Shown: positions 1-39,249 of the stretch, one piece after another
Layout: each line of letters opens with the position of its first letter
Position numbering within the stretch: the stretch's first letter is position 1
Virus record (IMG/VR): IMGVR_UViG_3300025120_000172
Location: 1-39,249 of that record
DNA from: a virus
Reading direction: 5' to 3' (one strand)
Length of the DNA stretch: 39,249 nt
The notes under the pieces: generated by a model
Databases searched by the model: none
The model's input: only the letters and a program-made list of their open reading frames with translations
Told to the model about the DNA's origin: nothing
Translations under genes and position numbers: made by a program

Positions 1-2
1 CT

Positions 3-1841
3 GTTGATATGGCTACAACACTAGCAGTAGCTGGCAATGTTGATTTCAATGGTGATCTTGACGTAGACGGAACATCCAACCTAGACATAGTAGACATTGA
101 CGGAGCTGTAAACATAGCAGCAGCAACTACTATCGCTACTACTAATAAAATTCAATTTCGTGATACAGCAATTCATATAAGTTCTAGTACCGATGGGCAA
201 CTTGATCTTGTTGCAGATACAGAGATTCAAATAGCCGCAACCACTATTGATATCAACGGAGCAATAAACGCTAGTGGCGAAATTATTGCAGCTTCATTAG
301 ATATTTCAGGAAACGTAGATGTTGATGGTGTTTTAGAAACAGACAATTTAACAGTTGGTGGAGCACAAGGAACTGATGGACAAGTTTTAACTTCAACAGG
401 AAGTGGTGTAGGTTGGGAAGATGCAAGTGGTGGTGCTACTGATATAAACGGATTATCAGATGCTAAAACATTTGGTACTTCATCCATTATGCTTGGAGAT
501 GCAACTACAGGGACTATTGATGCTGCTAACTACAACACAGCATTAGGTGTAGATGTTTTTGCAGCCTTAACATCTGGTGATGATAATTCAGCCTTTGGTT
601 TTTCTGCTTTAAACGATTTAACAACTGGTCAATCTAATACTGCAATCGGAGCATACTCACAAGACGCAACTACTACAGGTCGTGATAACACATCTGTTGG
701 TGTTAATTCTTTAGGAGCTAACACAACAGGAAATAATAATACTGCAATGGGTCATGGTGCAATGGCTGCTAATACAGAAGGGTATTCAACAGTAGCGTTT
801 GGTGAATTTGCTCTTGATGCTCAGACAACAGGAAATTTGAATGCTGCTTTTGGTACGGACGCTTTAGGGACATTAACGACAGGCGTAAGATGTACTGGTG
901 TAGGATATAATGCAGGACGTACAACTACAGGCACAGATAATACTGCTGTAGGTAATAATGCTTTAGGAGCGTGCACAACGGGAGTAGGTAATGTTATGGT
1001 CGGGAGTGGTGCGGGGGATGCTATAACTACAGGGGCTACTAACGTAGGTGTGGGAATGAATGCACTTGGCACAATGACAGCTTCTACTTATCCAAATATT
1101 GGAATAGGTGAAAACGCACTAATCACAAACAATGGTGGAACAGGTCAAAATACTGGAGTAGGCTATAGAGTTTTTGAGGCATTGACCACAGCAGAAGGTA
1201 GCACTGCTTTTGGGTCTTTTGCTGGATTAGTAAACACTACTGGTACTACAAATTCTTTTTTAGGTACGTCATCAGGTACAGCAAATACCACAGGGTCAAA
1301 TAATTTATGTTTAGGACACGCAGCAGGGGCATACACAACAGGAAGTAACAACATTGCGATTGGTACTTCAGCAGCATACGCAGGCAATCCAGGCGGAGCA
1401 ATAACCACAGGTTCAAATGTAATATCTATGGGTAACGCTTCACACGGAGCTTGCCATATACAAACAGATTGGACAGTAGCTTCTGATAAACGTGATAAAA
1501 CAGACGTAACACCATTAGACATGGGATTAAGTTTTATTAACAAACTAGAACCAGTAACTTATAAATGGGATAAACGTGCCAAGTACGAAGAAGGAAATAC
1601 TCCTGATGGAACGCACAAAGAAAGTTGGACTGATGTAGGTTTCTTAGCACAAGATGTTGAAGAAATAGAAGCAGAATATGGTCATAAGATAGATGATGAA
1701 ACTAACTTAACAACACACCTGAGCGAAGATAAAAACGCTTATGGTCTTACTTATGCCAAGTTTGTACCAATGTTAGTTAAAGCAGTACAAGAACTTTCAG
1801 CAGAAGTTGAAGAATTAAAAATTAAATTAGGAGATAAATAA
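3..1841 (+). CDS. Tail fibre/tail spike with C-terminal S74 intramolecular chaperone (5' partial)
   Basis: The reading frame is open to the left edge; an ATG lies at 9, but no ribosome binding site is visible and the codons before it are in frame, so the gene probably begins outside the window. Residues about 160-480 are degenerate repeats of the type NTAxGxxAL...TTG, as in trimeric beta-structured fibres and YadA-like heads. The C-terminus carries the S74 endosialidase-chaperone signature: SDKRDK (Ser492, the expected self-cleavage residue), then YKWD, GFLAQDVEE, a Y-x-K-F-V-P-M-L-V-K-A-V-Q-E-L stretch and a final coiled coil. Proteins of this type fold as trimers and the chaperone cuts itself off. 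Role: host recognition at the tail tip. The following gene overlaps its stop by one base. Confidence 0.88.
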   Translation, partial: VDMATTLAVAGNVDFNGDLDVDGTSNLDIVDIDGAVNIAAATTIATTNKIQFRDTAIHISSSTDGQLDLVADTEIQIAATTIDINGAINASGEIIAASLDISGNVDVDGVLETDNLTVGGAQGTDGQVLTSTGSGVGWEDASGGATDINGLSDAKTFGTSSIMLGDATTGTIDAANYNTALGVDVFAALTSGDDNSAFGFSALNDLTTGQSNTAIGAYSQDATTTGRDNTSVGVNSLGANTTGNNNTAMGHGAMAANTEGYSTVAFGEFALDAQTTGNLNAAFGTDALGTLTTGVRCTGVGYNAGRTTTGTDNTAVGNNALGACTTGVGNVMVGSGAGDAITTGATNVGVGMNALGTMTASTYPNIGIGENALITNNGGTGQNTGVGYRVFEALTTAEGSTAFGSFAGLVNTTGTTNSFLGTSSGTANTTGSNNLCLGHAAGAYTTGSNNIAIGTSAAYAGNPGGAITTGSNVISMGNASHGACHIQTDWTVASDKRDKTDVTPLDMGLSFINKLEPVTYKWDKRAKYEEGNTPDGTHKESWTDVGFLAQDVEEIEAEYGHKIDDETNLTTHLSEDKNAYGLTYAKFVPMLVKAVQELSAEVEELKIKLGDK

Positions 1842-2119
1842 TGGCACAAACAGTAGCAGAATGTTTAACAGCAGCAACAGATAGCGTAACAGTTATTACA
1901 GATATAAATACAAATGGTTCGTCATCTAGTCATGCAGCAACGTGTGCAAACCAAGCAGCAATTAATGAATTGGTACAACGTAACGTAGACCATCTAACAG
2001 CTATATTAGCGTATGATGGAACAATCGGTAATCAACCAGATATAGCAGGTGCATCAGATGATAAATCATCTTACACAGGTGCAATTACAACTGGCACAGA
2101 TTACATAGCAGCTAACTAA
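1841..2119 (+). CDS. Small hypothetical protein, tail-fibre associated
   Basis: 92 residues, starting on the last base of the tail fibre stop codon (TAATG), so it is probably translated by coupling. The product is rich in Ala, Thr, Asn and Ser, has a central helix (residues about 33-55) and a Gly/Thr-rich tail, and lacks a signal peptide or membrane segment. No family is recognised. The position suggests a fibre assembly or virion accessory role, but that is inference from neighbourhood only. Confidence 0.6.
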   Translation: MAQTVAECLTAATDSVTVITDINTNGSSSSHAATCANQAAINELVQRNVDHLTAILAYDGTIGNQPDIAGASDDKSSYTGAITTGTDYIAAN

Positions 2120-2122
2120 ATT

Positions 2123-2332
2123 ATGAGTAACGTAGAAAACATAGAACCTGTGGAAGTAGAACTTACAGAAAAACAAAAGTACATACAGTCTCAATTAGAA
2201 GATTTAAGAAATAAAGAAACAAGACTTATGTTTCAATTAGATCAAATCAAGGCTTCACAACAAGTCTTTAATCAAGCTTTAATAAATGCTTCTAAAGAAG
2301 TAGCTGAAGAAGTTTTAGAAGAAAATGGTTAA
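2123..2332 (+). CDS. Small coiled-coil protein
   Basis: 69 residues, mostly charged helix (Glu, Lys, Gln rich, with regular Leu/Ile), predicted to be a coiled coil from about residue 14 to the end. The start at 2123 lies 3 bases after the preceding stop, and the 3' end overlaps the next small gene by 8 bases. Its family is not recognised. It could be a tail or lysis accessory protein. Confidence 0.55.
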   Translation: MSNVENIEPVEVELTEKQKYIQSQLEDLRNKETRLMFQLDQIKASQQVFNQALINASKEVAEEVLEENG

Positions 2333-2501
2333 AAAAACAGTAATGGAAGTTGCTTCACATATAGAACGACATGAAGCGGTCTGTACTGAAAGGTGGTTAG
2401 AAACTATTCACCGTATTAAACGATTAGAATTTTTTGTTTTAGCAACTTTAATAACTTTGTTGTTAAGTGCTGGAGCAATACTTGCAGACCAAATATTTTA
2501 G
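2325..2501 (+). CDS. Small membrane protein, holin or holin-accessory candidate
   Basis: 58 residues, beginning MVKKTVMEVASHIERHEAVC and ending in one hydrophobic segment (about residues 36-55, FFVLATLITLLLSAGAILA) followed by DQIF. An amphipathic, charged N-terminus with a single C-terminal membrane helix is the architecture of XhlA-like holin accessory proteins, but no specific family match can be claimed. It overlaps the upstream gene by 8 bases and stops 8 bases before the tail-hub gene, so it fits the tight coding layout. Gene spacing and the membrane helix are the main support. Confidence 0.5.
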   Translation: MVKKTVMEVASHIERHEAVCTERWLETIHRIKRLEFFVLATLITLLLSAGAILADQIF

Positions 2502-2509
2502 GAAATGAA

Positions 2510-4369
2510 ATGCCTCTACAAAAATTTATATTTCAACCAGGAATTAATAAAGAAGGAACTGACTACAGTAATGAAGGTGGTTGGTTCGATGCGAACCTAG
2601 TTCGTTTTAGAAAAAATCTTCCTGAAAAAATAGGGGGATGGGCTAAAAATACATTATTTACTTTTCAATCAACTTGTCGCGCACTTCATCCTTGGGTTAA
2701 TTTACAAAGCACTAAATATCTAGGTTTAGGAACAACTTGGAAATATTACGTTAAAGAAGGTTCTGAATATTATGACATTACTCCTATACGTTCAACTGAT
2801 TTAAACGTTACTACTTTTGCAGCAACTAATGGTAGTGCTGTTATAACTGCAACAGACACAGCTCACGGAGCCGTTATTGATGATTTTGTAACTATAAGTA
2901 ATGCTGTTTCTTTAGGTGGGTTAATAACTGCTACTGTTTTAAATACGGAACATCAAATAACTTCTGTTACTGCCAATACCTATACTTTTACTGCTTCTGC
3001 TACAGCTAACGGTAGTGATACAGGTAATGGTGGAAGCGCAACAGACGCTGCTTACCAAATTAATGTAGGTCTTGATGTTTATGTGGAAGCTAGTGGTTGG
3101 GGTGCAGGACTTTGGAGTGCAGGTACTTTTGGAGGTTCAACTGCTCTTAATGAGGCTAACCAGTTGAGATTATGGTCTCATGATAATTTTGGTGAAGATT
3201 TAATTATGAATGTTCGTCAGGGAGGACTTTACTACTGGGATCAATCTAATGGAACTTCTACTCGAGCAGTAGCGTTAGCTGATCTTTCAGGAGCTGTTTT
3301 ATGTCCTACTAAATCCTTAGTTGTTTTAGTCAGCGACATAGACAGACATGTTGTTGCTTTCGGATGCGACCCTATTTCAGGAACTAGTCGATCAGGATCT
3401 TTAGATCCTATGCTTGTTTGTTGGAGTGATCAAGAAAATGCTGCAGTTTGGGAACCTTTAGCTACAAATACAGCAGGGTCTTTTAGATTATCCGCAGGGT
3501 CTTCTATCGTAGGGGCTTTACGAGCAAAACAAGAAACTCTTATTTGGACAGATATTTCTATGTATTCTATGACTTTTGTAGGTCAACCGTTTACATTTGG
3601 GGTAAATTTAGTAAATGAAGGGGTTGGTCTAATAGGTCCAAACGCATCAATAAATACTGCCAAAGGAGTGTTTTGGATGGATAAAAAAGGTTTTTATAGT
3701 TATTCAGGAGCTATTGCAGAACTGCCGTGTACTGTTCAAAATTATGTGTTTAGTGATTTAAATGAAAATCAATCGTATCAAGTTTTTGCTTTTTTAAACA
3801 AAGAGTTTGACGAAGTAGGTTGGTTTTATTGTTCTAAAAACGCAGAAGTCATAGACAGATATGTCACTTATAATTATGAAGAAAATGTTTGGGCTATTGG
3901 TCAACTTTCACGTTCAGCGTGGTTGGATGAAGGAGTTTTTAATAATCCGTTAGCGACTAAAAGTACTTCAGACGTAGGGTATCTCTATAACCATGAGACA
4001 GGAAATGATGATGACGGTTCTCCTATGGAAAGCGTTTACATCGAGTCAAGTGACTTTGACATAGGAGAAGGAGAAGAGTATCAGTTTATTAATCAAATAA
4101 TCCCTGATGTTAAATTTACAGGAACTGGGGGGTCTTCCCAAACAATTAATGTTGTTTTGAAGAAAAGAAATTATCCAGGAGAATCTTTAACAACTTCTTC
4201 TACTTCAACTTGTACAGCATCTACTACTAAAATACAGACTCGTTTACGAGCAAGACAAGCAGTGCTACGAGTTGAATCTGATGACGACGCAGATATTTCA
4301 GAACAAATAGGAGTAGGTTTTAGAATTGGGGCTACTCGAATGTCTCTTCAACCTAATGGAAAAAGATAA
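2510..4369 (+). CDS. Phage structural protein, candidate tail hub/adaptor (P22 gp10-like beta-propeller)
   Basis: 619 residues, start preceded by AGGA six bases upstream. It opens MPLQKFIFQPGINKEGTDYS and has the GGWFDANLVRFR...LPEKIGGW motif common in phage virion proteins. The middle (about 200-480) is beta-rich, with repeated Trp and Gly-Tyr strands such as LRLWSHDNFGEDLIMNVRQG and GVFWMDKKGFYSYSG, compatible with a propeller. It ends GVGFRIGATRMSLQPNGKR, a closing strand seen in P22 gp10-type packaged-DNA stabilisation proteins. P22 gp10 plugs the portal and joins head to tail; the same role here is inferred from length, composition and place between fibre and lysis genes. An insertion of Thr/Ala-rich sequence at about 105-175 may be an Ig-like domain. 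Confidence 0.6.
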   Translation: MPLQKFIFQPGINKEGTDYSNEGGWFDANLVRFRKNLPEKIGGWAKNTLFTFQSTCRALHPWVNLQSTKYLGLGTTWKYYVKEGSEYYDITPIRSTDLNVTTFAATNGSAVITATDTAHGAVIDDFVTISNAVSLGGLITATVLNTEHQITSVTANTYTFTASATANGSDTGNGGSATDAAYQINVGLDVYVEASGWGAGLWSAGTFGGSTALNEANQLRLWSHDNFGEDLIMNVRQGGLYYWDQSNGTSTRAVALADLSGAVLCPTKSLVVLVSDIDRHVVAFGCDPISGTSRSGSLDPMLVCWSDQENAAVWEPLATNTAGSFRLSAGSSIVGALRAKQETLIWTDISMYSMTFVGQPFTFGVNLVNEGVGLIGPNASINTAKGVFWMDKKGFYSYSGAIAELPCTVQNYVFSDLNENQSYQVFAFLNKEFDEVGWFYCSKNAEVIDRYVTYNYEENVWAIGQLSRSAWLDEGVFNNPLATKSTSDVGYLYNHETGNDDDGSPMESVYIESSDFDIGEGEEYQFINQIIPDVKFTGTGGSSQTINVVLKKRNYPGESLTTSSTSTCTASTTKIQTRLRARQAVLRVESDDDADISEQIGVGFRIGATRMSLQPNGKR

Positions 4370-4734
4370 TGTCTAAGTTATTACAAACTAAACTGCCCAT
4401 AGCAGTAGGTGAAATATCTTCGGACACGTTTAACCGATTAGTTAGAGTTTTAGAATTAAGTTTAAATAAAGTAGATTTAGACAGTACTCTAACAGTGAGT
4501 TTTGAACAAAGAAACGAAAATAAATTTAATGATGGAGACATTGTTTGGAATAAATCTAGTGAACAACTTCAACTTTGGACAGGAAAAAAATGGATAAATC
4601 TTTACAAAGGAAACGAAGACGGAGTAGGCGCAGTTGGTGGTTTAGGGAATCTCAGTGTTTCGACAAATGGAAATACAATAGTAAACATAACAGTCCCGAA
4701 CACAGGCTACAACACAGAGACTTGGTACACCTGA
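4369..4734 (+). CDS. Hypothetical virion-associated protein
   Basis: 121 residues. It begins on the last base of the previous stop (TAATG) and its own stop overlaps the lysozyme start (TGATG), so three genes are chained translationally. The middle contains NKFNDGDIVWNKSSEQLQLW followed by a Gly-Lys-Lys-Trp turn, a short beta pattern like a small carbohydrate- or fibre-binding repeat, and the C-terminus is Gly/Asn/Thr rich. There is no signal peptide or membrane helix. Function unknown; the context suggests a minor tail component. Confidence 0.55.
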   Translation: MSKLLQTKLPIAVGEISSDTFNRLVRVLELSLNKVDLDSTLTVSFEQRNENKFNDGDIVWNKSSEQLQLWTGKKWINLYKGNEDGVGAVGGLGNLSVSTNGNTIVNITVPNTGYNTETWYT

Positions 4735-5180
4735 TGAATAAAGATAAATTAATAGAAGAATTAATTATGGACGAAGGTTATAAAACTGAAACATATCACG
4801 ACCACCTTGGATTTCTTACACTAGGAGTTGGTCATTTAGTTTTAAGCTCAGACCCTGAGTTTAAAATGCCAGTAGGTACTCCTGTTGCAGAAGAACGTAT
4901 TAGAGAGTGCTTAAATAATGATATTGATACGGTTTGTGAAGAACTAGATAGAAACATGTCATGGTGGCGAGGACTTGATAGTGTGCGACAAAAAGTTTTA
5001 GCAAACATGTGTTTTAATTTAGGTTATCCTAGACTTAGTAAGTTCGTTAAATTTATAGACGCGCTTCAAAAAGGTGACTGGAAAAAAGCAAGCGAAGAAA
5101 TGATAGATAGCAAATGGGCTACTCAAGTGGGAAGAAGAGCGATTAGGTTACAACAAATGGTAATACACGGAGAAAAATAA
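4734..5180 (+). CDS. T4-type lysozyme (GH24 muramidase), endolysin
   Basis: 148 residues starting at the ATG that overlaps the preceding stop; an in-frame ATG at 4575 exists, but the protein before 4734 has no lysozyme character and overlaps another gene. The start MNKDKLIEELIMDEGYKTET matches the T4 lysozyme N-terminus. The catalytic triad is intact: Glu14 (DEG), Asp23 (YHDHLG) and Thr29 (FLTLGVGH), the equivalents of T4 Glu11, Asp20 and Thr26. Later blocks (VRQKVLANMCFNLG; WATQVGRRAIRL) also match. It hydrolyses the MurNAc-GlcNAc bond of peptidoglycan. There is no signal peptide, so it needs a holin to reach the periplasm; a candidate holin lies at 6279. Confidence 0.92.
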   Translation: MNKDKLIEELIMDEGYKTETYHDHLGFLTLGVGHLVLSSDPEFKMPVGTPVAEERIRECLNNDIDTVCEELDRNMSWWRGLDSVRQKVLANMCFNLGYPRLSKFVKFIDALQKGDWKKASEEMIDSKWATQVGRRAIRLQQMVIHGEK

Positions 5181-5341
5181 TGCCAAGTAAAAAAACACAT
5201 AAAACTAAAGACGGCAGAACAGCTACAAAAGGTCTTTATTATCATATGAATAAAAGAAAAAAAGCAGGAACAAGCCGACCAGGAAAAGGAACTGTGTCTT
5301 CTAAAGCTTTAAAAAGGTCTGAGAGAACGGCTAAGAGGTAA
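5180..5341 (+). CDS. Small basic protein
   Basis: 53 residues, overlapping the lysozyme stop and the next start by one base each (TAATG at both ends). It is Lys/Arg/Thr rich, begins MPSKKTHKTKDGRTATKGLY and has an NKRKKAGTSRPGKG turn, a pattern seen in short phage proteins of unknown role. It is the first of three consecutive strongly basic genes; nucleic-acid binding is inferred from charge only. Confidence 0.6.
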   Translation: MPSKKTHKTKDGRTATKGLYYHMNKRKKAGTSRPGKGTVSSKALKRSERTAKR

Positions 5342-5640
5342 TGGCTACTAAGCGTAAGGAAAAACCTATACGACGCACTACGAGCGGAAAAGGGGCTAAT
5401 TATCGCAAGACTAAATCGGGCGCGGGGATGACCGCTAAAGGTGTAAAAGCCTATAGAAAAAAGAATCCAGGATCTAAATTAAAAACAGCAGTAACAGGCA
5501 AAGTAAAAAAAGGTAGTAAAGCAGCAAAAAGAAGAAAGTCTTATTGCGCAAGGTCAGCAGGGCAAATGAAGAAATTTCCTAAAGCTGCAAAAAATCCTAA
5601 TTCTAGGTTGAGACAAGCAAGAAAAAGGTGGAAATGTTAA
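5341..5640 (+). CDS. Conserved basic phage protein (DUF6321-like)
   Basis: 99 residues, about one third Lys or Arg. It carries the block SGAGMTAKGVKAYRKKNPGS, then KLKTAVTGKVK, SKAAKRRKSYCARSAGQMK and an ending RQARKRWKC, a combination recalled from a conserved family of marine and cyanophage proteins annotated as DUF6321. The role is not known; the charge and two conserved Cys suggest binding to DNA or RNA, perhaps inside the capsid. It starts on the last base of the upstream stop codon and is followed after one base by another basic gene. Confidence 0.75.
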   Translation: MATKRKEKPIRRTTSGKGANYRKTKSGAGMTAKGVKAYRKKNPGSKLKTAVTGKVKKGSKAAKRRKSYCARSAGQMKKFPKAAKNPNSRLRQARKRWKC

Positions 5641-5641
5641 T

Positions 5642-5824
5642 ATGAAAGGTGTAAATCATTATAAAAGAGACGGCTCTGTTCATAAAGGACAGATGCATAA
5701 AATGTCAAACGGTTCACTACATACGGGTAAAACTCATACTCAAAACAGTAAAGCGTTGTTTCATTACGGTGAACTAAATAACAAAGGAAAAACTAAAGCT
5801 AAAGCTTCTTGGGGAAAGAAGTAA
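5642..5824 (+). CDS. Small basic His/Gly/Lys-rich protein
   Basis: 60 residues. It contains two imperfect copies of a G-x-x-H-x-G-x-x-H-K/T pattern (GSVHKGQMHKMSNG, GSLHTGKTHT) and a Lys-rich end. No known family. Starts two bases after the preceding gene and forms part of the basic three-gene run between lysozyme and thermonuclease. Confidence 0.55.
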   Translation: MKGVNHYKRDGSVHKGQMHKMSNGSLHTGKTHTQNSKALFHYGELNNKGKTKAKASWGKK

Positions 5825-5841
5825 TCAATGGAGGAATTGAC

Positions 5842-6282
5842 ATGTACGAATATAGTTGCGAAGTTAAAAGGGTGGTTGATGGTGACACTATGGATGTTAT
5901 TCTTGACCTCGGCTTTGATATTTTGTATTCTTCTAGGGTTCGTTTGGGTGGGATTGATACTCCCGAGTCGAGGACTCGTGACTTGGATGAAAAAGCACGA
6001 GGCAAGCTTGCCAAAGCTTTTCTTCAAGAATGTATTAAAGAAAAAAAAGTTGTATTGAAAACAAGGTTAAAAGACTCAAGAGGAAAATTTGGAAGAATAA
6101 TAGCCGATGTTTGGGTTGAATTTGAAAAAGGTTCGATGAAAAATGTTAATGAATTAATGATAAAAGAATGCCACGCAGTTAAATATAATGCAGAAAATAA
6201 AGCATTAGTAAAAGAGGCTCATTTAGTTAACAGAGCAATACTGATAGAAAAAGGTTTATTTATTCCAAAGGAGAAGTCATGA
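5842..6282 (+). CDS. Thermonuclease (staphylococcal nuclease family, SNase/TNase)
   Basis: 146 residues from the ATG at 5842, chosen because GGAGG lies 7 bases upstream (5830-5834); an ATG at 5809 lies inside the previous gene. The family's active-site residues can be read: VVDGDT (Asp13, Asp15), RVRLGGIDTPE (Arg34, Asp39, Glu42) and KFGRIIADV (Arg85), equivalent to SNase Asp21, Arg35, Asp40, Glu43 and Arg87. SNases cut DNA and RNA with Ca2+. No signal peptide is visible, so it is probably cytoplasmic and may degrade host DNA or act in late DNA processing. It overlaps the holin start by 4 bases (ATGA). Confidence 0.9.
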   Translation: MYEYSCEVKRVVDGDTMDVILDLGFDILYSSRVRLGGIDTPESRTRDLDEKARGKLAKAFLQECIKEKKVVLKTRLKDSRGKFGRIIADVWVEFEKGSMKNVNELMIKECHAVKYNAENKALVKEAHLVNRAILIEKGLFIPKEKS

Positions 6283-6761
6283 AAATAGGTGGATTATTAA
6301 AAAGTGTTGTAGGCGCAGTCGCTCCTACACTGGGTACTGCATTAGGTGGACCAATGGGAGGTATGGCGGCTAAAATGATTTCAGAAGTATTAGGTGTTCC
6401 CAATACTCCTAAAGCCATAGACAAAGCAATACAAGAAGCTACTCCCGAACAAATGCTTGAGCTTAAAAAAGCAGAACAGCAATTTGAACTACAGATGAAA
6501 GAACTTAGTGTTGATGTGTTTAAGTTAGAAACTGCAGACATACAAGATGCTAGAGGAAAATTCAGCGGTGACTGGACAGCTAGAATAATGGGCATACTTG
6601 TTGTGGGTGGATTTATGGGTTATATATTTTTAGTAACTCTCCAACCTCCCGAACAGAACTCAGAAGCATTAATAAATTTAGTCCTCGGTTATTTAGGTGG
6701 GTTAGCAAGCGCTATTATAAGTTTCTATTTTGGAGCATCTCATTCAAAAGAAAGTAAATAA
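6279..6761 (+). CDS. Holin, GTA-type 3TM holin family
   Basis: 160 residues. The N-terminus is Gly/Ala/Met rich and weakly hydrophobic (about 5-40), followed by a charged helix (about 52-95), the motif DIQDARGKFSGDWTARIMG and two clear membrane helices (about 102-121 and 131-152), ending FYFGASHSKESK. This arrangement matches the family named holin of 3TMs for gene transfer agent release. It would form pores in the inner membrane and let the lysozyme at 4734 reach peptidoglycan. Start at 6279 overlaps the nuclease stop by 4 bases and follows AAGGAG. Confidence 0.82.
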   Translation: MKIGGLLKSVVGAVAPTLGTALGGPMGGMAAKMISEVLGVPNTPKAIDKAIQEATPEQMLELKKAEQQFELQMKELSVDVFKLETADIQDARGKFSGDWTARIMGILVVGGFMGYIFLVTLQPPEQNSEALINLVLGYLGGLASAIISFYFGASHSKESK

Positions 6762-6765
6762 AATC

Positions 6766-7899
6766 ATGTATAAATTTTGGATGGGTTTTATTGCTGCTAG
6801 TTTATTTTCATTAAATATTAATTCTGCAGTAGAACAAACAGGAACAGGGTGTGCCAACGGTACGCAGTATTGTGAAAATAATACTTTAGAAACAGAAAAT
6901 ACTACTACCACAACGAATACAAATACAAACACAAATACGAATACTAATACGAACAATAATACGAATACCAGTACGAACAACAATACGAATACGAACAACA
7001 GTACTAACGCGAATACGAATACGAATACGAACACTAATAATTCAACAAGTACGAATGCGAATACAAATGCGAATACAAATGTAAATACTTCTACTAGCAT
7101 GAATACGTCTAATGTCAGCCAAGACGTTACAAACAACAGCACAACAAATAATACAAATAATTCTACTAGCACAGCAAACAACACAAACAGCAACACCAAC
7201 ATTAACAACAGTACTTCAGATTCAAACGTAGAAACTAACAATACGAACAATAATAATTCTAATTCGGTTTCAGATAATACCAATAGAAACATTAATCAAT
7301 CTAATAGTACTCAAACTATAAACCAAAACGTAACTACAAAAGCTCCACCTGCTAGTGCTATCGCACCAAGTATTATGAGTTATTCACAAGACTTATGTAC
7401 CGTAGGTAGATCAGGGGCTTATCAGGGTCAAGTGTTTGGTTTCTCTACAGGAAGTACAGTTACAGATCAAAACTGCGAAAGATTAAAATTGTCTAAATAC
7501 CTATACGACACAGGAATGAAAGTAGCTTCTGTCTCCATACTTTGTCAAGATCCTAGAGTATTTAAAGCTATGGAAATGGCAGGTACTCCTTGTCCATATA
7601 ATGGTAAAATAGGTAAAGAAGCTTCAGCAAAATGGGCTAGTAATGTGGAAGATAGACCTGACTATGAGGAATACAAAAAGAAGAAAGAAACTAAACAAAA
7701 ACAAAAACGTAAAAAAGAAGCAGAAAAACAAAAACGTAAAAAAGAAATAGCTCAGTATGAAACGACAAGATTAAAAAGAATTGAAGATCAAAAAAGAAAT
7801 ATTTTTATAAAACAGTGTAGAACAGAAAGAACTGTTAAAGGATATAAAAAATCTAAACCACTTTGCAAAAAAGAATGGAAAAGCCAAGTAGTAAATTAG
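6766..7899 (+). CDS. Exported Asn/Thr-repeat protein, conserved C-terminal domain of unknown function
   Basis: 377 residues from the ATG at 6766. The N-terminus MYKFWMGFIAASLFSLNINSA reads as a signal peptide with likely cleavage after NSA. Residues about 40-195 are almost only Asn, Thr and Ser in NTNTNT units. Then comes a compact domain with four Cys (residues about 210-285: SYSQDLCTVGRSGAYQGQ, NCERLKLSKYLYDTGMKVAS, ILCQDPRVFKAMEMAGTPCP) that I recall from other phage hypothetical proteins. The last 90 residues are a Lys/Glu-rich coiled coil. An exported protein between the holin and virion genes may act in the periplasm during lysis, or may be a virion surface component; the function is unknown. 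Confidence 0.7.
   Translation: MYKFWMGFIAASLFSLNINSAVEQTGTGCANGTQYCENNTLETENTTTTTNTNTNTNTNTNTNNNTNTSTNNNTNTNNSTNANTNTNTNTNNSTSTNANTNANTNVNTSTSMNTSNVSQDVTNNSTTNNTNNSTSTANNTNSNTNINNSTSDSNVETNNTNNNNSNSVSDNTNRNINQSNSTQTINQNVTTKAPPASAIAPSIMSYSQDLCTVGRSGAYQGQVFGFSTGSTVTDQNCERLKLSKYLYDTGMKVASVSILCQDPRVFKAMEMAGTPCPYNGKIGKEASAKWASNVEDRPDYEEYKKKKETKQKQKRKKEAEKQKRKKEIAQYETTRLKRIEDQKRNIFIKQCRTERTVKGYKKSKPLCKKEWKSQVVN
6907..7086 (+). repeat. Low-complexity AAT-AC(N) repeat encoding Asn-Thr
   Basis: Imperfect 6-base repeat of the type AATACG/AATACA (Asn-Thr codons) over roughly 180 bases inside the exported protein gene, decaying into Asn/Ser/Thr mixture up to about 7310. Such tracts change length easily through slipped-strand replication. 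Confidence 0.85.
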
Positions 7900-10022
7900 A
7901 TCAAATACTGTCAGATATAATAGTGACAGGCTCCATGGTAGGGATAGGAATTCTTGTATTAGTTATTTCTTTAAAAACAGAAGCTTCTTACATATACGAA
8001 GCAAATCAAAATTTATATGATTTACAAACTAATTCAACGGGTTCAACAGGGCTTGGTTCAAATGATGATGCGGTATCTTCTGCATTTAACATAGGATTTA
8101 CTTTTGATTTTTATGGTCAGTCTTTTACTCAAGCTAGAATGGCAACTAATGGTTGTCTTCACTTTAAAACTTCAGGTGCTTATTGTAATGACTTTACCCC
8201 CGATCCTTTATCAGGGCAACACACTTATACCTTATACCCTTTTTGGACTGATTTAATAAAAGACAATGGTTCAGGTATGAGAGCTAAGACTTTTGCTGAC
8301 TATACTATTTTCGGTTGGTATAAGATGAGAGAATATAATGAAGCTAATACGGATAATAGTTTTGAAGTTTGGTTATACCCCAATGATACTTTTGAGTTTA
8401 GATATGGCGGACTTGATATTGATAGGCATGATGTACTTATTGGAGAAATAGGAAGTGGCAGCAAAGAAGTCTATCAATATTATTTCCACGATGAATGTAA
8501 TACAGGATCTACCAACGCAAGTAATTGTGTAAATACAAATTGGAATGACACCTCTACAAACAATCTGTTAGAAAGTGGCGGGTCTTTGTACGGAGCAGGT
8601 TCTGGAAATGGTATAGACTGTACTGATGCATTAAACAACGTAAACTGTCCTAACTATGAAAACGCACTGTTTGATTATAACTGCCAACAAGACACTCAAC
8701 ACGATATAGCTTGTCCAGGATATAGACTAGAAGATTCTTATGCATATTACAATGAAGATGAATTTGATTATGGTTATGAGGATGAATTTAACAATAATGA
8801 CGATCCTTATGCAAATATGGAATTTACAGATGAAGAATGGTACGACATAGATATTCAAGAATTTGGTCAAGAACAAGTTGACGACTGGTATGGAGCAGAA
8901 GTTCAATTTAGTAATGACGGAACAGTGGTTTGGGACACTACACCACACACTTCTTATAATGACGTTGATATGTTGTTACAAGAATACGATGAACAAGTAG
9001 TGTTAAGTGAGATAGAAACATACGAGATACTTTCGTTTGATGCATTACCTGTGTTGGAGGATTTACCTGAGTTGTTTGTGTTTGAAACATTAATTAGAGA
9101 GGAGTTAGAAAATGAAAATATTGAAGAAATTGAAAGAGAAGAGTTTGAAACTATGGAAGAACTTGAAGAATGGTTTGAAGAAGAGCTGGCAGAAGCTGAA
9201 GACATTATTGAAGAACAGCAGGTTGCAGAAAACCGTGAAGAAGTTCTTACCGAAGAAGACCGCCAAGAAGAGCGCCGTGAAGAAGCCGTTGAAGAAGACT
9301 TTGCCGAAGAACTCTTTGCCGAAGAAGAAGGTGTCCCGAATCAAGAAAGAAGTTCGGTAAGCCGTTCAGCTTTATCTGTCGTAGCCAGTACTATTAGAAC
9401 TGCAAACAACAGTTCAAGAACTTCGGGAACTAGTTATTCGGGAGGCAGTTCGATAACAAATACTTCTAGCGCTTCAAGTAGTTCTAGTGGAGTAAGTACA
9501 AGCAATTCTCCTAGTGTTTCTGATCAGATAGCTTCAGCAGCCGTTCAAACTAATCAAATTTTATCTATGAGTTCGGGAGGTATGGGAAATGTTTCTGTAG
9601 TTGTTACTCCGATGATTAGTTTAGATAATAATCCTCAGATAGTTATGGCTGAAGTGCAAGTTCAAGACATGCAGGGAGATATAAATACTGCTGTTTCAGG
9701 AGTAATGACCGCAAGTGAAGCTGATCAAATAGCTGATCAAATAGTTGCCCAAAATATAAAATCTCAAAAAGAAGAAGCGGAAGAAGAACAACAAGAGACT
9801 GGGAAATACGGGGACGAATCAACATTGGTTGCTTATCTAGGTTATGTGCCTTCTTTTGAAGTTTATAAAACTGTGTCTATTCCTCAAGCTGAGACTTGGT
9901 ACGAACCAAGAACTGTTTATGGTGACGCATATATATCAGACAACATTACAGCTTTTTATGGTTTAGCTAGTAGTAATTTGAACCAAATCAATAGTATGAT
10001 AAGACAACAACCAAATTTATAG
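7875..10022 (+). CDS. Membrane-anchored acidic protein with a NIDO-like beta domain
   Basis: 715 residues from the ATG at 7875; an in-frame TTG at 7863 is less likely. A single membrane helix lies near the N-terminus (about 15-33). Residues about 60-195 form a beta domain with FTFDFYGQSF, ARMATNGCLHF and SFEVWLYPNDTFEFRYGG, reminiscent of nidogen-like (NIDO) adhesive domains. Residues about 230-330 are Asp/Tyr/Asn rich with Cys. Residues about 370-490 are very acidic and Glu rich, with runs of GAA codons. A Ser-rich linker (about 495-560) precedes a conserved-looking C-terminus. It overlaps the exported protein gene by 25 bases, so the two are probably made together. It could be a surface-displayed or host envelope protein; function unknown. 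Confidence 0.65.
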   Translation: MEKPSSKLDQILSDIIVTGSMVGIGILVLVISLKTEASYIYEANQNLYDLQTNSTGSTGLGSNDDAVSSAFNIGFTFDFYGQSFTQARMATNGCLHFKTSGAYCNDFTPDPLSGQHTYTLYPFWTDLIKDNGSGMRAKTFADYTIFGWYKMREYNEANTDNSFEVWLYPNDTFEFRYGGLDIDRHDVLIGEIGSGSKEVYQYYFHDECNTGSTNASNCVNTNWNDTSTNNLLESGGSLYGAGSGNGIDCTDALNNVNCPNYENALFDYNCQQDTQHDIACPGYRLEDSYAYYNEDEFDYGYEDEFNNNDDPYANMEFTDEEWYDIDIQEFGQEQVDDWYGAEVQFSNDGTVVWDTTPHTSYNDVDMLLQEYDEQVVLSEIETYEILSFDALPVLEDLPELFVFETLIREELENENIEEIEREEFETMEELEEWFEEELAEAEDIIEEQQVAENREEVLTEEDRQEERREEAVEEDFAEELFAEEEGVPNQERSSVSRSALSVVASTIRTANNSSRTSGTSYSGGSSITNTSSASSSSSGVSTSNSPSVSDQIASAAVQTNQILSMSSGGMGNVSVVVTPMISLDNNPQIVMAEVQVQDMQGDINTAVSGVMTASEADQIADQIVAQNIKSQKEEAEEEQQETGKYGDESTLVAYLGYVPSFEVYKTVSIPQAETWYEPRTVYGDAYISDNITAFYGLASSNLNQINSMIRQQPNL

Positions 10023-10030
10023 GAGACAGC

Positions 10031-10369
10031 ATGGACTGGTTTGAGAATAAAACAACACAACTTATAGCTTTAGTTGGGATAATAGGAACTCTTGCGGGTT
10101 TCGGGTACACAGGAGCAACGTATGTAAATAGGTTAGAAAACCTTGAAGCACAAATAGGTGGTATAGGTGATACAGAAGATGCTCAAAAAATTATTGAAGA
10201 AAGATTTGTAGCTATAGAAACTTCTGTAGAGTACATGAATAAGTCAATAGACGGTTTAGTTATCCCAGATAACAGCGATCTTAAAGCAAGTGTTGCTTCG
10301 TTAACAAGTGATGTTGAAAGAATTTGGATAGAGCTAGATAAACAAGACGATAATCCTTTGGCTAATTGA
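10031..10369 (+). CDS. Small membrane-anchored coiled-coil protein (spanin/holin-like candidate)
   Basis: 112 residues with a good ribosome binding site (AGGAG, 7 bases before the ATG). One hydrophobic segment (about 10-33, LIALVGIIGTLAGFGYTGAT) is followed by a long charged helix rich in Glu, Ile and Leu (about 35-110). This N-in, C-out topology with a periplasmic coiled coil resembles i-spanins and some holin accessory proteins, but no lipoprotein partner was found. It is the last gene before a 143-base gap. Confidence 0.6.
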   Translation: MDWFENKTTQLIALVGIIGTLAGFGYTGATYVNRLENLEAQIGGIGDTEDAQKIIEERFVAIETSVEYMNKSIDGLVIPDNSDLKASVASLTSDVERIWIELDKQDDNPLAN

Positions 10370-10386
10370 CCTATATGCTATATAAT
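10358..10386 (+). promoter_or_regulatory. Candidate sigma70-type promoter before internal virion genes
   Basis: TTGGCT (10358-10363), 17-base spacer, TATAAT (10381-10386), overlapping the end of the coiled-coil gene. A second weaker candidate, TTTACT (10401-10406) with a 17-base spacer to CTTTAT, resembles the early promoter family. Either could drive the block starting at 10513. Based on consensus only. Confidence 0.4.
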
Positions 10387-10491
10387 CAATTTATCAGTTC
10401 TTTACTGCAGCCTTCGGACATGGCTTTATCCGCTAATACCTATATTGGAAAATATTACACAAGGAATAAACAGGAAGAAGATGTTAAATAA
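10375..10491 (+). CDS. Possible 38-residue micro-ORF in the gap before the virion block
   Basis: ATG at 10375 to TAA at 10491, starting MLYNQFISSLLQPSDMALSA. There is no convincing ribosome binding site, and the start codon overlaps the candidate promoter. It may be only a chance open frame, or a leader peptide for the 10513 gene. Nothing else is seen in this 143-base gap apart from the promoter candidates. Confidence 0.2.
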   Translation: MLYNQFISSLLQPSDMALSANTYIGKYYTRNKQEEDVK

Positions 10492-10512
10492 ACAAAAGGT
10501 TAAAAACTAGTT

Positions 10513-11520
10513 ATGAGTGTAGAAGCCGTAATGGCTGCTTTTACAGCACTGCAGGCTTTGTCAGGAGCTAAATCAGCTTTTGATCCCGATAGTAGTGGAG
10601 GCGGGGGTGGTGTTTCTTCTAAAACATCTTCTGGAAATAATCAAATAGAATTTAACCCTGTGGGCATAGAAACACTACAGGGAATCACTCCTTTTGAATA
10701 CGGTCAAATGCAACAAGAATTCGACAAAGAACAAGCCCAAAATATGCAATACGGTGGACCGCTGTACGCAGCTGAAGGAAACTCGGTAGATTTTAAAACA
10801 CAGATAGCCCAAGATATTTTTGGGCAAGGTATAAAAGACATAATGCCTGGCGGGATTCTTGGCTTGTTACTTGCCTCGAATTTCTTAGACAATAAAGACG
10901 ATGAAGAAGAAGAATCTATTGTTCCTGGATTAAAAGACGGCGCAGCTATTCCCGTTGTTTTTGACACTAATTTATATGACCCAAAAATAATAGTTTCTGA
11001 AGATATTAATGCACTTAGCCCCGATAGTGAAACAAACAAAAGATATCAAAAAGATTTTGAGAACAAACTAAAAAACGATATATTATTAGGACAACTAAGT
11101 GAGTTATTTAGTGAAGGATTTAATCCACTTATGGCTGTGTTAGATAGTAAAAATAAATCAGATGCAGCTCGAAAAAGAACTATTAAAGGACAAGGAAATA
11201 TTGTTCCTCAAAGCGGTGGAAGAATAGCTAGACAACAAAGACAAAAAACTGCGTCTAAAGGTGTAACACCTTTCGAATATAAAGCTATGCAAGGCGGAGG
11301 AGCATTAAATAGAAAAATGTTTATGCAAAACTATATGCCCAACGGCGGAGATATTCGTGGTCCAGGAGGTCCAAAAGACGATTTAATACCTGTAATGGCA
11401 AGCAACGGAGAGTACATGCTTTCTAAAGCAGCTGTTGATCAAGCAGGAGGAGGCAACCACTCTAAAGGGATTGCTAATTTAGAACAATTTAATAACAGAG
11501 GTAACAGACGTTATGGCTGA
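10513..11520 (+). CDS. Internal virion protein candidate with conserved C-terminal GGP..D.IPVMAS.GE motif
   Basis: 335 residues. A Gly/Ser-rich N-terminal part is followed by two copies of a GVTPFEY/GITPFEY...MQ.GG unit (about 57-80 and 251-265) and the C-terminal block RGPGGPKDDLIPVMASNGEY, then MLSKAAVDQAGGG and an ending GNRRYG. The block is recalled from virion-internal and ejection-type proteins of marine podoviruses; its function is not known. Coding continues with an 8-base overlap into the next virion gene. No membrane helix except a short hydrophobic stretch (about 107-121, DIMPGGILGLLLASN). Confidence 0.5.
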   Translation: MSVEAVMAAFTALQALSGAKSAFDPDSSGGGGGVSSKTSSGNNQIEFNPVGIETLQGITPFEYGQMQQEFDKEQAQNMQYGGPLYAAEGNSVDFKTQIAQDIFGQGIKDIMPGGILGLLLASNFLDNKDDEEEESIVPGLKDGAAIPVVFDTNLYDPKIIVSEDINALSPDSETNKRYQKDFENKLKNDILLGQLSELFSEGFNPLMAVLDSKNKSDAARKRTIKGQGNIVPQSGGRIARQQRQKTASKGVTPFEYKAMQGGGALNRKMFMQNYMPNGGDIRGPGGPKDDLIPVMASNGEYMLSKAAVDQAGGGNHSKGIANLEQFNNRGNRRYG

Positions 11521-12688
11521 TAGAACCACGCGAGAATATTCAACACAAGCTCCTGCAGGATATGTCGGAGATTTTCTACAACAGGGAATTTTTCCTTACG
11601 CACAAGGTTTTTTAAAAAGCCAGTTCGATAATTTAGGAGCACCTAACACAAACCCGTACACTTACACAGGTCCACGAGTTGCTCAATTTGACCCTAGAGA
11701 ACAATACGCTATGGATATGTCTGATCAAGCGATTGGTTCTTATAGACCTTACTTACAAAATCAAAGTGGGTTACTGAGGGATGCTTCGAGATCTTCAGCA
11801 CTAGGGACAGCGGCAGGAGCTAGGTCTTTAACAGAAGCAGAAGAACGATTAAGCACTCTTAATAACACTTATGACCCTAGTCAAATTGCTTCCTATATGA
11901 ACCCATATACGGAAGAAGTGTTAGATAGAAGTATTGCAGATATTAGGGAACAAACAGAAAAAGGTAAAATAGGGGCTAGGGATAGAGCGGTTAGTTCTGG
12001 AGCTTTCGGAGGAAGTAGAGGAAGATTAACTGAAGAAGATGTTGAAAGAACAGGACTGCGAAGTATTGGAGATATTTCTTCAAAACTTAGAGCCGCAAAT
12101 TATGAAAATGCTCAAACACAATCTGTTAATGAATTTGCTAGACAACAAGCTGAAAAAGCAGCGACAGCTTCTGGTTATGGGCAACTAGGAAATCAGTTTG
12201 CGCAGATGGGAAATCAAGCAGCAACAACTTTTGGAAATTTAGGAAATCAATACGGAAGTATGGCAAATGCATTACCTGCTTTACAGTCAGCCGATATAAA
12301 CCGTACTATGGGTATGGGTGGATTAGGTAGAGGCAGACAACAGTCTCTAATGGATTTAAACTACCAAAACTTTACAGGTCAATACAATTTACCAATGCAA
12401 ACATTACAAAATGTTGGGGCACTTACTGCTTCTCTTGGACCAATGGCAGGTGGTTTTGGGTATGCGGGAGCTAACTATGACGCTGATTTACAGCTACCCG
12501 CAGGAGGCAACTATGGGGCACAATTTAGTCCAAACAATTCTGATATTGGTATTCCTGGTGGGGGAATTATGAGCACTCCTTCTGGTGGAGGAGTTCCTGC
12601 AAATCCTGTTATGGGTAGTTATGGTGCTCAGACAACTTATCCTAATTATACTGGGGGAACTTACGGTAATAATATGCCCGTAGCTTAG
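11513..12688 (+). CDS. Internal virion/DNA ejection protein candidate
   Basis: 391 residues. It contains helical segments with YMNPYTEEVLDRSIADIREQ and GARDRAVSSGAFGGSRGRL (about 120-180), a pattern seen in podovirus injection-type proteins, then Gln/Asn/Ala repeats such as GNQFAQMGNQAATTFGNLGN. The C-terminus is Gly/Pro/Tyr rich and probably disordered. No signal peptide. It overlaps the upstream gene by 8 bases. The role is inferred from composition, order and neighbours; P22 gp7/gp20 and T7 gp14 are functional analogues, not demonstrated homologues. Confidence 0.5.
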   Translation: MADRTTREYSTQAPAGYVGDFLQQGIFPYAQGFLKSQFDNLGAPNTNPYTYTGPRVAQFDPREQYAMDMSDQAIGSYRPYLQNQSGLLRDASRSSALGTAAGARSLTEAEERLSTLNNTYDPSQIASYMNPYTEEVLDRSIADIREQTEKGKIGARDRAVSSGAFGGSRGRLTEEDVERTGLRSIGDISSKLRAANYENAQTQSVNEFARQQAEKAATASGYGQLGNQFAQMGNQAATTFGNLGNQYGSMANALPALQSADINRTMGMGGLGRGRQQSLMDLNYQNFTGQYNLPMQTLQNVGALTASLGPMAGGFGYAGANYDADLQLPAGGNYGAQFSPNNSDIGIPGGGIMSTPSGGGVPANPVMGSYGAQTTYPNYTGGTYGNNMPVA

Positions 12689-12696
12689 AGAAGAAA

Positions 12697-14436
12697 ATGG
12701 CACAACGAGATAACAGAGGAATAGGTGGTTTTCAAGGACCTGCAAATATTGGCGGTGAAGGTGGTTTAATACCCACTATTAAAATGCCACAAACTCGTAT
12801 GAGTTTTCCTACTCCTCGTAGCGGCGGTGGAGGAAGCCGTAAAGTTAAACCTCTTGAAAGACTAGCAGGCATAGTTCCTTACGGTATTGAAGCAGCTTTT
12901 AATGCTTTTGAAGAGCCTCCTAAAATACTTTCAGAAAAAGAATATTACGAAACTATTCGTCCAGAAGGAGCTCCTGTCCCAGAAGAGCCAACTGAATTAG
13001 AAAAAGCCCGTTACAAAGCTTATCAAGTTGTTGGACCTAAAGATACACAAGATAGATTTGACGCTGAAACTATTGCTATGCTGGCGGGTAGTTTAGCCAC
13101 GGGCAGAGGTTCTGACCAGTACAATCAAACACTCAGAAACATACGGTCGTCTAAACAGGCGGCTAGTAATACAAAAGAAAATAGGCGGGGGGCTATTATC
13201 CAAGATAATTTACAAAAAATAACGCCTAAAAATATGACGTTTGTCGATATAAACTCGTATAAAGAAAATGGATTAACCACAGATAATGTTCGTAAAGGTT
13301 TTATGGCGGGTAGTAAAGCGGCTCCTGAATATTTAATAGAGCAAAAAAACCGAAAAGGATTTATTGATGCAAATAGCGACGAAGCTCTTAATTATTTACT
13401 TGATAATAAAGGGCAAGGCACCGTAGCAAATTGGGTTCCTTTTACCACGATAGACGAATTTAAAGAAATACCTACTACTGCTGCTGCAAACACAGCAGCA
13501 GATTTACAAAAATGGGAAATAGGTTTTGCACAAAAAGAAACATCTTTATTAGACGTCCATAATACCGCGGGCGCGATAGTAGAACTCATGAATAAACAAA
13601 TCGCTGGCGAAGAAATAGGTGGTATTGGTTTTCAAGGAAAATTAACTCAGGCAATAAATAACGGTTTTGTTAATGTTGTCAAAACATTTGAAACTATAGC
13701 TAAAGTGAGTCCTGAAAAAAGTATGTTCAGTAAGAAAGCTTCGGGAGGAAATGTAGGTAGACAGGGAACAGGTTACCATGCCGAAACGTTGTATGAATTA
13801 TTACAACAAGACATGATGGATCCTGGAAGTGTTGATGACCAATTAGCAGCAGCTATGTCTGAGTTTGAAGGGGCAACTAAATATAAATTTATAGATAGAT
13901 TATCGAGTGGTTCCCTAGCTACTATCGAATATAATTCTCGTTTATTAAAATTAGCGTATGCTGCTGCCGCTGCTGCGGGTCAAACAGGTCGTACTTTATC
14001 CGATAAAGATTTACAATTTTTCTTAGAAATGGTTGGGGGAGGAAGTAACGACAGTCCTGAGGTTCAAAGAGCGGTTATACGAAATTTTGTACAAGATATT
14101 ACTAGGGAAGTAGATAACGATCCGAGGGTTATGTTGAATAAAAGAAAAATTAATAATCAATACGACATGAATAACCCAACACAACGCGGGATTATTAAAA
14201 CGTATTACGATGAAGTTATAGATGATGAGACTGGAAAAATAACTGGTTATAATTTTGTACCTTTTTATGGACGATACGATAGGTCAAATCCATCTATTAA
14301 AAGATACATAAACTCATTAGGCAGCTATAAAGGTGGCGAAGCGTTGGATCCATCTGAAAATACTAAAGCTGAGGTAGACGATTTACGTCCTGATTCTACC
14401 CAATCGATATACGACTATTTTAATACTGGAATCTAA
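12697..14436 (+). CDS. Internal virion protein candidate
   Basis: 579 residues. The N-terminal 55 residues are Gly/Arg/Pro rich and likely flexible; the remainder is mostly alpha-helical, with no membrane segment and no recognised catalytic motif. It includes a helix-rich region with LLDVHNTAGAIVELMNKQIA (about 290-310) and a conserved-looking stretch SGSLATIEYNSRLLKLAYAA (about 401-420) followed by GQTGRTLSDKDLQFFLEM. The next gene starts 2 bases after the stop. It probably belongs to the set of proteins packed with or ejected before DNA, but no family name can be given. Confidence 0.45.
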   Translation: MAQRDNRGIGGFQGPANIGGEGGLIPTIKMPQTRMSFPTPRSGGGGSRKVKPLERLAGIVPYGIEAAFNAFEEPPKILSEKEYYETIRPEGAPVPEEPTELEKARYKAYQVVGPKDTQDRFDAETIAMLAGSLATGRGSDQYNQTLRNIRSSKQAASNTKENRRGAIIQDNLQKITPKNMTFVDINSYKENGLTTDNVRKGFMAGSKAAPEYLIEQKNRKGFIDANSDEALNYLLDNKGQGTVANWVPFTTIDEFKEIPTTAAANTAADLQKWEIGFAQKETSLLDVHNTAGAIVELMNKQIAGEEIGGIGFQGKLTQAINNGFVNVVKTFETIAKVSPEKSMFSKKASGGNVGRQGTGYHAETLYELLQQDMMDPGSVDDQLAAAMSEFEGATKYKFIDRLSSGSLATIEYNSRLLKLAYAAAAAAGQTGRTLSDKDLQFFLEMVGGGSNDSPEVQRAVIRNFVQDITREVDNDPRVMLNKRKINNQYDMNNPTQRGIIKTYYDEVIDDETGKITGYNFVPFYGRYDRSNPSIKRYINSLGSYKGGEALDPSENTKAEVDDLRPDSTQSIYDYFNTGI

Positions 14437-14437
14437 C

Positions 14438-17400
14438 ATGCCAGCATTAACCAAAGAACAATACGAGAACTGGAAAGAAACGGCTACTTTCGAAAGTGAG
14501 TCAGTTGAAGAACAGTTTGGAGCTGATTTACCTCTGAAAAATTATTTTGAAGATGGTGAACTCCAAATTTTAAGTTTAATTAGATATGACGCTGCCGCAT
14601 TACAAAAATTAAGAAACAACCCAGCAAGTTTAGGGATTAACCAAAACACTGGCGAACCGTTTACTAAAGAATTTATTGATAACAAATTAAAAACCATAGG
14701 GGATAAATACAATTTTTATAACCGTCGCCCAGTTGACCCTAAAGGTGATCCACAACCTTTTGGAAATAAATTATTCGAAAATGTACAATCTTTGTTGAGT
14801 ACTCCTATTGCTCAGCCTGGATTAGCTCCTCCAAGTGTTTCAATAAATTCCCCGCAATACAATGTTATTGACGAAAGTGTAGGAAAACTTCAAGAAAGGG
14901 GTTTTTCGGGGTATAAAGAATACGACGACCCCAATAGAAATGTTATATTTAAAGGTTTTGATTTCGATTCTGTAAAAAACCTTAGTTATTTCATGCCTAG
15001 AAATAAAACTCCACGAGACCTTAATTTTGCGTTAGGGACTGTTTCTAAAAGAACAGGGGTTGACCAAGGTACAGCCTACTGGGCAGACCCGAGTAACCCT
15101 GAACTTGGGATGCAAATTGAACATCCTGGGTCAAAAGAAGTCTCTTCTTGGAATTTACCTCGTTTCACCCCTGTCCGAGATTCTATAGATTTTCTTCAAA
15201 CGGAAACACCTGCGTTTATAGGTGAGTTAATATTTTTTAAATATGGAAGAGCGGGTGCTAGGGAAATTTTTGAAAAACAACAATATCCAGGAGGAGTAGC
15301 CAAAGTATTAGAGTGGGGAGGAACAGCTACAGGAACAGGTTTTAGTGCTTCTTTAGGTGAAACTTTTAGATTAAGTATGGGCAAACTCATGGGAGCTCAT
15401 GACCGATCTTATCCTGAAATATTTGCAGAAGCAGGTCTAACTGGGTTACTTTCTACACTTTCTGTAGGAACATTAGATGGTCTTGCGAGAGGGCTTCCTT
15501 TAATAAAAGACATGCTTAAAGGTGAACTACTTCCTGACGCCGTGTTTGGTGAATTAGACGAAGCTATAAAAGCCGCAAGAAGAAGTGATGCTGGAATACA
15601 AACTAGGGGAAAAGTCGAACAAAACATTAATGTGTTGCCTGATGGAACAATTAGATTCGACGATGTAGGTACGTCTGCTCAAGAAGTAACAACTAAAGAA
15701 ATAAACGAAGCAGTTGCTAAACTCGTTCCCGACTCTCAATATTTTTTAGGGAGAGATACTAATTTAACCCTAGCTCCTGCTGCTTTAAGTGAAGCCGCCG
15801 CAGATTTTGAAATAATGTTTTTAAAAAATTCTACAGATCCTGAAATAAGAAAAATATTCCGAAATATTTTAAACGGAGACCAAGTCTTAATGCAACGTTT
15901 TCTTTCTTCTTTAAATAGAGAAATAGGAGGAGGTATTGATAAAGATTTATCAGGTAATAGTATTAGCTCTTATTTTAAAGACGGAGCTTTAGAACGGGCA
16001 GATGACTTACGAGCTGCTACTGCGTTAGCTATGGACAATGTTTTAAATGCTATGGGAGGTTCTAGTGTGGACGCGGGTGGAAATGCGTTATATAAAAATG
16101 TTCCTAATGCTAAATTAAGTACTGACTTACAAGAAAGAAGTCAAACTCGTTTTAGAGAAATATCGGATGAATATGTTAGTGAATACAATACCGCATTTAA
16201 AACTGCATTAGAAGATCCTCGTTACGCTGGTCTTACTACAGGAGGAGGAAGAACAGCTAAAGCGGCAGAAGCATGGGAACAAATAGGTAATAATACTGAT
16301 GCATTATTTAGAGATGTTGAGTCTTCTGCAGCTCGAGAAGATTTTTATGAACTTTTAGGGGTAGATTCAAAATCAACTTTAGCTAAACTTAGAGGTCGAG
16401 CACCTGTTGAAAAAGAAGTACGTGATAAAAGAAATCCTTTTACTTTAAATGAAAAAGGACAAAAAATTCCTAATTATATTACCACTGTTGTTGCAGGACC
16501 TTATGCAAAACCTAATTTTACTTTAGACGAATTAAATACAGCAAGGGTTACTTTAAACAAACATGTAGCTTCTACAAACAACGAAGTTTCTCGGAAAAAA
16601 GCAAGTGATTTAGAAAGAGCATTAAGTGATCAAATGTTTCAATTATTAAAAGAAGGTGCTAGTGCTGAGTCAAACATACCGTTGACGTCTAACAAAAAAT
16701 TAATGGAGTGGATGAGTGATAATAATTACGGTTTTAATATTAAGCAAGCTTGGACGCAACAAAAAGATGCAATCTTAAGAACTAAATATGTAGCTGAGAT
16801 TGCGAATGCCCGAGCAAACCCAGAAAGTTTTGTTAATAATTTATTAGCTACAAATGTACCAGGATCATTAACTAATGAAAAAATAACAAATTTAGTTTAT
16901 ATTTTAAATGCTACAAATGCTCCTGAATTACGAATTCTTCAAGACTCAGTAATAGCAAAAATAACAAACACAGTTAATGAACTTCCTAAAAGTGGAGTAG
17001 CCCCAACTCCTTTCCAAAAAGGTTTAGCGTATAGAAAGTTTTTAAAAGAAAACGAATCAACTATAAGAGCTTTTTTCCCTAAAGATGATTTCAAAAGTAT
17101 TAACACTTTTAAAGATTTTGAAAAAAATGTATTACCTCAGTTAGAAAAAGAAAACCTTTTAATAGATCAAATAACAACACAAGCAGGTGATTCTAATTAC
17201 ACTAATGTTGTTAAAGGTATTTTAGAAATGGGAGATTCTGCAAAAAGAGCCGCAGTGTTTGAAGATAATTTAGCGTTTATTAAACCGTTTTTAGATCAAA
17301 GTCCTTTATTACAAAAAAGAACTTCAAGCGTTGCTAAAAGTTGGTTAGTTTCAAAAATTATGAAACGAGGAAATGATGGAATTTGGAGCTTAGACCCTGA

Positions 17401-17953
17401 AGAATTAAATAAAATATTGTATGAAGGATTTGGACCTGCAGAAACAGGAAAAACTTTTTCTGATTTATTTTCTCCTTTAATTGGTGCAGAAGGAAAACAA
17501 TACGTTAAGAATTTAGAATATTTAGATTTAATGGCGCAACGATATCAAATTAGACAAAATTCTATAGAAGCAATCGACGCCGCCGCCCTTGTTCCTGGAA
17601 CAGGGTTATTTGAAAGAATGTTTAACCCTCCTCTAACCGCGAGGGGAAGAAGAATAACCGCTATTAGAAACTTAGCCCAAGTAAATTCAGGAAAATACAT
17701 TGGCGAACTTTTATTAGACCCTAAAAAATTAGATAAAGCTATCAAAGCTAGAAAAGCTAAATTAGATTTTCAAGCAGCCCTCAGAGTAATGACAGCATTA
17801 GGGGTTAATTCGTATATGGATCCTGCCGAAGAATACTCTAATTATGATCCTAAGACAAAAAAATATTTAAACTCGGCACAAAGCAAAGCTACTCGAAATG
17901 CAGTTAACGCAATAGAATTTATAACACCAGAACCAACAGGAGCAATGAACTAA
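14438..17953 (+). CDS. Very large internal virion/ejection protein candidate
   Basis: 1171 residues, the longest gene in the window. The first 230 residues are mixed; about 255-350 is hydrophobic and Gly/Ala rich (FIGELIFFKYGRAGAREIF; GLTGLLSTLSVGTLDGLARG) and could insert into membrane; the rest is long charged helices. This resembles large podoviral ejection proteins that cross the envelope (T7 gp16-like by size and position), but no transglycosylase motif was spotted. A region at about 590-760 has many conserved-looking helices. It starts two bases after the preceding stop and its TAA overlaps the next ATG by one base. Confidence 0.5.
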   Translation: MPALTKEQYENWKETATFESESVEEQFGADLPLKNYFEDGELQILSLIRYDAAALQKLRNNPASLGINQNTGEPFTKEFIDNKLKTIGDKYNFYNRRPVDPKGDPQPFGNKLFENVQSLLSTPIAQPGLAPPSVSINSPQYNVIDESVGKLQERGFSGYKEYDDPNRNVIFKGFDFDSVKNLSYFMPRNKTPRDLNFALGTVSKRTGVDQGTAYWADPSNPELGMQIEHPGSKEVSSWNLPRFTPVRDSIDFLQTETPAFIGELIFFKYGRAGAREIFEKQQYPGGVAKVLEWGGTATGTGFSASLGETFRLSMGKLMGAHDRSYPEIFAEAGLTGLLSTLSVGTLDGLARGLPLIKDMLKGELLPDAVFGELDEAIKAARRSDAGIQTRGKVEQNINVLPDGTIRFDDVGTSAQEVTTKEINEAVAKLVPDSQYFLGRDTNLTLAPAALSEAAADFEIMFLKNSTDPEIRKIFRNILNGDQVLMQRFLSSLNREIGGGIDKDLSGNSISSYFKDGALERADDLRAATALAMDNVLNAMGGSSVDAGGNALYKNVPNAKLSTDLQERSQTRFREISDEYVSEYNTAFKTALEDPRYAGLTTGGGRTAKAAEAWEQIGNNTDALFRDVESSAAREDFYELLGVDSKSTLAKLRGRAPVEKEVRDKRNPFTLNEKGQKIPNYITTVVAGPYAKPNFTLDELNTARVTLNKHVASTNNEVSRKKASDLERALSDQMFQLLKEGASAESNIPLTSNKKLMEWMSDNNYGFNIKQAWTQQKDAILRTKYVAEIANARANPESFVNNLLATNVPGSLTNEKITNLVYILNATNAPELRILQDSVIAKITNTVNELPKSGVAPTPFQKGLAYRKFLKENESTIRAFFPKDDFKSINTFKDFEKNVLPQLEKENLLIDQITTQAGDSNYTNVVKGILEMGDSAKRAAVFEDNLAFIKPFLDQSPLLQKRTSSVAKSWLVSKIMKRGNDGIWSLDPEELNKILYEGFGPAETGKTFSDLFSPLIGAEGKQYVKNLEYLDLMAQRYQIRQNSIEAIDAAALVPGTGLFERMFNPPLTARGRRITAIRNLAQVNSGKYIGELLLDPKKLDKAIKARKAKLDFQAALRVMTALGVNSYMDPAEEYSNYDPKTKKYLNSAQSKATRNAVNAIEFITPEPTGAMN

Positions 17954-19002
17954 TGTCTTATAATTTAGAAGACAGAGCATTTGAAGATATTCAAAAAGAA
18001 TTTGGAATAAATAGTTTTGCAACACCTAATCAACCAGAACTAGATTTGTTTGTTCAAAAAGCAGCTGCAGACGAAGAAACTAAAAATGCAACAAATCAAT
18101 ATGAAGCTGATGTTGCAGAATATAAAACTAACGAAGCACAGGAGGGAATAGCTAGTTTAAAGTTAAAAAACACTCCTGAATCTTCATACGAAGATGCTAA
18201 TAGAGCATTTGAAGATAATGATAGAGAAGTTTTTTATGACCCTGAAACTGAAACTATTACTCCTGAGGATCCAATAATTCCTAACATAGTTATTCCTCCT
18301 CCTGTAACTAATGTGTATACCGACGCTTTAAACAATAATGATCCAACAGGTACAAGTACAGGTACAACTGATCCAACAGGTACAACTGATCCAACAGGTA
18401 CAACTGATCCAACAGGTACAACTGATCCAACAGGTACAAGTACAGGTACAACTAGGTCTACAACTTGGACAGTAGATGGATATACTTTTACAAATGAAGC
18501 TGATTTTGTAACCTATATGCAAAGGGCTCATCCGACTCTTGGTTATGGGGACACTAGAGAAGTTCCATATGCTTCAGAAGCAGGTAGACTCGCTGCTAGA
18601 AACTCAGCAGGAATTCCCTCAGCGTTTAGAAATAATACTGTAGACCCCATGCAGCAGTTAATAGCGTCTCAAAGACGAGCATATAATAGTATTCCAGGAC
18701 AAAATATTTACAGCGCAGTAGAAGAACCTTCTGTCACAAGTTATACAAGACCATTAAGTGCTGAAAATTTTGGGAACCTTGACAATGATCCGTATCAATC
18801 AGTTGGAGAAAATTTAATAAACTCATTTGCTCCATTACCAACAGACGGCTCGGAAACAGCCGCACCTACTTCTTTAAATAGAGGAGGGTCTGTGAATTTA
18901 AACAACAGTTCAATGAACAGGGGGATAGAACAGTTGCCCCCGATGCAACAACAAGATAAACTAACACAACTGTTTCAATCAGGCTTTAGAGCTAGGAGAT
19001 AA
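17953..19002 (+). CDS. Virion-associated protein with Asp-Pro-Thr-Gly-Thr repeats
   Basis: 349 residues. The acidic N-terminal region (1-115) is followed by a low-complexity linker of repeated DPTGTT units (about 130-165), a short domain with TTWTVDGYTFTNEADFVTYM (about 168-190) and a disordered C-terminus ending QLFQSGFRARR. The repeat linker is encoded by an 18-base tandem repeat. It starts on the last base of the previous stop codon. Function unknown; it belongs to the internal virion block by position. Confidence 0.45.
   Translation: MSYNLEDRAFEDIQKEFGINSFATPNQPELDLFVQKAAADEETKNATNQYEADVAEYKTNEAQEGIASLKLKNTPESSYEDANRAFEDNDREVFYDPETETITPEDPIIPNIVIPPPVTNVYTDALNNNDPTGTSTGTTDPTGTTDPTGTTDPTGTTDPTGTSTGTTRSTTWTVDGYTFTNEADFVTYMQRAHPTLGYGDTREVPYASEAGRLAARNSAGIPSAFRNNTVDPMQQLIASQRRAYNSIPGQNIYSAVEEPSVTSYTRPLSAENFGNLDNDPYQSVGENLINSFAPLPTDGSETAAPTSLNRGGSVNLNNSSMNRGIEQLPPMQQQDKLTQLFQSGFRARR
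18340..18453 (+). repeat. 18-base tandem repeat GATCCAACAGGTACAACT
   Basis: Units start at 18340, 18370, 18388, 18406 and 18424; the four from 18370 are contiguous and near identical, while the first and last are followed by a 12-base AGTACAGGTACA-type insertion, so the array is mirror-like at its ends. It encodes Asp-Pro-Thr-Gly-Thr-Thr/Ser. The length is a multiple of three, so copy changes keep the frame. Confidence 0.92.
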
Positions 19003-19004
19003 AA

Positions 19005-19511
19005 ATGCCAGGATATAAAAAACCAATGAAAGGATATGCAAACGGAGGCGCACCAGGAATGGGACAACTCGATAGTATTATGATGACAGGAGGACCTTCT
19101 GATGTACCTATGGGCGCACCAGGAATGGGTGGAGGACAACCTCCAATGCCCTCTCAAGGAATGCCTATGGGTGAAGACCCTATGATGGCGCTTATGGACA
19201 ACGAAGCTATGCTTGGAGAAGGCGGTATGGAAAGAGGTATGGAAGCCCCTATCTCTATTGAAGAAGACGCAGGTGCTTTAGCCGAAGCCGTGGTTGGTAG
19301 AGCCGAAGGTGATATTGGTGCTGCGGTTGCTATATTAGACACCGCTAAAGCTATGTTAATGAGTGCTGGTGAAGAGCCAATGATGGAAGATCCTATGATG
19401 GCTAATATGGGTAGACCATTAATGCGTAGTGGGGATAGAAAACCTGTTGGAATGTACGCTGGTGGTGGTGCTCTGACTAACGAAGACGCTCGTAAAAAAT
19501 ACTTTACTTAA
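19005..19511 (+). CDS. Gly/Met-rich small virion-associated protein
   Basis: 168 residues, about one quarter Gly and Met, with segments GYANGGAPGMGQLDSIMM and MPMGEDPMMALMDNEAM and a more ordered acidic helix (about 82-120: ISIEEDAGALAEAVVGRAEG). It ends MYAGGGALTNEDARKKYFT. Gly/Met-rich proteins of this kind sit at the end of the virion block in other marine phages; the role is unknown. It is the last + strand late gene and its final four bases overlap the end of the minus-strand helicase gene. Confidence 0.5.
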   Translation: MPGYKKPMKGYANGGAPGMGQLDSIMMTGGPSDVPMGAPGMGGGQPPMPSQGMPMGEDPMMALMDNEAMLGEGGMERGMEAPISIEEDAGALAEAVVGRAEGDIGAAVAILDTAKAMLMSAGEEPMMEDPMMANMGRPLMRSGDRKPVGMYAGGGALTNEDARKKYFT

Positions 19512-20950
19512 CCGATCCAGTTTTTCCATTTGTCGTCGCCTAGTACTTCTTGTGCTAGGCTGAGCTTGTCCCGTAACGCTTTAACAATTTTTTCATCTAC
19601 CGTATCTTTAGAGATCAGATCAATATAAGTTACCTTATTTACCTGTCCGATACGGTGTGCTCTGTCTTCAGATTGTAGCCGTTTTTCTAAATCGTAGTTG
19701 TTGCTGTAATAAACTACGTTACTTGCTTGATGAAGCGTGATCCCGTAACCACCTGTTTGGGTATTACTTATTAAATATTGTAAATTAGAATCAGGATCCT
19801 GGAATCGATCAATAATAGGTTGACGTTCTTCTTCAGGTGTTCCTCCGTAGTATGTCGCAACAGCATCTACTCCCACAATATCTTGTAACTTTTTAAGAAT
19901 ACGTTTAATATCGTGTTGATAGTTAGCCCAAATAATAGTTTTACCCTGTACTTCTTCTAATACTTTTAGTAGTTCTTCTAAACGGTTGTTCTTTATTTCT
20001 TGTTCTTCGCCGTTATCGTTCTTAACGAATCCACAAACTACTTGGTGTAGCCTAAGTATTTGAGTAAGTACTGAAGTAACACTAACCATTTCTTGTGAAT
20101 CAAGTTCAGCTATCGCGTAGTCTTTTATTTGAGTGTAGATTTTCTTTTGTTCAGGAGTTAGTTCTACTTCTCTACGTTGGTATACTTTATCAGGAAGGTC
20201 TAAACAGTCTTTCTTTAATACTCGGTACGAGAATTGACTTACTTTTTCTGTTAACTCCTCTAGGTTCTGATAACCGACAACTTGTCTAAAAGTACGTTGC
20301 CCCATGCTTCGGCTAACCACTTTTGCGTAATGGTTTTGAAACGTGTAGAAAGAACTATAACCTAATAGATCAACGCAAAGAAATTCTGCTTGAGTATATA
20401 GGTCAAGAGGGGATTGTGTAACGGGGAAACCTGTTAATATTCTTCTGTATTTACTTTGTAATGCCAACTTTACGAGGCTCTTGGTTCGTTGTGCTTTGGG
20501 GTTTTTAATAGTAGTAGACTCGTCTATTGCCATTAAAGCGTTATGAGTTAGTAAAAATTTCTCTACAAACGCAACTCCTTTTTTAGTACTGAAAGCTTCT
20601 ACATTAATAACCAATATTTTTAAATCATCAGTTACTTCAAATAGTTTTGTTAATTGTATTTTTTGTTTTTTAGTTGGGGCAGGGTTCCATACTCCAACAT
20701 GTCGTAACACATGATCAGGCATGTGCGCGGGTATTTCTCTTTCCGACCAGTTTTTATACACCCCTTTAGGTGCTACAATAACTGCGGCATTAATAACCCC
20801 TCTGTCATATAGGACAGCTATGTTGTCTACTAGGACTTTTGATTTGCCTGTCCCCATTTCCATGAAGTAGGCATACTCTTTTTGATCCCAAGATCTTTTT
20901 AAAGCCTCAAGCTGATGCTCATAGGGCTCCGTCTTAAACTTATATTTCAT
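19508..20950 (-). CDS. SNF2/DEAD-like superfamily 2 helicase
   Basis: 480 residues on the minus strand. N-terminal RecA-like domain: PYEHQ (Gln13), Walker A MGTGKSK (Gly33-Ser37), IVAPKGVYKNW (motif Ia), DEST (143-146, motif II) followed by TIKNP, and LTGFPVTQSPLDLYT (motif III). C-terminal domain: SNTQTGGYGITLHQASNVVY and RAHRIGQ (motifs V and VI), the SNF2-type signature. These enzymes use ATP to translocate on double-stranded DNA. A role in replication, recombination or remodelling of phage DNA is likely. It is the only minus-strand gene; the start faces the regulatory gap at 20951 and the end overlaps the last late gene by 4 bases. The ribosome binding site is weak (AGAAAG). Confidence 0.9.
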   Translation of the reverse strand: MKYKFKTEPYEHQLEALKRSWDQKEYAYFMEMGTGKSKVLVDNIAVLYDRGVINAAVIVAPKGVYKNWSEREIPAHMPDHVLRHVGVWNPAPTKKQKIQLTKLFEVTDDLKILVINVEAFSTKKGVAFVEKFLLTHNALMAIDESTTIKNPKAQRTKSLVKLALQSKYRRILTGFPVTQSPLDLYTQAEFLCVDLLGYSSFYTFQNHYAKVVSRSMGQRTFRQVVGYQNLEELTEKVSQFSYRVLKKDCLDLPDKVYQRREVELTPEQKKIYTQIKDYAIAELDSQEMVSVTSVLTQILRLHQVVCGFVKNDNGEEQEIKNNRLEELLKVLEEVQGKTIIWANYQHDIKRILKKLQDIVGVDAVATYYGGTPEEERQPIIDRFQDPDSNLQYLISNTQTGGYGITLHQASNVVYYSNNYDLEKRLQSEDRAHRIGQVNKVTYIDLISKDTVDEKIVKALRDKLSLAQEVLGDDKWKNWIG

Positions 20951-20983
20951 ACTATTACTTTCTAATTTCTAATACGATATATT

Positions 20984-21012
20984 ATATTAAATACTATATA
21001 GTTAAAGTCCAA
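20984..21012 (-). promoter_or_regulatory. Candidate promoter for the SNF2 helicase
   Basis: On the minus strand: TTGGAC (21012-21007), 17-base spacer, TAATAT (20989-20984), with an overlapping TATAAT at 20986-20981. The start codon lies about 33 bases downstream. The -35 differs from the TTTACT family used on the + strand, suggesting separate control. Consensus-based only. Confidence 0.35.
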
Positions 21013-21046
21013 ACCATTTAATTTCTTCATGCCCTCTCTTGTTTTT

Positions 21047-21138
21047 AATAGATTTCTAGAGTTTTAATAGAATTCGTTTGAAATCTAATAGATGTAAACC
21101 CTTTGTTTATAAGAGTTTCTTTAAAAATCTATTAGATT
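21047..21138. repeat. Repeated AATAGA/TCTATT elements with two palindromes
   Basis: Two near-identical palindromes AATCTAATAGAT (21082-21093) and AATCTATTAGATT (21126-21138, six-base arms around one base), 44 bases apart, plus half-sites AATAGATT (21047-21054) and AATAGAATTC (21066-21075). Four regularly placed elements in about 90 bases look like iterons or repressor sites. Confidence 0.6.
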
Positions 21139-21215
21139 ATTAGAGTTATTAGTAGTTTTAAGAAAAAATTTTCAAAAACTTTTTTAATTTCTAAAAGTAC
21201 TATAAGTAATATCCC

Positions 21216-21244
21216 TTTACTTTGACGGAATTGCTATATATTAT
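21216..21244 (+). promoter_or_regulatory. Early promoter family, copy 1
   Basis: CTTTACTTT with TTTACT (21216-21221), 17-base spacer, TATTAT (21239-21244). It lies 29 bases upstream of the 21274 start, whose leader ends AGAAAGGAGAAAAATG. Member of an eight-copy set sharing the -35 context and spacing. Confidence 0.6.
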
Positions 21245-21273
21245 TTATTACTTAGAAATAAGAAAGGAGAAAA

Positions 21274-21594
21274 ATGACAGTATATGTTATACAAGAAGTA
21301 ACGGGGCGCAATATCGCATCTGCTAGGCAGTACGGTGATTTTGAGGTACTTTTACCTTCTAACACTAATATAATGCTAAGCTCAGGTCCTTCAGTAAGAA
21401 GGATGAAAAGGATTCTTCAAGACTTTAAGGAAGAAGACTACTTATTATTAATTGGTGATCCCGCAGCTATTGGCGTAGCGTGTTCGATTGCTGCATTGTT
21501 TAATCGAGGTCGATATAATATCCTTAAATGGGATAGACAGGAAGGTATGTATTATCCTGTATTTATAGACCTCAACCAGAAAGGAGAAATATGA
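21274..21594 (+). CDS. Hypothetical early protein
   Basis: 106 residues with a strong ribosome binding site (AAAGGAG). It reads as an alternating alpha/beta fold: MTVYVIQE, DFEVLLPSNTNIMLS, a helix with VRRMKRILQDF, DYLLLIGDPAAIGVACSIAA and a final strand region. The GDPAAIG loop is conserved-looking, but no enzyme motif can be named. It is the first gene of the + strand early/replication region, directly behind a family promoter, and its stop overlaps the next start by 4 bases. Confidence 0.6.
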   Translation: MTVYVIQEVTGRNIASARQYGDFEVLLPSNTNIMLSSGPSVRRMKRILQDFKEEDYLLLIGDPAAIGVACSIAALFNRGRYNILKWDRQEGMYYPVFIDLNQKGEI

Positions 21595-22169
21595 TAAATA
21601 AAAACCCTACTTTTGAAGAACTTATTGGAAGCGAAGATGTAGAATCTTGGCACAATGAGATCAACGAAGGAGAACTTTCATTAGTTTCGGCTTTAGCCAA
21701 TAAACAAGTTCAACTAGCTCAGGAATTATCCGCGTTAGAAGAAGGAGTTAAGGCTAAAAAAGAAGAGTTTCGATTGACTTCGGAGCAAGAGTTACCAGAG
21801 GCTATGCAAGCCGCTGGATTAACTGAGTTAGTACTTAGTTCAGGTGAGAAAATCACCATAACTGAGTTCTATAATGCTCATATATCGAAGGCAAATCAAG
21901 ACACAGCGTACAACTGGCTTATAGAGAACGGTTACGCGGGCTTAATTAAGAACGAAGTTCTACTTAAGTTCGGACGTGATGAAGATATAATTGTTAAAGA
22001 AACAGTTTTAGCTTTAAAATCACGTGGTTTGTCACCAGACGTACGACAAAGCATTCATCCCAGTACATTAAAAGCTTTTGTAAAAGAGCAATTAACATCA
22101 GGGAAGGATATTCCATCAGAACCTTTTGGAGTCTATATAGGCTCTAAAGCTATTATTAAGAAGGACTAA
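21591..22169 (+). CDS. Conserved phage early protein with N-terminal coiled coil
   Basis: 192 residues. Residues about 28-65 form a coiled coil; the second half has a mixed fold with LTELVLSSGEKITITEFYNA, ENGYAGLIKNEVLLKFGRDE and SIHPSTLKAFVKEQLTSGKD, a pattern familiar from phage proteins that sit beside single-strand-binding or recombination genes. No catalytic motif. It overlaps the previous gene by 4 bases (ATGA) and is followed 4 bases later by the SSB candidate, so it probably works in replication or recombination; the exact role is unknown. Confidence 0.55.
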   Translation: MINKNPTFEELIGSEDVESWHNEINEGELSLVSALANKQVQLAQELSALEEGVKAKKEEFRLTSEQELPEAMQAAGLTELVLSSGEKITITEFYNAHISKANQDTAYNWLIENGYAGLIKNEVLLKFGRDEDIIVKETVLALKSRGLSPDVRQSIHPSTLKAFVKEQLTSGKDIPSEPFGVYIGSKAIIKKD

Positions 22170-22173
22170 TATT

Positions 22174-22959
22174 ATGGCAGAAAATAAAAATAAACTGGCT
22201 GAAAAGAAAGAAACAGCTATCGCTACTTATGATGATGATTTATTATCGGGTGGCACAGGACTTGAAGAAACTACATCAGAGGATTTCGCAATCCCCTTTA
22301 TTAGAATTCTTCAGCAAATGTCTCCACAGCTTAACAAACAAGACGGGCGTTATTCTGAGGAGGCACAAGCAGGAATGCTTGTTAACACGGTAAGCAATGA
22401 AGTCTATGACGGAGACACAGGTGTTAGGATAGTTCCATGCGCTTACGTTAAAAAGTATATCGAGTGGGTTCCTCGTGAGAAAGGTGGAGGGTTAGTAGAC
22501 GCGTCACATGACGTATCTATTTTAAAATCTTGTACTAAAAATCCCGAGACCCGTAGACTGTATTTGGATAATGGTAATGAGATTGTAGAGACCGCACAGT
22601 TTTTTGTGTTAGTCCTGGATCCTCAACCACAACAAGCAGTTATAGCCTTTAGTTCTACACAACTAGGAGCTTCACGAAAGTGGCTCACTATGCTTAGAAT
22701 GGCTAGAGTAAATACGAGCCAAGGAACTTCGGTTTCTGCTCCAATATTTGCCTATAACTATACTTTAGGTACTTTAACTCAGTCAAATGACAAAGGTACT
22801 TGGCATGGTTATACAGTGAACCAAGAGGGTCCTACTGATGTTGAAACAGCACAACTCGCAAAAGAGTTTATGACTGCGGCAAGATCAGGAGACGTAGAAG
22901 TAAAAGAAGAGCAGCAACGTGACGGTAATACACAATCGTCTGGAGATGCTCCGTTTTAA
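22174..22959 (+). CDS. Single-stranded DNA-binding protein candidate
   Basis: 261 residues. The central region (about 35-220) is beta rich, with DFAIPFIRILQQMSPQ, GVRIVPCAYVKKYIEWVPRE, AQFFVLVLDP and SRKWLTMLRMAR, typical of a conserved phage family placed next to primase genes. The C-terminus is acidic and polar and ends SGDAPF, closely like the DDxPF tip by which bacterial SSB and T7 gp2.5-type proteins dock partner enzymes. The fold cannot be proved by eye, so the call rests on the tail, the size and its place just before the primase. It would coat ssDNA at the fork. Confidence 0.6.
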   Translation: MAENKNKLAEKKETAIATYDDDLLSGGTGLEETTSEDFAIPFIRILQQMSPQLNKQDGRYSEEAQAGMLVNTVSNEVYDGDTGVRIVPCAYVKKYIEWVPREKGGGLVDASHDVSILKSCTKNPETRRLYLDNGNEIVETAQFFVLVLDPQPQQAVIAFSSTQLGASRKWLTMLRMARVNTSQGTSVSAPIFAYNYTLGTLTQSNDKGTWHGYTVNQEGPTDVETAQLAKEFMTAARSGDVEVKEEQQRDGNTQSSGDAPF

Positions 22960-22976
22960 TTTAAAGGAGATATCAT

Positions 22977-24500
22977 ATGTCGTTAGCAGAGGAATTTGCT
23001 ACACGTTATGCTGGTTTACGGCAAGCATATGGAACCTTTACAGCTACGAATGAATCACGAGAAGATGGAAAGGAAGGTGGTAGAAACGTTACTATATCTA
23101 AACAGTTATCTGAAAAAGATCTTTTAGAGTTATGGGTAAAACACCTTTCAGGAGAACAAAGCATTGGGCTTGTCCCGATAGACGAGAACAATGCTTGTGT
23201 TTGGGGTGCGATTGATGTTGATGAGTATCAACTAGATCTTAAAGAACTTGCTAAAAAATTAGCTAAACATAAGTTACCCTTAGTAGTCTGCCGTAGCAAA
23301 AGTGGAGGGGCACATATATACTTGTTCATAGAGGAACCAGTACCCGCGTCATTATTACAGAGAAAACTGAGGCAGTTAGCCGCATCTATTGGATATGGTC
23401 AAGCTGAAATATTCCCAAAACAAACTCAGTTATTATTAGACAGAGGGGATCGAGGTAGTACATTAAACATGCCATATTTCGGAGGAGAAAACTCCACTAG
23501 ATATGCGTATGGATTAGCTGGAGAGGCTCTTACTCCAGAGCAGTTTATAAAAAGAGTAGAAGAAATAACATTAACTATTAAAGAAATAGAGAAATTAGAG
23601 GCTAGTCCTTTAGTTGAAAAGATAGATTGGTTAGATCAATCACCACCTTGTATACAACATCTCGTTGTTCAAGGTTTTCCTAAAGGGACTCGTAACTCGG
23701 GGCTGTTTAATGTAGGAGTGTTCTTACGAAAGAAATACCCAGACGAATGGGAAAAACGATTAGAGTTAACAAACCTAGAGCATATGCAACCCCCACTAGG
23801 GGCTCAAGAAGTGCTTACGATAGGTAAACAATTAAAAAGGAAAGATTATTTCTACAGGTGTAATGACCAACCGATAGCAAGCCATTGTAACAGCCCTTTA
23901 TGTAGGACTCGTAAACACGGTATAGGGGCTAACGGAGGAACACCGTTGTTTAGTAATTTAACAAAACAAGACAGTGACCCACCTATATGGTTCCTAGATG
24001 TAGAAGGTGGTCGCCTAGAGTTAGAAACAGATGATCTTTTAAATCAAAATAGGTTTCAACGTAAGTGTATGGACGCTTTAAATAAGATACCGCCGAAAGT
24101 AAAAGAAAACGTTTGGCGTCAAATTATTCAACAGTTACTAGATAGTTTAACCGTAGTAGAAGTACCAAAAGAATCCTCTACCGAAGGTCATTTTTTAGAG
24201 TTGCTTGAAACGTTTTGTACTGAAAGACCTGCTCGAGAAAAAGATGAGCTACTACTACATAAACCGTGGACAGAAAATGAAAGAACTTATTTCAGATTAG
24301 CAGATCTTATGGAATATTTACATAGAAATAATTTTAAAGATTACCCTAGAAATAAACTAACTTCTAAATTAAAACAAATGGGAGGGAAGCCTCACTTTTT
24401 CAATATAAAGGGTAGAGGTGTAAATGTTTGGTACATAAATGAATTTATATCTCAAACCGAGTCACACGACTTACCAGAATTTAATGAGAATCCAATATGA
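22977..24500 (+). CDS. DNA primase of the archaeo-eukaryotic (AEP) superfamily
   Basis: 507 residues, start with AAGGAG 8 bases upstream. The AEP motifs are readable: GAIDVDEY (Asp80 and Asp82, metal ligands), CRSKSGGAHIYLFI (His113, the sxH motif) and AEIFPKQTQ followed by LNMPYFGG. This form is close to the AEP domain of TOTE-type proteins and to primases of marine phages. A possible zinc site, Cys-x7-His-Cys-x4-Cys, lies in CNDQPIASHCNSPLC (about residue 300). The C-terminal 100 residues look winged-helix like (LADLMEYLHRNNFKDYPRN). It would make primers for the family A polymerase at 31017. It overlaps the AlkB gene by 4 bases. Confidence 0.85.
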   Translation: MSLAEEFATRYAGLRQAYGTFTATNESREDGKEGGRNVTISKQLSEKDLLELWVKHLSGEQSIGLVPIDENNACVWGAIDVDEYQLDLKELAKKLAKHKLPLVVCRSKSGGAHIYLFIEEPVPASLLQRKLRQLAASIGYGQAEIFPKQTQLLLDRGDRGSTLNMPYFGGENSTRYAYGLAGEALTPEQFIKRVEEITLTIKEIEKLEASPLVEKIDWLDQSPPCIQHLVVQGFPKGTRNSGLFNVGVFLRKKYPDEWEKRLELTNLEHMQPPLGAQEVLTIGKQLKRKDYFYRCNDQPIASHCNSPLCRTRKHGIGANGGTPLFSNLTKQDSDPPIWFLDVEGGRLELETDDLLNQNRFQRKCMDALNKIPPKVKENVWRQIIQQLLDSLTVVEVPKESSTEGHFLELLETFCTERPAREKDELLLHKPWTENERTYFRLADLMEYLHRNNFKDYPRNKLTSKLKQMGGKPHFFNIKGRGVNVWYINEFISQTESHDLPEFNENPI

Positions 24501-25078
24501 AAAAATTTATTAAAGGAGCTTTACACGACTATTACCCAGACATACCTTTTTGGGATGACCCTGTGGATAGAGAGTTTAATGGTGAAAAAATCTCAGGAAG
24601 ACCAACTAAAGCATATGGTTCTAAGGATTTCAAATACGCAGGCAAAGTATATACACCCGAACCATGGAGTTATTCTATAGAACCTATTAAATGGTCGGTA
24701 GAAACCCTAGTTTTTAAAGAACTAGGTAGAGCAATAGATTTTAATTTTTGTCTATGTGGTATGTATAAAAACGGAAACGTATCGATACCTCATCATTCAG
24801 ACACTGTCCCTAGACAAAAAGATTTAGTCGTATCTATTTCGTTTGGTGCTCCTAGAGTATTTGAATGGAATCAATATGGGTATAACATTAAAAAAGAAAG
24901 TAAGACCAGCAAGATAGATATTTATGGAACGCAAACTAAAACTACAACCCAGTATTTAATGGAACAGGGTGATGTATTTATATTTGACGGAAAGTCTCAA
25001 ATGACAGCTACCCATGCTGTCCCACCTCTAAAAGGAACAGGCGAACGAATTAACCTAACCTTTCGGAGTGGAATATGA
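24497..25078 (+). CDS. AlkB-family 2-oxoglutarate/Fe(II) dioxygenase
   Basis: 193 residues. Iron ligands are His100-x-Asp102 (IPHHSDTVP) and His173 (TATHAVPP), and the 2-oxoglutarate site is Arg184-x-Asn-x-Thr-Phe-Arg190 (RINLTFR), the exact AlkB pattern. VSISFGAPRVFEW and GDVFIFDG complete the fold. AlkB enzymes remove alkyl groups from DNA or RNA bases by oxidation. The gene lies between primase and a zinc ribbon plus SF1 helicase with 4-base overlaps on both sides, so it is made with the replication proteins. It could protect single-stranded phage DNA, or act on modified pyrimidines; the second idea is speculation. Confidence 0.9.
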   Translation: MKKFIKGALHDYYPDIPFWDDPVDREFNGEKISGRPTKAYGSKDFKYAGKVYTPEPWSYSIEPIKWSVETLVFKELGRAIDFNFCLCGMYKNGNVSIPHHSDTVPRQKDLVVSISFGAPRVFEWNQYGYNIKKESKTSKIDIYGTQTKTTTQYLMEQGDVFIFDGKSQMTATHAVPPLKGTGERINLTFRSGI

Positions 25079-25215
25079 ACTGTTGGCATTGCCGTGAAAA
25101 ATTAATTTGGGGTGGAGACCACGATATAGATGAAGAAAACGAAGATTACAACATGGTTACTAATTTATCTTGTTCTAATTGTGGTGCTTTTGTAGAAGTG
25201 TATAATAAGAAATGA
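25075..25215 (+). CDS. Small zinc-ribbon protein
   Basis: 46 residues starting MNCWHCREKLIWGG and with SCSNCGAFVEV near the end; CxxC at residues 3-6 and a second CxxC about 29 residues later give a four-Cys zinc ribbon. It overlaps AlkB upstream and the SF1 helicase downstream by 4 bases each, so all three are probably translated as one unit. It may bind nucleic acid or a partner protein; no specific family. Confidence 0.7.
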   Translation: MNCWHCREKLIWGGDHDIDEENEDYNMVTNLSCSNCGAFVEVYNKK

Positions 25216-26708
25216 TGTTACCCGCACACACTCAAGTAATTCTTGGACCCCCAGGAACAGGAAAGACAAGCACGTTACTTGGTCTTATAGAAGATGAACT
25301 AGAAAAAGGAACAGACCCGACCCGAATTGGTTTCTTTACGTTTACTAAAAAAGCAGTAACAGAAGGTAAACAACGAGCAATGGAACGTTTCGAATTAACT
25401 CAGAAAGACCTACCATTTTTTCGTACTCTACATTCTTTGGCTTTTAGACAATTAGGTCTATCTAAAGAAAGTGTAATGGATTTAAAAGATATCCGAGAGT
25501 TAAACGAGATTCTTAATATACGGTTAACAGGCGGTTCAAGCGCTGATTCAGGGCACTTGTTCGGGATGACCCACGATGATCGATTAGCCTTTATAGAAAA
25601 CTTATCTCGTATGAGACAAATATCATTAGAAGATCAGTGGCATGAGGTCGACGATGCAGTAGGTTGGTTTGAACTAGAAAGATATGCTAGAGGTTTAGAA
25701 TTATTTAAAGAGGATAGGTTGTTAGTTGATTACACAGACATGTTAAAACTATTTTTAGAAAAAGGGGACGTGCCTAAATTTGAAGCAGTTTTTGTTGACG
25801 AAGCTCAAGACTTGTCTCCTCTACAATGGGCAGTAGTTCGTAAGATTATAAAAAATGCAAATAGAGTTTATGTCGCTGGTGATGATGATCAAGCAATATA
25901 TAAGTGGGCGGGAGCTGATGTAGATTATTTAATTAAGAACGCGGGCAACGCTACAATATTAGAACAGTCGTATAGGATTCCTTCAGCGGTACATGAATTA
26001 GCTAGTCGCTGTATTAGTCAAGTTAGATCCAGGATACATAAAACATGGCTTCCTAAAAAAGAAACAGGTTTAGTTAGGTGGGAACCTTCAATAGAATTAA
26101 TCAATATGGAAAAGGGGGACTGGTTAGTGCTTGCTCGTACTAATTATTTACTAGAACAAATAGATGAGCATTGCAGAAACGAAGGTTGGTTTTTTGAAGT
26201 TAAAGGTAGACCGAGTATTTCTGAATCAAAAGTGCGGGCAGTATTAAATTGGGAACAATTATTAACTGGAAAAGAATTACCCTTATCTGAATGCGTCAAT
26301 CTGTTAAAGTATATAAAAGTTCGTAACCCTAACTCCTTAGATGTTTTAGACATTGACGTAAGCATCACCCTTAAGGGTCTTAGGTACAGGTTCCCTGACT
26401 TACCTGAAGGTCATTGGTACGATGCGTTAACTTCATTAAGCCCAAAAGACATCAGTTACATAAGAGCCATGCTTCGTAGAGGAGAAAGAATTACCAAAGA
26501 ACCTAGGATTCGTTTGTCAACGATCCATGCTGCGAAAGGTGGGGAAGCAACTAACGTAGTATTGCTTACCGATATTACTAAAAGAGTTTATAAAAACTAT
26601 CAGGAGAACCCTGATGACGAGAACAGAGTGTTTTATGTTGGGCTTACTAGAGCGAAAGAAAACTTGTATTTAATTGAGCCCTCAACAACGCGCTGCTTCC
26701 AAATATAA
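25212..26708 (+). CDS. UvrD/Rep-like superfamily 1 DNA helicase
   Basis: 498 residues. Walker A GPPGTGKT (residues 12-19), motif Ia FFTFTKKAV, motif II DEAQD (196-200), motif III GDDDQAIYKWAGAD, motif IV near EQSYRIPS, motif V STIHAAKGGEATNVV and motif VI VFYVGLTRAKENLYL are all present, so the ATPase core is complete. At 498 residues it is shorter than UvrD or Rep (about 700), the usual phage size. SF1A enzymes move 3' to 5' on ssDNA. It is likely the replicative or recombination helicase of the phage. ATG codons at 25212 and 25215 are both possible; the first overlaps the zinc-ribbon stop. Confidence 0.9.
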   Translation: MMLPAHTQVILGPPGTGKTSTLLGLIEDELEKGTDPTRIGFFTFTKKAVTEGKQRAMERFELTQKDLPFFRTLHSLAFRQLGLSKESVMDLKDIRELNEILNIRLTGGSSADSGHLFGMTHDDRLAFIENLSRMRQISLEDQWHEVDDAVGWFELERYARGLELFKEDRLLVDYTDMLKLFLEKGDVPKFEAVFVDEAQDLSPLQWAVVRKIIKNANRVYVAGDDDQAIYKWAGADVDYLIKNAGNATILEQSYRIPSAVHELASRCISQVRSRIHKTWLPKKETGLVRWEPSIELINMEKGDWLVLARTNYLLEQIDEHCRNEGWFFEVKGRPSISESKVRAVLNWEQLLTGKELPLSECVNLLKYIKVRNPNSLDVLDIDVSITLKGLRYRFPDLPEGHWYDALTSLSPKDISYIRAMLRRGERITKEPRIRLSTIHAAKGGEATNVVLLTDITKRVYKNYQENPDDENRVFYVGLTRAKENLYLIEPSTTRCFQI

Positions 26709-26715
26709 AAACTTC

Positions 26716-26745
26716 TTTACTTTGTATATAAAAGTAAAGGATAAT
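26716..26745 (+). promoter_or_regulatory. Early promoter family, copy 2, with perfect inverted repeat
   Basis: TTTACT (26716-26721), 18-base spacer, GATAAT (26740-26745). Here CTTTACTTT (26715-26723) is followed by its reverse complement AAAGTAAAG (26731-26739) after 7 bases, so the promoter is also a perfect 9-base inverted repeat and might be an operator. The leader ends AGAAAGGAGAACTATG. Confidence 0.55.
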
Positions 26746-26773
26746 AATAGGGGTAAAATTAGAAAGGAGAACT

Positions 26774-27277
26774 ATGAACATATTTTATTTTGACGAGGAT
26801 CCTTACGTCGCGGCTCAGGCTCAACCTGACAAGCTGCTCGTAAAGATGCCTTTAGAAACTGCACAGATGTTGTGCACCGCCCACCGCGTAACGGGTTGTG
26901 AGGATTACGCAGATGAACACAACTTATATAAGACTGCTTATATGAATCATCCATGTACTATTTGGGCTCGAGAAAACCAAGCTAACTATTCATGGCTTTA
27001 CGCACATTTTCTTGCGTTAGGTAATGAGTACACGTATCGCTACGATAAAGTCCACGCTAGTTTAGAAAAACTAGCCGATGCTTTATTAATGCTACCAACT
27101 GGCTTGTGGGACACGAGCAAACAAATGTCAGATATACCTCAGTGTATGCCTGATGAATATAAAAACGACGACCCGATAACCGCGTACCGTGATTACTGTA
27201 TAAATGAAAAGTATTACGCTAAGTGGGAAAAGGGTAGAAATAAACCAACTTGGTGGGAGGAACCATGTCATCAATAA
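26774..27277 (+). CDS. Conserved phage protein of unknown function
   Basis: 167 residues with an excellent ribosome binding site (AAAGGAG, 6 bases). It starts MNIFYFDEDPYVAAQAQPDK, followed by LLVKMPLETAQMLCTAHR, a signature I recall from a widespread phage family without known function. Many Trp, Tyr and His residues (NHPCTIWAREN, NYSWLYAHFLAL, PQCMPDEYK) suggest an enzyme or ligand-binding helical protein. It opens the operon with the methyltransferase and hmdU-kinase-like genes, and overlaps the methyltransferase start by 13 bases, so a role in nucleotide or base metabolism is possible but unproven. Confidence 0.6.
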   Translation: MNIFYFDEDPYVAAQAQPDKLLVKMPLETAQMLCTAHRVTGCEDYADEHNLYKTAYMNHPCTIWARENQANYSWLYAHFLALGNEYTYRYDKVHASLEKLADALLMLPTGLWDTSKQMSDIPQCMPDEYKNDDPITAYRDYCINEKYYAKWEKGRNKPTWWEEPCHQ

Positions 27278-28182
27278 GAAAGAAATTAAAAGTTAATGAA
27301 AACGATAGTAAAAATACTCGTATGGATATTGCTAGCGCAGGTGTTTTGGGAAACTGGAGACCTGATGAGCTCACCCATATCAGTAGATTCGATAAAATTG
27401 CCTCTCTCTGTGTAGAAGAAGCTAAAAACTTAGAAAGACCCATAACTGCTATGGAAGTAGGTTGTGGAGAACTCTGGGCGCTTAGAGTTTTGTATAAATC
27501 ATACACGGTTAAGAAGTCTGATATTATTGAATCATATCAAGGTTTTGATATAGACCCCGCGTGTGCTATAGAAAACCCATTCTGGTCTAATGGAGGAGAG
27601 CCTATTGAAAACTCAACGTGGCTTAAGAACTTTAATGCCACTATTACTATACAAGATGTAACCGTTCCTAGGAAAAATAAAGAAGGAGATCAATATGGCA
27701 ACATGTTCGATATACCTTCTGAAACTATAGATTTTTTCTGGACGACAGAAGTTATTGAACACATGGAAAGAGAGTTTGTTCCTATTTGGTTAAAAGATGC
27801 GGCAAGATGCTTAAGACCTGATGGTCTAGCGTATGTTTCTACACCTAACCACGACGGTTCTAACGATAAACTACCTGAAGACCATATTTATGAATGGGGT
27901 TTTGACGAGCTTAAAGAAGAACTAGAAAAACATTTTCATATTGAATCTGTGGTAGGAACTTTTATGCAAATGCCTAATCTAAAGAAAGCACAAAAACAAT
28001 ATGCAGAACCCACTGTAGATGGATTACCTGTTAATTCTTTTAACAAGTTTCCTCAAGCGTGGACAACTGAACAGTTACTAATGCTTAGAGAAAGATTTGG
28101 TAAACAGTTTTTAAGAATGGTAGTAGCTACTCCCTATCCTGAATATGCAAATAATTGTGCGTGGGTTTTAAGAAAAAAATAA
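27265..28182 (+). CDS. Class I SAM-dependent methyltransferase
   Basis: 305 residues from the ATG at 27265, chosen because GGAGG lies 4 bases upstream. Motif I is MEVGCGELWAL (residues 63-73), acidic residues of motif II are in QGFDIDP, and the post-I region WTTEVIEHM and DAARCLRPDGLAYVSTPNHD is typical of the Methyltransf_11/23 type, which act on small molecules, lipids or nucleotides rather than having a classical DNA-methylase NPPY motif. It overlaps the next gene, a hmdU DNA kinase helical-domain protein, by one base. That link suggests it methylates a modified base or its precursor; this is inference. Confidence 0.8.
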   Translation: MSSIRKKLKVNENDSKNTRMDIASAGVLGNWRPDELTHISRFDKIASLCVEEAKNLERPITAMEVGCGELWALRVLYKSYTVKKSDIIESYQGFDIDPACAIENPFWSNGGEPIENSTWLKNFNATITIQDVTVPRKNKEGDQYGNMFDIPSETIDFFWTTEVIEHMEREFVPIWLKDAARCLRPDGLAYVSTPNHDGSNDKLPEDHIYEWGFDELKEELEKHFHIESVVGTFMQMPNLKKAQKQYAEPTVDGLPVNSFNKFPQAWTTEQLLMLRERFGKQFLRMVVATPYPEYANNCAWVLRKK

Positions 28183-29066
28183 TGACAGAATTTCTACCAA
28201 AAGAATTAGATACTTATATCTATTGGATTCACGAAAGAGAAGTGATACGAATAGCTAAAGAAGATTTAAATCTAAGCCCTCCTTGGACAGATGACAAAGT
28301 TTTACAAAAGTATAAATTTTGTCAAGTCTTCCGAGAAGATGACAGAACTACTCGTTGGTTCTGTGAACACATCAGAGAGCCTCTTAAAGACTCTACTGAC
28401 GTTTTTATGGCTACGGTTATTTTCAGGTGGTTTAATTACATAGAGTCGGGAAAGACATTAATTAAGCACGATCTTCTTTGTAATTGGGATAGAAAGAAAG
28501 CTATTGAAGAAATATCTAAACAAAATAAATGGGTAACGGGGGCTTATATAATCAAAACTCCAAACCGAATGAATAAAGTAACAGGAGTTGCTGAATGTAT
28601 TTCTCACATGTGGAAAGATAAAAATTATTTAATTGATAAAATGAATTCTACACATAGTTTAGAAGACATTTGGAATGTTTTACGAGATTATCCATACATG
28701 GGACCGTTTATGGCATATGAAGTAGTTACTGATTTAAGACACACATACATAGGATATGGATGCGATGATATCCTGACTTGGGCTAATCCTGGACCAGGAG
28801 CCATGCGAGGGCTCAATAGGCTTACGGGCAGAGAACTTGGGTTTTGTAAACGTAGTCATCCTTGGAACGAAGAAATGCAAGAATTATTAAAAATAGCCCA
28901 CGAAAGGCTAAACAACAATATTATCGATCTTGATAAATTTGAGATGCGAGAAGTAGAAGGAGGACTCTGCGAGTTCGATAAGTACTCGAGGACTGTAAAG
29001 AAAGAGGGTAAAACACGCAGTATCTATAAATATAATAAAGATCTTCCATTGGTTGAAGGTCTATAA
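28182..29066 (+). CDS. 5-hmdU DNA kinase helical-domain protein (alpha-glutamyl/putrescinyl-thymine pyrophosphorylase family)
   Basis: 294 residues, starting on the last base of the methyltransferase stop. Diagnostic blocks: FCQVFREDDRTTRWF (about 46-60), DVFMATVIFRWFNYIESGKT (about 71-90), GAYIIKTP, MAYEVVTDLRHT (177-188) and WANPGPGAMRGLNRLTGRE (200-218). These are the hallmark of the family linked to hypermodified thymidine in phages such as ViI, M6 and SP10, where a 5-hydroxymethyl-dU in DNA is activated for further elaboration. I see no Walker A P-loop in this protein, so the fused kinase domain of some homologues is missing. Cytoplasmic; expected to act on phage DNA. Confident on the family, not on the reaction. 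Confidence 0.78.
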   Translation: MTEFLPKELDTYIYWIHEREVIRIAKEDLNLSPPWTDDKVLQKYKFCQVFREDDRTTRWFCEHIREPLKDSTDVFMATVIFRWFNYIESGKTLIKHDLLCNWDRKKAIEEISKQNKWVTGAYIIKTPNRMNKVTGVAECISHMWKDKNYLIDKMNSTHSLEDIWNVLRDYPYMGPFMAYEVVTDLRHTYIGYGCDDILTWANPGPGAMRGLNRLTGRELGFCKRSHPWNEEMQELLKIAHERLNNNIIDLDKFEMREVEGGLCEFDKYSRTVKKEGKTRSIYKYNKDLPLVEGL

Positions 29067-29077
29067 AGGAGAAAGAA

Positions 29078-29299
29078 ATGAGCGAATATAAAGATCAAGC
29101 GATTGAGCTATTAGAAGAATACGGAGACACAGTAGATGTTTATTACACACAGTTTTTGGAAGTAGCGTTTTTTCTTAAAGTTCCAGCTAACTATGGATTA
29201 GTTATTGGATTCTTAAAAAGGAAACTACCTCAGCTGACTGAAGAACAACTAGGTTTTTTAGTTGGAGAAATTACCTCAGCCTATCATGATTCTGTATGA
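29078..29299 (+). CDS. Small helical protein in the base-modification cassette
   Basis: 73 residues with an AAAGGAG ribosome binding site 6 bases upstream. The sequence is helix rich (KDQAIELLEEYGDTVDV; LTEEQLGFLVGEITSAYH) with a hydrophobic centre LEVAFFLKVPANYGLVIGFL. No family recognised. It lies 11 bases after the hmdU-kinase-like gene and overlaps the thymidylate synthase-like start by 4 bases, so it is made with them and may be an accessory factor. Confidence 0.55.
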   Translation: MSEYKDQAIELLEEYGDTVDVYYTQFLEVAFFLKVPANYGLVIGFLKRKLPQLTEEQLGFLVGEITSAYHDSV

Positions 29300-30336
29300 A
29301 AGTTATTAACGCGAGAAACGTGAATGATGCTCTTTTGTTGGGTTTAGATTTATTTCAAGACCCGAGAAACTTTAGGGAACAAGAAAGTAGAAACGGAACT
29401 ACTTATGAAGCTTTAGAACCTGTAACCACCGTTTATGAAAAACCTTGGGAACGAGTACTGTTACTTAAACTGAGAGACGCTAATCCTTTCTTCCATTTTA
29501 TAGAGGGACTTTGGATGCTGGCAGGTCGTAATGACCTAAAACCTTTAACTCATTTTGTTAAAAGCATGGAAAATTTTTCAGATGATGGCGAGACTTTATG
29601 GGGTGCTTATGGTCATAGATGGAAAAGTTATTTTCATAAAGATCAAATTAAATTAGTTATAGAAATGTTAAAAGCTAATCCTGATGATAGAAGGTGCGTT
29701 TTACAAATGTGGGACGCTAATAAAGATTTAAACAAACAAGGTAAAGACGTACCCTGCAACACTAATATTTATTTTAAAATACGAGATAAACAATTACACA
29801 TGACAGTATGCAATCGTTCTAACGACATGCTTTGGGGAGCTTACGGAGCTAATGCAGTACATATGTCTATGCTACAGGAGTATATAGCTAGTCATCTTAG
29901 AGTAACAATAGGAACGTATCGACAAGTAAGCGATAGTTTTCATGTGTATCACAATGAAGTTTGGGAAAGAGTAAAAGGAATAGAAATAAATCCTTGGACT
30001 TATTCAGAAATAAAAAACCCTTACGATCTTTTAGAAGGGACAGTTTACACTAATTTTATGACTCGCCCAGAAGTTTTTGATTGGGAACTAGATAGATTCT
30101 TTAGTATGGATTTTTACGAACCTTATGAAGATGCTTGGGAAAATCCTGGTTTCAAGGATATTGCTATACCTATGTTAAAAACATTTAACGCACATAAAGA
30201 AAGAGATTATGCGAAAGCATATAGAGAAGTAATGAAAATACTTCCAAACGATTGGATGACAGCTTGTTTCGATTGGATAAAGAAACGAGATGCGTCTTGG
30301 ACACTTAATAATAACGGAGGAAACAATGGCGAATAA
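29296..30336 (+). CDS. Thymidylate synthase family; dUMP 5-hydroxymethylase candidate
   Basis: 346 residues. Catalytic Cys154 in DVPCNTNIYFKI, phosphate-binding Arg174-Ser175 in CNRSNDMLWGAYGANAV, and YRQVSDSFHVYHNE near the third conserved block all fit the thymidylate synthase/deoxynucleotide hydroxymethylase fold. Asn186 sits where ThyA has the Asn that prefers uracil, while dCMP hydroxymethylases have Asp, so the substrate is probably dUMP. It uses methylene-tetrahydrofolate to make dTMP or, if it is a hydroxymethylase, 5-hydroxymethyl-dUMP. The canonical ThyA C-terminus (PVAI/V) is not seen; the end is Asn/Gly rich. The neighbour at 28182 favours the hydroxymethyl version. Starts by a 4-base overlap with the small gene before it. 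Confidence 0.8.
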   Translation: MKVINARNVNDALLLGLDLFQDPRNFREQESRNGTTYEALEPVTTVYEKPWERVLLLKLRDANPFFHFIEGLWMLAGRNDLKPLTHFVKSMENFSDDGETLWGAYGHRWKSYFHKDQIKLVIEMLKANPDDRRCVLQMWDANKDLNKQGKDVPCNTNIYFKIRDKQLHMTVCNRSNDMLWGAYGANAVHMSMLQEYIASHLRVTIGTYRQVSDSFHVYHNEVWERVKGIEINPWTYSEIKNPYDLLEGTVYTNFMTRPEVFDWELDRFFSMDFYEPYEDAWENPGFKDIAIPMLKTFNAHKERDYAKAYREVMKILPNDWMTACFDWIKKRDASWTLNNNGGNNGE

Positions 30337-30694
30337 GTGGGAACGTATGCGCGATATAGCGCAGTTGGATTTATCAGCTTTAAAGAAAGCTGAAGAGTCC
30401 TATGGGAATTCATGGAGGCGACGCGGTGGTGTGGGTGCTTTTATGATGTTGGCTCGTAAATTTGATAGAATAGAACACCAGTCTGAAAGACATGGGTGGG
30501 ACGTATTCGAGGCAGGTGAAGCATTTAAAGGCGAAGCAGGTCTACTTGATGATATACGAGATTTACGAAGGTATCTGATATTGTGTGAAGAATTTATTCT
30601 TAACAATCCAGATGAAATTAATAATGAAAAAATGGAGGAAACAGAATGGGAATACTCGACTGGTTCAGAAGAAAAACAACAAAACCAAGAATAG
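30326..30694 (+). CDS. Helical protein, DUF1599/Nmad1-like candidate
   Basis: 122 residues from the ATG at 30326 (GGAGG 6 bases upstream; overlaps the previous gene by 11 bases). The core AEESYGNSWRRRGGVGAFMM followed by LARKFDRIE and DDIRDLRRYLILCEEF follows the YG-x-SW...K-x-x-RI pattern of a helical family described around nucleotide modification (DUF1599/Nmad1). The match is from memory of the pattern and is tentative. Position directly behind the thymidylate synthase-like gene supports a link to base modification. Confidence 0.5.
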   Translation: MANKWERMRDIAQLDLSALKKAEESYGNSWRRRGGVGAFMMLARKFDRIEHQSERHGWDVFEAGEAFKGEAGLLDDIRDLRRYLILCEEFILNNPDEINNEKMEETEWEYSTGSEEKQQNQE

Positions 30695-31017
30695 CTGACG
30701 CGCAGGGAAGAAGTCCTTTCGAACAAGCTAAAGAAATTTTGTTACAAAATAAAACAAAGGAAGATTTACTTTCTGCTCAAATGAAAGAAGCTACTGTCAA
30801 ACTTGAAAAGTTTGAAAAGATTTCTGTTGTTGAAGCAGATTTGCCAAAACCTAAACGTGCTAGAACTAAAAAAGGCATATATAAGGCAGACGACAAATCA
30901 ACTCCTAATGTTAATGAAGCGTGGGAAGGTGGAAAAGCACCTGTTAAATCTAAGGTAAAAAAAGCTAAACCTACAAAGAAAACAGTAAAAATAAAAAGGG
31001 TAACAAAAAATAAATAA
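30646..31017 (+). CDS. Hypothetical basic protein
   Basis: 123 residues with GGAGG 7 bases before the ATG. The first half is helical (MGILDWFRRKTTKPRIADAQ), the last 35 residues are Lys rich (SKVKKAKPTKKTVKIKRVTK), like a nonspecific DNA-binding tail. It overlaps the upstream gene by 49 bases and the polymerase start by one base, so it may be a polymerase-associated factor. No family known. Confidence 0.5.
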   Translation: MGILDWFRRKTTKPRIADAQGRSPFEQAKEILLQNKTKEDLLSAQMKEATVKLEKFEKISVVEADLPKPKRARTKKGIYKADDKSTPNVNEAWEGGKAPVKSKVKKAKPTKKTVKIKRVTKNK

Positions 31018-32873
31018 TGCAATCCCCTATATTTGCTCCTGAAAGTGATTGGGTTATCCCCGATATTTTCCCTAAGTTTGCAGAAAACGAACGTATTGCT
31101 GTAGACTTAGAAACGTATGACCCCCACCTATTGACCTCTGGTCCAGGGTGGGCTACAAACAGAGGTCACATGGTTGGAGTTGGTGTCGCTACTAAAGATT
31201 GGAAGGGTTACTTTCCAATTCGCCATGAAGGCGGTGGCAACCTTGATGAGGCAGTAGTCTTGCGATGGTTACAGAATACTCTCTCTTCTACTAAAAGAGA
31301 GGTTATTTTTCATAATGCACTTTACGATGTTGGATGGTTGAGAAGAGAAGGAGTAGACGTAAAGGGTAAAATCCTCGACACTATGTTTGCTGCTCCACTC
31401 ATAGATGAGAACCGATACTCTTATTCTCTCGACGCACTCGGACAAACGTATTGTGGAGAAAAGAAAGACGAGTCGCTGTTGCAAGATGCTGCTTTAGCTT
31501 GGGGCATTAATCCTAAAGCGGAGATGTATAAACTACATTCTAAATACGTTGGGTTTTATGGTGAACAAGATGCAGCACTTACACTTAAACTCTATGAAAA
31601 ATTAAAAATAGAATTACAAGAACAAAACTTAGAACCAATCTACGATATAGAGTGTAGATTAATTCCTTTACTTTTAGAAATGAGGTGGAGGGGAGTTAGG
31701 GTAGATGAACAAAAAGCTGAAGAAGTCAGTAAAAAGTTATCTCTACAAGAACAAAAGTTACACATAGAAATAAAGAGAAAATACGGAGAAGATGTAAACC
31801 TATGGGCGAATGCGTCTTTACAAAAAGTTTTTGATAAAAACAATCTACCGTACCCTAGAACAGAAAAAGGCATGGCTAGTTTTCAAAGACAATGGCTAGA
31901 GGGTCATGAACACGAACTACCCCGAATGATTGTAAAAGCCAGGAAATTGAATAAAGCACGAACTACGTTTATAGATAAAATGATTTCAGAGCACGCAGTT
32001 AATGGAAGAATACATGCAGAAGCTCATCCCTTAAGAAATGATTCAGGAGGAACGGTTAGTGGTCGTTTTAGTTACAGTAACCCTAACTTACAACAAGTTC
32101 CTGCAAGAGATCCTGAACTAGGCACAATGATTAGATCGCTGTTTATACCTGAAGAAGGATGTAGGTGGGGTCTATTCGATTATTCTCAACAAGAGCCTCG
32201 ACTTACGGTACACTACGCAAATAAGATGGGTTTAATAGGGGCTAAGGAAGCCGTAACCGCGTATAGGGATAAGAACGCAGACTTCCATCAGATAGTTGCG
32301 GACATGGCTAATATACCCCGTAAACAAGCTAAAAATATAAACTTGGGACTAAGCTATGGAATGGGAAAACAAAAATTAATTAAAGAACTTGGTTTAGGTG
32401 ATTTAGAGGCTCAAGCTCTACTTACTAAATACCATGAAAAAGTACCCTTCATTAGAGGTCTACAAGATCAGTGCTCTAGAGTAGCACTTGACAGAGGGTA
32501 CATTAGAACTCTTGCAGGAAGACGATGTCATTTCGATTTATGGGAACATAAATATGATAAGACTATGCCTTTACCATTAGAAGAAGCAAGAGAAAAATAC
32601 GGAGATGTTTTAAAAAGGTCTTATACATATAAAGCCCTTAATAGACTGATTCAGGGCTCAGCGGCGGACATGACTAAGTTAGCCATGCTGGGTTTGTGGG
32701 AAGAAGGAATAGTTCCCCACGTCCAAGTCCACGATGAAGTGGACATATCTATTGAAGATGACGAACAAGCAGCGAAAGTTTCACGAATTATGGAAAACTG
32801 CGTCGATCTTGCTGTTCCTCTTACTGTAGATACAGAACTCGGTACTAGTTGGGGCGAAACGGAGGAAATTTAA
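31017..32873 (+). CDS. polA: Family A DNA polymerase with 3'-5' exonuclease
   Basis: 618 residues. Exonuclease domain: AVDLETYDP (Asp-x-Glu, Exo I), IFHNALYDVGWL (Exo II) and YVGFYGEQDA (Exo III). Polymerase domain: motif A WGLFDYSQQEPRLT (Asp388), motif B RKQAKNINLGLSYGM (Lys439, Leu443, Tyr447) and motif C VQVHDEVDIS (Asp573), so both activities look intact; there is no 5' nuclease domain, as in T7 gp5. Leu443 takes the place of E. coli Pol I Phe762, a site that influences speed and sugar selection. It is the phage replicative polymerase. The start overlaps the previous stop by one base, as does its stop with the next gene. Confidence 0.95.
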   Translation: MQSPIFAPESDWVIPDIFPKFAENERIAVDLETYDPHLLTSGPGWATNRGHMVGVGVATKDWKGYFPIRHEGGGNLDEAVVLRWLQNTLSSTKREVIFHNALYDVGWLRREGVDVKGKILDTMFAAPLIDENRYSYSLDALGQTYCGEKKDESLLQDAALAWGINPKAEMYKLHSKYVGFYGEQDAALTLKLYEKLKIELQEQNLEPIYDIECRLIPLLLEMRWRGVRVDEQKAEEVSKKLSLQEQKLHIEIKRKYGEDVNLWANASLQKVFDKNNLPYPRTEKGMASFQRQWLEGHEHELPRMIVKARKLNKARTTFIDKMISEHAVNGRIHAEAHPLRNDSGGTVSGRFSYSNPNLQQVPARDPELGTMIRSLFIPEEGCRWGLFDYSQQEPRLTVHYANKMGLIGAKEAVTAYRDKNADFHQIVADMANIPRKQAKNINLGLSYGMGKQKLIKELGLGDLEAQALLTKYHEKVPFIRGLQDQCSRVALDRGYIRTLAGRRCHFDLWEHKYDKTMPLPLEEAREKYGDVLKRSYTYKALNRLIQGSAADMTKLAMLGLWEEGIVPHVQVHDEVDISIEDDEQAAKVSRIMENCVDLAVPLTVDTELGTSWGETEEI

Positions 32874-33214
32874 TGCGAGGTATATCTAAAATAAAAGCTG
32901 ACCAAATGGCGGCGCGTTACAGAATCATGTACGAAAAATGGAATAAAGAATCAGTAACCTTACAAGAACTTGGTAAAGGTTATGGGATAACTAAACAACG
33001 TACATGGCAAATTATTACTCGATGCAAATTAGGTGATGGTGATTATTATTACGGAGTAAAGTTAGCCAGAGATAAATGGTCTGAACTCTACTCTACTTAT
33101 AAAGACAAATCTCAAACACGTTTAGCGTTTAACGAATGGTTAGAGGGTAATGAAATTAAAGTGATTGGAAACAACAAAACAACAGCACCCCACACAGGAT
33201 GGGATTTGTTGTAA
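32873..33214 (+). CDS. Helix-turn-helix protein, candidate DNA-binding regulator
   Basis: 113 residues from the ATG at 32873 (GGAGG 6 bases upstream, TAATG overlap with polA). Residues about 28-50, VTLQELGKGYGITKQRTWQI, have the shape of a sigma-region-4-like or LuxR-like helix-turn-helix, with basic flanks (RCKLGDGDYYY; KDKSQTR). No dimerisation or ligand domain is seen. It could be a transcription regulator of the phage or a small polymerase accessory factor; a link to the CTTTACTTT promoters is conceivable but only inferred. Confidence 0.5.
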   Translation: MRGISKIKADQMAARYRIMYEKWNKESVTLQELGKGYGITKQRTWQIITRCKLGDGDYYYGVKLARDKWSELYSTYKDKSQTRLAFNEWLEGNEIKVIGNNKTTAPHTGWDLL

Positions 33215-33222
33215 TAAGGTGC

Positions 33223-33251
33223 TTTACTTTCTCCTTATTGGTATTTAAAGT
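33223..33251 (+). promoter_or_regulatory. Early promoter family, copy 3 (possible leaderless transcript)
   Basis: TTTACT (33223-33228) within GCTTTACTTTC, 17-base spacer, TAAAGT (33246-33251). The next start codon begins at 33260, only 9 bases after the -10, exactly where transcription would begin. No ribosome binding site at useful distance is present. Confidence 0.6.
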
Positions 33252-33259
33252 ATAGGGGT

Positions 33260-33790
33260 ATGGGTAATAAGATAAAAAAAAGAATTTGTGTGTTTTGCGA
33301 AGACGAGTTTGAAGGAACATCTCAATATTGTAGTAAAGAATGTCAAAACAACCAAAATTATGCAAATAACAAAAATCCTGTAGGACATGTAGCTCGTAAA
33401 GAGGGAGTACTCGGACAGTACGATTACCAAGAAGAACAACATTTATCTCCAGAAGTACAATGGGTACTAGATAACGACGAGGGAGACACTCCTAGGATAA
33501 CTGAAGATCAGCGCTATATTCGTAGATGTTTACACGAATTAAGTTCTGCTACTTATTCAGATGGAACAAAATTAATTGAAACTACTGGGTATAAAGAGAG
33601 AAAACGAGATTCACTTAGAGTTGGGTTTTTTCATATAGCAGGTGAAAACATAAAAAGAGAAAAATCTTTTAATAATAAGACTGGTCCCATAAATGATGGT
33701 GTAAAGTACAAACAATACACAACTTTCGACGAAAAAATAGAAAAACTAAAAAATTCTCAAAAGAACTATACTGTATTCGACGATGACTAA
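33260..33790 (+). CDS. Zinc-finger protein of unknown function
   Basis: 176 residues. Near the N-terminus ICVFCEDEF and SQYCSKEC give four Cys (CxxC...CxxxC) as in the zinc knuckles of HNH-associated and MYM-like phage proteins; no HNH nuclease motif follows. The remainder is charged, with DDEGDTPRITEDQRYIRRCL and a basic region KYKQYTTFDEKIEKLKNS. The start is fixed by the finger at residue 10, which leaves only the ATG at 33260, and implies a leaderless mRNA from the promoter just upstream. It overlaps the VRR-NUC gene by 8 bases. Confidence 0.65.
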   Translation: MGNKIKKRICVFCEDEFEGTSQYCSKECQNNQNYANNKNPVGHVARKEGVLGQYDYQEEQHLSPEVQWVLDNDEGDTPRITEDQRYIRRCLHELSSATYSDGTKLIETTGYKERKRDSLRVGFFHIAGENIKREKSFNNKTGPINDGVKYKQYTTFDEKIEKLKNSQKNYTVFDDD

Positions 33791-34172
33791 AGAAAAAAAC
33801 TTTTGGTTACTCCTTAGAGAAAACATTAAAGATATTCATTGGCAACGTATTGAAACAGGTATGACAGGTGCGGGTATACCTGATGTTAACGGTTGTGCTA
33901 AAGGCAAAGAGTTTTGGGTCGAGCTAAAAGAAATTCACTCGGGCAACTCACTCACTCTACGACCTATGCAAGTTTCCTGGCTCGCGAAACGTGCAATGCA
34001 TGGAGGGCAAGTTTTTGTTCTTGCTCGGAAAAATAATCAAATAAAGCTCTACCATATTGACGGATTAGAACGGGCTCACGAGCTTGTAAAAAATGGTTAC
34101 AAATCTGACGCTTTACTTACTCTCGATATTCCTTACGAGTGGAGTGCTCTTTACAGTGCTTTACTTTCGTAA
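33783..34172 (+). CDS. VRR-NUC domain endonuclease
   Basis: 129 residues. Catalytic pattern: GMTGAGIPDVNGCAKG (Asp34) and EFWVELKEI (Glu47-x-Lys49), then RPMQVSWLAKRAMHGGQVFV, typical of stand-alone viral VRR-NUC domains of the PD-(D/E)XK group. Such enzymes are structure-specific, related in role to Holliday-junction resolvases, and could cut recombination intermediates or concatemers before packaging. The gene's end, ...SALLS, is encoded by TCTTTACAGTGCTTTACTTTCG, which contains the -35 of the next promoter. Confidence 0.85.
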   Translation: MTKEKNFWLLLRENIKDIHWQRIETGMTGAGIPDVNGCAKGKEFWVELKEIHSGNSLTLRPMQVSWLAKRAMHGGQVFVLARKNNQIKLYHIDGLERAHELVKNGYKSDALLTLDIPYEWSALYSALLS

Positions 34173-34188
34173 CGCTGTACTATTTAAT
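34160..34188 (+). promoter_or_regulatory. Early promoter family, copy 4, embedded in the nuclease 3' end
   Basis: TTTACT (34160-34165), 17-base spacer, TTTAAT (34183-34188). The -35 lies inside the last codons of the VRR-NUC gene. A small hairpin GTAGC...GCTAC (34195-34211, 7-base loop) follows in the leader, then AGAAAGGAG before the 34247 start. Confidence 0.6.
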
Positions 34189-34194
34189 ATACGG

Positions 34195-34211
34195 GTAGCC
34201 TAAAAAGCTAC
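34195..34211 (+). promoter_or_regulatory. Leader hairpin
   Basis: GTAGC (34195-34199), loop CTAAAAA, GCTAC (34207-34211): perfect five-base stem in the 5' leader of the DUF932 gene, beginning near the predicted transcript start. It could protect the 5' end from RNases. Confidence 0.4.
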
Positions 34212-34246
34212 GGTGATTAAACAGTGCAATAAGAAAGGAGAAATAT

Positions 34247-35281
34247 ATGGCACATAATGTAGAAACAATGGCATGGACAGGTGATAAACCTTGGCACGGA
34301 TTGGGTGTTGAAGTATCAAATGACCTAACGCCATTACAAATGCAGGAAGCAGCACAGTTAGACTGGACAGTTAGCAAACGTCCTAGTTATACTTTAGATG
34401 CGCCTGAATGGGGCGAAGATGTGGGGTTAATCCAAGCGGAAAGTACCTTCCACATTGTTCGTGATTCTGATAACCGAATACTTAGCCATTGCGGTAGAGA
34501 CTACGTCCCTATTCAAAATGAAGATGTATTTAAGTTCTTTAAACGCTTTACTGAAGCAGGACACATGAAAATGGAAACTGCAGGTAGCTTAAAAGACGGC
34601 GGAGAAATTTGGGGTTTAGCCAAAATATCTGAAGACTTTGAGTTAGCGGGCGAAGACCTTATTAAAGGTTATCTTTTAATAAACCAACCGCATATTGTTG
34701 GTCGCTCACTTACTATTAAGCTGACGCCTATTAGAGTTGTATGTAACAATACACTTACTATGGCATTACAGCATGGTGGTACAGCGTCTTTCCGTATGCC
34801 CCACGTTAGAGAGTTCGGTGATGATGTTATGAAGACTGCTGAAGAAGCTTTAGGCTTATCTGCAGAGCGTATGACAGCGTTTAAAGAAGCAGCAACTTTG
34901 TTATCTAAGAAGAAAACAAAGCACTCTAACTTCCTCGATTTTGTAGGAGAGTTGTATCAACCTGATATGATCTCTGCCTATAGAAAAGAAGCCGAGTTAA
35001 AGGCTCAAGGTAAAAAGATAGGCGAACAAGCCCCTCTTATTGAGCAATTTAATACTTACCCTAGATTAGTTGTTGAAGCTCTTGAGCGTCAGCCAGGAGC
35101 GAATTTAGCTTCATCTAAGGGTACTTGGTGGGGTGCATTAAACGCAGTAACCTATGTTGAGGATCACTTACGTGAGTCTCAGACCCCAGGAAACAGCCTT
35201 CACAGTGCGTGGTTTGGAGCGGGAGCGAATCGTAAAGCGAAAGCCCTCGACCTAGCTATTAAATACGCGAAGGTGGCTTAA
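34247..35281 (+). CDS. DUF932 / TIGR03299-type phage/plasmid-like protein
   Basis: 344 residues with a near-ideal ribosome binding site (AAAGGAG, 7 bases). The start MAHNVETMAWTGDKPWHGLG is the signature of the family, followed by a middle with STFHIVRDSDNRIL, IWGLAKISEDF and TPIRVVCNNTLTMAL, and the end with WGALNAVTYVEDH. DUF932 proteins occur on plasmids and phages and are often highly expressed; their role is unknown. It has its own early promoter and starts a run of small genes ending near 36064, each sharing a one-base stop/start overlap. Confidence 0.88.
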   Translation: MAHNVETMAWTGDKPWHGLGVEVSNDLTPLQMQEAAQLDWTVSKRPSYTLDAPEWGEDVGLIQAESTFHIVRDSDNRILSHCGRDYVPIQNEDVFKFFKRFTEAGHMKMETAGSLKDGGEIWGLAKISEDFELAGEDLIKGYLLINQPHIVGRSLTIKLTPIRVVCNNTLTMALQHGGTASFRMPHVREFGDDVMKTAEEALGLSAERMTAFKEAATLLSKKKTKHSNFLDFVGELYQPDMISAYRKEAELKAQGKKIGEQAPLIEQFNTYPRLVVEALERQPGANLASSKGTWWGALNAVTYVEDHLRESQTPGNSLHSAWFGAGANRKAKALDLAIKYAKVA

Positions 35282-35520
35282 TGGCAGATAACCCTAAGAA
35301 TTACTCCCTCGACGCTGAAGTTGCGGGAGTTATTTGGGCAGCATTGTTTGAGGCAGGAGATGACGAGTTAGCTCGTCTACTGTCTGATACGATGATAGCC
35401 CAAGGTTGTCAGGAATTGGCGGGAGTTAGCGATAGCTCCCTCATCCTGATGTTTTGGAAAAACCACTTGGTAGAGAACGGCTATATAGCCGTCAGACCAG
35501 GAGATAAGGAGTTAAATTAA
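35281..35520 (+). CDS. Hypothetical small protein
   Basis: 79 residues; stop/start overlap of one base with both neighbours (TAATG). Acidic, helical, with AEVAGVIWAALFEAGDDELA and LILMFWKNHLVENGYIAVRP near the end. It lacks a signal peptide and no family is recognised. Confidence 0.55.
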   Translation: MADNPKNYSLDAEVAGVIWAALFEAGDDELARLLSDTMIAQGCQELAGVSDSSLILMFWKNHLVENGYIAVRPGDKELN

Positions 35521-35843
35521 TGGCTAGTGCAAATGACTTAGGTCAATATACAGAAAATAAACCCGATGCGTTTTTAGATGAAGACACGGGTATTCAAATA
35601 GATATAGGAGTACCTCTACCTGAAGATACAAGATCAGGTGCGAGATATCCTTTTGCTAAAATGGAGGTAGGTGACTCTATCTTTGTTTTACTTAAGGAAG
35701 GTGACAACGGTAATCGATTGAAAAATCGATTATCCCAAGCTACTCGGACTTACGGGAAAAAACAAGACCCCCAGCAACATTACATTATACGGTATCGTTT
35801 AGAGAACGAAGTATCGGGTGTGAGGATCTGGAGAAAAGACTGA
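35520..35843 (+). CDS. Small conserved phage protein with YPFAKM..GDSIFV motif
   Basis: 107 residues. The block ARYPFAKMEVGDSIFVLL followed by a helix with NRLKNRLSQATRTYGKKQ and strands HYIIRYRLE and GVRIWRKD looks like a small mixed alpha/beta domain found in many phages (DUF7303-like from memory, uncertain). This type often binds nucleic acid, but no proof is available. Overlaps both neighbours by one base. Confidence 0.6.
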   Translation: MASANDLGQYTENKPDAFLDEDTGIQIDIGVPLPEDTRSGARYPFAKMEVGDSIFVLLKEGDNGNRLKNRLSQATRTYGKKQDPQQHYIIRYRLENEVSGVRIWRKD

Positions 35844-36064
35844 TGTCTGCCTTGTATAAAGAAAAAGTAGTTATGGAGCTGCGCGAAAGTATTAAAGAAC
35901 TACGCGAAGCTTTAGATTATTTAGCGTGTCAAGTTGACGAAGATATCCCTGCAGAAAATGGAACTCATCATCTCTGGGAAGCTGTCCGTAATGCGCACAA
36001 TCTTGTTTGTGGTCCAACGTCAGTTTATGTGACCCAGGATCCTGAGTTTGATAGGCGCTCGTAG
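35843..36064 (+). CDS. Hypothetical small protein
   Basis: 73 residues, mostly helical (MELRESIKELREALDYLACQ; HHLWEAVRNAHNLV). One-base overlap with the previous gene; it is the last gene of the DUF932 operon and is followed at once by the next early promoter. No family known. Confidence 0.5.
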   Translation: MSALYKEKVVMELRESIKELREALDYLACQVDEDIPAENGTHHLWEAVRNAHNLVCGPTSVYVTQDPEFDRRS

Positions 36065-36070
36065 GGCTGC

Positions 36071-36099
36071 TTTACTTTCGTAATACTCGTAGGTAAAGT
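36071..36099 (+). promoter_or_regulatory. Early promoter family, copy 5
   Basis: TTTACT (36071-36076), 17-base spacer, TAAAGT (36094-36099), followed by AGTTAGTATG as in copies 6 and 8. CTTTAC and GTAAAG form an imperfect inverted repeat around the spacer. It drives the 36180 gene. Confidence 0.65.
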
Positions 36100-36108
36100 A
36101 GTTAGTAT

Positions 36109-36149
36109 GTTCTACCGCAAGGCGGAACTTTATTGCACCGAAAGGTGTG
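36109..36149 (+). promoter_or_regulatory. Double-hairpin 5' leader
   Basis: Hairpin A: GTT + CCGC (36109-36118) pairs with GCGG + AAC (36122-36128) with a CTA bulge. Hairpin B: CACC (36136-36139), tetraloop GAAA, GGTG (36144-36147). Both lie between promoter and ribosome binding site, so they would sit in the first 50 bases of the mRNA. Confidence 0.5.
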
Positions 36150-36179
36150 TGTGTTTAGAAAGAAGAAAGGAGAATAGAT

Positions 36180-36584
36180 ATGGCACAAGCATTATCTGCT
36201 GCTAGTGTGAAAACACCAAGTAGAAAAATCTCTGCTAAAAAAGCACCAGTCAAAGCGAAAGCTACGAACGGTTCTGGCAAAATAGGAACAACTGTTCCTA
36301 AGCCGACCACGACTGGAAAAGGAGCTACTCGTAAACAATTTATGTATACGGGCAAGTACCCTAAGTCTGAGGAAATAGATAAAACTACTCCTCAGATCGT
36401 TGCTTTAGTCGACACAGCTGAGTCTGCAGAAAAAGGAGAGATTGATCCCTCCCGTTTCACAGCTCAAGAGTTAGTCGCGTTAGCAGTGAAGAAAGGCTTT
36501 TTATCAACGAGACAAGATCCTCTTAGAATCTTTAGGTTCTATAAGAAACGTCTTATTGATGAAGGTTATTTCGTCGAGTTGTAA
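36180..36584 (+). CDS. Hypothetical protein with basic N-terminal tail
   Basis: 134 residues with AAAGGAG 8 bases before the ATG. Residues 1-55 are Ala/Lys/Thr/Pro rich and disordered, like a histone-type tail; residues 56-134 form a compact domain (RKQFMYTGKYPKSEEIDK; FTAQELVALAVKKGFLSTRQ; DPLRIFRFYKKRLIDEGYFV) that may be a winged helix. The sequence suggests DNA binding. It has its own promoter and structured leader, so it is probably well expressed early. Family unknown. Confidence 0.6.
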   Translation: MAQALSAASVKTPSRKISAKKAPVKAKATNGSGKIGTTVPKPTTTGKGATRKQFMYTGKYPKSEEIDKTTPQIVALVDTAESAEKGEIDPSRFTAQELVALAVKKGFLSTRQDPLRIFRFYKKRLIDEGYFVEL

Positions 36585-36600
36585 AACTATCGGAGTGTTG

Positions 36601-36661
36601 CCCCTACTCTGTAACTCAAAGGGGTGTATGATGTTGTACTGAGATAAAACAATCTCAGTAC
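36601..36661 (+). promoter_or_regulatory. Two inverted repeats before the 36692 gene
   Basis: CCCCT (36601-36605) with AGGGG (36620-36624), then a perfect ten-base stem GTACTGAGAT (36636-36645), loop AAAACA, ATCTCAGTAC (36652-36661). No U tract follows, so it is not a clear intrinsic terminator; it may be an operator, an attenuator or a 5' stabiliser. No promoter of the common family is seen in this 107-base gap. Confidence 0.55.
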
Positions 36662-36691
36662 GATATTGTTACTTAACTAAAAAGGAGAATC

Positions 36692-36862
36692 ATGCAAATA
36701 CAAATAACAAAAAACGACGGAACGGTCGTTACTACAAACATAGAATCTATTGCAAGACATTTAACAACAGGCATTCAAGGGCAATCGAAAATTTCGGGAG
36801 ATGTTCTTTTTAATTTTATATATGATGAAATAGAAAAACACATAAATAATAAAAATGGATGA
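36692..36862 (+). CDS. Small hypothetical protein
   Basis: 56 residues, AAAGGAG 6 bases upstream of the ATG. Begins MQIQITKNDGTVVTTNIESI and continues as helix to the end. Overlaps the next gene by 8 bases. Not recognised; the good ribosome binding site and strong hairpin upstream support a real gene. Confidence 0.6.
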   Translation: MQIQITKNDGTVVTTNIESIARHLTTGIQGQSKISGDVLFNFIYDEIEKHINNKNG

Positions 36863-37148
36863 AGAAGTAAATATATTAAATATCGGGGAACTTCCTGATA
36901 TGGATAAAGAAGTTTCTTTAAAAATAGACTTCACGACTTTAATCATAGTTTGTACAGCAATGACTATGTACAGCGATTATATCCTAAATATGATTGAAGA
37001 CGACACATTACCCACACCAATAGGGGAAACTATGTTACAAAACGTAGATAAAGTAATTGAAAAGTTTCATCATGTCATGGCTATGGAAGGAAACGAGATA
37101 TATAAAGCACTTTATGAAAACACTGTAAAAGAGGGGACAATACAATGA
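36855..37148 (+). CDS. Small hypothetical protein
   Basis: 97 residues, acidic (pattern MDEEVNILNIGELPDMDKEV) with a central hydrophobic stretch FTTLIIVCTAMTMYSDYIL and a helical tail. The ribosome binding site is not evident; translation may be coupled to the preceding gene, which it overlaps by 8 bases. No family known. Confidence 0.5.
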   Translation: MDEEVNILNIGELPDMDKEVSLKIDFTTLIIVCTAMTMYSDYILNMIEDDTLPTPIGETMLQNVDKVIEKFHHVMAMEGNEIYKALYENTVKEGTIQ

Positions 37149-37264
37149 GTGATGAAAAAATGAGAGAATTATACGCAGTTTGGAAAACTACACGACCAGA
37201 AGAAGAGAATTATGTAGTTGTTCGTAAAAGTCGTTTTACTGCTTTACTTTCGCGTAATTCGTAG
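37145..37264 (+). CDS. Micro-protein ending in a promoter
   Basis: 39 residues beginning MSDEKMRELYAVWKTTRPEE, overlapping the previous gene by 4 bases (ATGA). The last residues TALLSRNS are coded by the -35 region of the next early promoter, a situation parallel to the VRR-NUC gene (SALLS). Real by position, but too short to classify. Confidence 0.45.
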   Translation: MSDEKMRELYAVWKTTRPEEENYVVVRKSRFTALLSRNS

Positions 37265-37271
37265 GTAAAGT
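37243..37271 (+). promoter_or_regulatory. Early promoter family, copy 6
   Basis: TTTACT (37243-37248), 17-base spacer, TAAAGT (37266-37271), then ATTTAGTACG. The -35 overlaps the 3' end of the 37145 gene. The transcript would contain about 185 leader bases before the 37466 start, unusually long for this genome. Confidence 0.65.
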
Positions 37272-37284
37272 ATTTAGTACGTTA

Positions 37285-37432
37285 ATAAACTTTTTTCTTA
37301 GGAAAGTTTATGACTAGAGTGTAGACAGGGGATGTGCCTTTGTAAAATCCAGAAACTTAATAGGTGAAGTAGGTGAAGTAGGTGAAGGCGGAATTAGGGA
37401 TAGGCAGGAACCATACCCGAACTATCTACACT
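37285..37432 (+). ncRNA. Candidate structured RNA or structured leader
   Basis: A perfect nine-base hairpin ATAAACTTT/AAAGTTTAT (37285-37293 with 37303-37311) is followed by nested pairings: AGTGTAGA/TCTACACT (37318-37325 with 37425-37432), GGG/CCC (37328-37330 with 37416-37418), TGCCT/AGGCA (37335-37339 with 37402-37406) and ATCC/GGAT (37347-37350 with 37398-37401). Inside are three AGGTGAAGT-type repeats (37362-37388). There is no open frame over this stretch. It is not a tRNA: no T-loop. It lies just behind a promoter and before the zinc-ribbon gene at 37466. Confidence 0.4.
37362..37388 (+). repeat. Three tandem 9-base repeats
   Basis: AGGTGAAGT, AGGTGAAGT, AGGTGAAGG in direct succession, in the interior of the candidate structured RNA. 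AGGTGA resembles a ribosome binding site, but no start codon follows at a fitting distance. Confidence 0.85.
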
Positions 37433-37465
37433 TGATTTATTATTATAATTAGAAAGGAGAATGAT

Positions 37466-37612
37466 ATGAAATGTGTTTTATGTGGAGAAACTAAAGAGGA
37501 GTTCGGGCATAACCCTGAGCCCATTGCAGAAGGTAAATGTTGTACGGACTGTAACGCAGGAAAAGTTATACCTGCCCGAATGAAAGAATTAACTGATTTT
37601 TACAAGTCTTAA
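37466..37612 (+). CDS. Small zinc-ribbon protein (CxxC...CCxxC)
   Basis: 48 residues starting MKCVLCGETKEEFGHNPEPI, then GKCCTDCNAGKVIPAR. CxxC at 3-6 and CCxxC at about 25-29 form a zinc-binding ribbon; this small protein is common in phage genomes. AAAGGAG lies 6 bases upstream of the ATG. Function unknown. The long leader with inverted repeats precedes it. Confidence 0.75.
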   Translation: MKCVLCGETKEEFGHNPEPIAEGKCCTDCNAGKVIPARMKELTDFYKS

Positions 37613-37626
37613 AGATTTTAAATAAA

Positions 37627-37745
37627 TTGACTCCAAATCACATTCTTTGTATAGCAGAAGGAATGATTAACACAAAGTTGAAGAGGGGGGAGTCAGCCCT
37701 AGCGGTTATTTCATCCGCGTCTCGGGTAGTTAAACGCTCTTCAAC
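37627..37745 (+). ncRNA. Candidate structured RNA with interleaved inverted repeats
   Basis: Within the 199-base gap 37613-37811: TTGACTCC/GGAGTCA (37627-37634 with 37689-37695), CATTC/GAATG (37641-37645 with 37661-37665), CTTTGT/ACAAAG, GTTGAAGAG/CTCTTCAAC (37677-37685 with 37737-37745, perfect nine bases) and GCGG/CCGC inside CCC/GGG. Several pairings cross, so they form pseudoknots or exclude each other. The nine-base stem bounds a 69-base tRNA-sized element, but it has no T-loop. An open frame (see findings) also covers it. Confidence 0.35.
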
Positions 37746-37750
37746 ACTGC

Positions 37751-37779
37751 TTTATTTTCGGTTTGTTGCCCTTTAAACT
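37751..37779 (+). promoter_or_regulatory. Early promoter family, copy 7
   Basis: TTTATT (37751-37756) in GCTTTATTTTCG, 17-base spacer, TAAACT (37774-37779), immediately behind the structured element. The leader ends AGAAAGGAGAAAGATATG at the 37812 gene. Confidence 0.55.
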
Positions 37780-37811
37780 ATATAGGTAACTAAAAAAGAA
37801 AGGAGAAAGAT

Positions 37812-38057
37812 ATGGGAAAAATTTACGGAAGTATGGATGTTCAAAATAGAGTAGATCATGTACAAGAACTTATTGAAAAAGATAAAGCTCATCGTGAGAA
37901 ATATCCTTCATTTAAATTGACAGGTACTGTTAGTGACCCTGTTGACACTTCATACAAACAAGAAATTAGCAAACAATACACTGTTGCTGTCGCGTACAAT
38001 AAAGGAGGGTATCAAGTAATACCCAAAAGTCAGATAAAAGATATCGGGAGAAAATAA
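37812..38057 (+). CDS. Small hypothetical protein
   Basis: 81 residues, AAAGGAG 8 bases upstream. Begins MGKIYGSMDVQNRVDHVQEL and ends with a beta-like KQYTVAVAYNKGGYQVIPKS. The next gene starts on its last base. Not recognised; it has its own promoter. Confidence 0.6.
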   Translation: MGKIYGSMDVQNRVDHVQELIEKDKAHREKYPSFKLTGTVSDPVDTSYKQEISKQYTVAVAYNKGGYQVIPKSQIKDIGRK

Positions 38058-38257
38058 TGAATTCTAAAAAAGCTAAGAAAATAAGAAAAATGCTTAAAGA
38101 ACAAGGAGTAGATTGGAATGAATCAAAACCTGTTCAACAAGTAGTAAAAGACCATGAAGGTAACGAACAACGCTTACAACGTATATTCCAGGATCCGAAA
38201 GGCGGGCGAGCGTTGTACCAAGCTATGAAGTCTGTCGTAAAGTCACAAGGCTCGTAG
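38057..38257 (+). CDS. Small basic hypothetical protein
   Basis: 66 residues, Lys/Arg/Gln rich: MNSKKAKKIRKMLKEQGVDW, then a helical end GGRALYQAMKSVVKSQGS. TAATG overlap with the preceding gene. It resembles short phage proteins of unknown role; binding to nucleic acid is possible from charge. Confidence 0.55.
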   Translation: MNSKKAKKIRKMLKEQGVDWNESKPVQQVVKDHEGNEQRLQRIFQDPKGGRALYQAMKSVVKSQGS

Positions 38258-38263
38258 CAGTGC

Positions 38264-38292
38264 TTTACTTTGGCTATTTTGGAGAGTAAAGT
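38264..38292 (+). promoter_or_regulatory. Early promoter family, copy 8
   Basis: TTTACT (38264-38269), 17-base spacer, TAAAGT (38287-38292), then AGTTAGTATC, nearly the same downstream bases as copies 5 and 6. Leader ends AGAAAGGAGAAAGATATG at 38330. Confidence 0.65.
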
Positions 38293-38329
38293 AGTTAGTA
38301 TCTTATAAATAACTAGAAAGGAGAAAGAT

Positions 38330-38551
38330 ATGAGTGTAAGCATTAATTTACATACGGTGACTGAAATAGTTGCTGAGAAACCAAGGCGACTGCGCCCAGA
38401 AATCAAAGGGGACAATACATGGATAACTGATATTGTATTCACGCACCGAGACGGGGAAGAACTAACGATTGGTGTATTTGCTGAGTCGGAAGAAGCACTG
38501 TTTGTACATACCGATGGGACTGTTGTAATAACAGGTGACGAAGATGAGTAG
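38330..38551 (+). CDS. Small hypothetical protein, beta-rich
   Basis: 73 residues with a strong ribosome binding site. Alternating strands (MSVSINLHTVTEIVA; TWITDIVFTHRDGEELTIGV; ALFVHTDGTVVITGDEDE) suggest a small beta sandwich or barrel. Overlaps the next gene by 8 bases. No family recognised. Confidence 0.6.
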   Translation: MSVSINLHTVTEIVAEKPRRLRPEIKGDNTWITDIVFTHRDGEELTIGVFAESEEALFVHTDGTVVITGDEDE

Positions 38552-38705
38552 AGGTTGTTGCAACGAATGTGGCTATAAAGCTGATTATATTATTGATAAA
38601 AATAATTATGAAGATAATGGCTATAAAGATTTAGACCAAGTGCCTATAGATAAAATGTTATGTGGCGCTTGTTATGAAGCTGATAAGAAGAGCGAAGATG
38701 AGTAA
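38544..38705 (+). CDS. Small zinc-ribbon protein
   Basis: 53 residues: MSRGCCNECGYKADYIIDKN and later KMLCGACYEADKK. Two Cys pairs (CxxC near residue 6-9 and CxxC near 40-43) give a zinc ribbon with a long acidic spacer. Overlaps both neighbours by 8 bases. Fourth small Cys-pair protein in the window; role unknown. Confidence 0.65.
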   Translation: MSRGCCNECGYKADYIIDKNNYEDNGYKDLDQVPIDKMLCGACYEADKKSEDE

Positions 38706-38973
38706 GCCAACAGAGACTATTGCAGACCTAGTACAGGAGCAAGTCGATAAACTTATGCACAACGAAATAGAAGAAGTGCGTATAGGTGCAGTTACTTACA
38801 TCTGTGACATTATTGCAGATAGTGACCGCCCTAATGATCCGTTCCAAAACCAGATACATATGTTAGTTAACGAGTATCTACATATTATCTACGGCAAAGA
38901 TATAGACCAAGCCCGCAACAATGCGCAGTGGGTCAAATTTGCTTTAGAACAAACTTTTAAAGGGAGAATATAA
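38698..38973 (+). CDS. Small helical hypothetical protein
   Basis: 91 residues from the ATG at 38698, chosen because it overlaps the zinc-ribbon stop as in the neighbouring genes; an ATG at 38662 lies within that gene. Contains ETIADLVQEQVDKLMHNEIE and DPFQNQIHMLVNEYLHIIYG, all helix. Family not known. It ends one base before the next start. Confidence 0.55.
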   Translation: MSKPTETIADLVQEQVDKLMHNEIEEVRIGAVTYICDIIADSDRPNDPFQNQIHMLVNEYLHIIYGKDIDQARNNAQWVKFALEQTFKGRI

Positions 38974-39249
38974 ATGGGAAATAGAGCAGTAATAGCATTT
39001 AAATCAAAACAGTTTGAAAAAGATCAATCGCCCGCCATTTACTTACATTGGAACGGGGGTAGGGATAGCGTAGAAGCTTTTTTACGCGCAGGTAAACGAT
39101 TAGGTATACGAGGTGGTGACCCCACTTATTGTATGGCTCGATTAACACAAGTTATCGGCAACTACTTAGGAGGTACTCTATCACTAGGTGTAGGATGTTA
39201 TGGCAACTTTGGAGATCCAGGAGATAACGGAGTGTACTGGATTAAAAAT
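38974..39249 (+). CDS. Conserved small phage protein, 3' partial
   Basis: The open frame runs from ATG 38974 (AGGGAG upstream) to the window edge, 92 codons without a stop. It begins MGNRAVIAFKSKQFEKDQSP and has IYLHWNGGRDSVEAFLRAGK, then YCMARLTQVIGNYLGG and DNGVYWI. This pattern is known from a widespread family of phage and plasmid proteins of unknown function, usually about 110-150 residues, so little is missing. Confidence 0.75.
   Translation, partial: MGNRAVIAFKSKQFEKDQSPAIYLHWNGGRDSVEAFLRAGKRLGIRGGDPTYCMARLTQVIGNYLGGTLSLGVGCYGNFGDPGDNGVYWIKN

Follow-up and report, generated by a model that had tools for sequence, protein, structure and literature searches.

The window analyzed here is the whole of IMG/VR record IMGVR_UViG_3300025120_000172, 39,249 bases classed as linear with a GC content of 37.4%, and its source is an uncultured virus of ocean bacteria. 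Replication genes occupy the right half of the record, where we recognized genes for Pam3 gp32-34-like proteins, a primase, a helicase, a phrog_624 DNA-binding protein, a methyltransferase, a 5-hmdU DNA kinase-type protein, a thymidylate synthase homolog and DNA polymerase A, along with an HNH-like gene, a resolvase-like gene and a DUF932 gene. The DNA polymerase A gene (31017–32873, plus strand) served to place the phage and to find its relatives; its product is 47–56% identical to the polymerases of phage 023Pt_psg01, Pelagibacter phages HTVC023P and HTVC027P, and DSL-LC04. No near-identical record was found among deposited phages at the DNA level, and a genome scan returned only one distant match, a phage-like contig in a Marinimicrobia MAG, which was considered too weak to name Marinimicrobia as the host.

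Between 21216 and 38292, eight two-box sites lie on the plus strand of the window. Copy 1 (TTTACT-17-TATTAT, 21216–21244) precedes the replication operon, with the Pam3 gp32-like gene at 21274, and copy 2 (TTTACT-18-GATAAT, 26716–26745) precedes the phrog_624 DNA-binding protein gene at 26774; both have orthologous sites in relatives, those of copy 1 before gp32 genes. Copy 3 (GCTTTACT-17-TAAAGT, 33221–33251) stands before the HNH-like gene, its expected transcription start falling about 2 bases 5′ of the ATG at 33260 (i.e., a leader of about 2 bases), and copy 4 (GCTTTACT-17-TTTAAT, 34158–34188) stands before the DUF932 gene at 34247. Copies 5 (GCTTTACT-17-TAAAGT followed by AGTTAGTA, 36069–36099), 7 (GCTTTATT-17-TAAACT, 37749–37779) and 8 (GCTTTACT-17-TAAAGT, again followed by AGTTAGTA, 38262–38292) are found before genes at 36180, 37812 and 38330, respectively, and copy 6 (GCTTTACT-17-TAAAGT, 37241–37271) is situated about 220 bases 5′ of a small open reading frame at 37467. 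A preliminary description of this DNA had reported eight copies of one early promoter design, and we found its start points, its TTTACT hexamers (TTTATT at 37751), its spacers of 17 bases (18 at 26716), all eight of its -10 hexamers as given above, and the TTAGTA that copies 5, 6, and 8 have in common after the -10 to be as reported. Its statement that each copy lies directly before a gene holds generally, but not for copy 6.

The exact 12-mer GCTTTACTTTCG occurs three times in the window, at 34158, 36069, and 37241, and GCTTTACTTT or GCTTTATTTT is present in six of the eight copies, copies 1 and 2 carrying CC/TC instead of GC. The pattern GCTTTA[CT]TTT-15-T....T was matched six times on the plus strand, not once on the minus strand, and never in 100 dinucleotide shuffles (mean 0.00), and TTTACTTT-15-TAAA.T four times against 0.01 in such shuffles. 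The octamer TTTACTTT by itself is common (14 plus-strand copies, several of them within genes and lacking a -10), so that the two-box arrangement, and not the octamer, is the signal. Copies in coding regions at a similar rate, which the earlier account had named as grounds for giving up its reading, were looked for and none such were seen. A blind EM search of low power picked up the motif in the window, only modestly above shuffles, and gave nothing clear in HTVC023P, HTVC027P, MW574966, DSL-LC04, or G017; an Rfam search of positions 36580–37830 returned no match above the gathering score. Taken as a set, the eight sites are almost certainly real promoters.

When related phages were searched, the cassette ttAGTGCTTTACTTTCG-17-TAnnnT was found to recur before orthologous genes in many uncultured marine phages. 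Across 80 related loci (1.15 Mb), which were picked via a small helix-turn-helix (HTH) protein described below and hence independently of the motif, TGCTTT[AT][ACT]T-17-TA...T was matched 197 times in sense orientation, never in antisense, and once in the reversed control; the promoter design is conserved in hundreds of relatives. In an alignment of 41 regions upstream of DUF932 genes, picked by the gene alone and thus not motif-selected, TGCTTTACTTTC reached 1.7–2.0 bits per base, which is conservation beyond normal sigma70 needs, as had been claimed, and the -10 had 2.0 bits at T-12 and at T-7, 1.3 bits at A-11, and 0.5–0.7 bits in its interior. In a set of 161 sites seeded with the -35 box, 80, 76, and 81% had T-12, A-11, and T-7, respectively, at a spacer of 17. 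The idea of one promoter design is strongly borne out: the two boxes keep a fixed spacing, the sites share one orientation and stand before genes, they are deeply conserved, and a stem-loop occurs close to where transcription is expected to begin. This design has the architecture of a sigma70-type promoter, with boxes about 17 bp apart, a -35 block that is extended and hardly varies, and a degenerate -10 with conserved T-12, A-11, and T-7. It does not have the G at -33 of a TTGACA-like -35, since TTTACT has T at -33; the phage hexamer has the C of TTGACA at -31 but deviates from it at -33 and -30. That the upstream block is invariant and the -10 weak suggests unusually tight binding of some factor to the upstream block. 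Even if host sigma suffices, the motif can be used to annotate promoters on many phage contigs.

A candidate reader of the -35 is encoded directly after the DNA polymerase gene, whose stop codon its ATG overlaps. This small protein of 113 aa (32873–33214, plus strand) contains an HTH resembling sigma70 region 4.2, TLxELGxxYxITKQRxWQI, and occupies the same operon slot in nearly all relatives, in forms down to ~70 aa. When its profile was compared with all PDB sequences, nearly all of the 60 matches listed were sigma factors, the best with an E-value of 0.001. Pfam Sigma70_r4 matched 25 of 29 family members (best E-value 2.2e-8) and Pfam Mor matched 26 of the 29 at E-values up to 1 (best 4.4e-6); the window protein itself scored 16.4–16.8 bits against Sigma70_r4, below the curated cut-off of 24.1, and 17.3 bits against Mor, for which the cut-off is 24.9. 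An AlphaFold model with pLDDT of ~90 over the HTH had Taq sigmaA region 4 on -35 DNA as its best Foldseek row, a weak match (E-value 2.5), and Mu C (Z 4.6) and Taq sigmaA region 4 (Z 4.4) as its best VIA-align rows, both weak as well; with all Foldseek matches at E-values of at least 2.5, structure alone proves nothing. A BFVD search with the model returned nothing at E ≤ 0.001, and INPHARED held no homolog of the window protein. Region 2 is absent from the 113-aa protein, whose one sigma-like part is the sigma4-like HTH and which is thus not a complete sigma factor, and Sigma70_r2 had no match in the window or in phage records G002, G005, and G006.

Alignment to Escherichia coli sigma70 placed Lys or Arg at the position of R584 and showed Q589 to be kept as Gln, whereas position 588 is variable (W/H/S/C) among phages sharing the motif. 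The position of E585 is Gln in 29 of 29 sequences. In sigma70, E585 contacts -33 and R584 contacts -31, and the E585Q change relaxes specificity at -33 (PMC2613000). The match between these residues and the phage -35, which departs from TTGACA at -33 and retains C at -31, is the strongest mechanistic hint that the protein may read the -35, though no more than a hint.

Protein and motif are also distributed together. The HTH protein was found in none of 83 loci with HTVC023P-type polymerases (0.74 Mb), and in these same loci the motif was at background, with one sense, four antisense, and one control match. DSL-LC04 has neither protein nor motif; its boxes, identified by eye, are TTGCAA-17-TACACT before the gp32 gene, TTGCGC-18-TATAAT, accompanied by a hairpin, before DUF932, and TTGACA-17-TACATT elsewhere, and its promoters at the orthologous places resemble sigma70 promoters in having G at -33. 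An intermediate group has the HTH protein in 27 of 31 loci and 11 sense and 0 antisense sites, and two loci (L359 and L362) have no HTH protein after the polymerase, yet contain one motif-like site each. Because protein and motif follow the same phylogenetic split, their co-occurrence could reflect shared ancestry and does not prove dependence. The special factor suggested in the preliminary description has a candidate in the sigma4-like protein, which co-occurs with the motif and may bind it; the other possibility named there, a host sigma with extended -35 contact, may also apply.

We propose that the eight sites serve the host multi-subunit RNA polymerase, with host sigma region 2 reading the degenerate -10 (T-12, A-11, T-7) and the free-standing sigma region 4-like protein of the phage (32873–33214), produced from the replication operon, reading the -35 block TGCTTTACTTTCG with its T at -33. 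The protein would replace or supplement host sigma region 4 and thereby switch the host polymerase to delayed-early or middle genes of the phage, and a 5′-end stem-loop on many of the transcripts would probably stabilize them. Within this scheme we infer the binding of the protein to the -35, its contact with RNA polymerase, the timing, and the role of the stem-loop. The HTH gene sits in the operon behind copies 1 and 2, both of which are without the TGC extension in the window, and the TGC-bearing copies 3–8 all lie downstream of it; a cascade in which host-read promoters would act first and protein-dependent ones later is plausible on this layout. If the sigma4-like protein is required, most copies would be delayed-early or middle promoters. 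Reading of the promoters by the phage protein appears to us the best single explanation, ahead of host sigma alone, and we give it an even chance of being correct.

Host sigma alone is the main rival. T4 early promoters, which work without a special factor, carry GTTTAC at -36 to -31 together with further conserved bases (PMC1524935, PMC2988021), the fixed 17-base spacing and the conserved T-12, A-11, and T-7 fit plain sigma70 use, and no alternative polymerase was found in the records searched. On this view the sites would be ordinary strong phage early promoters used by unmodified host holoenzyme, TTTACT and its extension reflecting a preference of host sigma or alpha and the HTH protein doing something else. 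We consider this rather unlikely, given that the -10 is often poor (TACCTT, TACGCT, TACCCT) and yet the 12-base -35 block is nearly invariant, that T4 early promoters, unlike these, are described as good matches at the sigma70 elements (PMC2988021), and that the protein-less relative has G at -33 at the orthologous places. It seems improbable that the HTH protein is what remains of an HNH homing endonuclease and plays no part at these promoters, tracking the motif since both are ancestral to this phage group: nearly all relatives have it in this operon slot, even as a minimal 70-aa form, with its recognition-helix residues invariant, and the PDB profile matches listed were nearly all sigma factors, although related HTHs do occur in HNH endonucleases of Streptomyces and Staphylococcus phages (E-values 4e-3 to 1e-1) and the co-occurrence of protein and motif is confounded with phylogeny.

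A different role for the motif is raised by its symmetry. Copy 2 contains a perfect inverted repeat, CTTTACTTT-N7-AAAGTAAAG (26715–26739), which is conserved in many relatives, and in a subset of sites the -10 region reads AGTAAAG(T), the reverse complement of CTTTACT in the -35 block. AG precedes the -10 in 18 of 28 TAAAGT sites vs. 13 of 100 sites with other -10s (non-redundant sites; Fisher p = 2e-7), TAAAGT being the commonest -10. The inverted repeat is a possible second binding site or operator. A dimeric regulator, Mor/C-like or of another kind and acting as activator or repressor, could bind the promoter-overlapping CTTTACT...AGTAAAG, the TAAAGT -10 then being partly dictated by the operator; the AG preference, the retention of the repeat in copy 2 and its orthologs, the Mor matches in 26 of 29 HTH proteins, and the position of Mu C as the top VIA-align row are all consistent with this. 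The full second arm is present in just 18 of 128 sites, however, the gap between the arms is 11 bases in copy 2 vs. 15 in the others, and the Mor element is 16 bp long and centered at -43.5 (PMC4390567) vs. a block from about -41 to -26 here, and we regard such a regulator as more doubtful still than an endonuclease remnant. Operators alone were rejected, as most copies are without a second half-site. Promoters of a T7-like polymerase were also rejected: PF00940, which matched T7 as positive control, had no match in the window or in five relatives of 44–84 kb (records that may be incomplete), and the two-box geometry fits a sigma holoenzyme.

With the sigma4-like protein as the preferred reader, the system fits best among phage-directed sigma70-type promoters, as a variant that would work like T4 sigma appropriation without being a member of it. 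T4-type early promoters are similar in their -35 GTTTAC with T at -33, a spacing near 17, the use of host RNA polymerase, and many copies before small early genes (PMC1524935), whereas here the conservation spans TGCTTTACTTTCG, the -10 is much weaker, and the phage, which is not related to T4, encodes a sigma4-like protein as well. At T4 middle promoters (MotA/AsiA) a phage DNA-binding protein takes the -35 region and sigma70 keeps the -10 (PMC2988021), as proposed here, and the MotA box TGCTTtA equals the first seven bases of this -35 block (PMC2988021). MotA boxes are spaced 12 ± 1 bp from the -10 (PMC2988021), whereas TGCTTTA here is 19 bp away and the -35 is at normal spacing, and true MotA boxes were rejected because the heptamer matches but the spacing fails. 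MotA-CTD is a double wing in contrast to the sigma4 HTH of this phage's protein, and neither MotA nor AsiA was named when the window's main genes were scanned with PHROGs. SigO-RsoA of Bacillus subtilis likewise has a sigma4 domain as a separate protein (PMC8103513), but SigO pairs with a dedicated sigma2 protein, and no Sigma70_r2 match was found in the phage records searched here. The Mor and C activators of Mu are, like the candidate reader, small phage HTH proteins, activate sigma70 promoters, and bear a weak Pfam and structural resemblance to it; Mor differs in binding as a dimer upstream of the -35 (PMC4390567).

More tentatively, and at somewhat less than an even chance, a widespread group of uncultured marine phages may use a split-sigma strategy, in which a stand-alone sigma region 4 analogue of 70–130 aa with an E585Q-type recognition helix would serve a private -35, TGCTTTACTTTCG, and host sigma region 2 would act on weak -10s. 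Neither an RNA polymerase nor a full sigma factor was found for this group in the records searched. If this strategy is real, the phage would exchange just the -35-reading domain of the host holoenzyme. This would account for how a large group of uncultured marine phages controls transcription and would let the code by which sigma recognizes DNA be tested in a natural case, with E585Q matched to T at -33. A protein that reads the -35 in this way would be among the smallest known devices redirecting bacterial RNA polymerase, with one sigma domain replaced.

Leader stem-loops accompany several of the promoters: GTAGC-N7-GCTAC (34195–34211) 3′ of copy 4, GTTCTACCGCAAGGCGGAAC (36109–36128) 3′ of copy 5, and AAACTTT-N9-AAAGTTT (37287–37309) 3′ of copy 6, all on the plus strand, with no such leader stem at copies 1 and 2. 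A hairpin of at least 5 bp within 40 nt 3′ of the -10 was present in 82 of 128 non-redundant sites (64%), compared with 43% in shuffled leaders and 45% in segments taken upstream. Most stems begin 7–12 nt past the -10, i.e., at about +1 to +6, and these positions agree with the predicted transcription start. RNAalifold found no consensus in the DUF932 leaders, in which MAFFT did not register the stems; by eye, the stems of these leaders co-vary in relatives, changing in concert as GTAGC/GCTAC, GTAGT/ACTAC, and GTAAGC/GCTTAC. The placement suggests that the stem-loop may protect the 5′ end of the mRNA. The PeSLs of T4-like phages are likewise cassettes of promoter and stem-loop between small early genes, as described second-hand in PMC4503421, but the stem-loops here lie just past the expected start site and are not placed as terminators. 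Copies 5, 6, and 8 are 67–72% alike, a hint that promoter cassettes may have been shuffled between genes.

The two-box promoter motif has no copies in the structural half of the window (1–20950), and the late genes must therefore use another signal. At copy 3 (33223–33260), the expected transcription start lies approximately 2 bases 5′ of the ATG of an HNH-like gene, and no ribosome-binding site is present; this would imply either a leaderless mRNA or a start further downstream. The related locus L010 has a similar cassette (12058) that retains a full leader.

Copy 6 is followed by a 190-base leader (37274–37466) that folds strongly (−35.5 kcal/mol) and contains three GGTGAAGTA-like repeats. 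Toward the 3′ end the leader shares 86% identity with the related locus L004, and an Rfam search covering it gave no matches above the gathering threshold. A canonical-looking promoter, TTGACT-17-TATAGC (37627–37655), precedes a region just upstream of copy 7 (37676–37747) whose two ends pair in a long stem (GTTGAAGAG...CTCTTCAAC). A similar closing stem is present in L004, with different bases, and the region is possibly a small RNA or a terminator.

Two gene products suggest that thymine in the phage DNA is hypermodified: one of the 5-hmdU DNA kinase type (28182–29066; PF18723, E 9e-44) and one from the thymidylate synthase family (29296–30336; phrog_5131). If so, whatever reads the T-rich −35 block could be recognising modified bases.

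In DSL-LC04, a relative without the HTH protein (our candidate −35 reader), an 85-aa protein annotated as "RNA polymerase sigma-G factor" is encoded between the helicase and primase (20405–20662). Searches of that record with PF04545 and PF04542 matched with neither. Another relative, the phage-like contig L253 (DKQR01000054.1), encodes relatives of the Pam3-like replication-region proteins gp33 and gp34, the primase, helicase, polymerase (60%) and HTH protein (35%); it was binned within a Marinimicrobia MAG, which weakly hints at host range.

Follow-up and report, generated by a model that had tools for sequence, protein, structure and literature searches.

The stretch of DNA analysed here as a whole (the window, 39,249 nt) is a 39-kb fragment, IMG/VR virus record IMGVR_UViG_3300025120_000172, of a pelagiphage that was assigned to the HTVC023P type because of the similarity of its DNA polymerase A (PolA) to that of 023Pt_psg01 (55.6%) and of HTVC023P (49.5%). 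No DNA-level relatives of the window were found in the phage collection. The cassette considered below lies between the helicase and PolA, with all of its ORFs on the + strand:

25212-26708, +, UvrD-like helicase, flanking the insertion site upstream
27265-28182, +, SAM methyltransferase, HEN1-like class I, 305 aa
28182-29066, +, HMUDK_hel (aGPT-Pplase1) protein, PF18723, lacking a P-loop and predicted to have an HhH-GPD DNA-glycosylase / 5-PmdU glycinyltransferase fold
29078-29299, +, intervening 73-aa ORF, recognisable in 55/80 relatives
29296-30336, +, thymidylate synthase (TS) family enzyme resembling the M6-type dUMP hydroxymethylase, with Cys154, Arg174-Ser175 and Asn186
30326-30694, +, conserved helper of ~100-120 aa (SYG-SWR-RGG-GAFMMLARK ... 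LDDI-DLRRYL), present in 77/80 relatives
30646-31017, +, 123-aa lysine-rich ORF between the helper and PolA, in 64/80 relatives
31017-32873, +, PolA, downstream flank

The four ORFs named in the first-pass annotation (27265, 28182, 29296 and 30326) exist as described, and their linkage by overlaps or by gaps of no more than 11 bases was confirmed, but the 73-aa ORF that carries this linkage had been left out of the count. The methyltransferase and HMUDK_hel genes overlap by 1 base, 11 bases separate the latter from the 73-aa ORF, which in turn overlaps the hydroxymethylase gene by 4 bases, and the hydroxymethylase and helper genes overlap by 11 bases. The module continues to PolA via the lysine-rich ORF, whose tie to it is uncertain. 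Gene order and spacing are kept in most of the 80 related loci. In the cassette-free HTVC023P and 023Pt_psg01 the distance between helicase and PolA is ~0.4 kb, and in the relatives compared the methyltransferase is absent where the cassette is absent; the cassette is gained or lost as one block at this site.

Pfam and PHROG profile searches gave no family above the cut-off for the 73-aa ORF and none for the lysine-rich ORF. The suggestion that the helper is a DUF1599/Nmad1-like protein was not supported: it has no match to a Pfam family, and the DUF1599 and Nmad1 profiles were matched neither by the window protein nor by 12 relatives at E-values up to 1. The helper gene nevertheless shows strong conservation alongside the module, and helpers of this type also occur in the FkbM lineage and form bacterial trios with HMUDK_hel and the hydroxymethylase.

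Three core proteins of the cassette

The motifs that were initially noticed in the 28182 protein, AYEVVTDLRHT and WANPGPGAMRGLNRL, are present and are not due to chance, as the protein matches PF18723 (HMUDK_hel) over residues 9-275, which is the whole domain (E 7.9e-44; 150.5 bits against a curated cut-off of 25), as well as phrog_2396 (E 4.6e-61). In a 47-sequence alignment the family-invariant residues R19, D38, R51, D54, R82, N85, D184, D196, W200, G204, G206, E259, C263 and E264 are all kept. The accompanying idea that this protein activates hmdU as a kinase was rejected, because it has no P-loop and the PF18748 kinase of Pseudomonas phage M6 (gp54) is a separate gene, which is missing here. 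A sequence search for a solved HMUDK_hel structure gave nothing significant. The predicted structure has a pLDDT of 94.2 (the alignments used for structure prediction consisted of window and IMG/VR rows only), and VIA-align superposes it on the related ADDT / 5-PmdU glycinyltransferase PUGT (8z2n_B) with a Z of 11.2 over 215 aligned residues (rmsd 3.7), tied with DNA glycosylases, including those of the 8-oxoG type, at Z 10-11; Foldseek alone gave weak E-values, the best being 0.037. In the model the fold is of the DNA-glycosylase type and related to the phage 5-PmdU glycinyltransferase.

In the 29296 enzyme the catalytic-type residues Cys154, Arg174-Ser175 and Asn186 were found as first described. 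The enzyme matches phrog_5131 (thymidylate synthase; E 1.4e-111) far ahead of other TS families, matches Pfam Thymidylat_synt as well, and is 46-47% identical to M6 gp58 and the Yuavirus enzymes, while the top PDB match of the profile of its type is a CMP hydroxymethylase. The residue at the substrate position is of the N type in 240 of the 241 enzymes at HMUDK_hel loci. The enzyme is probably a dUMP-type hydroxymethylase, predicted to make 5-hmdUMP rather than dTMP.

The identification of 27265 as a SAM methyltransferase was borne out (Methyltransf_23, E 3.6e-11). In the PDB it is closest in sequence to HEN1 proteins, and its motif E162-x-x-E165-H166 ... H207 occupies the HEN1 metal-ligand positions (as defined in PMC10781085), which are invariant in 145/145 sequences. 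This set aligns with the HEN1 O-methyltransferases 4xrp, 3jwg, 4xcx, 3jwi and 5wy0. The E-x-x-E-H motif is also present in UbiG/COQ3-type methyltransferases acting on small molecules, so that the substrate cannot be read from the metal motif. The fold search clearly indicates class I but is generic and singles out no subfamily: HEN1 (3htx) has a Z of 15.6, level with many others (top Z 17.1), and its identity of 20% is the highest in the list.

Partners of HMUDK_hel across phage lineages

Neither the 5-hmdU DNA kinase (PF18748) nor the amino acid:DNA transferase (ADDT, PF18724) has a match in the window or in any of 46 relatives, whereas both are recovered from the positive controls M6 and Lucjan (ADDT at 2e-48 and 4e-28, respectively), and no small P-loop kinase was found among the window ORFs. 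A divergent kinase missed by Pfam was considered and set aside: a 16-sequence kinase profile, which recovers the kinase of M6 (6e-70) and the weak-scoring one of Lucjan (2e-62), hits neither the window nor any of 18 records that are 57-68 kb long. Both kinase and ADDT are absent from these long relatives. The methyltransferase, on the other hand, is present in 45 of the 46. The first reading of the locus as a cassette of the 5-hmdU type, whose hydroxymethylase is of the dUMP type and in which the methyltransferase is the only visible finishing enzyme, agrees with the neighbourhood survey and is strengthened by it, because the whole lineage is without kinase and amino-acid transferase.

Among 122 unique HMUDK_hel proteins the partner is the methyltransferase in 72, the kinase in 34, FkbM with a glycosyltransferase in eight and TAGT in five; the other three, which lie close to contig ends, have none. 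No locus in this set has both methyltransferase and kinase, and the methyltransferase occupies, directly upstream of HMUDK_hel, the fixed slot that the kinase has in M6. The TS-family hydroxymethylase is paired with HMUDK_hel in nearly every locus. More widely, methyltransferase relatives without HMUDK_hel have a TS-family hydroxymethylase within 6 kb at 72/80 loci, and these hydroxymethylases are all of the D type (dCMP), those of the HMUDK_hel loci being of the N type. The feature common to both contexts is, as predicted from these residues, a 5-hydroxymethyl pyrimidine. The partnership of methyltransferase and HMUDK_hel in the hmdU context forms one clade, so that their co-occurrence largely represents one event. 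The FkbM methyltransferases were not counted as another independent instance of base methylation, because a glycosyltransferase accompanies FkbM in the classified loci and it is probably a sugar that is methylated. Some bacterial chromosomes carry HMUDK_hel and the hydroxymethylase with no tailoring enzyme close by, so that HMUDK_hel may have a separate function.

A proposed kinase-free route to a methylated base

We propose, with a probability of about one half, that the cassette encodes a variant of the phage 5-hmdU DNA modification pathway which does without the kinase and ends in 5-methoxymethyl-dU. The proposal builds on the genes and their families, the conserved catalytic-type residues, the fold matches and the linkage throughout the lineage, and the chemistry that we infer comprises the substrate, the order of steps, the product and a protective role. 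The 29296 enzyme would convert dUMP to 5-hmdUMP, which would reach phage DNA as 5-hmdU, replacing some or all of the T; HMUDK_hel would bind and flip 5-hmdU in DNA and present or otherwise prepare it, and the methyltransferase would O-methylate it to 5-methoxymethyl-dU.

Methylation could also precede polymerisation, so that 5-hmdUMP (or its di- or triphosphate) is O-methylated and the methoxymethyl nucleotide incorporated, with HMUDK_hel performing another job, for example on hmdU that remains in the DNA, which it would remove or process. The dCMP-type cassettes, in which the methyltransferase stands among an NTP pyrophosphohydrolase, a dNMP kinase and the hydroxymethylase without HMUDK_hel, speak for such an order. 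However, at the HMUDK_hel loci neither a dNMP kinase nor an NTP pyrophosphohydrolase was recognised beside the methyltransferase, its immediate neighbour is HMUDK_hel, and its HEN1 relatives act on nucleic acid, which makes this order unlikely.

It is quite unlikely that SAM donates another group (carboxymethyl or aminocarboxypropyl transfer), or that the enzyme methylates a group supplied by the host or an unrecognised enzyme, to give a final base bulkier than methoxymethyl. According to PMC12783734, a phage enzyme making carboxymethylcytosine, CmoX, is known, and HMUDK_hel, owing to its likeness to the glycinyltransferase fold, may add a group itself; yet no enzyme making carboxy-SAM or an amine was recognised among the scanned window genes, and the HEN1 ligand set fits O-methylation.

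That the methyltransferase acts outside base modification (on RNA or tRNA, or in host takeover) and is merely carried along, the base staying 5-hmdU or being finished by host or unseen enzymes, could be argued from its generic fold and from the 'tRNA methyltransferase' label among the PHROG matches of its relatives, but it is distinctly improbable given its near-constant occurrence in a fixed slot, the hydroxymethylases beside its relatives elsewhere and its absence where the cassette is missing. An ordinary thymidylate synthase at 29296, with a cassette that just feeds dTMP supply, would fit the Thymidylat_synt match and Asn186, but is very improbable in view of the closeness to M6-type hydroxymethylases, the lead of phrog_5131, the CMP hydroxymethylase match and the pairing with HMUDK_hel.

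If the methoxymethyl-dU pathway is correct, it adds a DNA base that is finished in one step by SAM, without kinase or amino acid. No report of DNA containing methoxymethyl-uracil or -cytosine was found in the open literature; the original hypermodification papers (PMC5889632, PMC8989533 and PMC11472151), which lie outside this scope, may mention a methyltransferase variant. The pathway would also help to settle the role of the HMUDK_hel / aGPT-Pplase1 family, since HMUDK_hel here works without the kinase of its name. More tentatively, the HEN1-like family may O-methylate 5-hydroxymethyl pyrimidines in phage genomes generally, 5-hmdU to 5-methoxymethyl-dU in the ocean HMUDK_hel cassettes and 5-hmdC to 5-methoxymethyl-dC in those of the Stenotrophomonas phage AXL3 type, HMUDK_hel being an interchangeable module that handles 5-hmdU for a methyltransferase, kinase or glycosyltransferase rather than a part of the kinase.

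Relation to known systems

No cultured phage is known to carry the exact cassette of the window. M6 and Yuavirus (5-NedU) share with it the hydroxymethylase (46% identity to M6) and HMUDK_hel (35%) just upstream of PolA, in the same order and on the same strand; however, M6 has the P-loop kinase gene where the window has the methyltransferase, and also ADDT, a PLP enzyme, radical SAM, Nmad5 and a YfbR-like HD protein, all absent from the window cassette. The closest cultured HMUDK_hel proteins (41-43% identity, with shared synteny) are those of PaMx11-like phages (Abidjanvirus, Epaquintavirus), whose cassettes have a kinase, ADDT, an FAD enzyme and an acetyltransferase in place of the methyltransferase.

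Among HTVC023P-type pelagiphages, thymidylate synthase and aG/PT-PPlase1 near PolA were described for clades V, VIII and IX, and thymidine hypermodification was proposed, in PMC9599517; its main text mentions no methyltransferase, and no inference from the missing kinase was found in it. Of the novelty claimed at first, the minimal version with a methyltransferase stands, while the pair of hydroxymethylase and HMUDK_hel is already published. The carriers belong to this type, and according to the same source its viral clusters rank first in the GOV data for global distribution and abundance.

The HEN1 small-RNA 2'-O-methyltransferases share class I, the E-x-x-E-H ... H set and the best PDB sequence matches with 27265, but the alignment is limited to the methyltransferase domain and the phage gene sits among hydroxymethyl-pyrimidine enzymes, a context that points to hydroxymethyl pyrimidines, not RNA 3' ends, as the putative substrate. 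In the AXL3-type phages a methyltransferase of the same family (~30% identity) likewise adjoins a pyrimidine hydroxymethylase, although that enzyme is of the dCMP type (Asp) and is accompanied by an NTP pyrophosphohydrolase and a dNMP kinase, with no HMUDK_hel, and the modified base is probably cytosine, not thymine. AXL3 DNA resists 35/37 restriction enzymes and is cut at A/T-only sites only (PMC7504290), and with these relatives the chemistry can already be tested in cultured phages.

Gene content of the cassette and its phage

The window is a linear virus record of IMG/VR (39,249 bases) and, judged by its PolA, a fragment of an HTVC023P-type pelagiphage, because this protein is 55.6% identical to that of phage 023Pt_psg01 and 49.5% to that of Pelagibacter phage HTVC023P; complete relatives of this type are ~60 kb long. 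Methyltransferase 27265, the HMUDK_hel gene 28182, hydroxymethylase-like gene 29296 and helper 30326 all lie where the first-pass annotation placed them. The linkage that it described stands, but its count omits a short ORF that is part of the chain:

29078-29299, plus strand, 73-aa ORF, member of the cassette chain
30646-31017, plus strand, ORF that carries the chain onward to PolA

A Pfam HMM search, the check named in that annotation, matched 28182 to HMUDK_hel (PF18723, E 7.9e-44), to which PHROG adds phrog_2396. The 29296 product belongs to the thymidylate synthase family (top PHROG phrog_5131, E 1.4e-111), its nearest phage relatives being hydroxymethylases of M6-like phages (46-47% identity), and 27265 encodes a methyltransferase of class I (Methyltransf_23, E 3.6e-11). 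The helper (30326-30694) had no family match in Pfam; it has an almost invariant core, SYGxSWxxRGGVGAFMMLARK ... LDDIxDLRRYL, and accompanies HMUDK_hel and the hydroxymethylase in phages and bacteria alike.

Complete HTVC023P and 023Pt_psg01 have the same order of primase, helicase and PolA, with ~0.4 kb between the last two, and neither HMUDK_hel, a methyltransferase of the 27265 family nor thymidylate synthase occurs anywhere in them. Since these relatives lack all three, the module comes or goes as a block. A pyrimidine-dimer-glycosylase-like gene (26774-27277; PF03013 E 6e-6, phrog_624 E 1e-55) adjoins 27265 upstream and is considered optional, as only 40 of 80 relatives have it. Elsewhere in the window, an AlkB-like 2OG-Fe(II) oxygenase (24497-25078; PF13532, E 4e-17), of a kind named among auxiliary genes of HTVC023P-type phages in the text of PMC9599517, is flanked by primase and helicase, and the longest minus-strand ORF (19508-20950), a real gene by profile, encodes an SNF2-type helicase.

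HMUDK_hel and its partners

The first-pass annotation regarded the 28182 family as a kinase, which is contradicted by the cassettes of Pseudomonas phage M6 and the related SN1, whose announcement lists genes of the same kinds (PMC9476957), because in M6 kinase and HMUDK_hel are separate genes. The M6 order is amino acid:DNA transferase (ADDT; gp51, PF18724), PLP enzyme (gp52), radical SAM (gp53), P-loop 5-hmdU kinase (gp54, PF18748), HMUDK_hel (gp55), Nmad5 (gp56), gp57, hydroxymethylase (gp58), HD (gp59), two small genes and PolA, whereas in the window methyltransferase 27265 occupies the kinase slot. Because the window alone is a fragment, its relatives were also checked for kinase and ADDT. 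Across 46 IMG/VR records that carry a close HMUDK_hel, neither PF18748 nor PF18724 gave a hit with an E-value of 1 or lower, while both positive controls (M6 and another kinase-carrying phage, Lucjan) were detected; 45 of the 46 contain the methyltransferase of the window (67-77% identity). A 16-sequence kinase profile, built because the Lucjan kinase scored weakly with Pfam, recovers both controls (M6, 6e-70; Lucjan, 2e-62) and matches neither the window nor any of 18 records 57-68 kb long. A Walker A pattern occurs in just two window ORFs of at least 80 aa, one of 1171 aa (14438) and the helicase (25212).

Neighbours within 6.5 kb of 122 unique HMUDK_hel proteins from three scans were sorted by HMM classification. 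In this sample of best matches to chosen queries, whose proportions are not unbiased, the partner is a window-type methyltransferase in 72 cases, a P-loop kinase in 34, an FkbM methyltransferase plus glycosyltransferase in eight, a TET-associated glycosyltransferase (TAGT) in five and none in three, all close to contig ends; one of the kinase loci has a TAGT as well. TAGT and FkbM calls were verified against Pfam. Methyltransferase and kinase occurred together within 6.5 kb of none of the 122. In the tree of HMUDK_hel proteins, those paired with the methyltransferase fall into a single 39-sequence clade (support 99/92), apart from a distant locus, L321; FkbM forms one clade, and TAGT is scattered several times among kinase carriers. 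The single clade argues for one origin of the partnership in this lineage, after which it was retained.

Bacterial and archaeal assemblies yielded 21 further loci, of kinase types, glycosyltransferase types and five without a tailoring enzyme within 6 kb. These five (L347, L348, L350, L351 and L355; Hyphomicrobiaceae/Hyphomonadaceae and others) hold the trio of HMUDK_hel, hydroxymethylase and 30326-type helper; in bacterial trio loci the helper core is duplicated inside one protein, and the trio of Hyphomicrobium sp. CS1BSMeth3 (L350) adjoins recA and a uracil-DNA-glycosylase-like gene. In sister cassettes, at L084:10840-13120 and its relatives and at L337 and L349, FkbM methyltransferase and glycosyltransferase (or TAGT) adjoin HMUDK_hel, which suggests methylated-sugar hydroxymethyluracil. 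Kinase-free TAGTs (PF20691) near HMUDK_hel and a dUMP-type hydroxymethylase (L159:5595-6431, L242:9999-10805, L213:13860-14828) probably indicate glycosylated hydroxymethyluracil in phage DNA. L213 has HMUDK_hel twice in one cassette (8001-8963 and 13090-13926), the second copy strongly diverged.

The role of HMUDK_hel is thus not confined to the kinase, because it also pairs with methyltransferases or glycosyltransferases where no kinase is present. The high-confidence 28182 model (pLDDT 94.2) matches the 5-PmdU glycinyltransferase of phage PaMx11 (8z2n; Z 11.2, rmsd 3.7 A over 215 residues) as well as DNA glycosylases of the HhH-GPD type (Z 10-11). As these are base-flipping folds, it is plausible that 28182 presents 5-hmdU in DNA, Z values for a helical fold being supportive and not proof.

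The methyltransferase and its proposed product

A profile of 42 methyltransferases ranked HEN1 proteins top in the PDB (4xrp at 3.6e-11, 3jwg, 4xcx, 3jwi, 5wy0). HEN1 binds its metal through E-x-x-E-H together with a more distant His (Glu796, Glu799, His800 and His860 in Arabidopsis; Glu132, Glu135, His136 and His181 in human; PMC10781085), and the aligned positions of 27265 (E162, E165, H166, H207) are invariant in 145/145 unique full sequences, as are D34, H38 and R41 close to the N-terminus. UbiG/COQ3 O-methyltransferases have part of this motif (PMC9774615). The model of 27265 has a class I fold (pLDDT 83.7), and a fold search with it did not single out HEN1. The conserved ligands favour metal-assisted O-methylation and leave the substrate unnamed; a substrate other than DNA is one of the main alternatives.

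At other loci the family (METHYLTRANSFERASE) has a TS-family hydroxymethylase within 6 kb in 72/80 cases, the genes usually running from methyltransferase through NTP pyrophosphohydrolase and dNMP kinase to hydroxymethylase, often with PolA next. The position of Asn186 in 29296 is Asp in 74/74 hydroxymethylases at loci without HMUDK_hel and Asn in 240/241 enzymes at HMUDK_hel loci (loci not deduplicated). Asn fits dUMP, as in E. coli thymidylate synthase (Asn177), and Asp fits dCMP, as in T4 dCMP hydroxymethylase (Asp179). Read through this preference, one methyltransferase family would adjoin makers of both 5-hydroxymethyl-U and 5-hydroxymethyl-C, and the chemical feature common to the two bases is the 5-hydroxymethyl group. 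DNA of Stenotrophomonas phage AXL3, a cultured carrier of this family, was cut by 2/37 enzymes, both with A/T-only sites (PMC7504290), which agrees with modified cytosine. At L321 a divergent HMUDK_hel occurs with a methyltransferase of AXL3 type and a D-type hydroxymethylase, a second, independent methyltransferase-HMUDK_hel pairing; the methyltransferase ORF there (7362-8642) has an in-frame insert that looks like a LAGLIDADG homing endonuclease (GLIDGEGCF).

Most likely, 29296 would convert dUMP to 5-hmdUMP, 5-hmdU would be incorporated into DNA and recognised there with the aid of 28182, and 27265 would O-methylate it to 5-methoxymethyl-dU. The other main alternatives are that the nucleotide rather than DNA is methylated, or that the SAM-derived group is bulkier than methyl. 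For 5-methoxymethyl-dU in DNA a protective role is conceivable, since glycosylases can attack 5-hmdU in DNA (PMC6449724): the methyl cap could shield it from them and block restriction.

Relation to published cassettes

The pair of thymidylate synthase and aG/PT-PPlase1 has been published for HTVC023P-type clades V, VIII and IX, the text reading it as thymidine hypermodification (PMC9599517); words beginning with 'methyl' are absent from the main text of that paper. Five aspects appear to be new, although priority is not certain: first, the methyltransferase as a nearly invariant third member; second, the loss of kinase and ADDT; third, the mutual exclusion of methyltransferase and kinase; fourth, the HEN1-type ligand set in the cassette methyltransferase; and fifth, the association of its family with hydroxymethylases of dCMP type as well.
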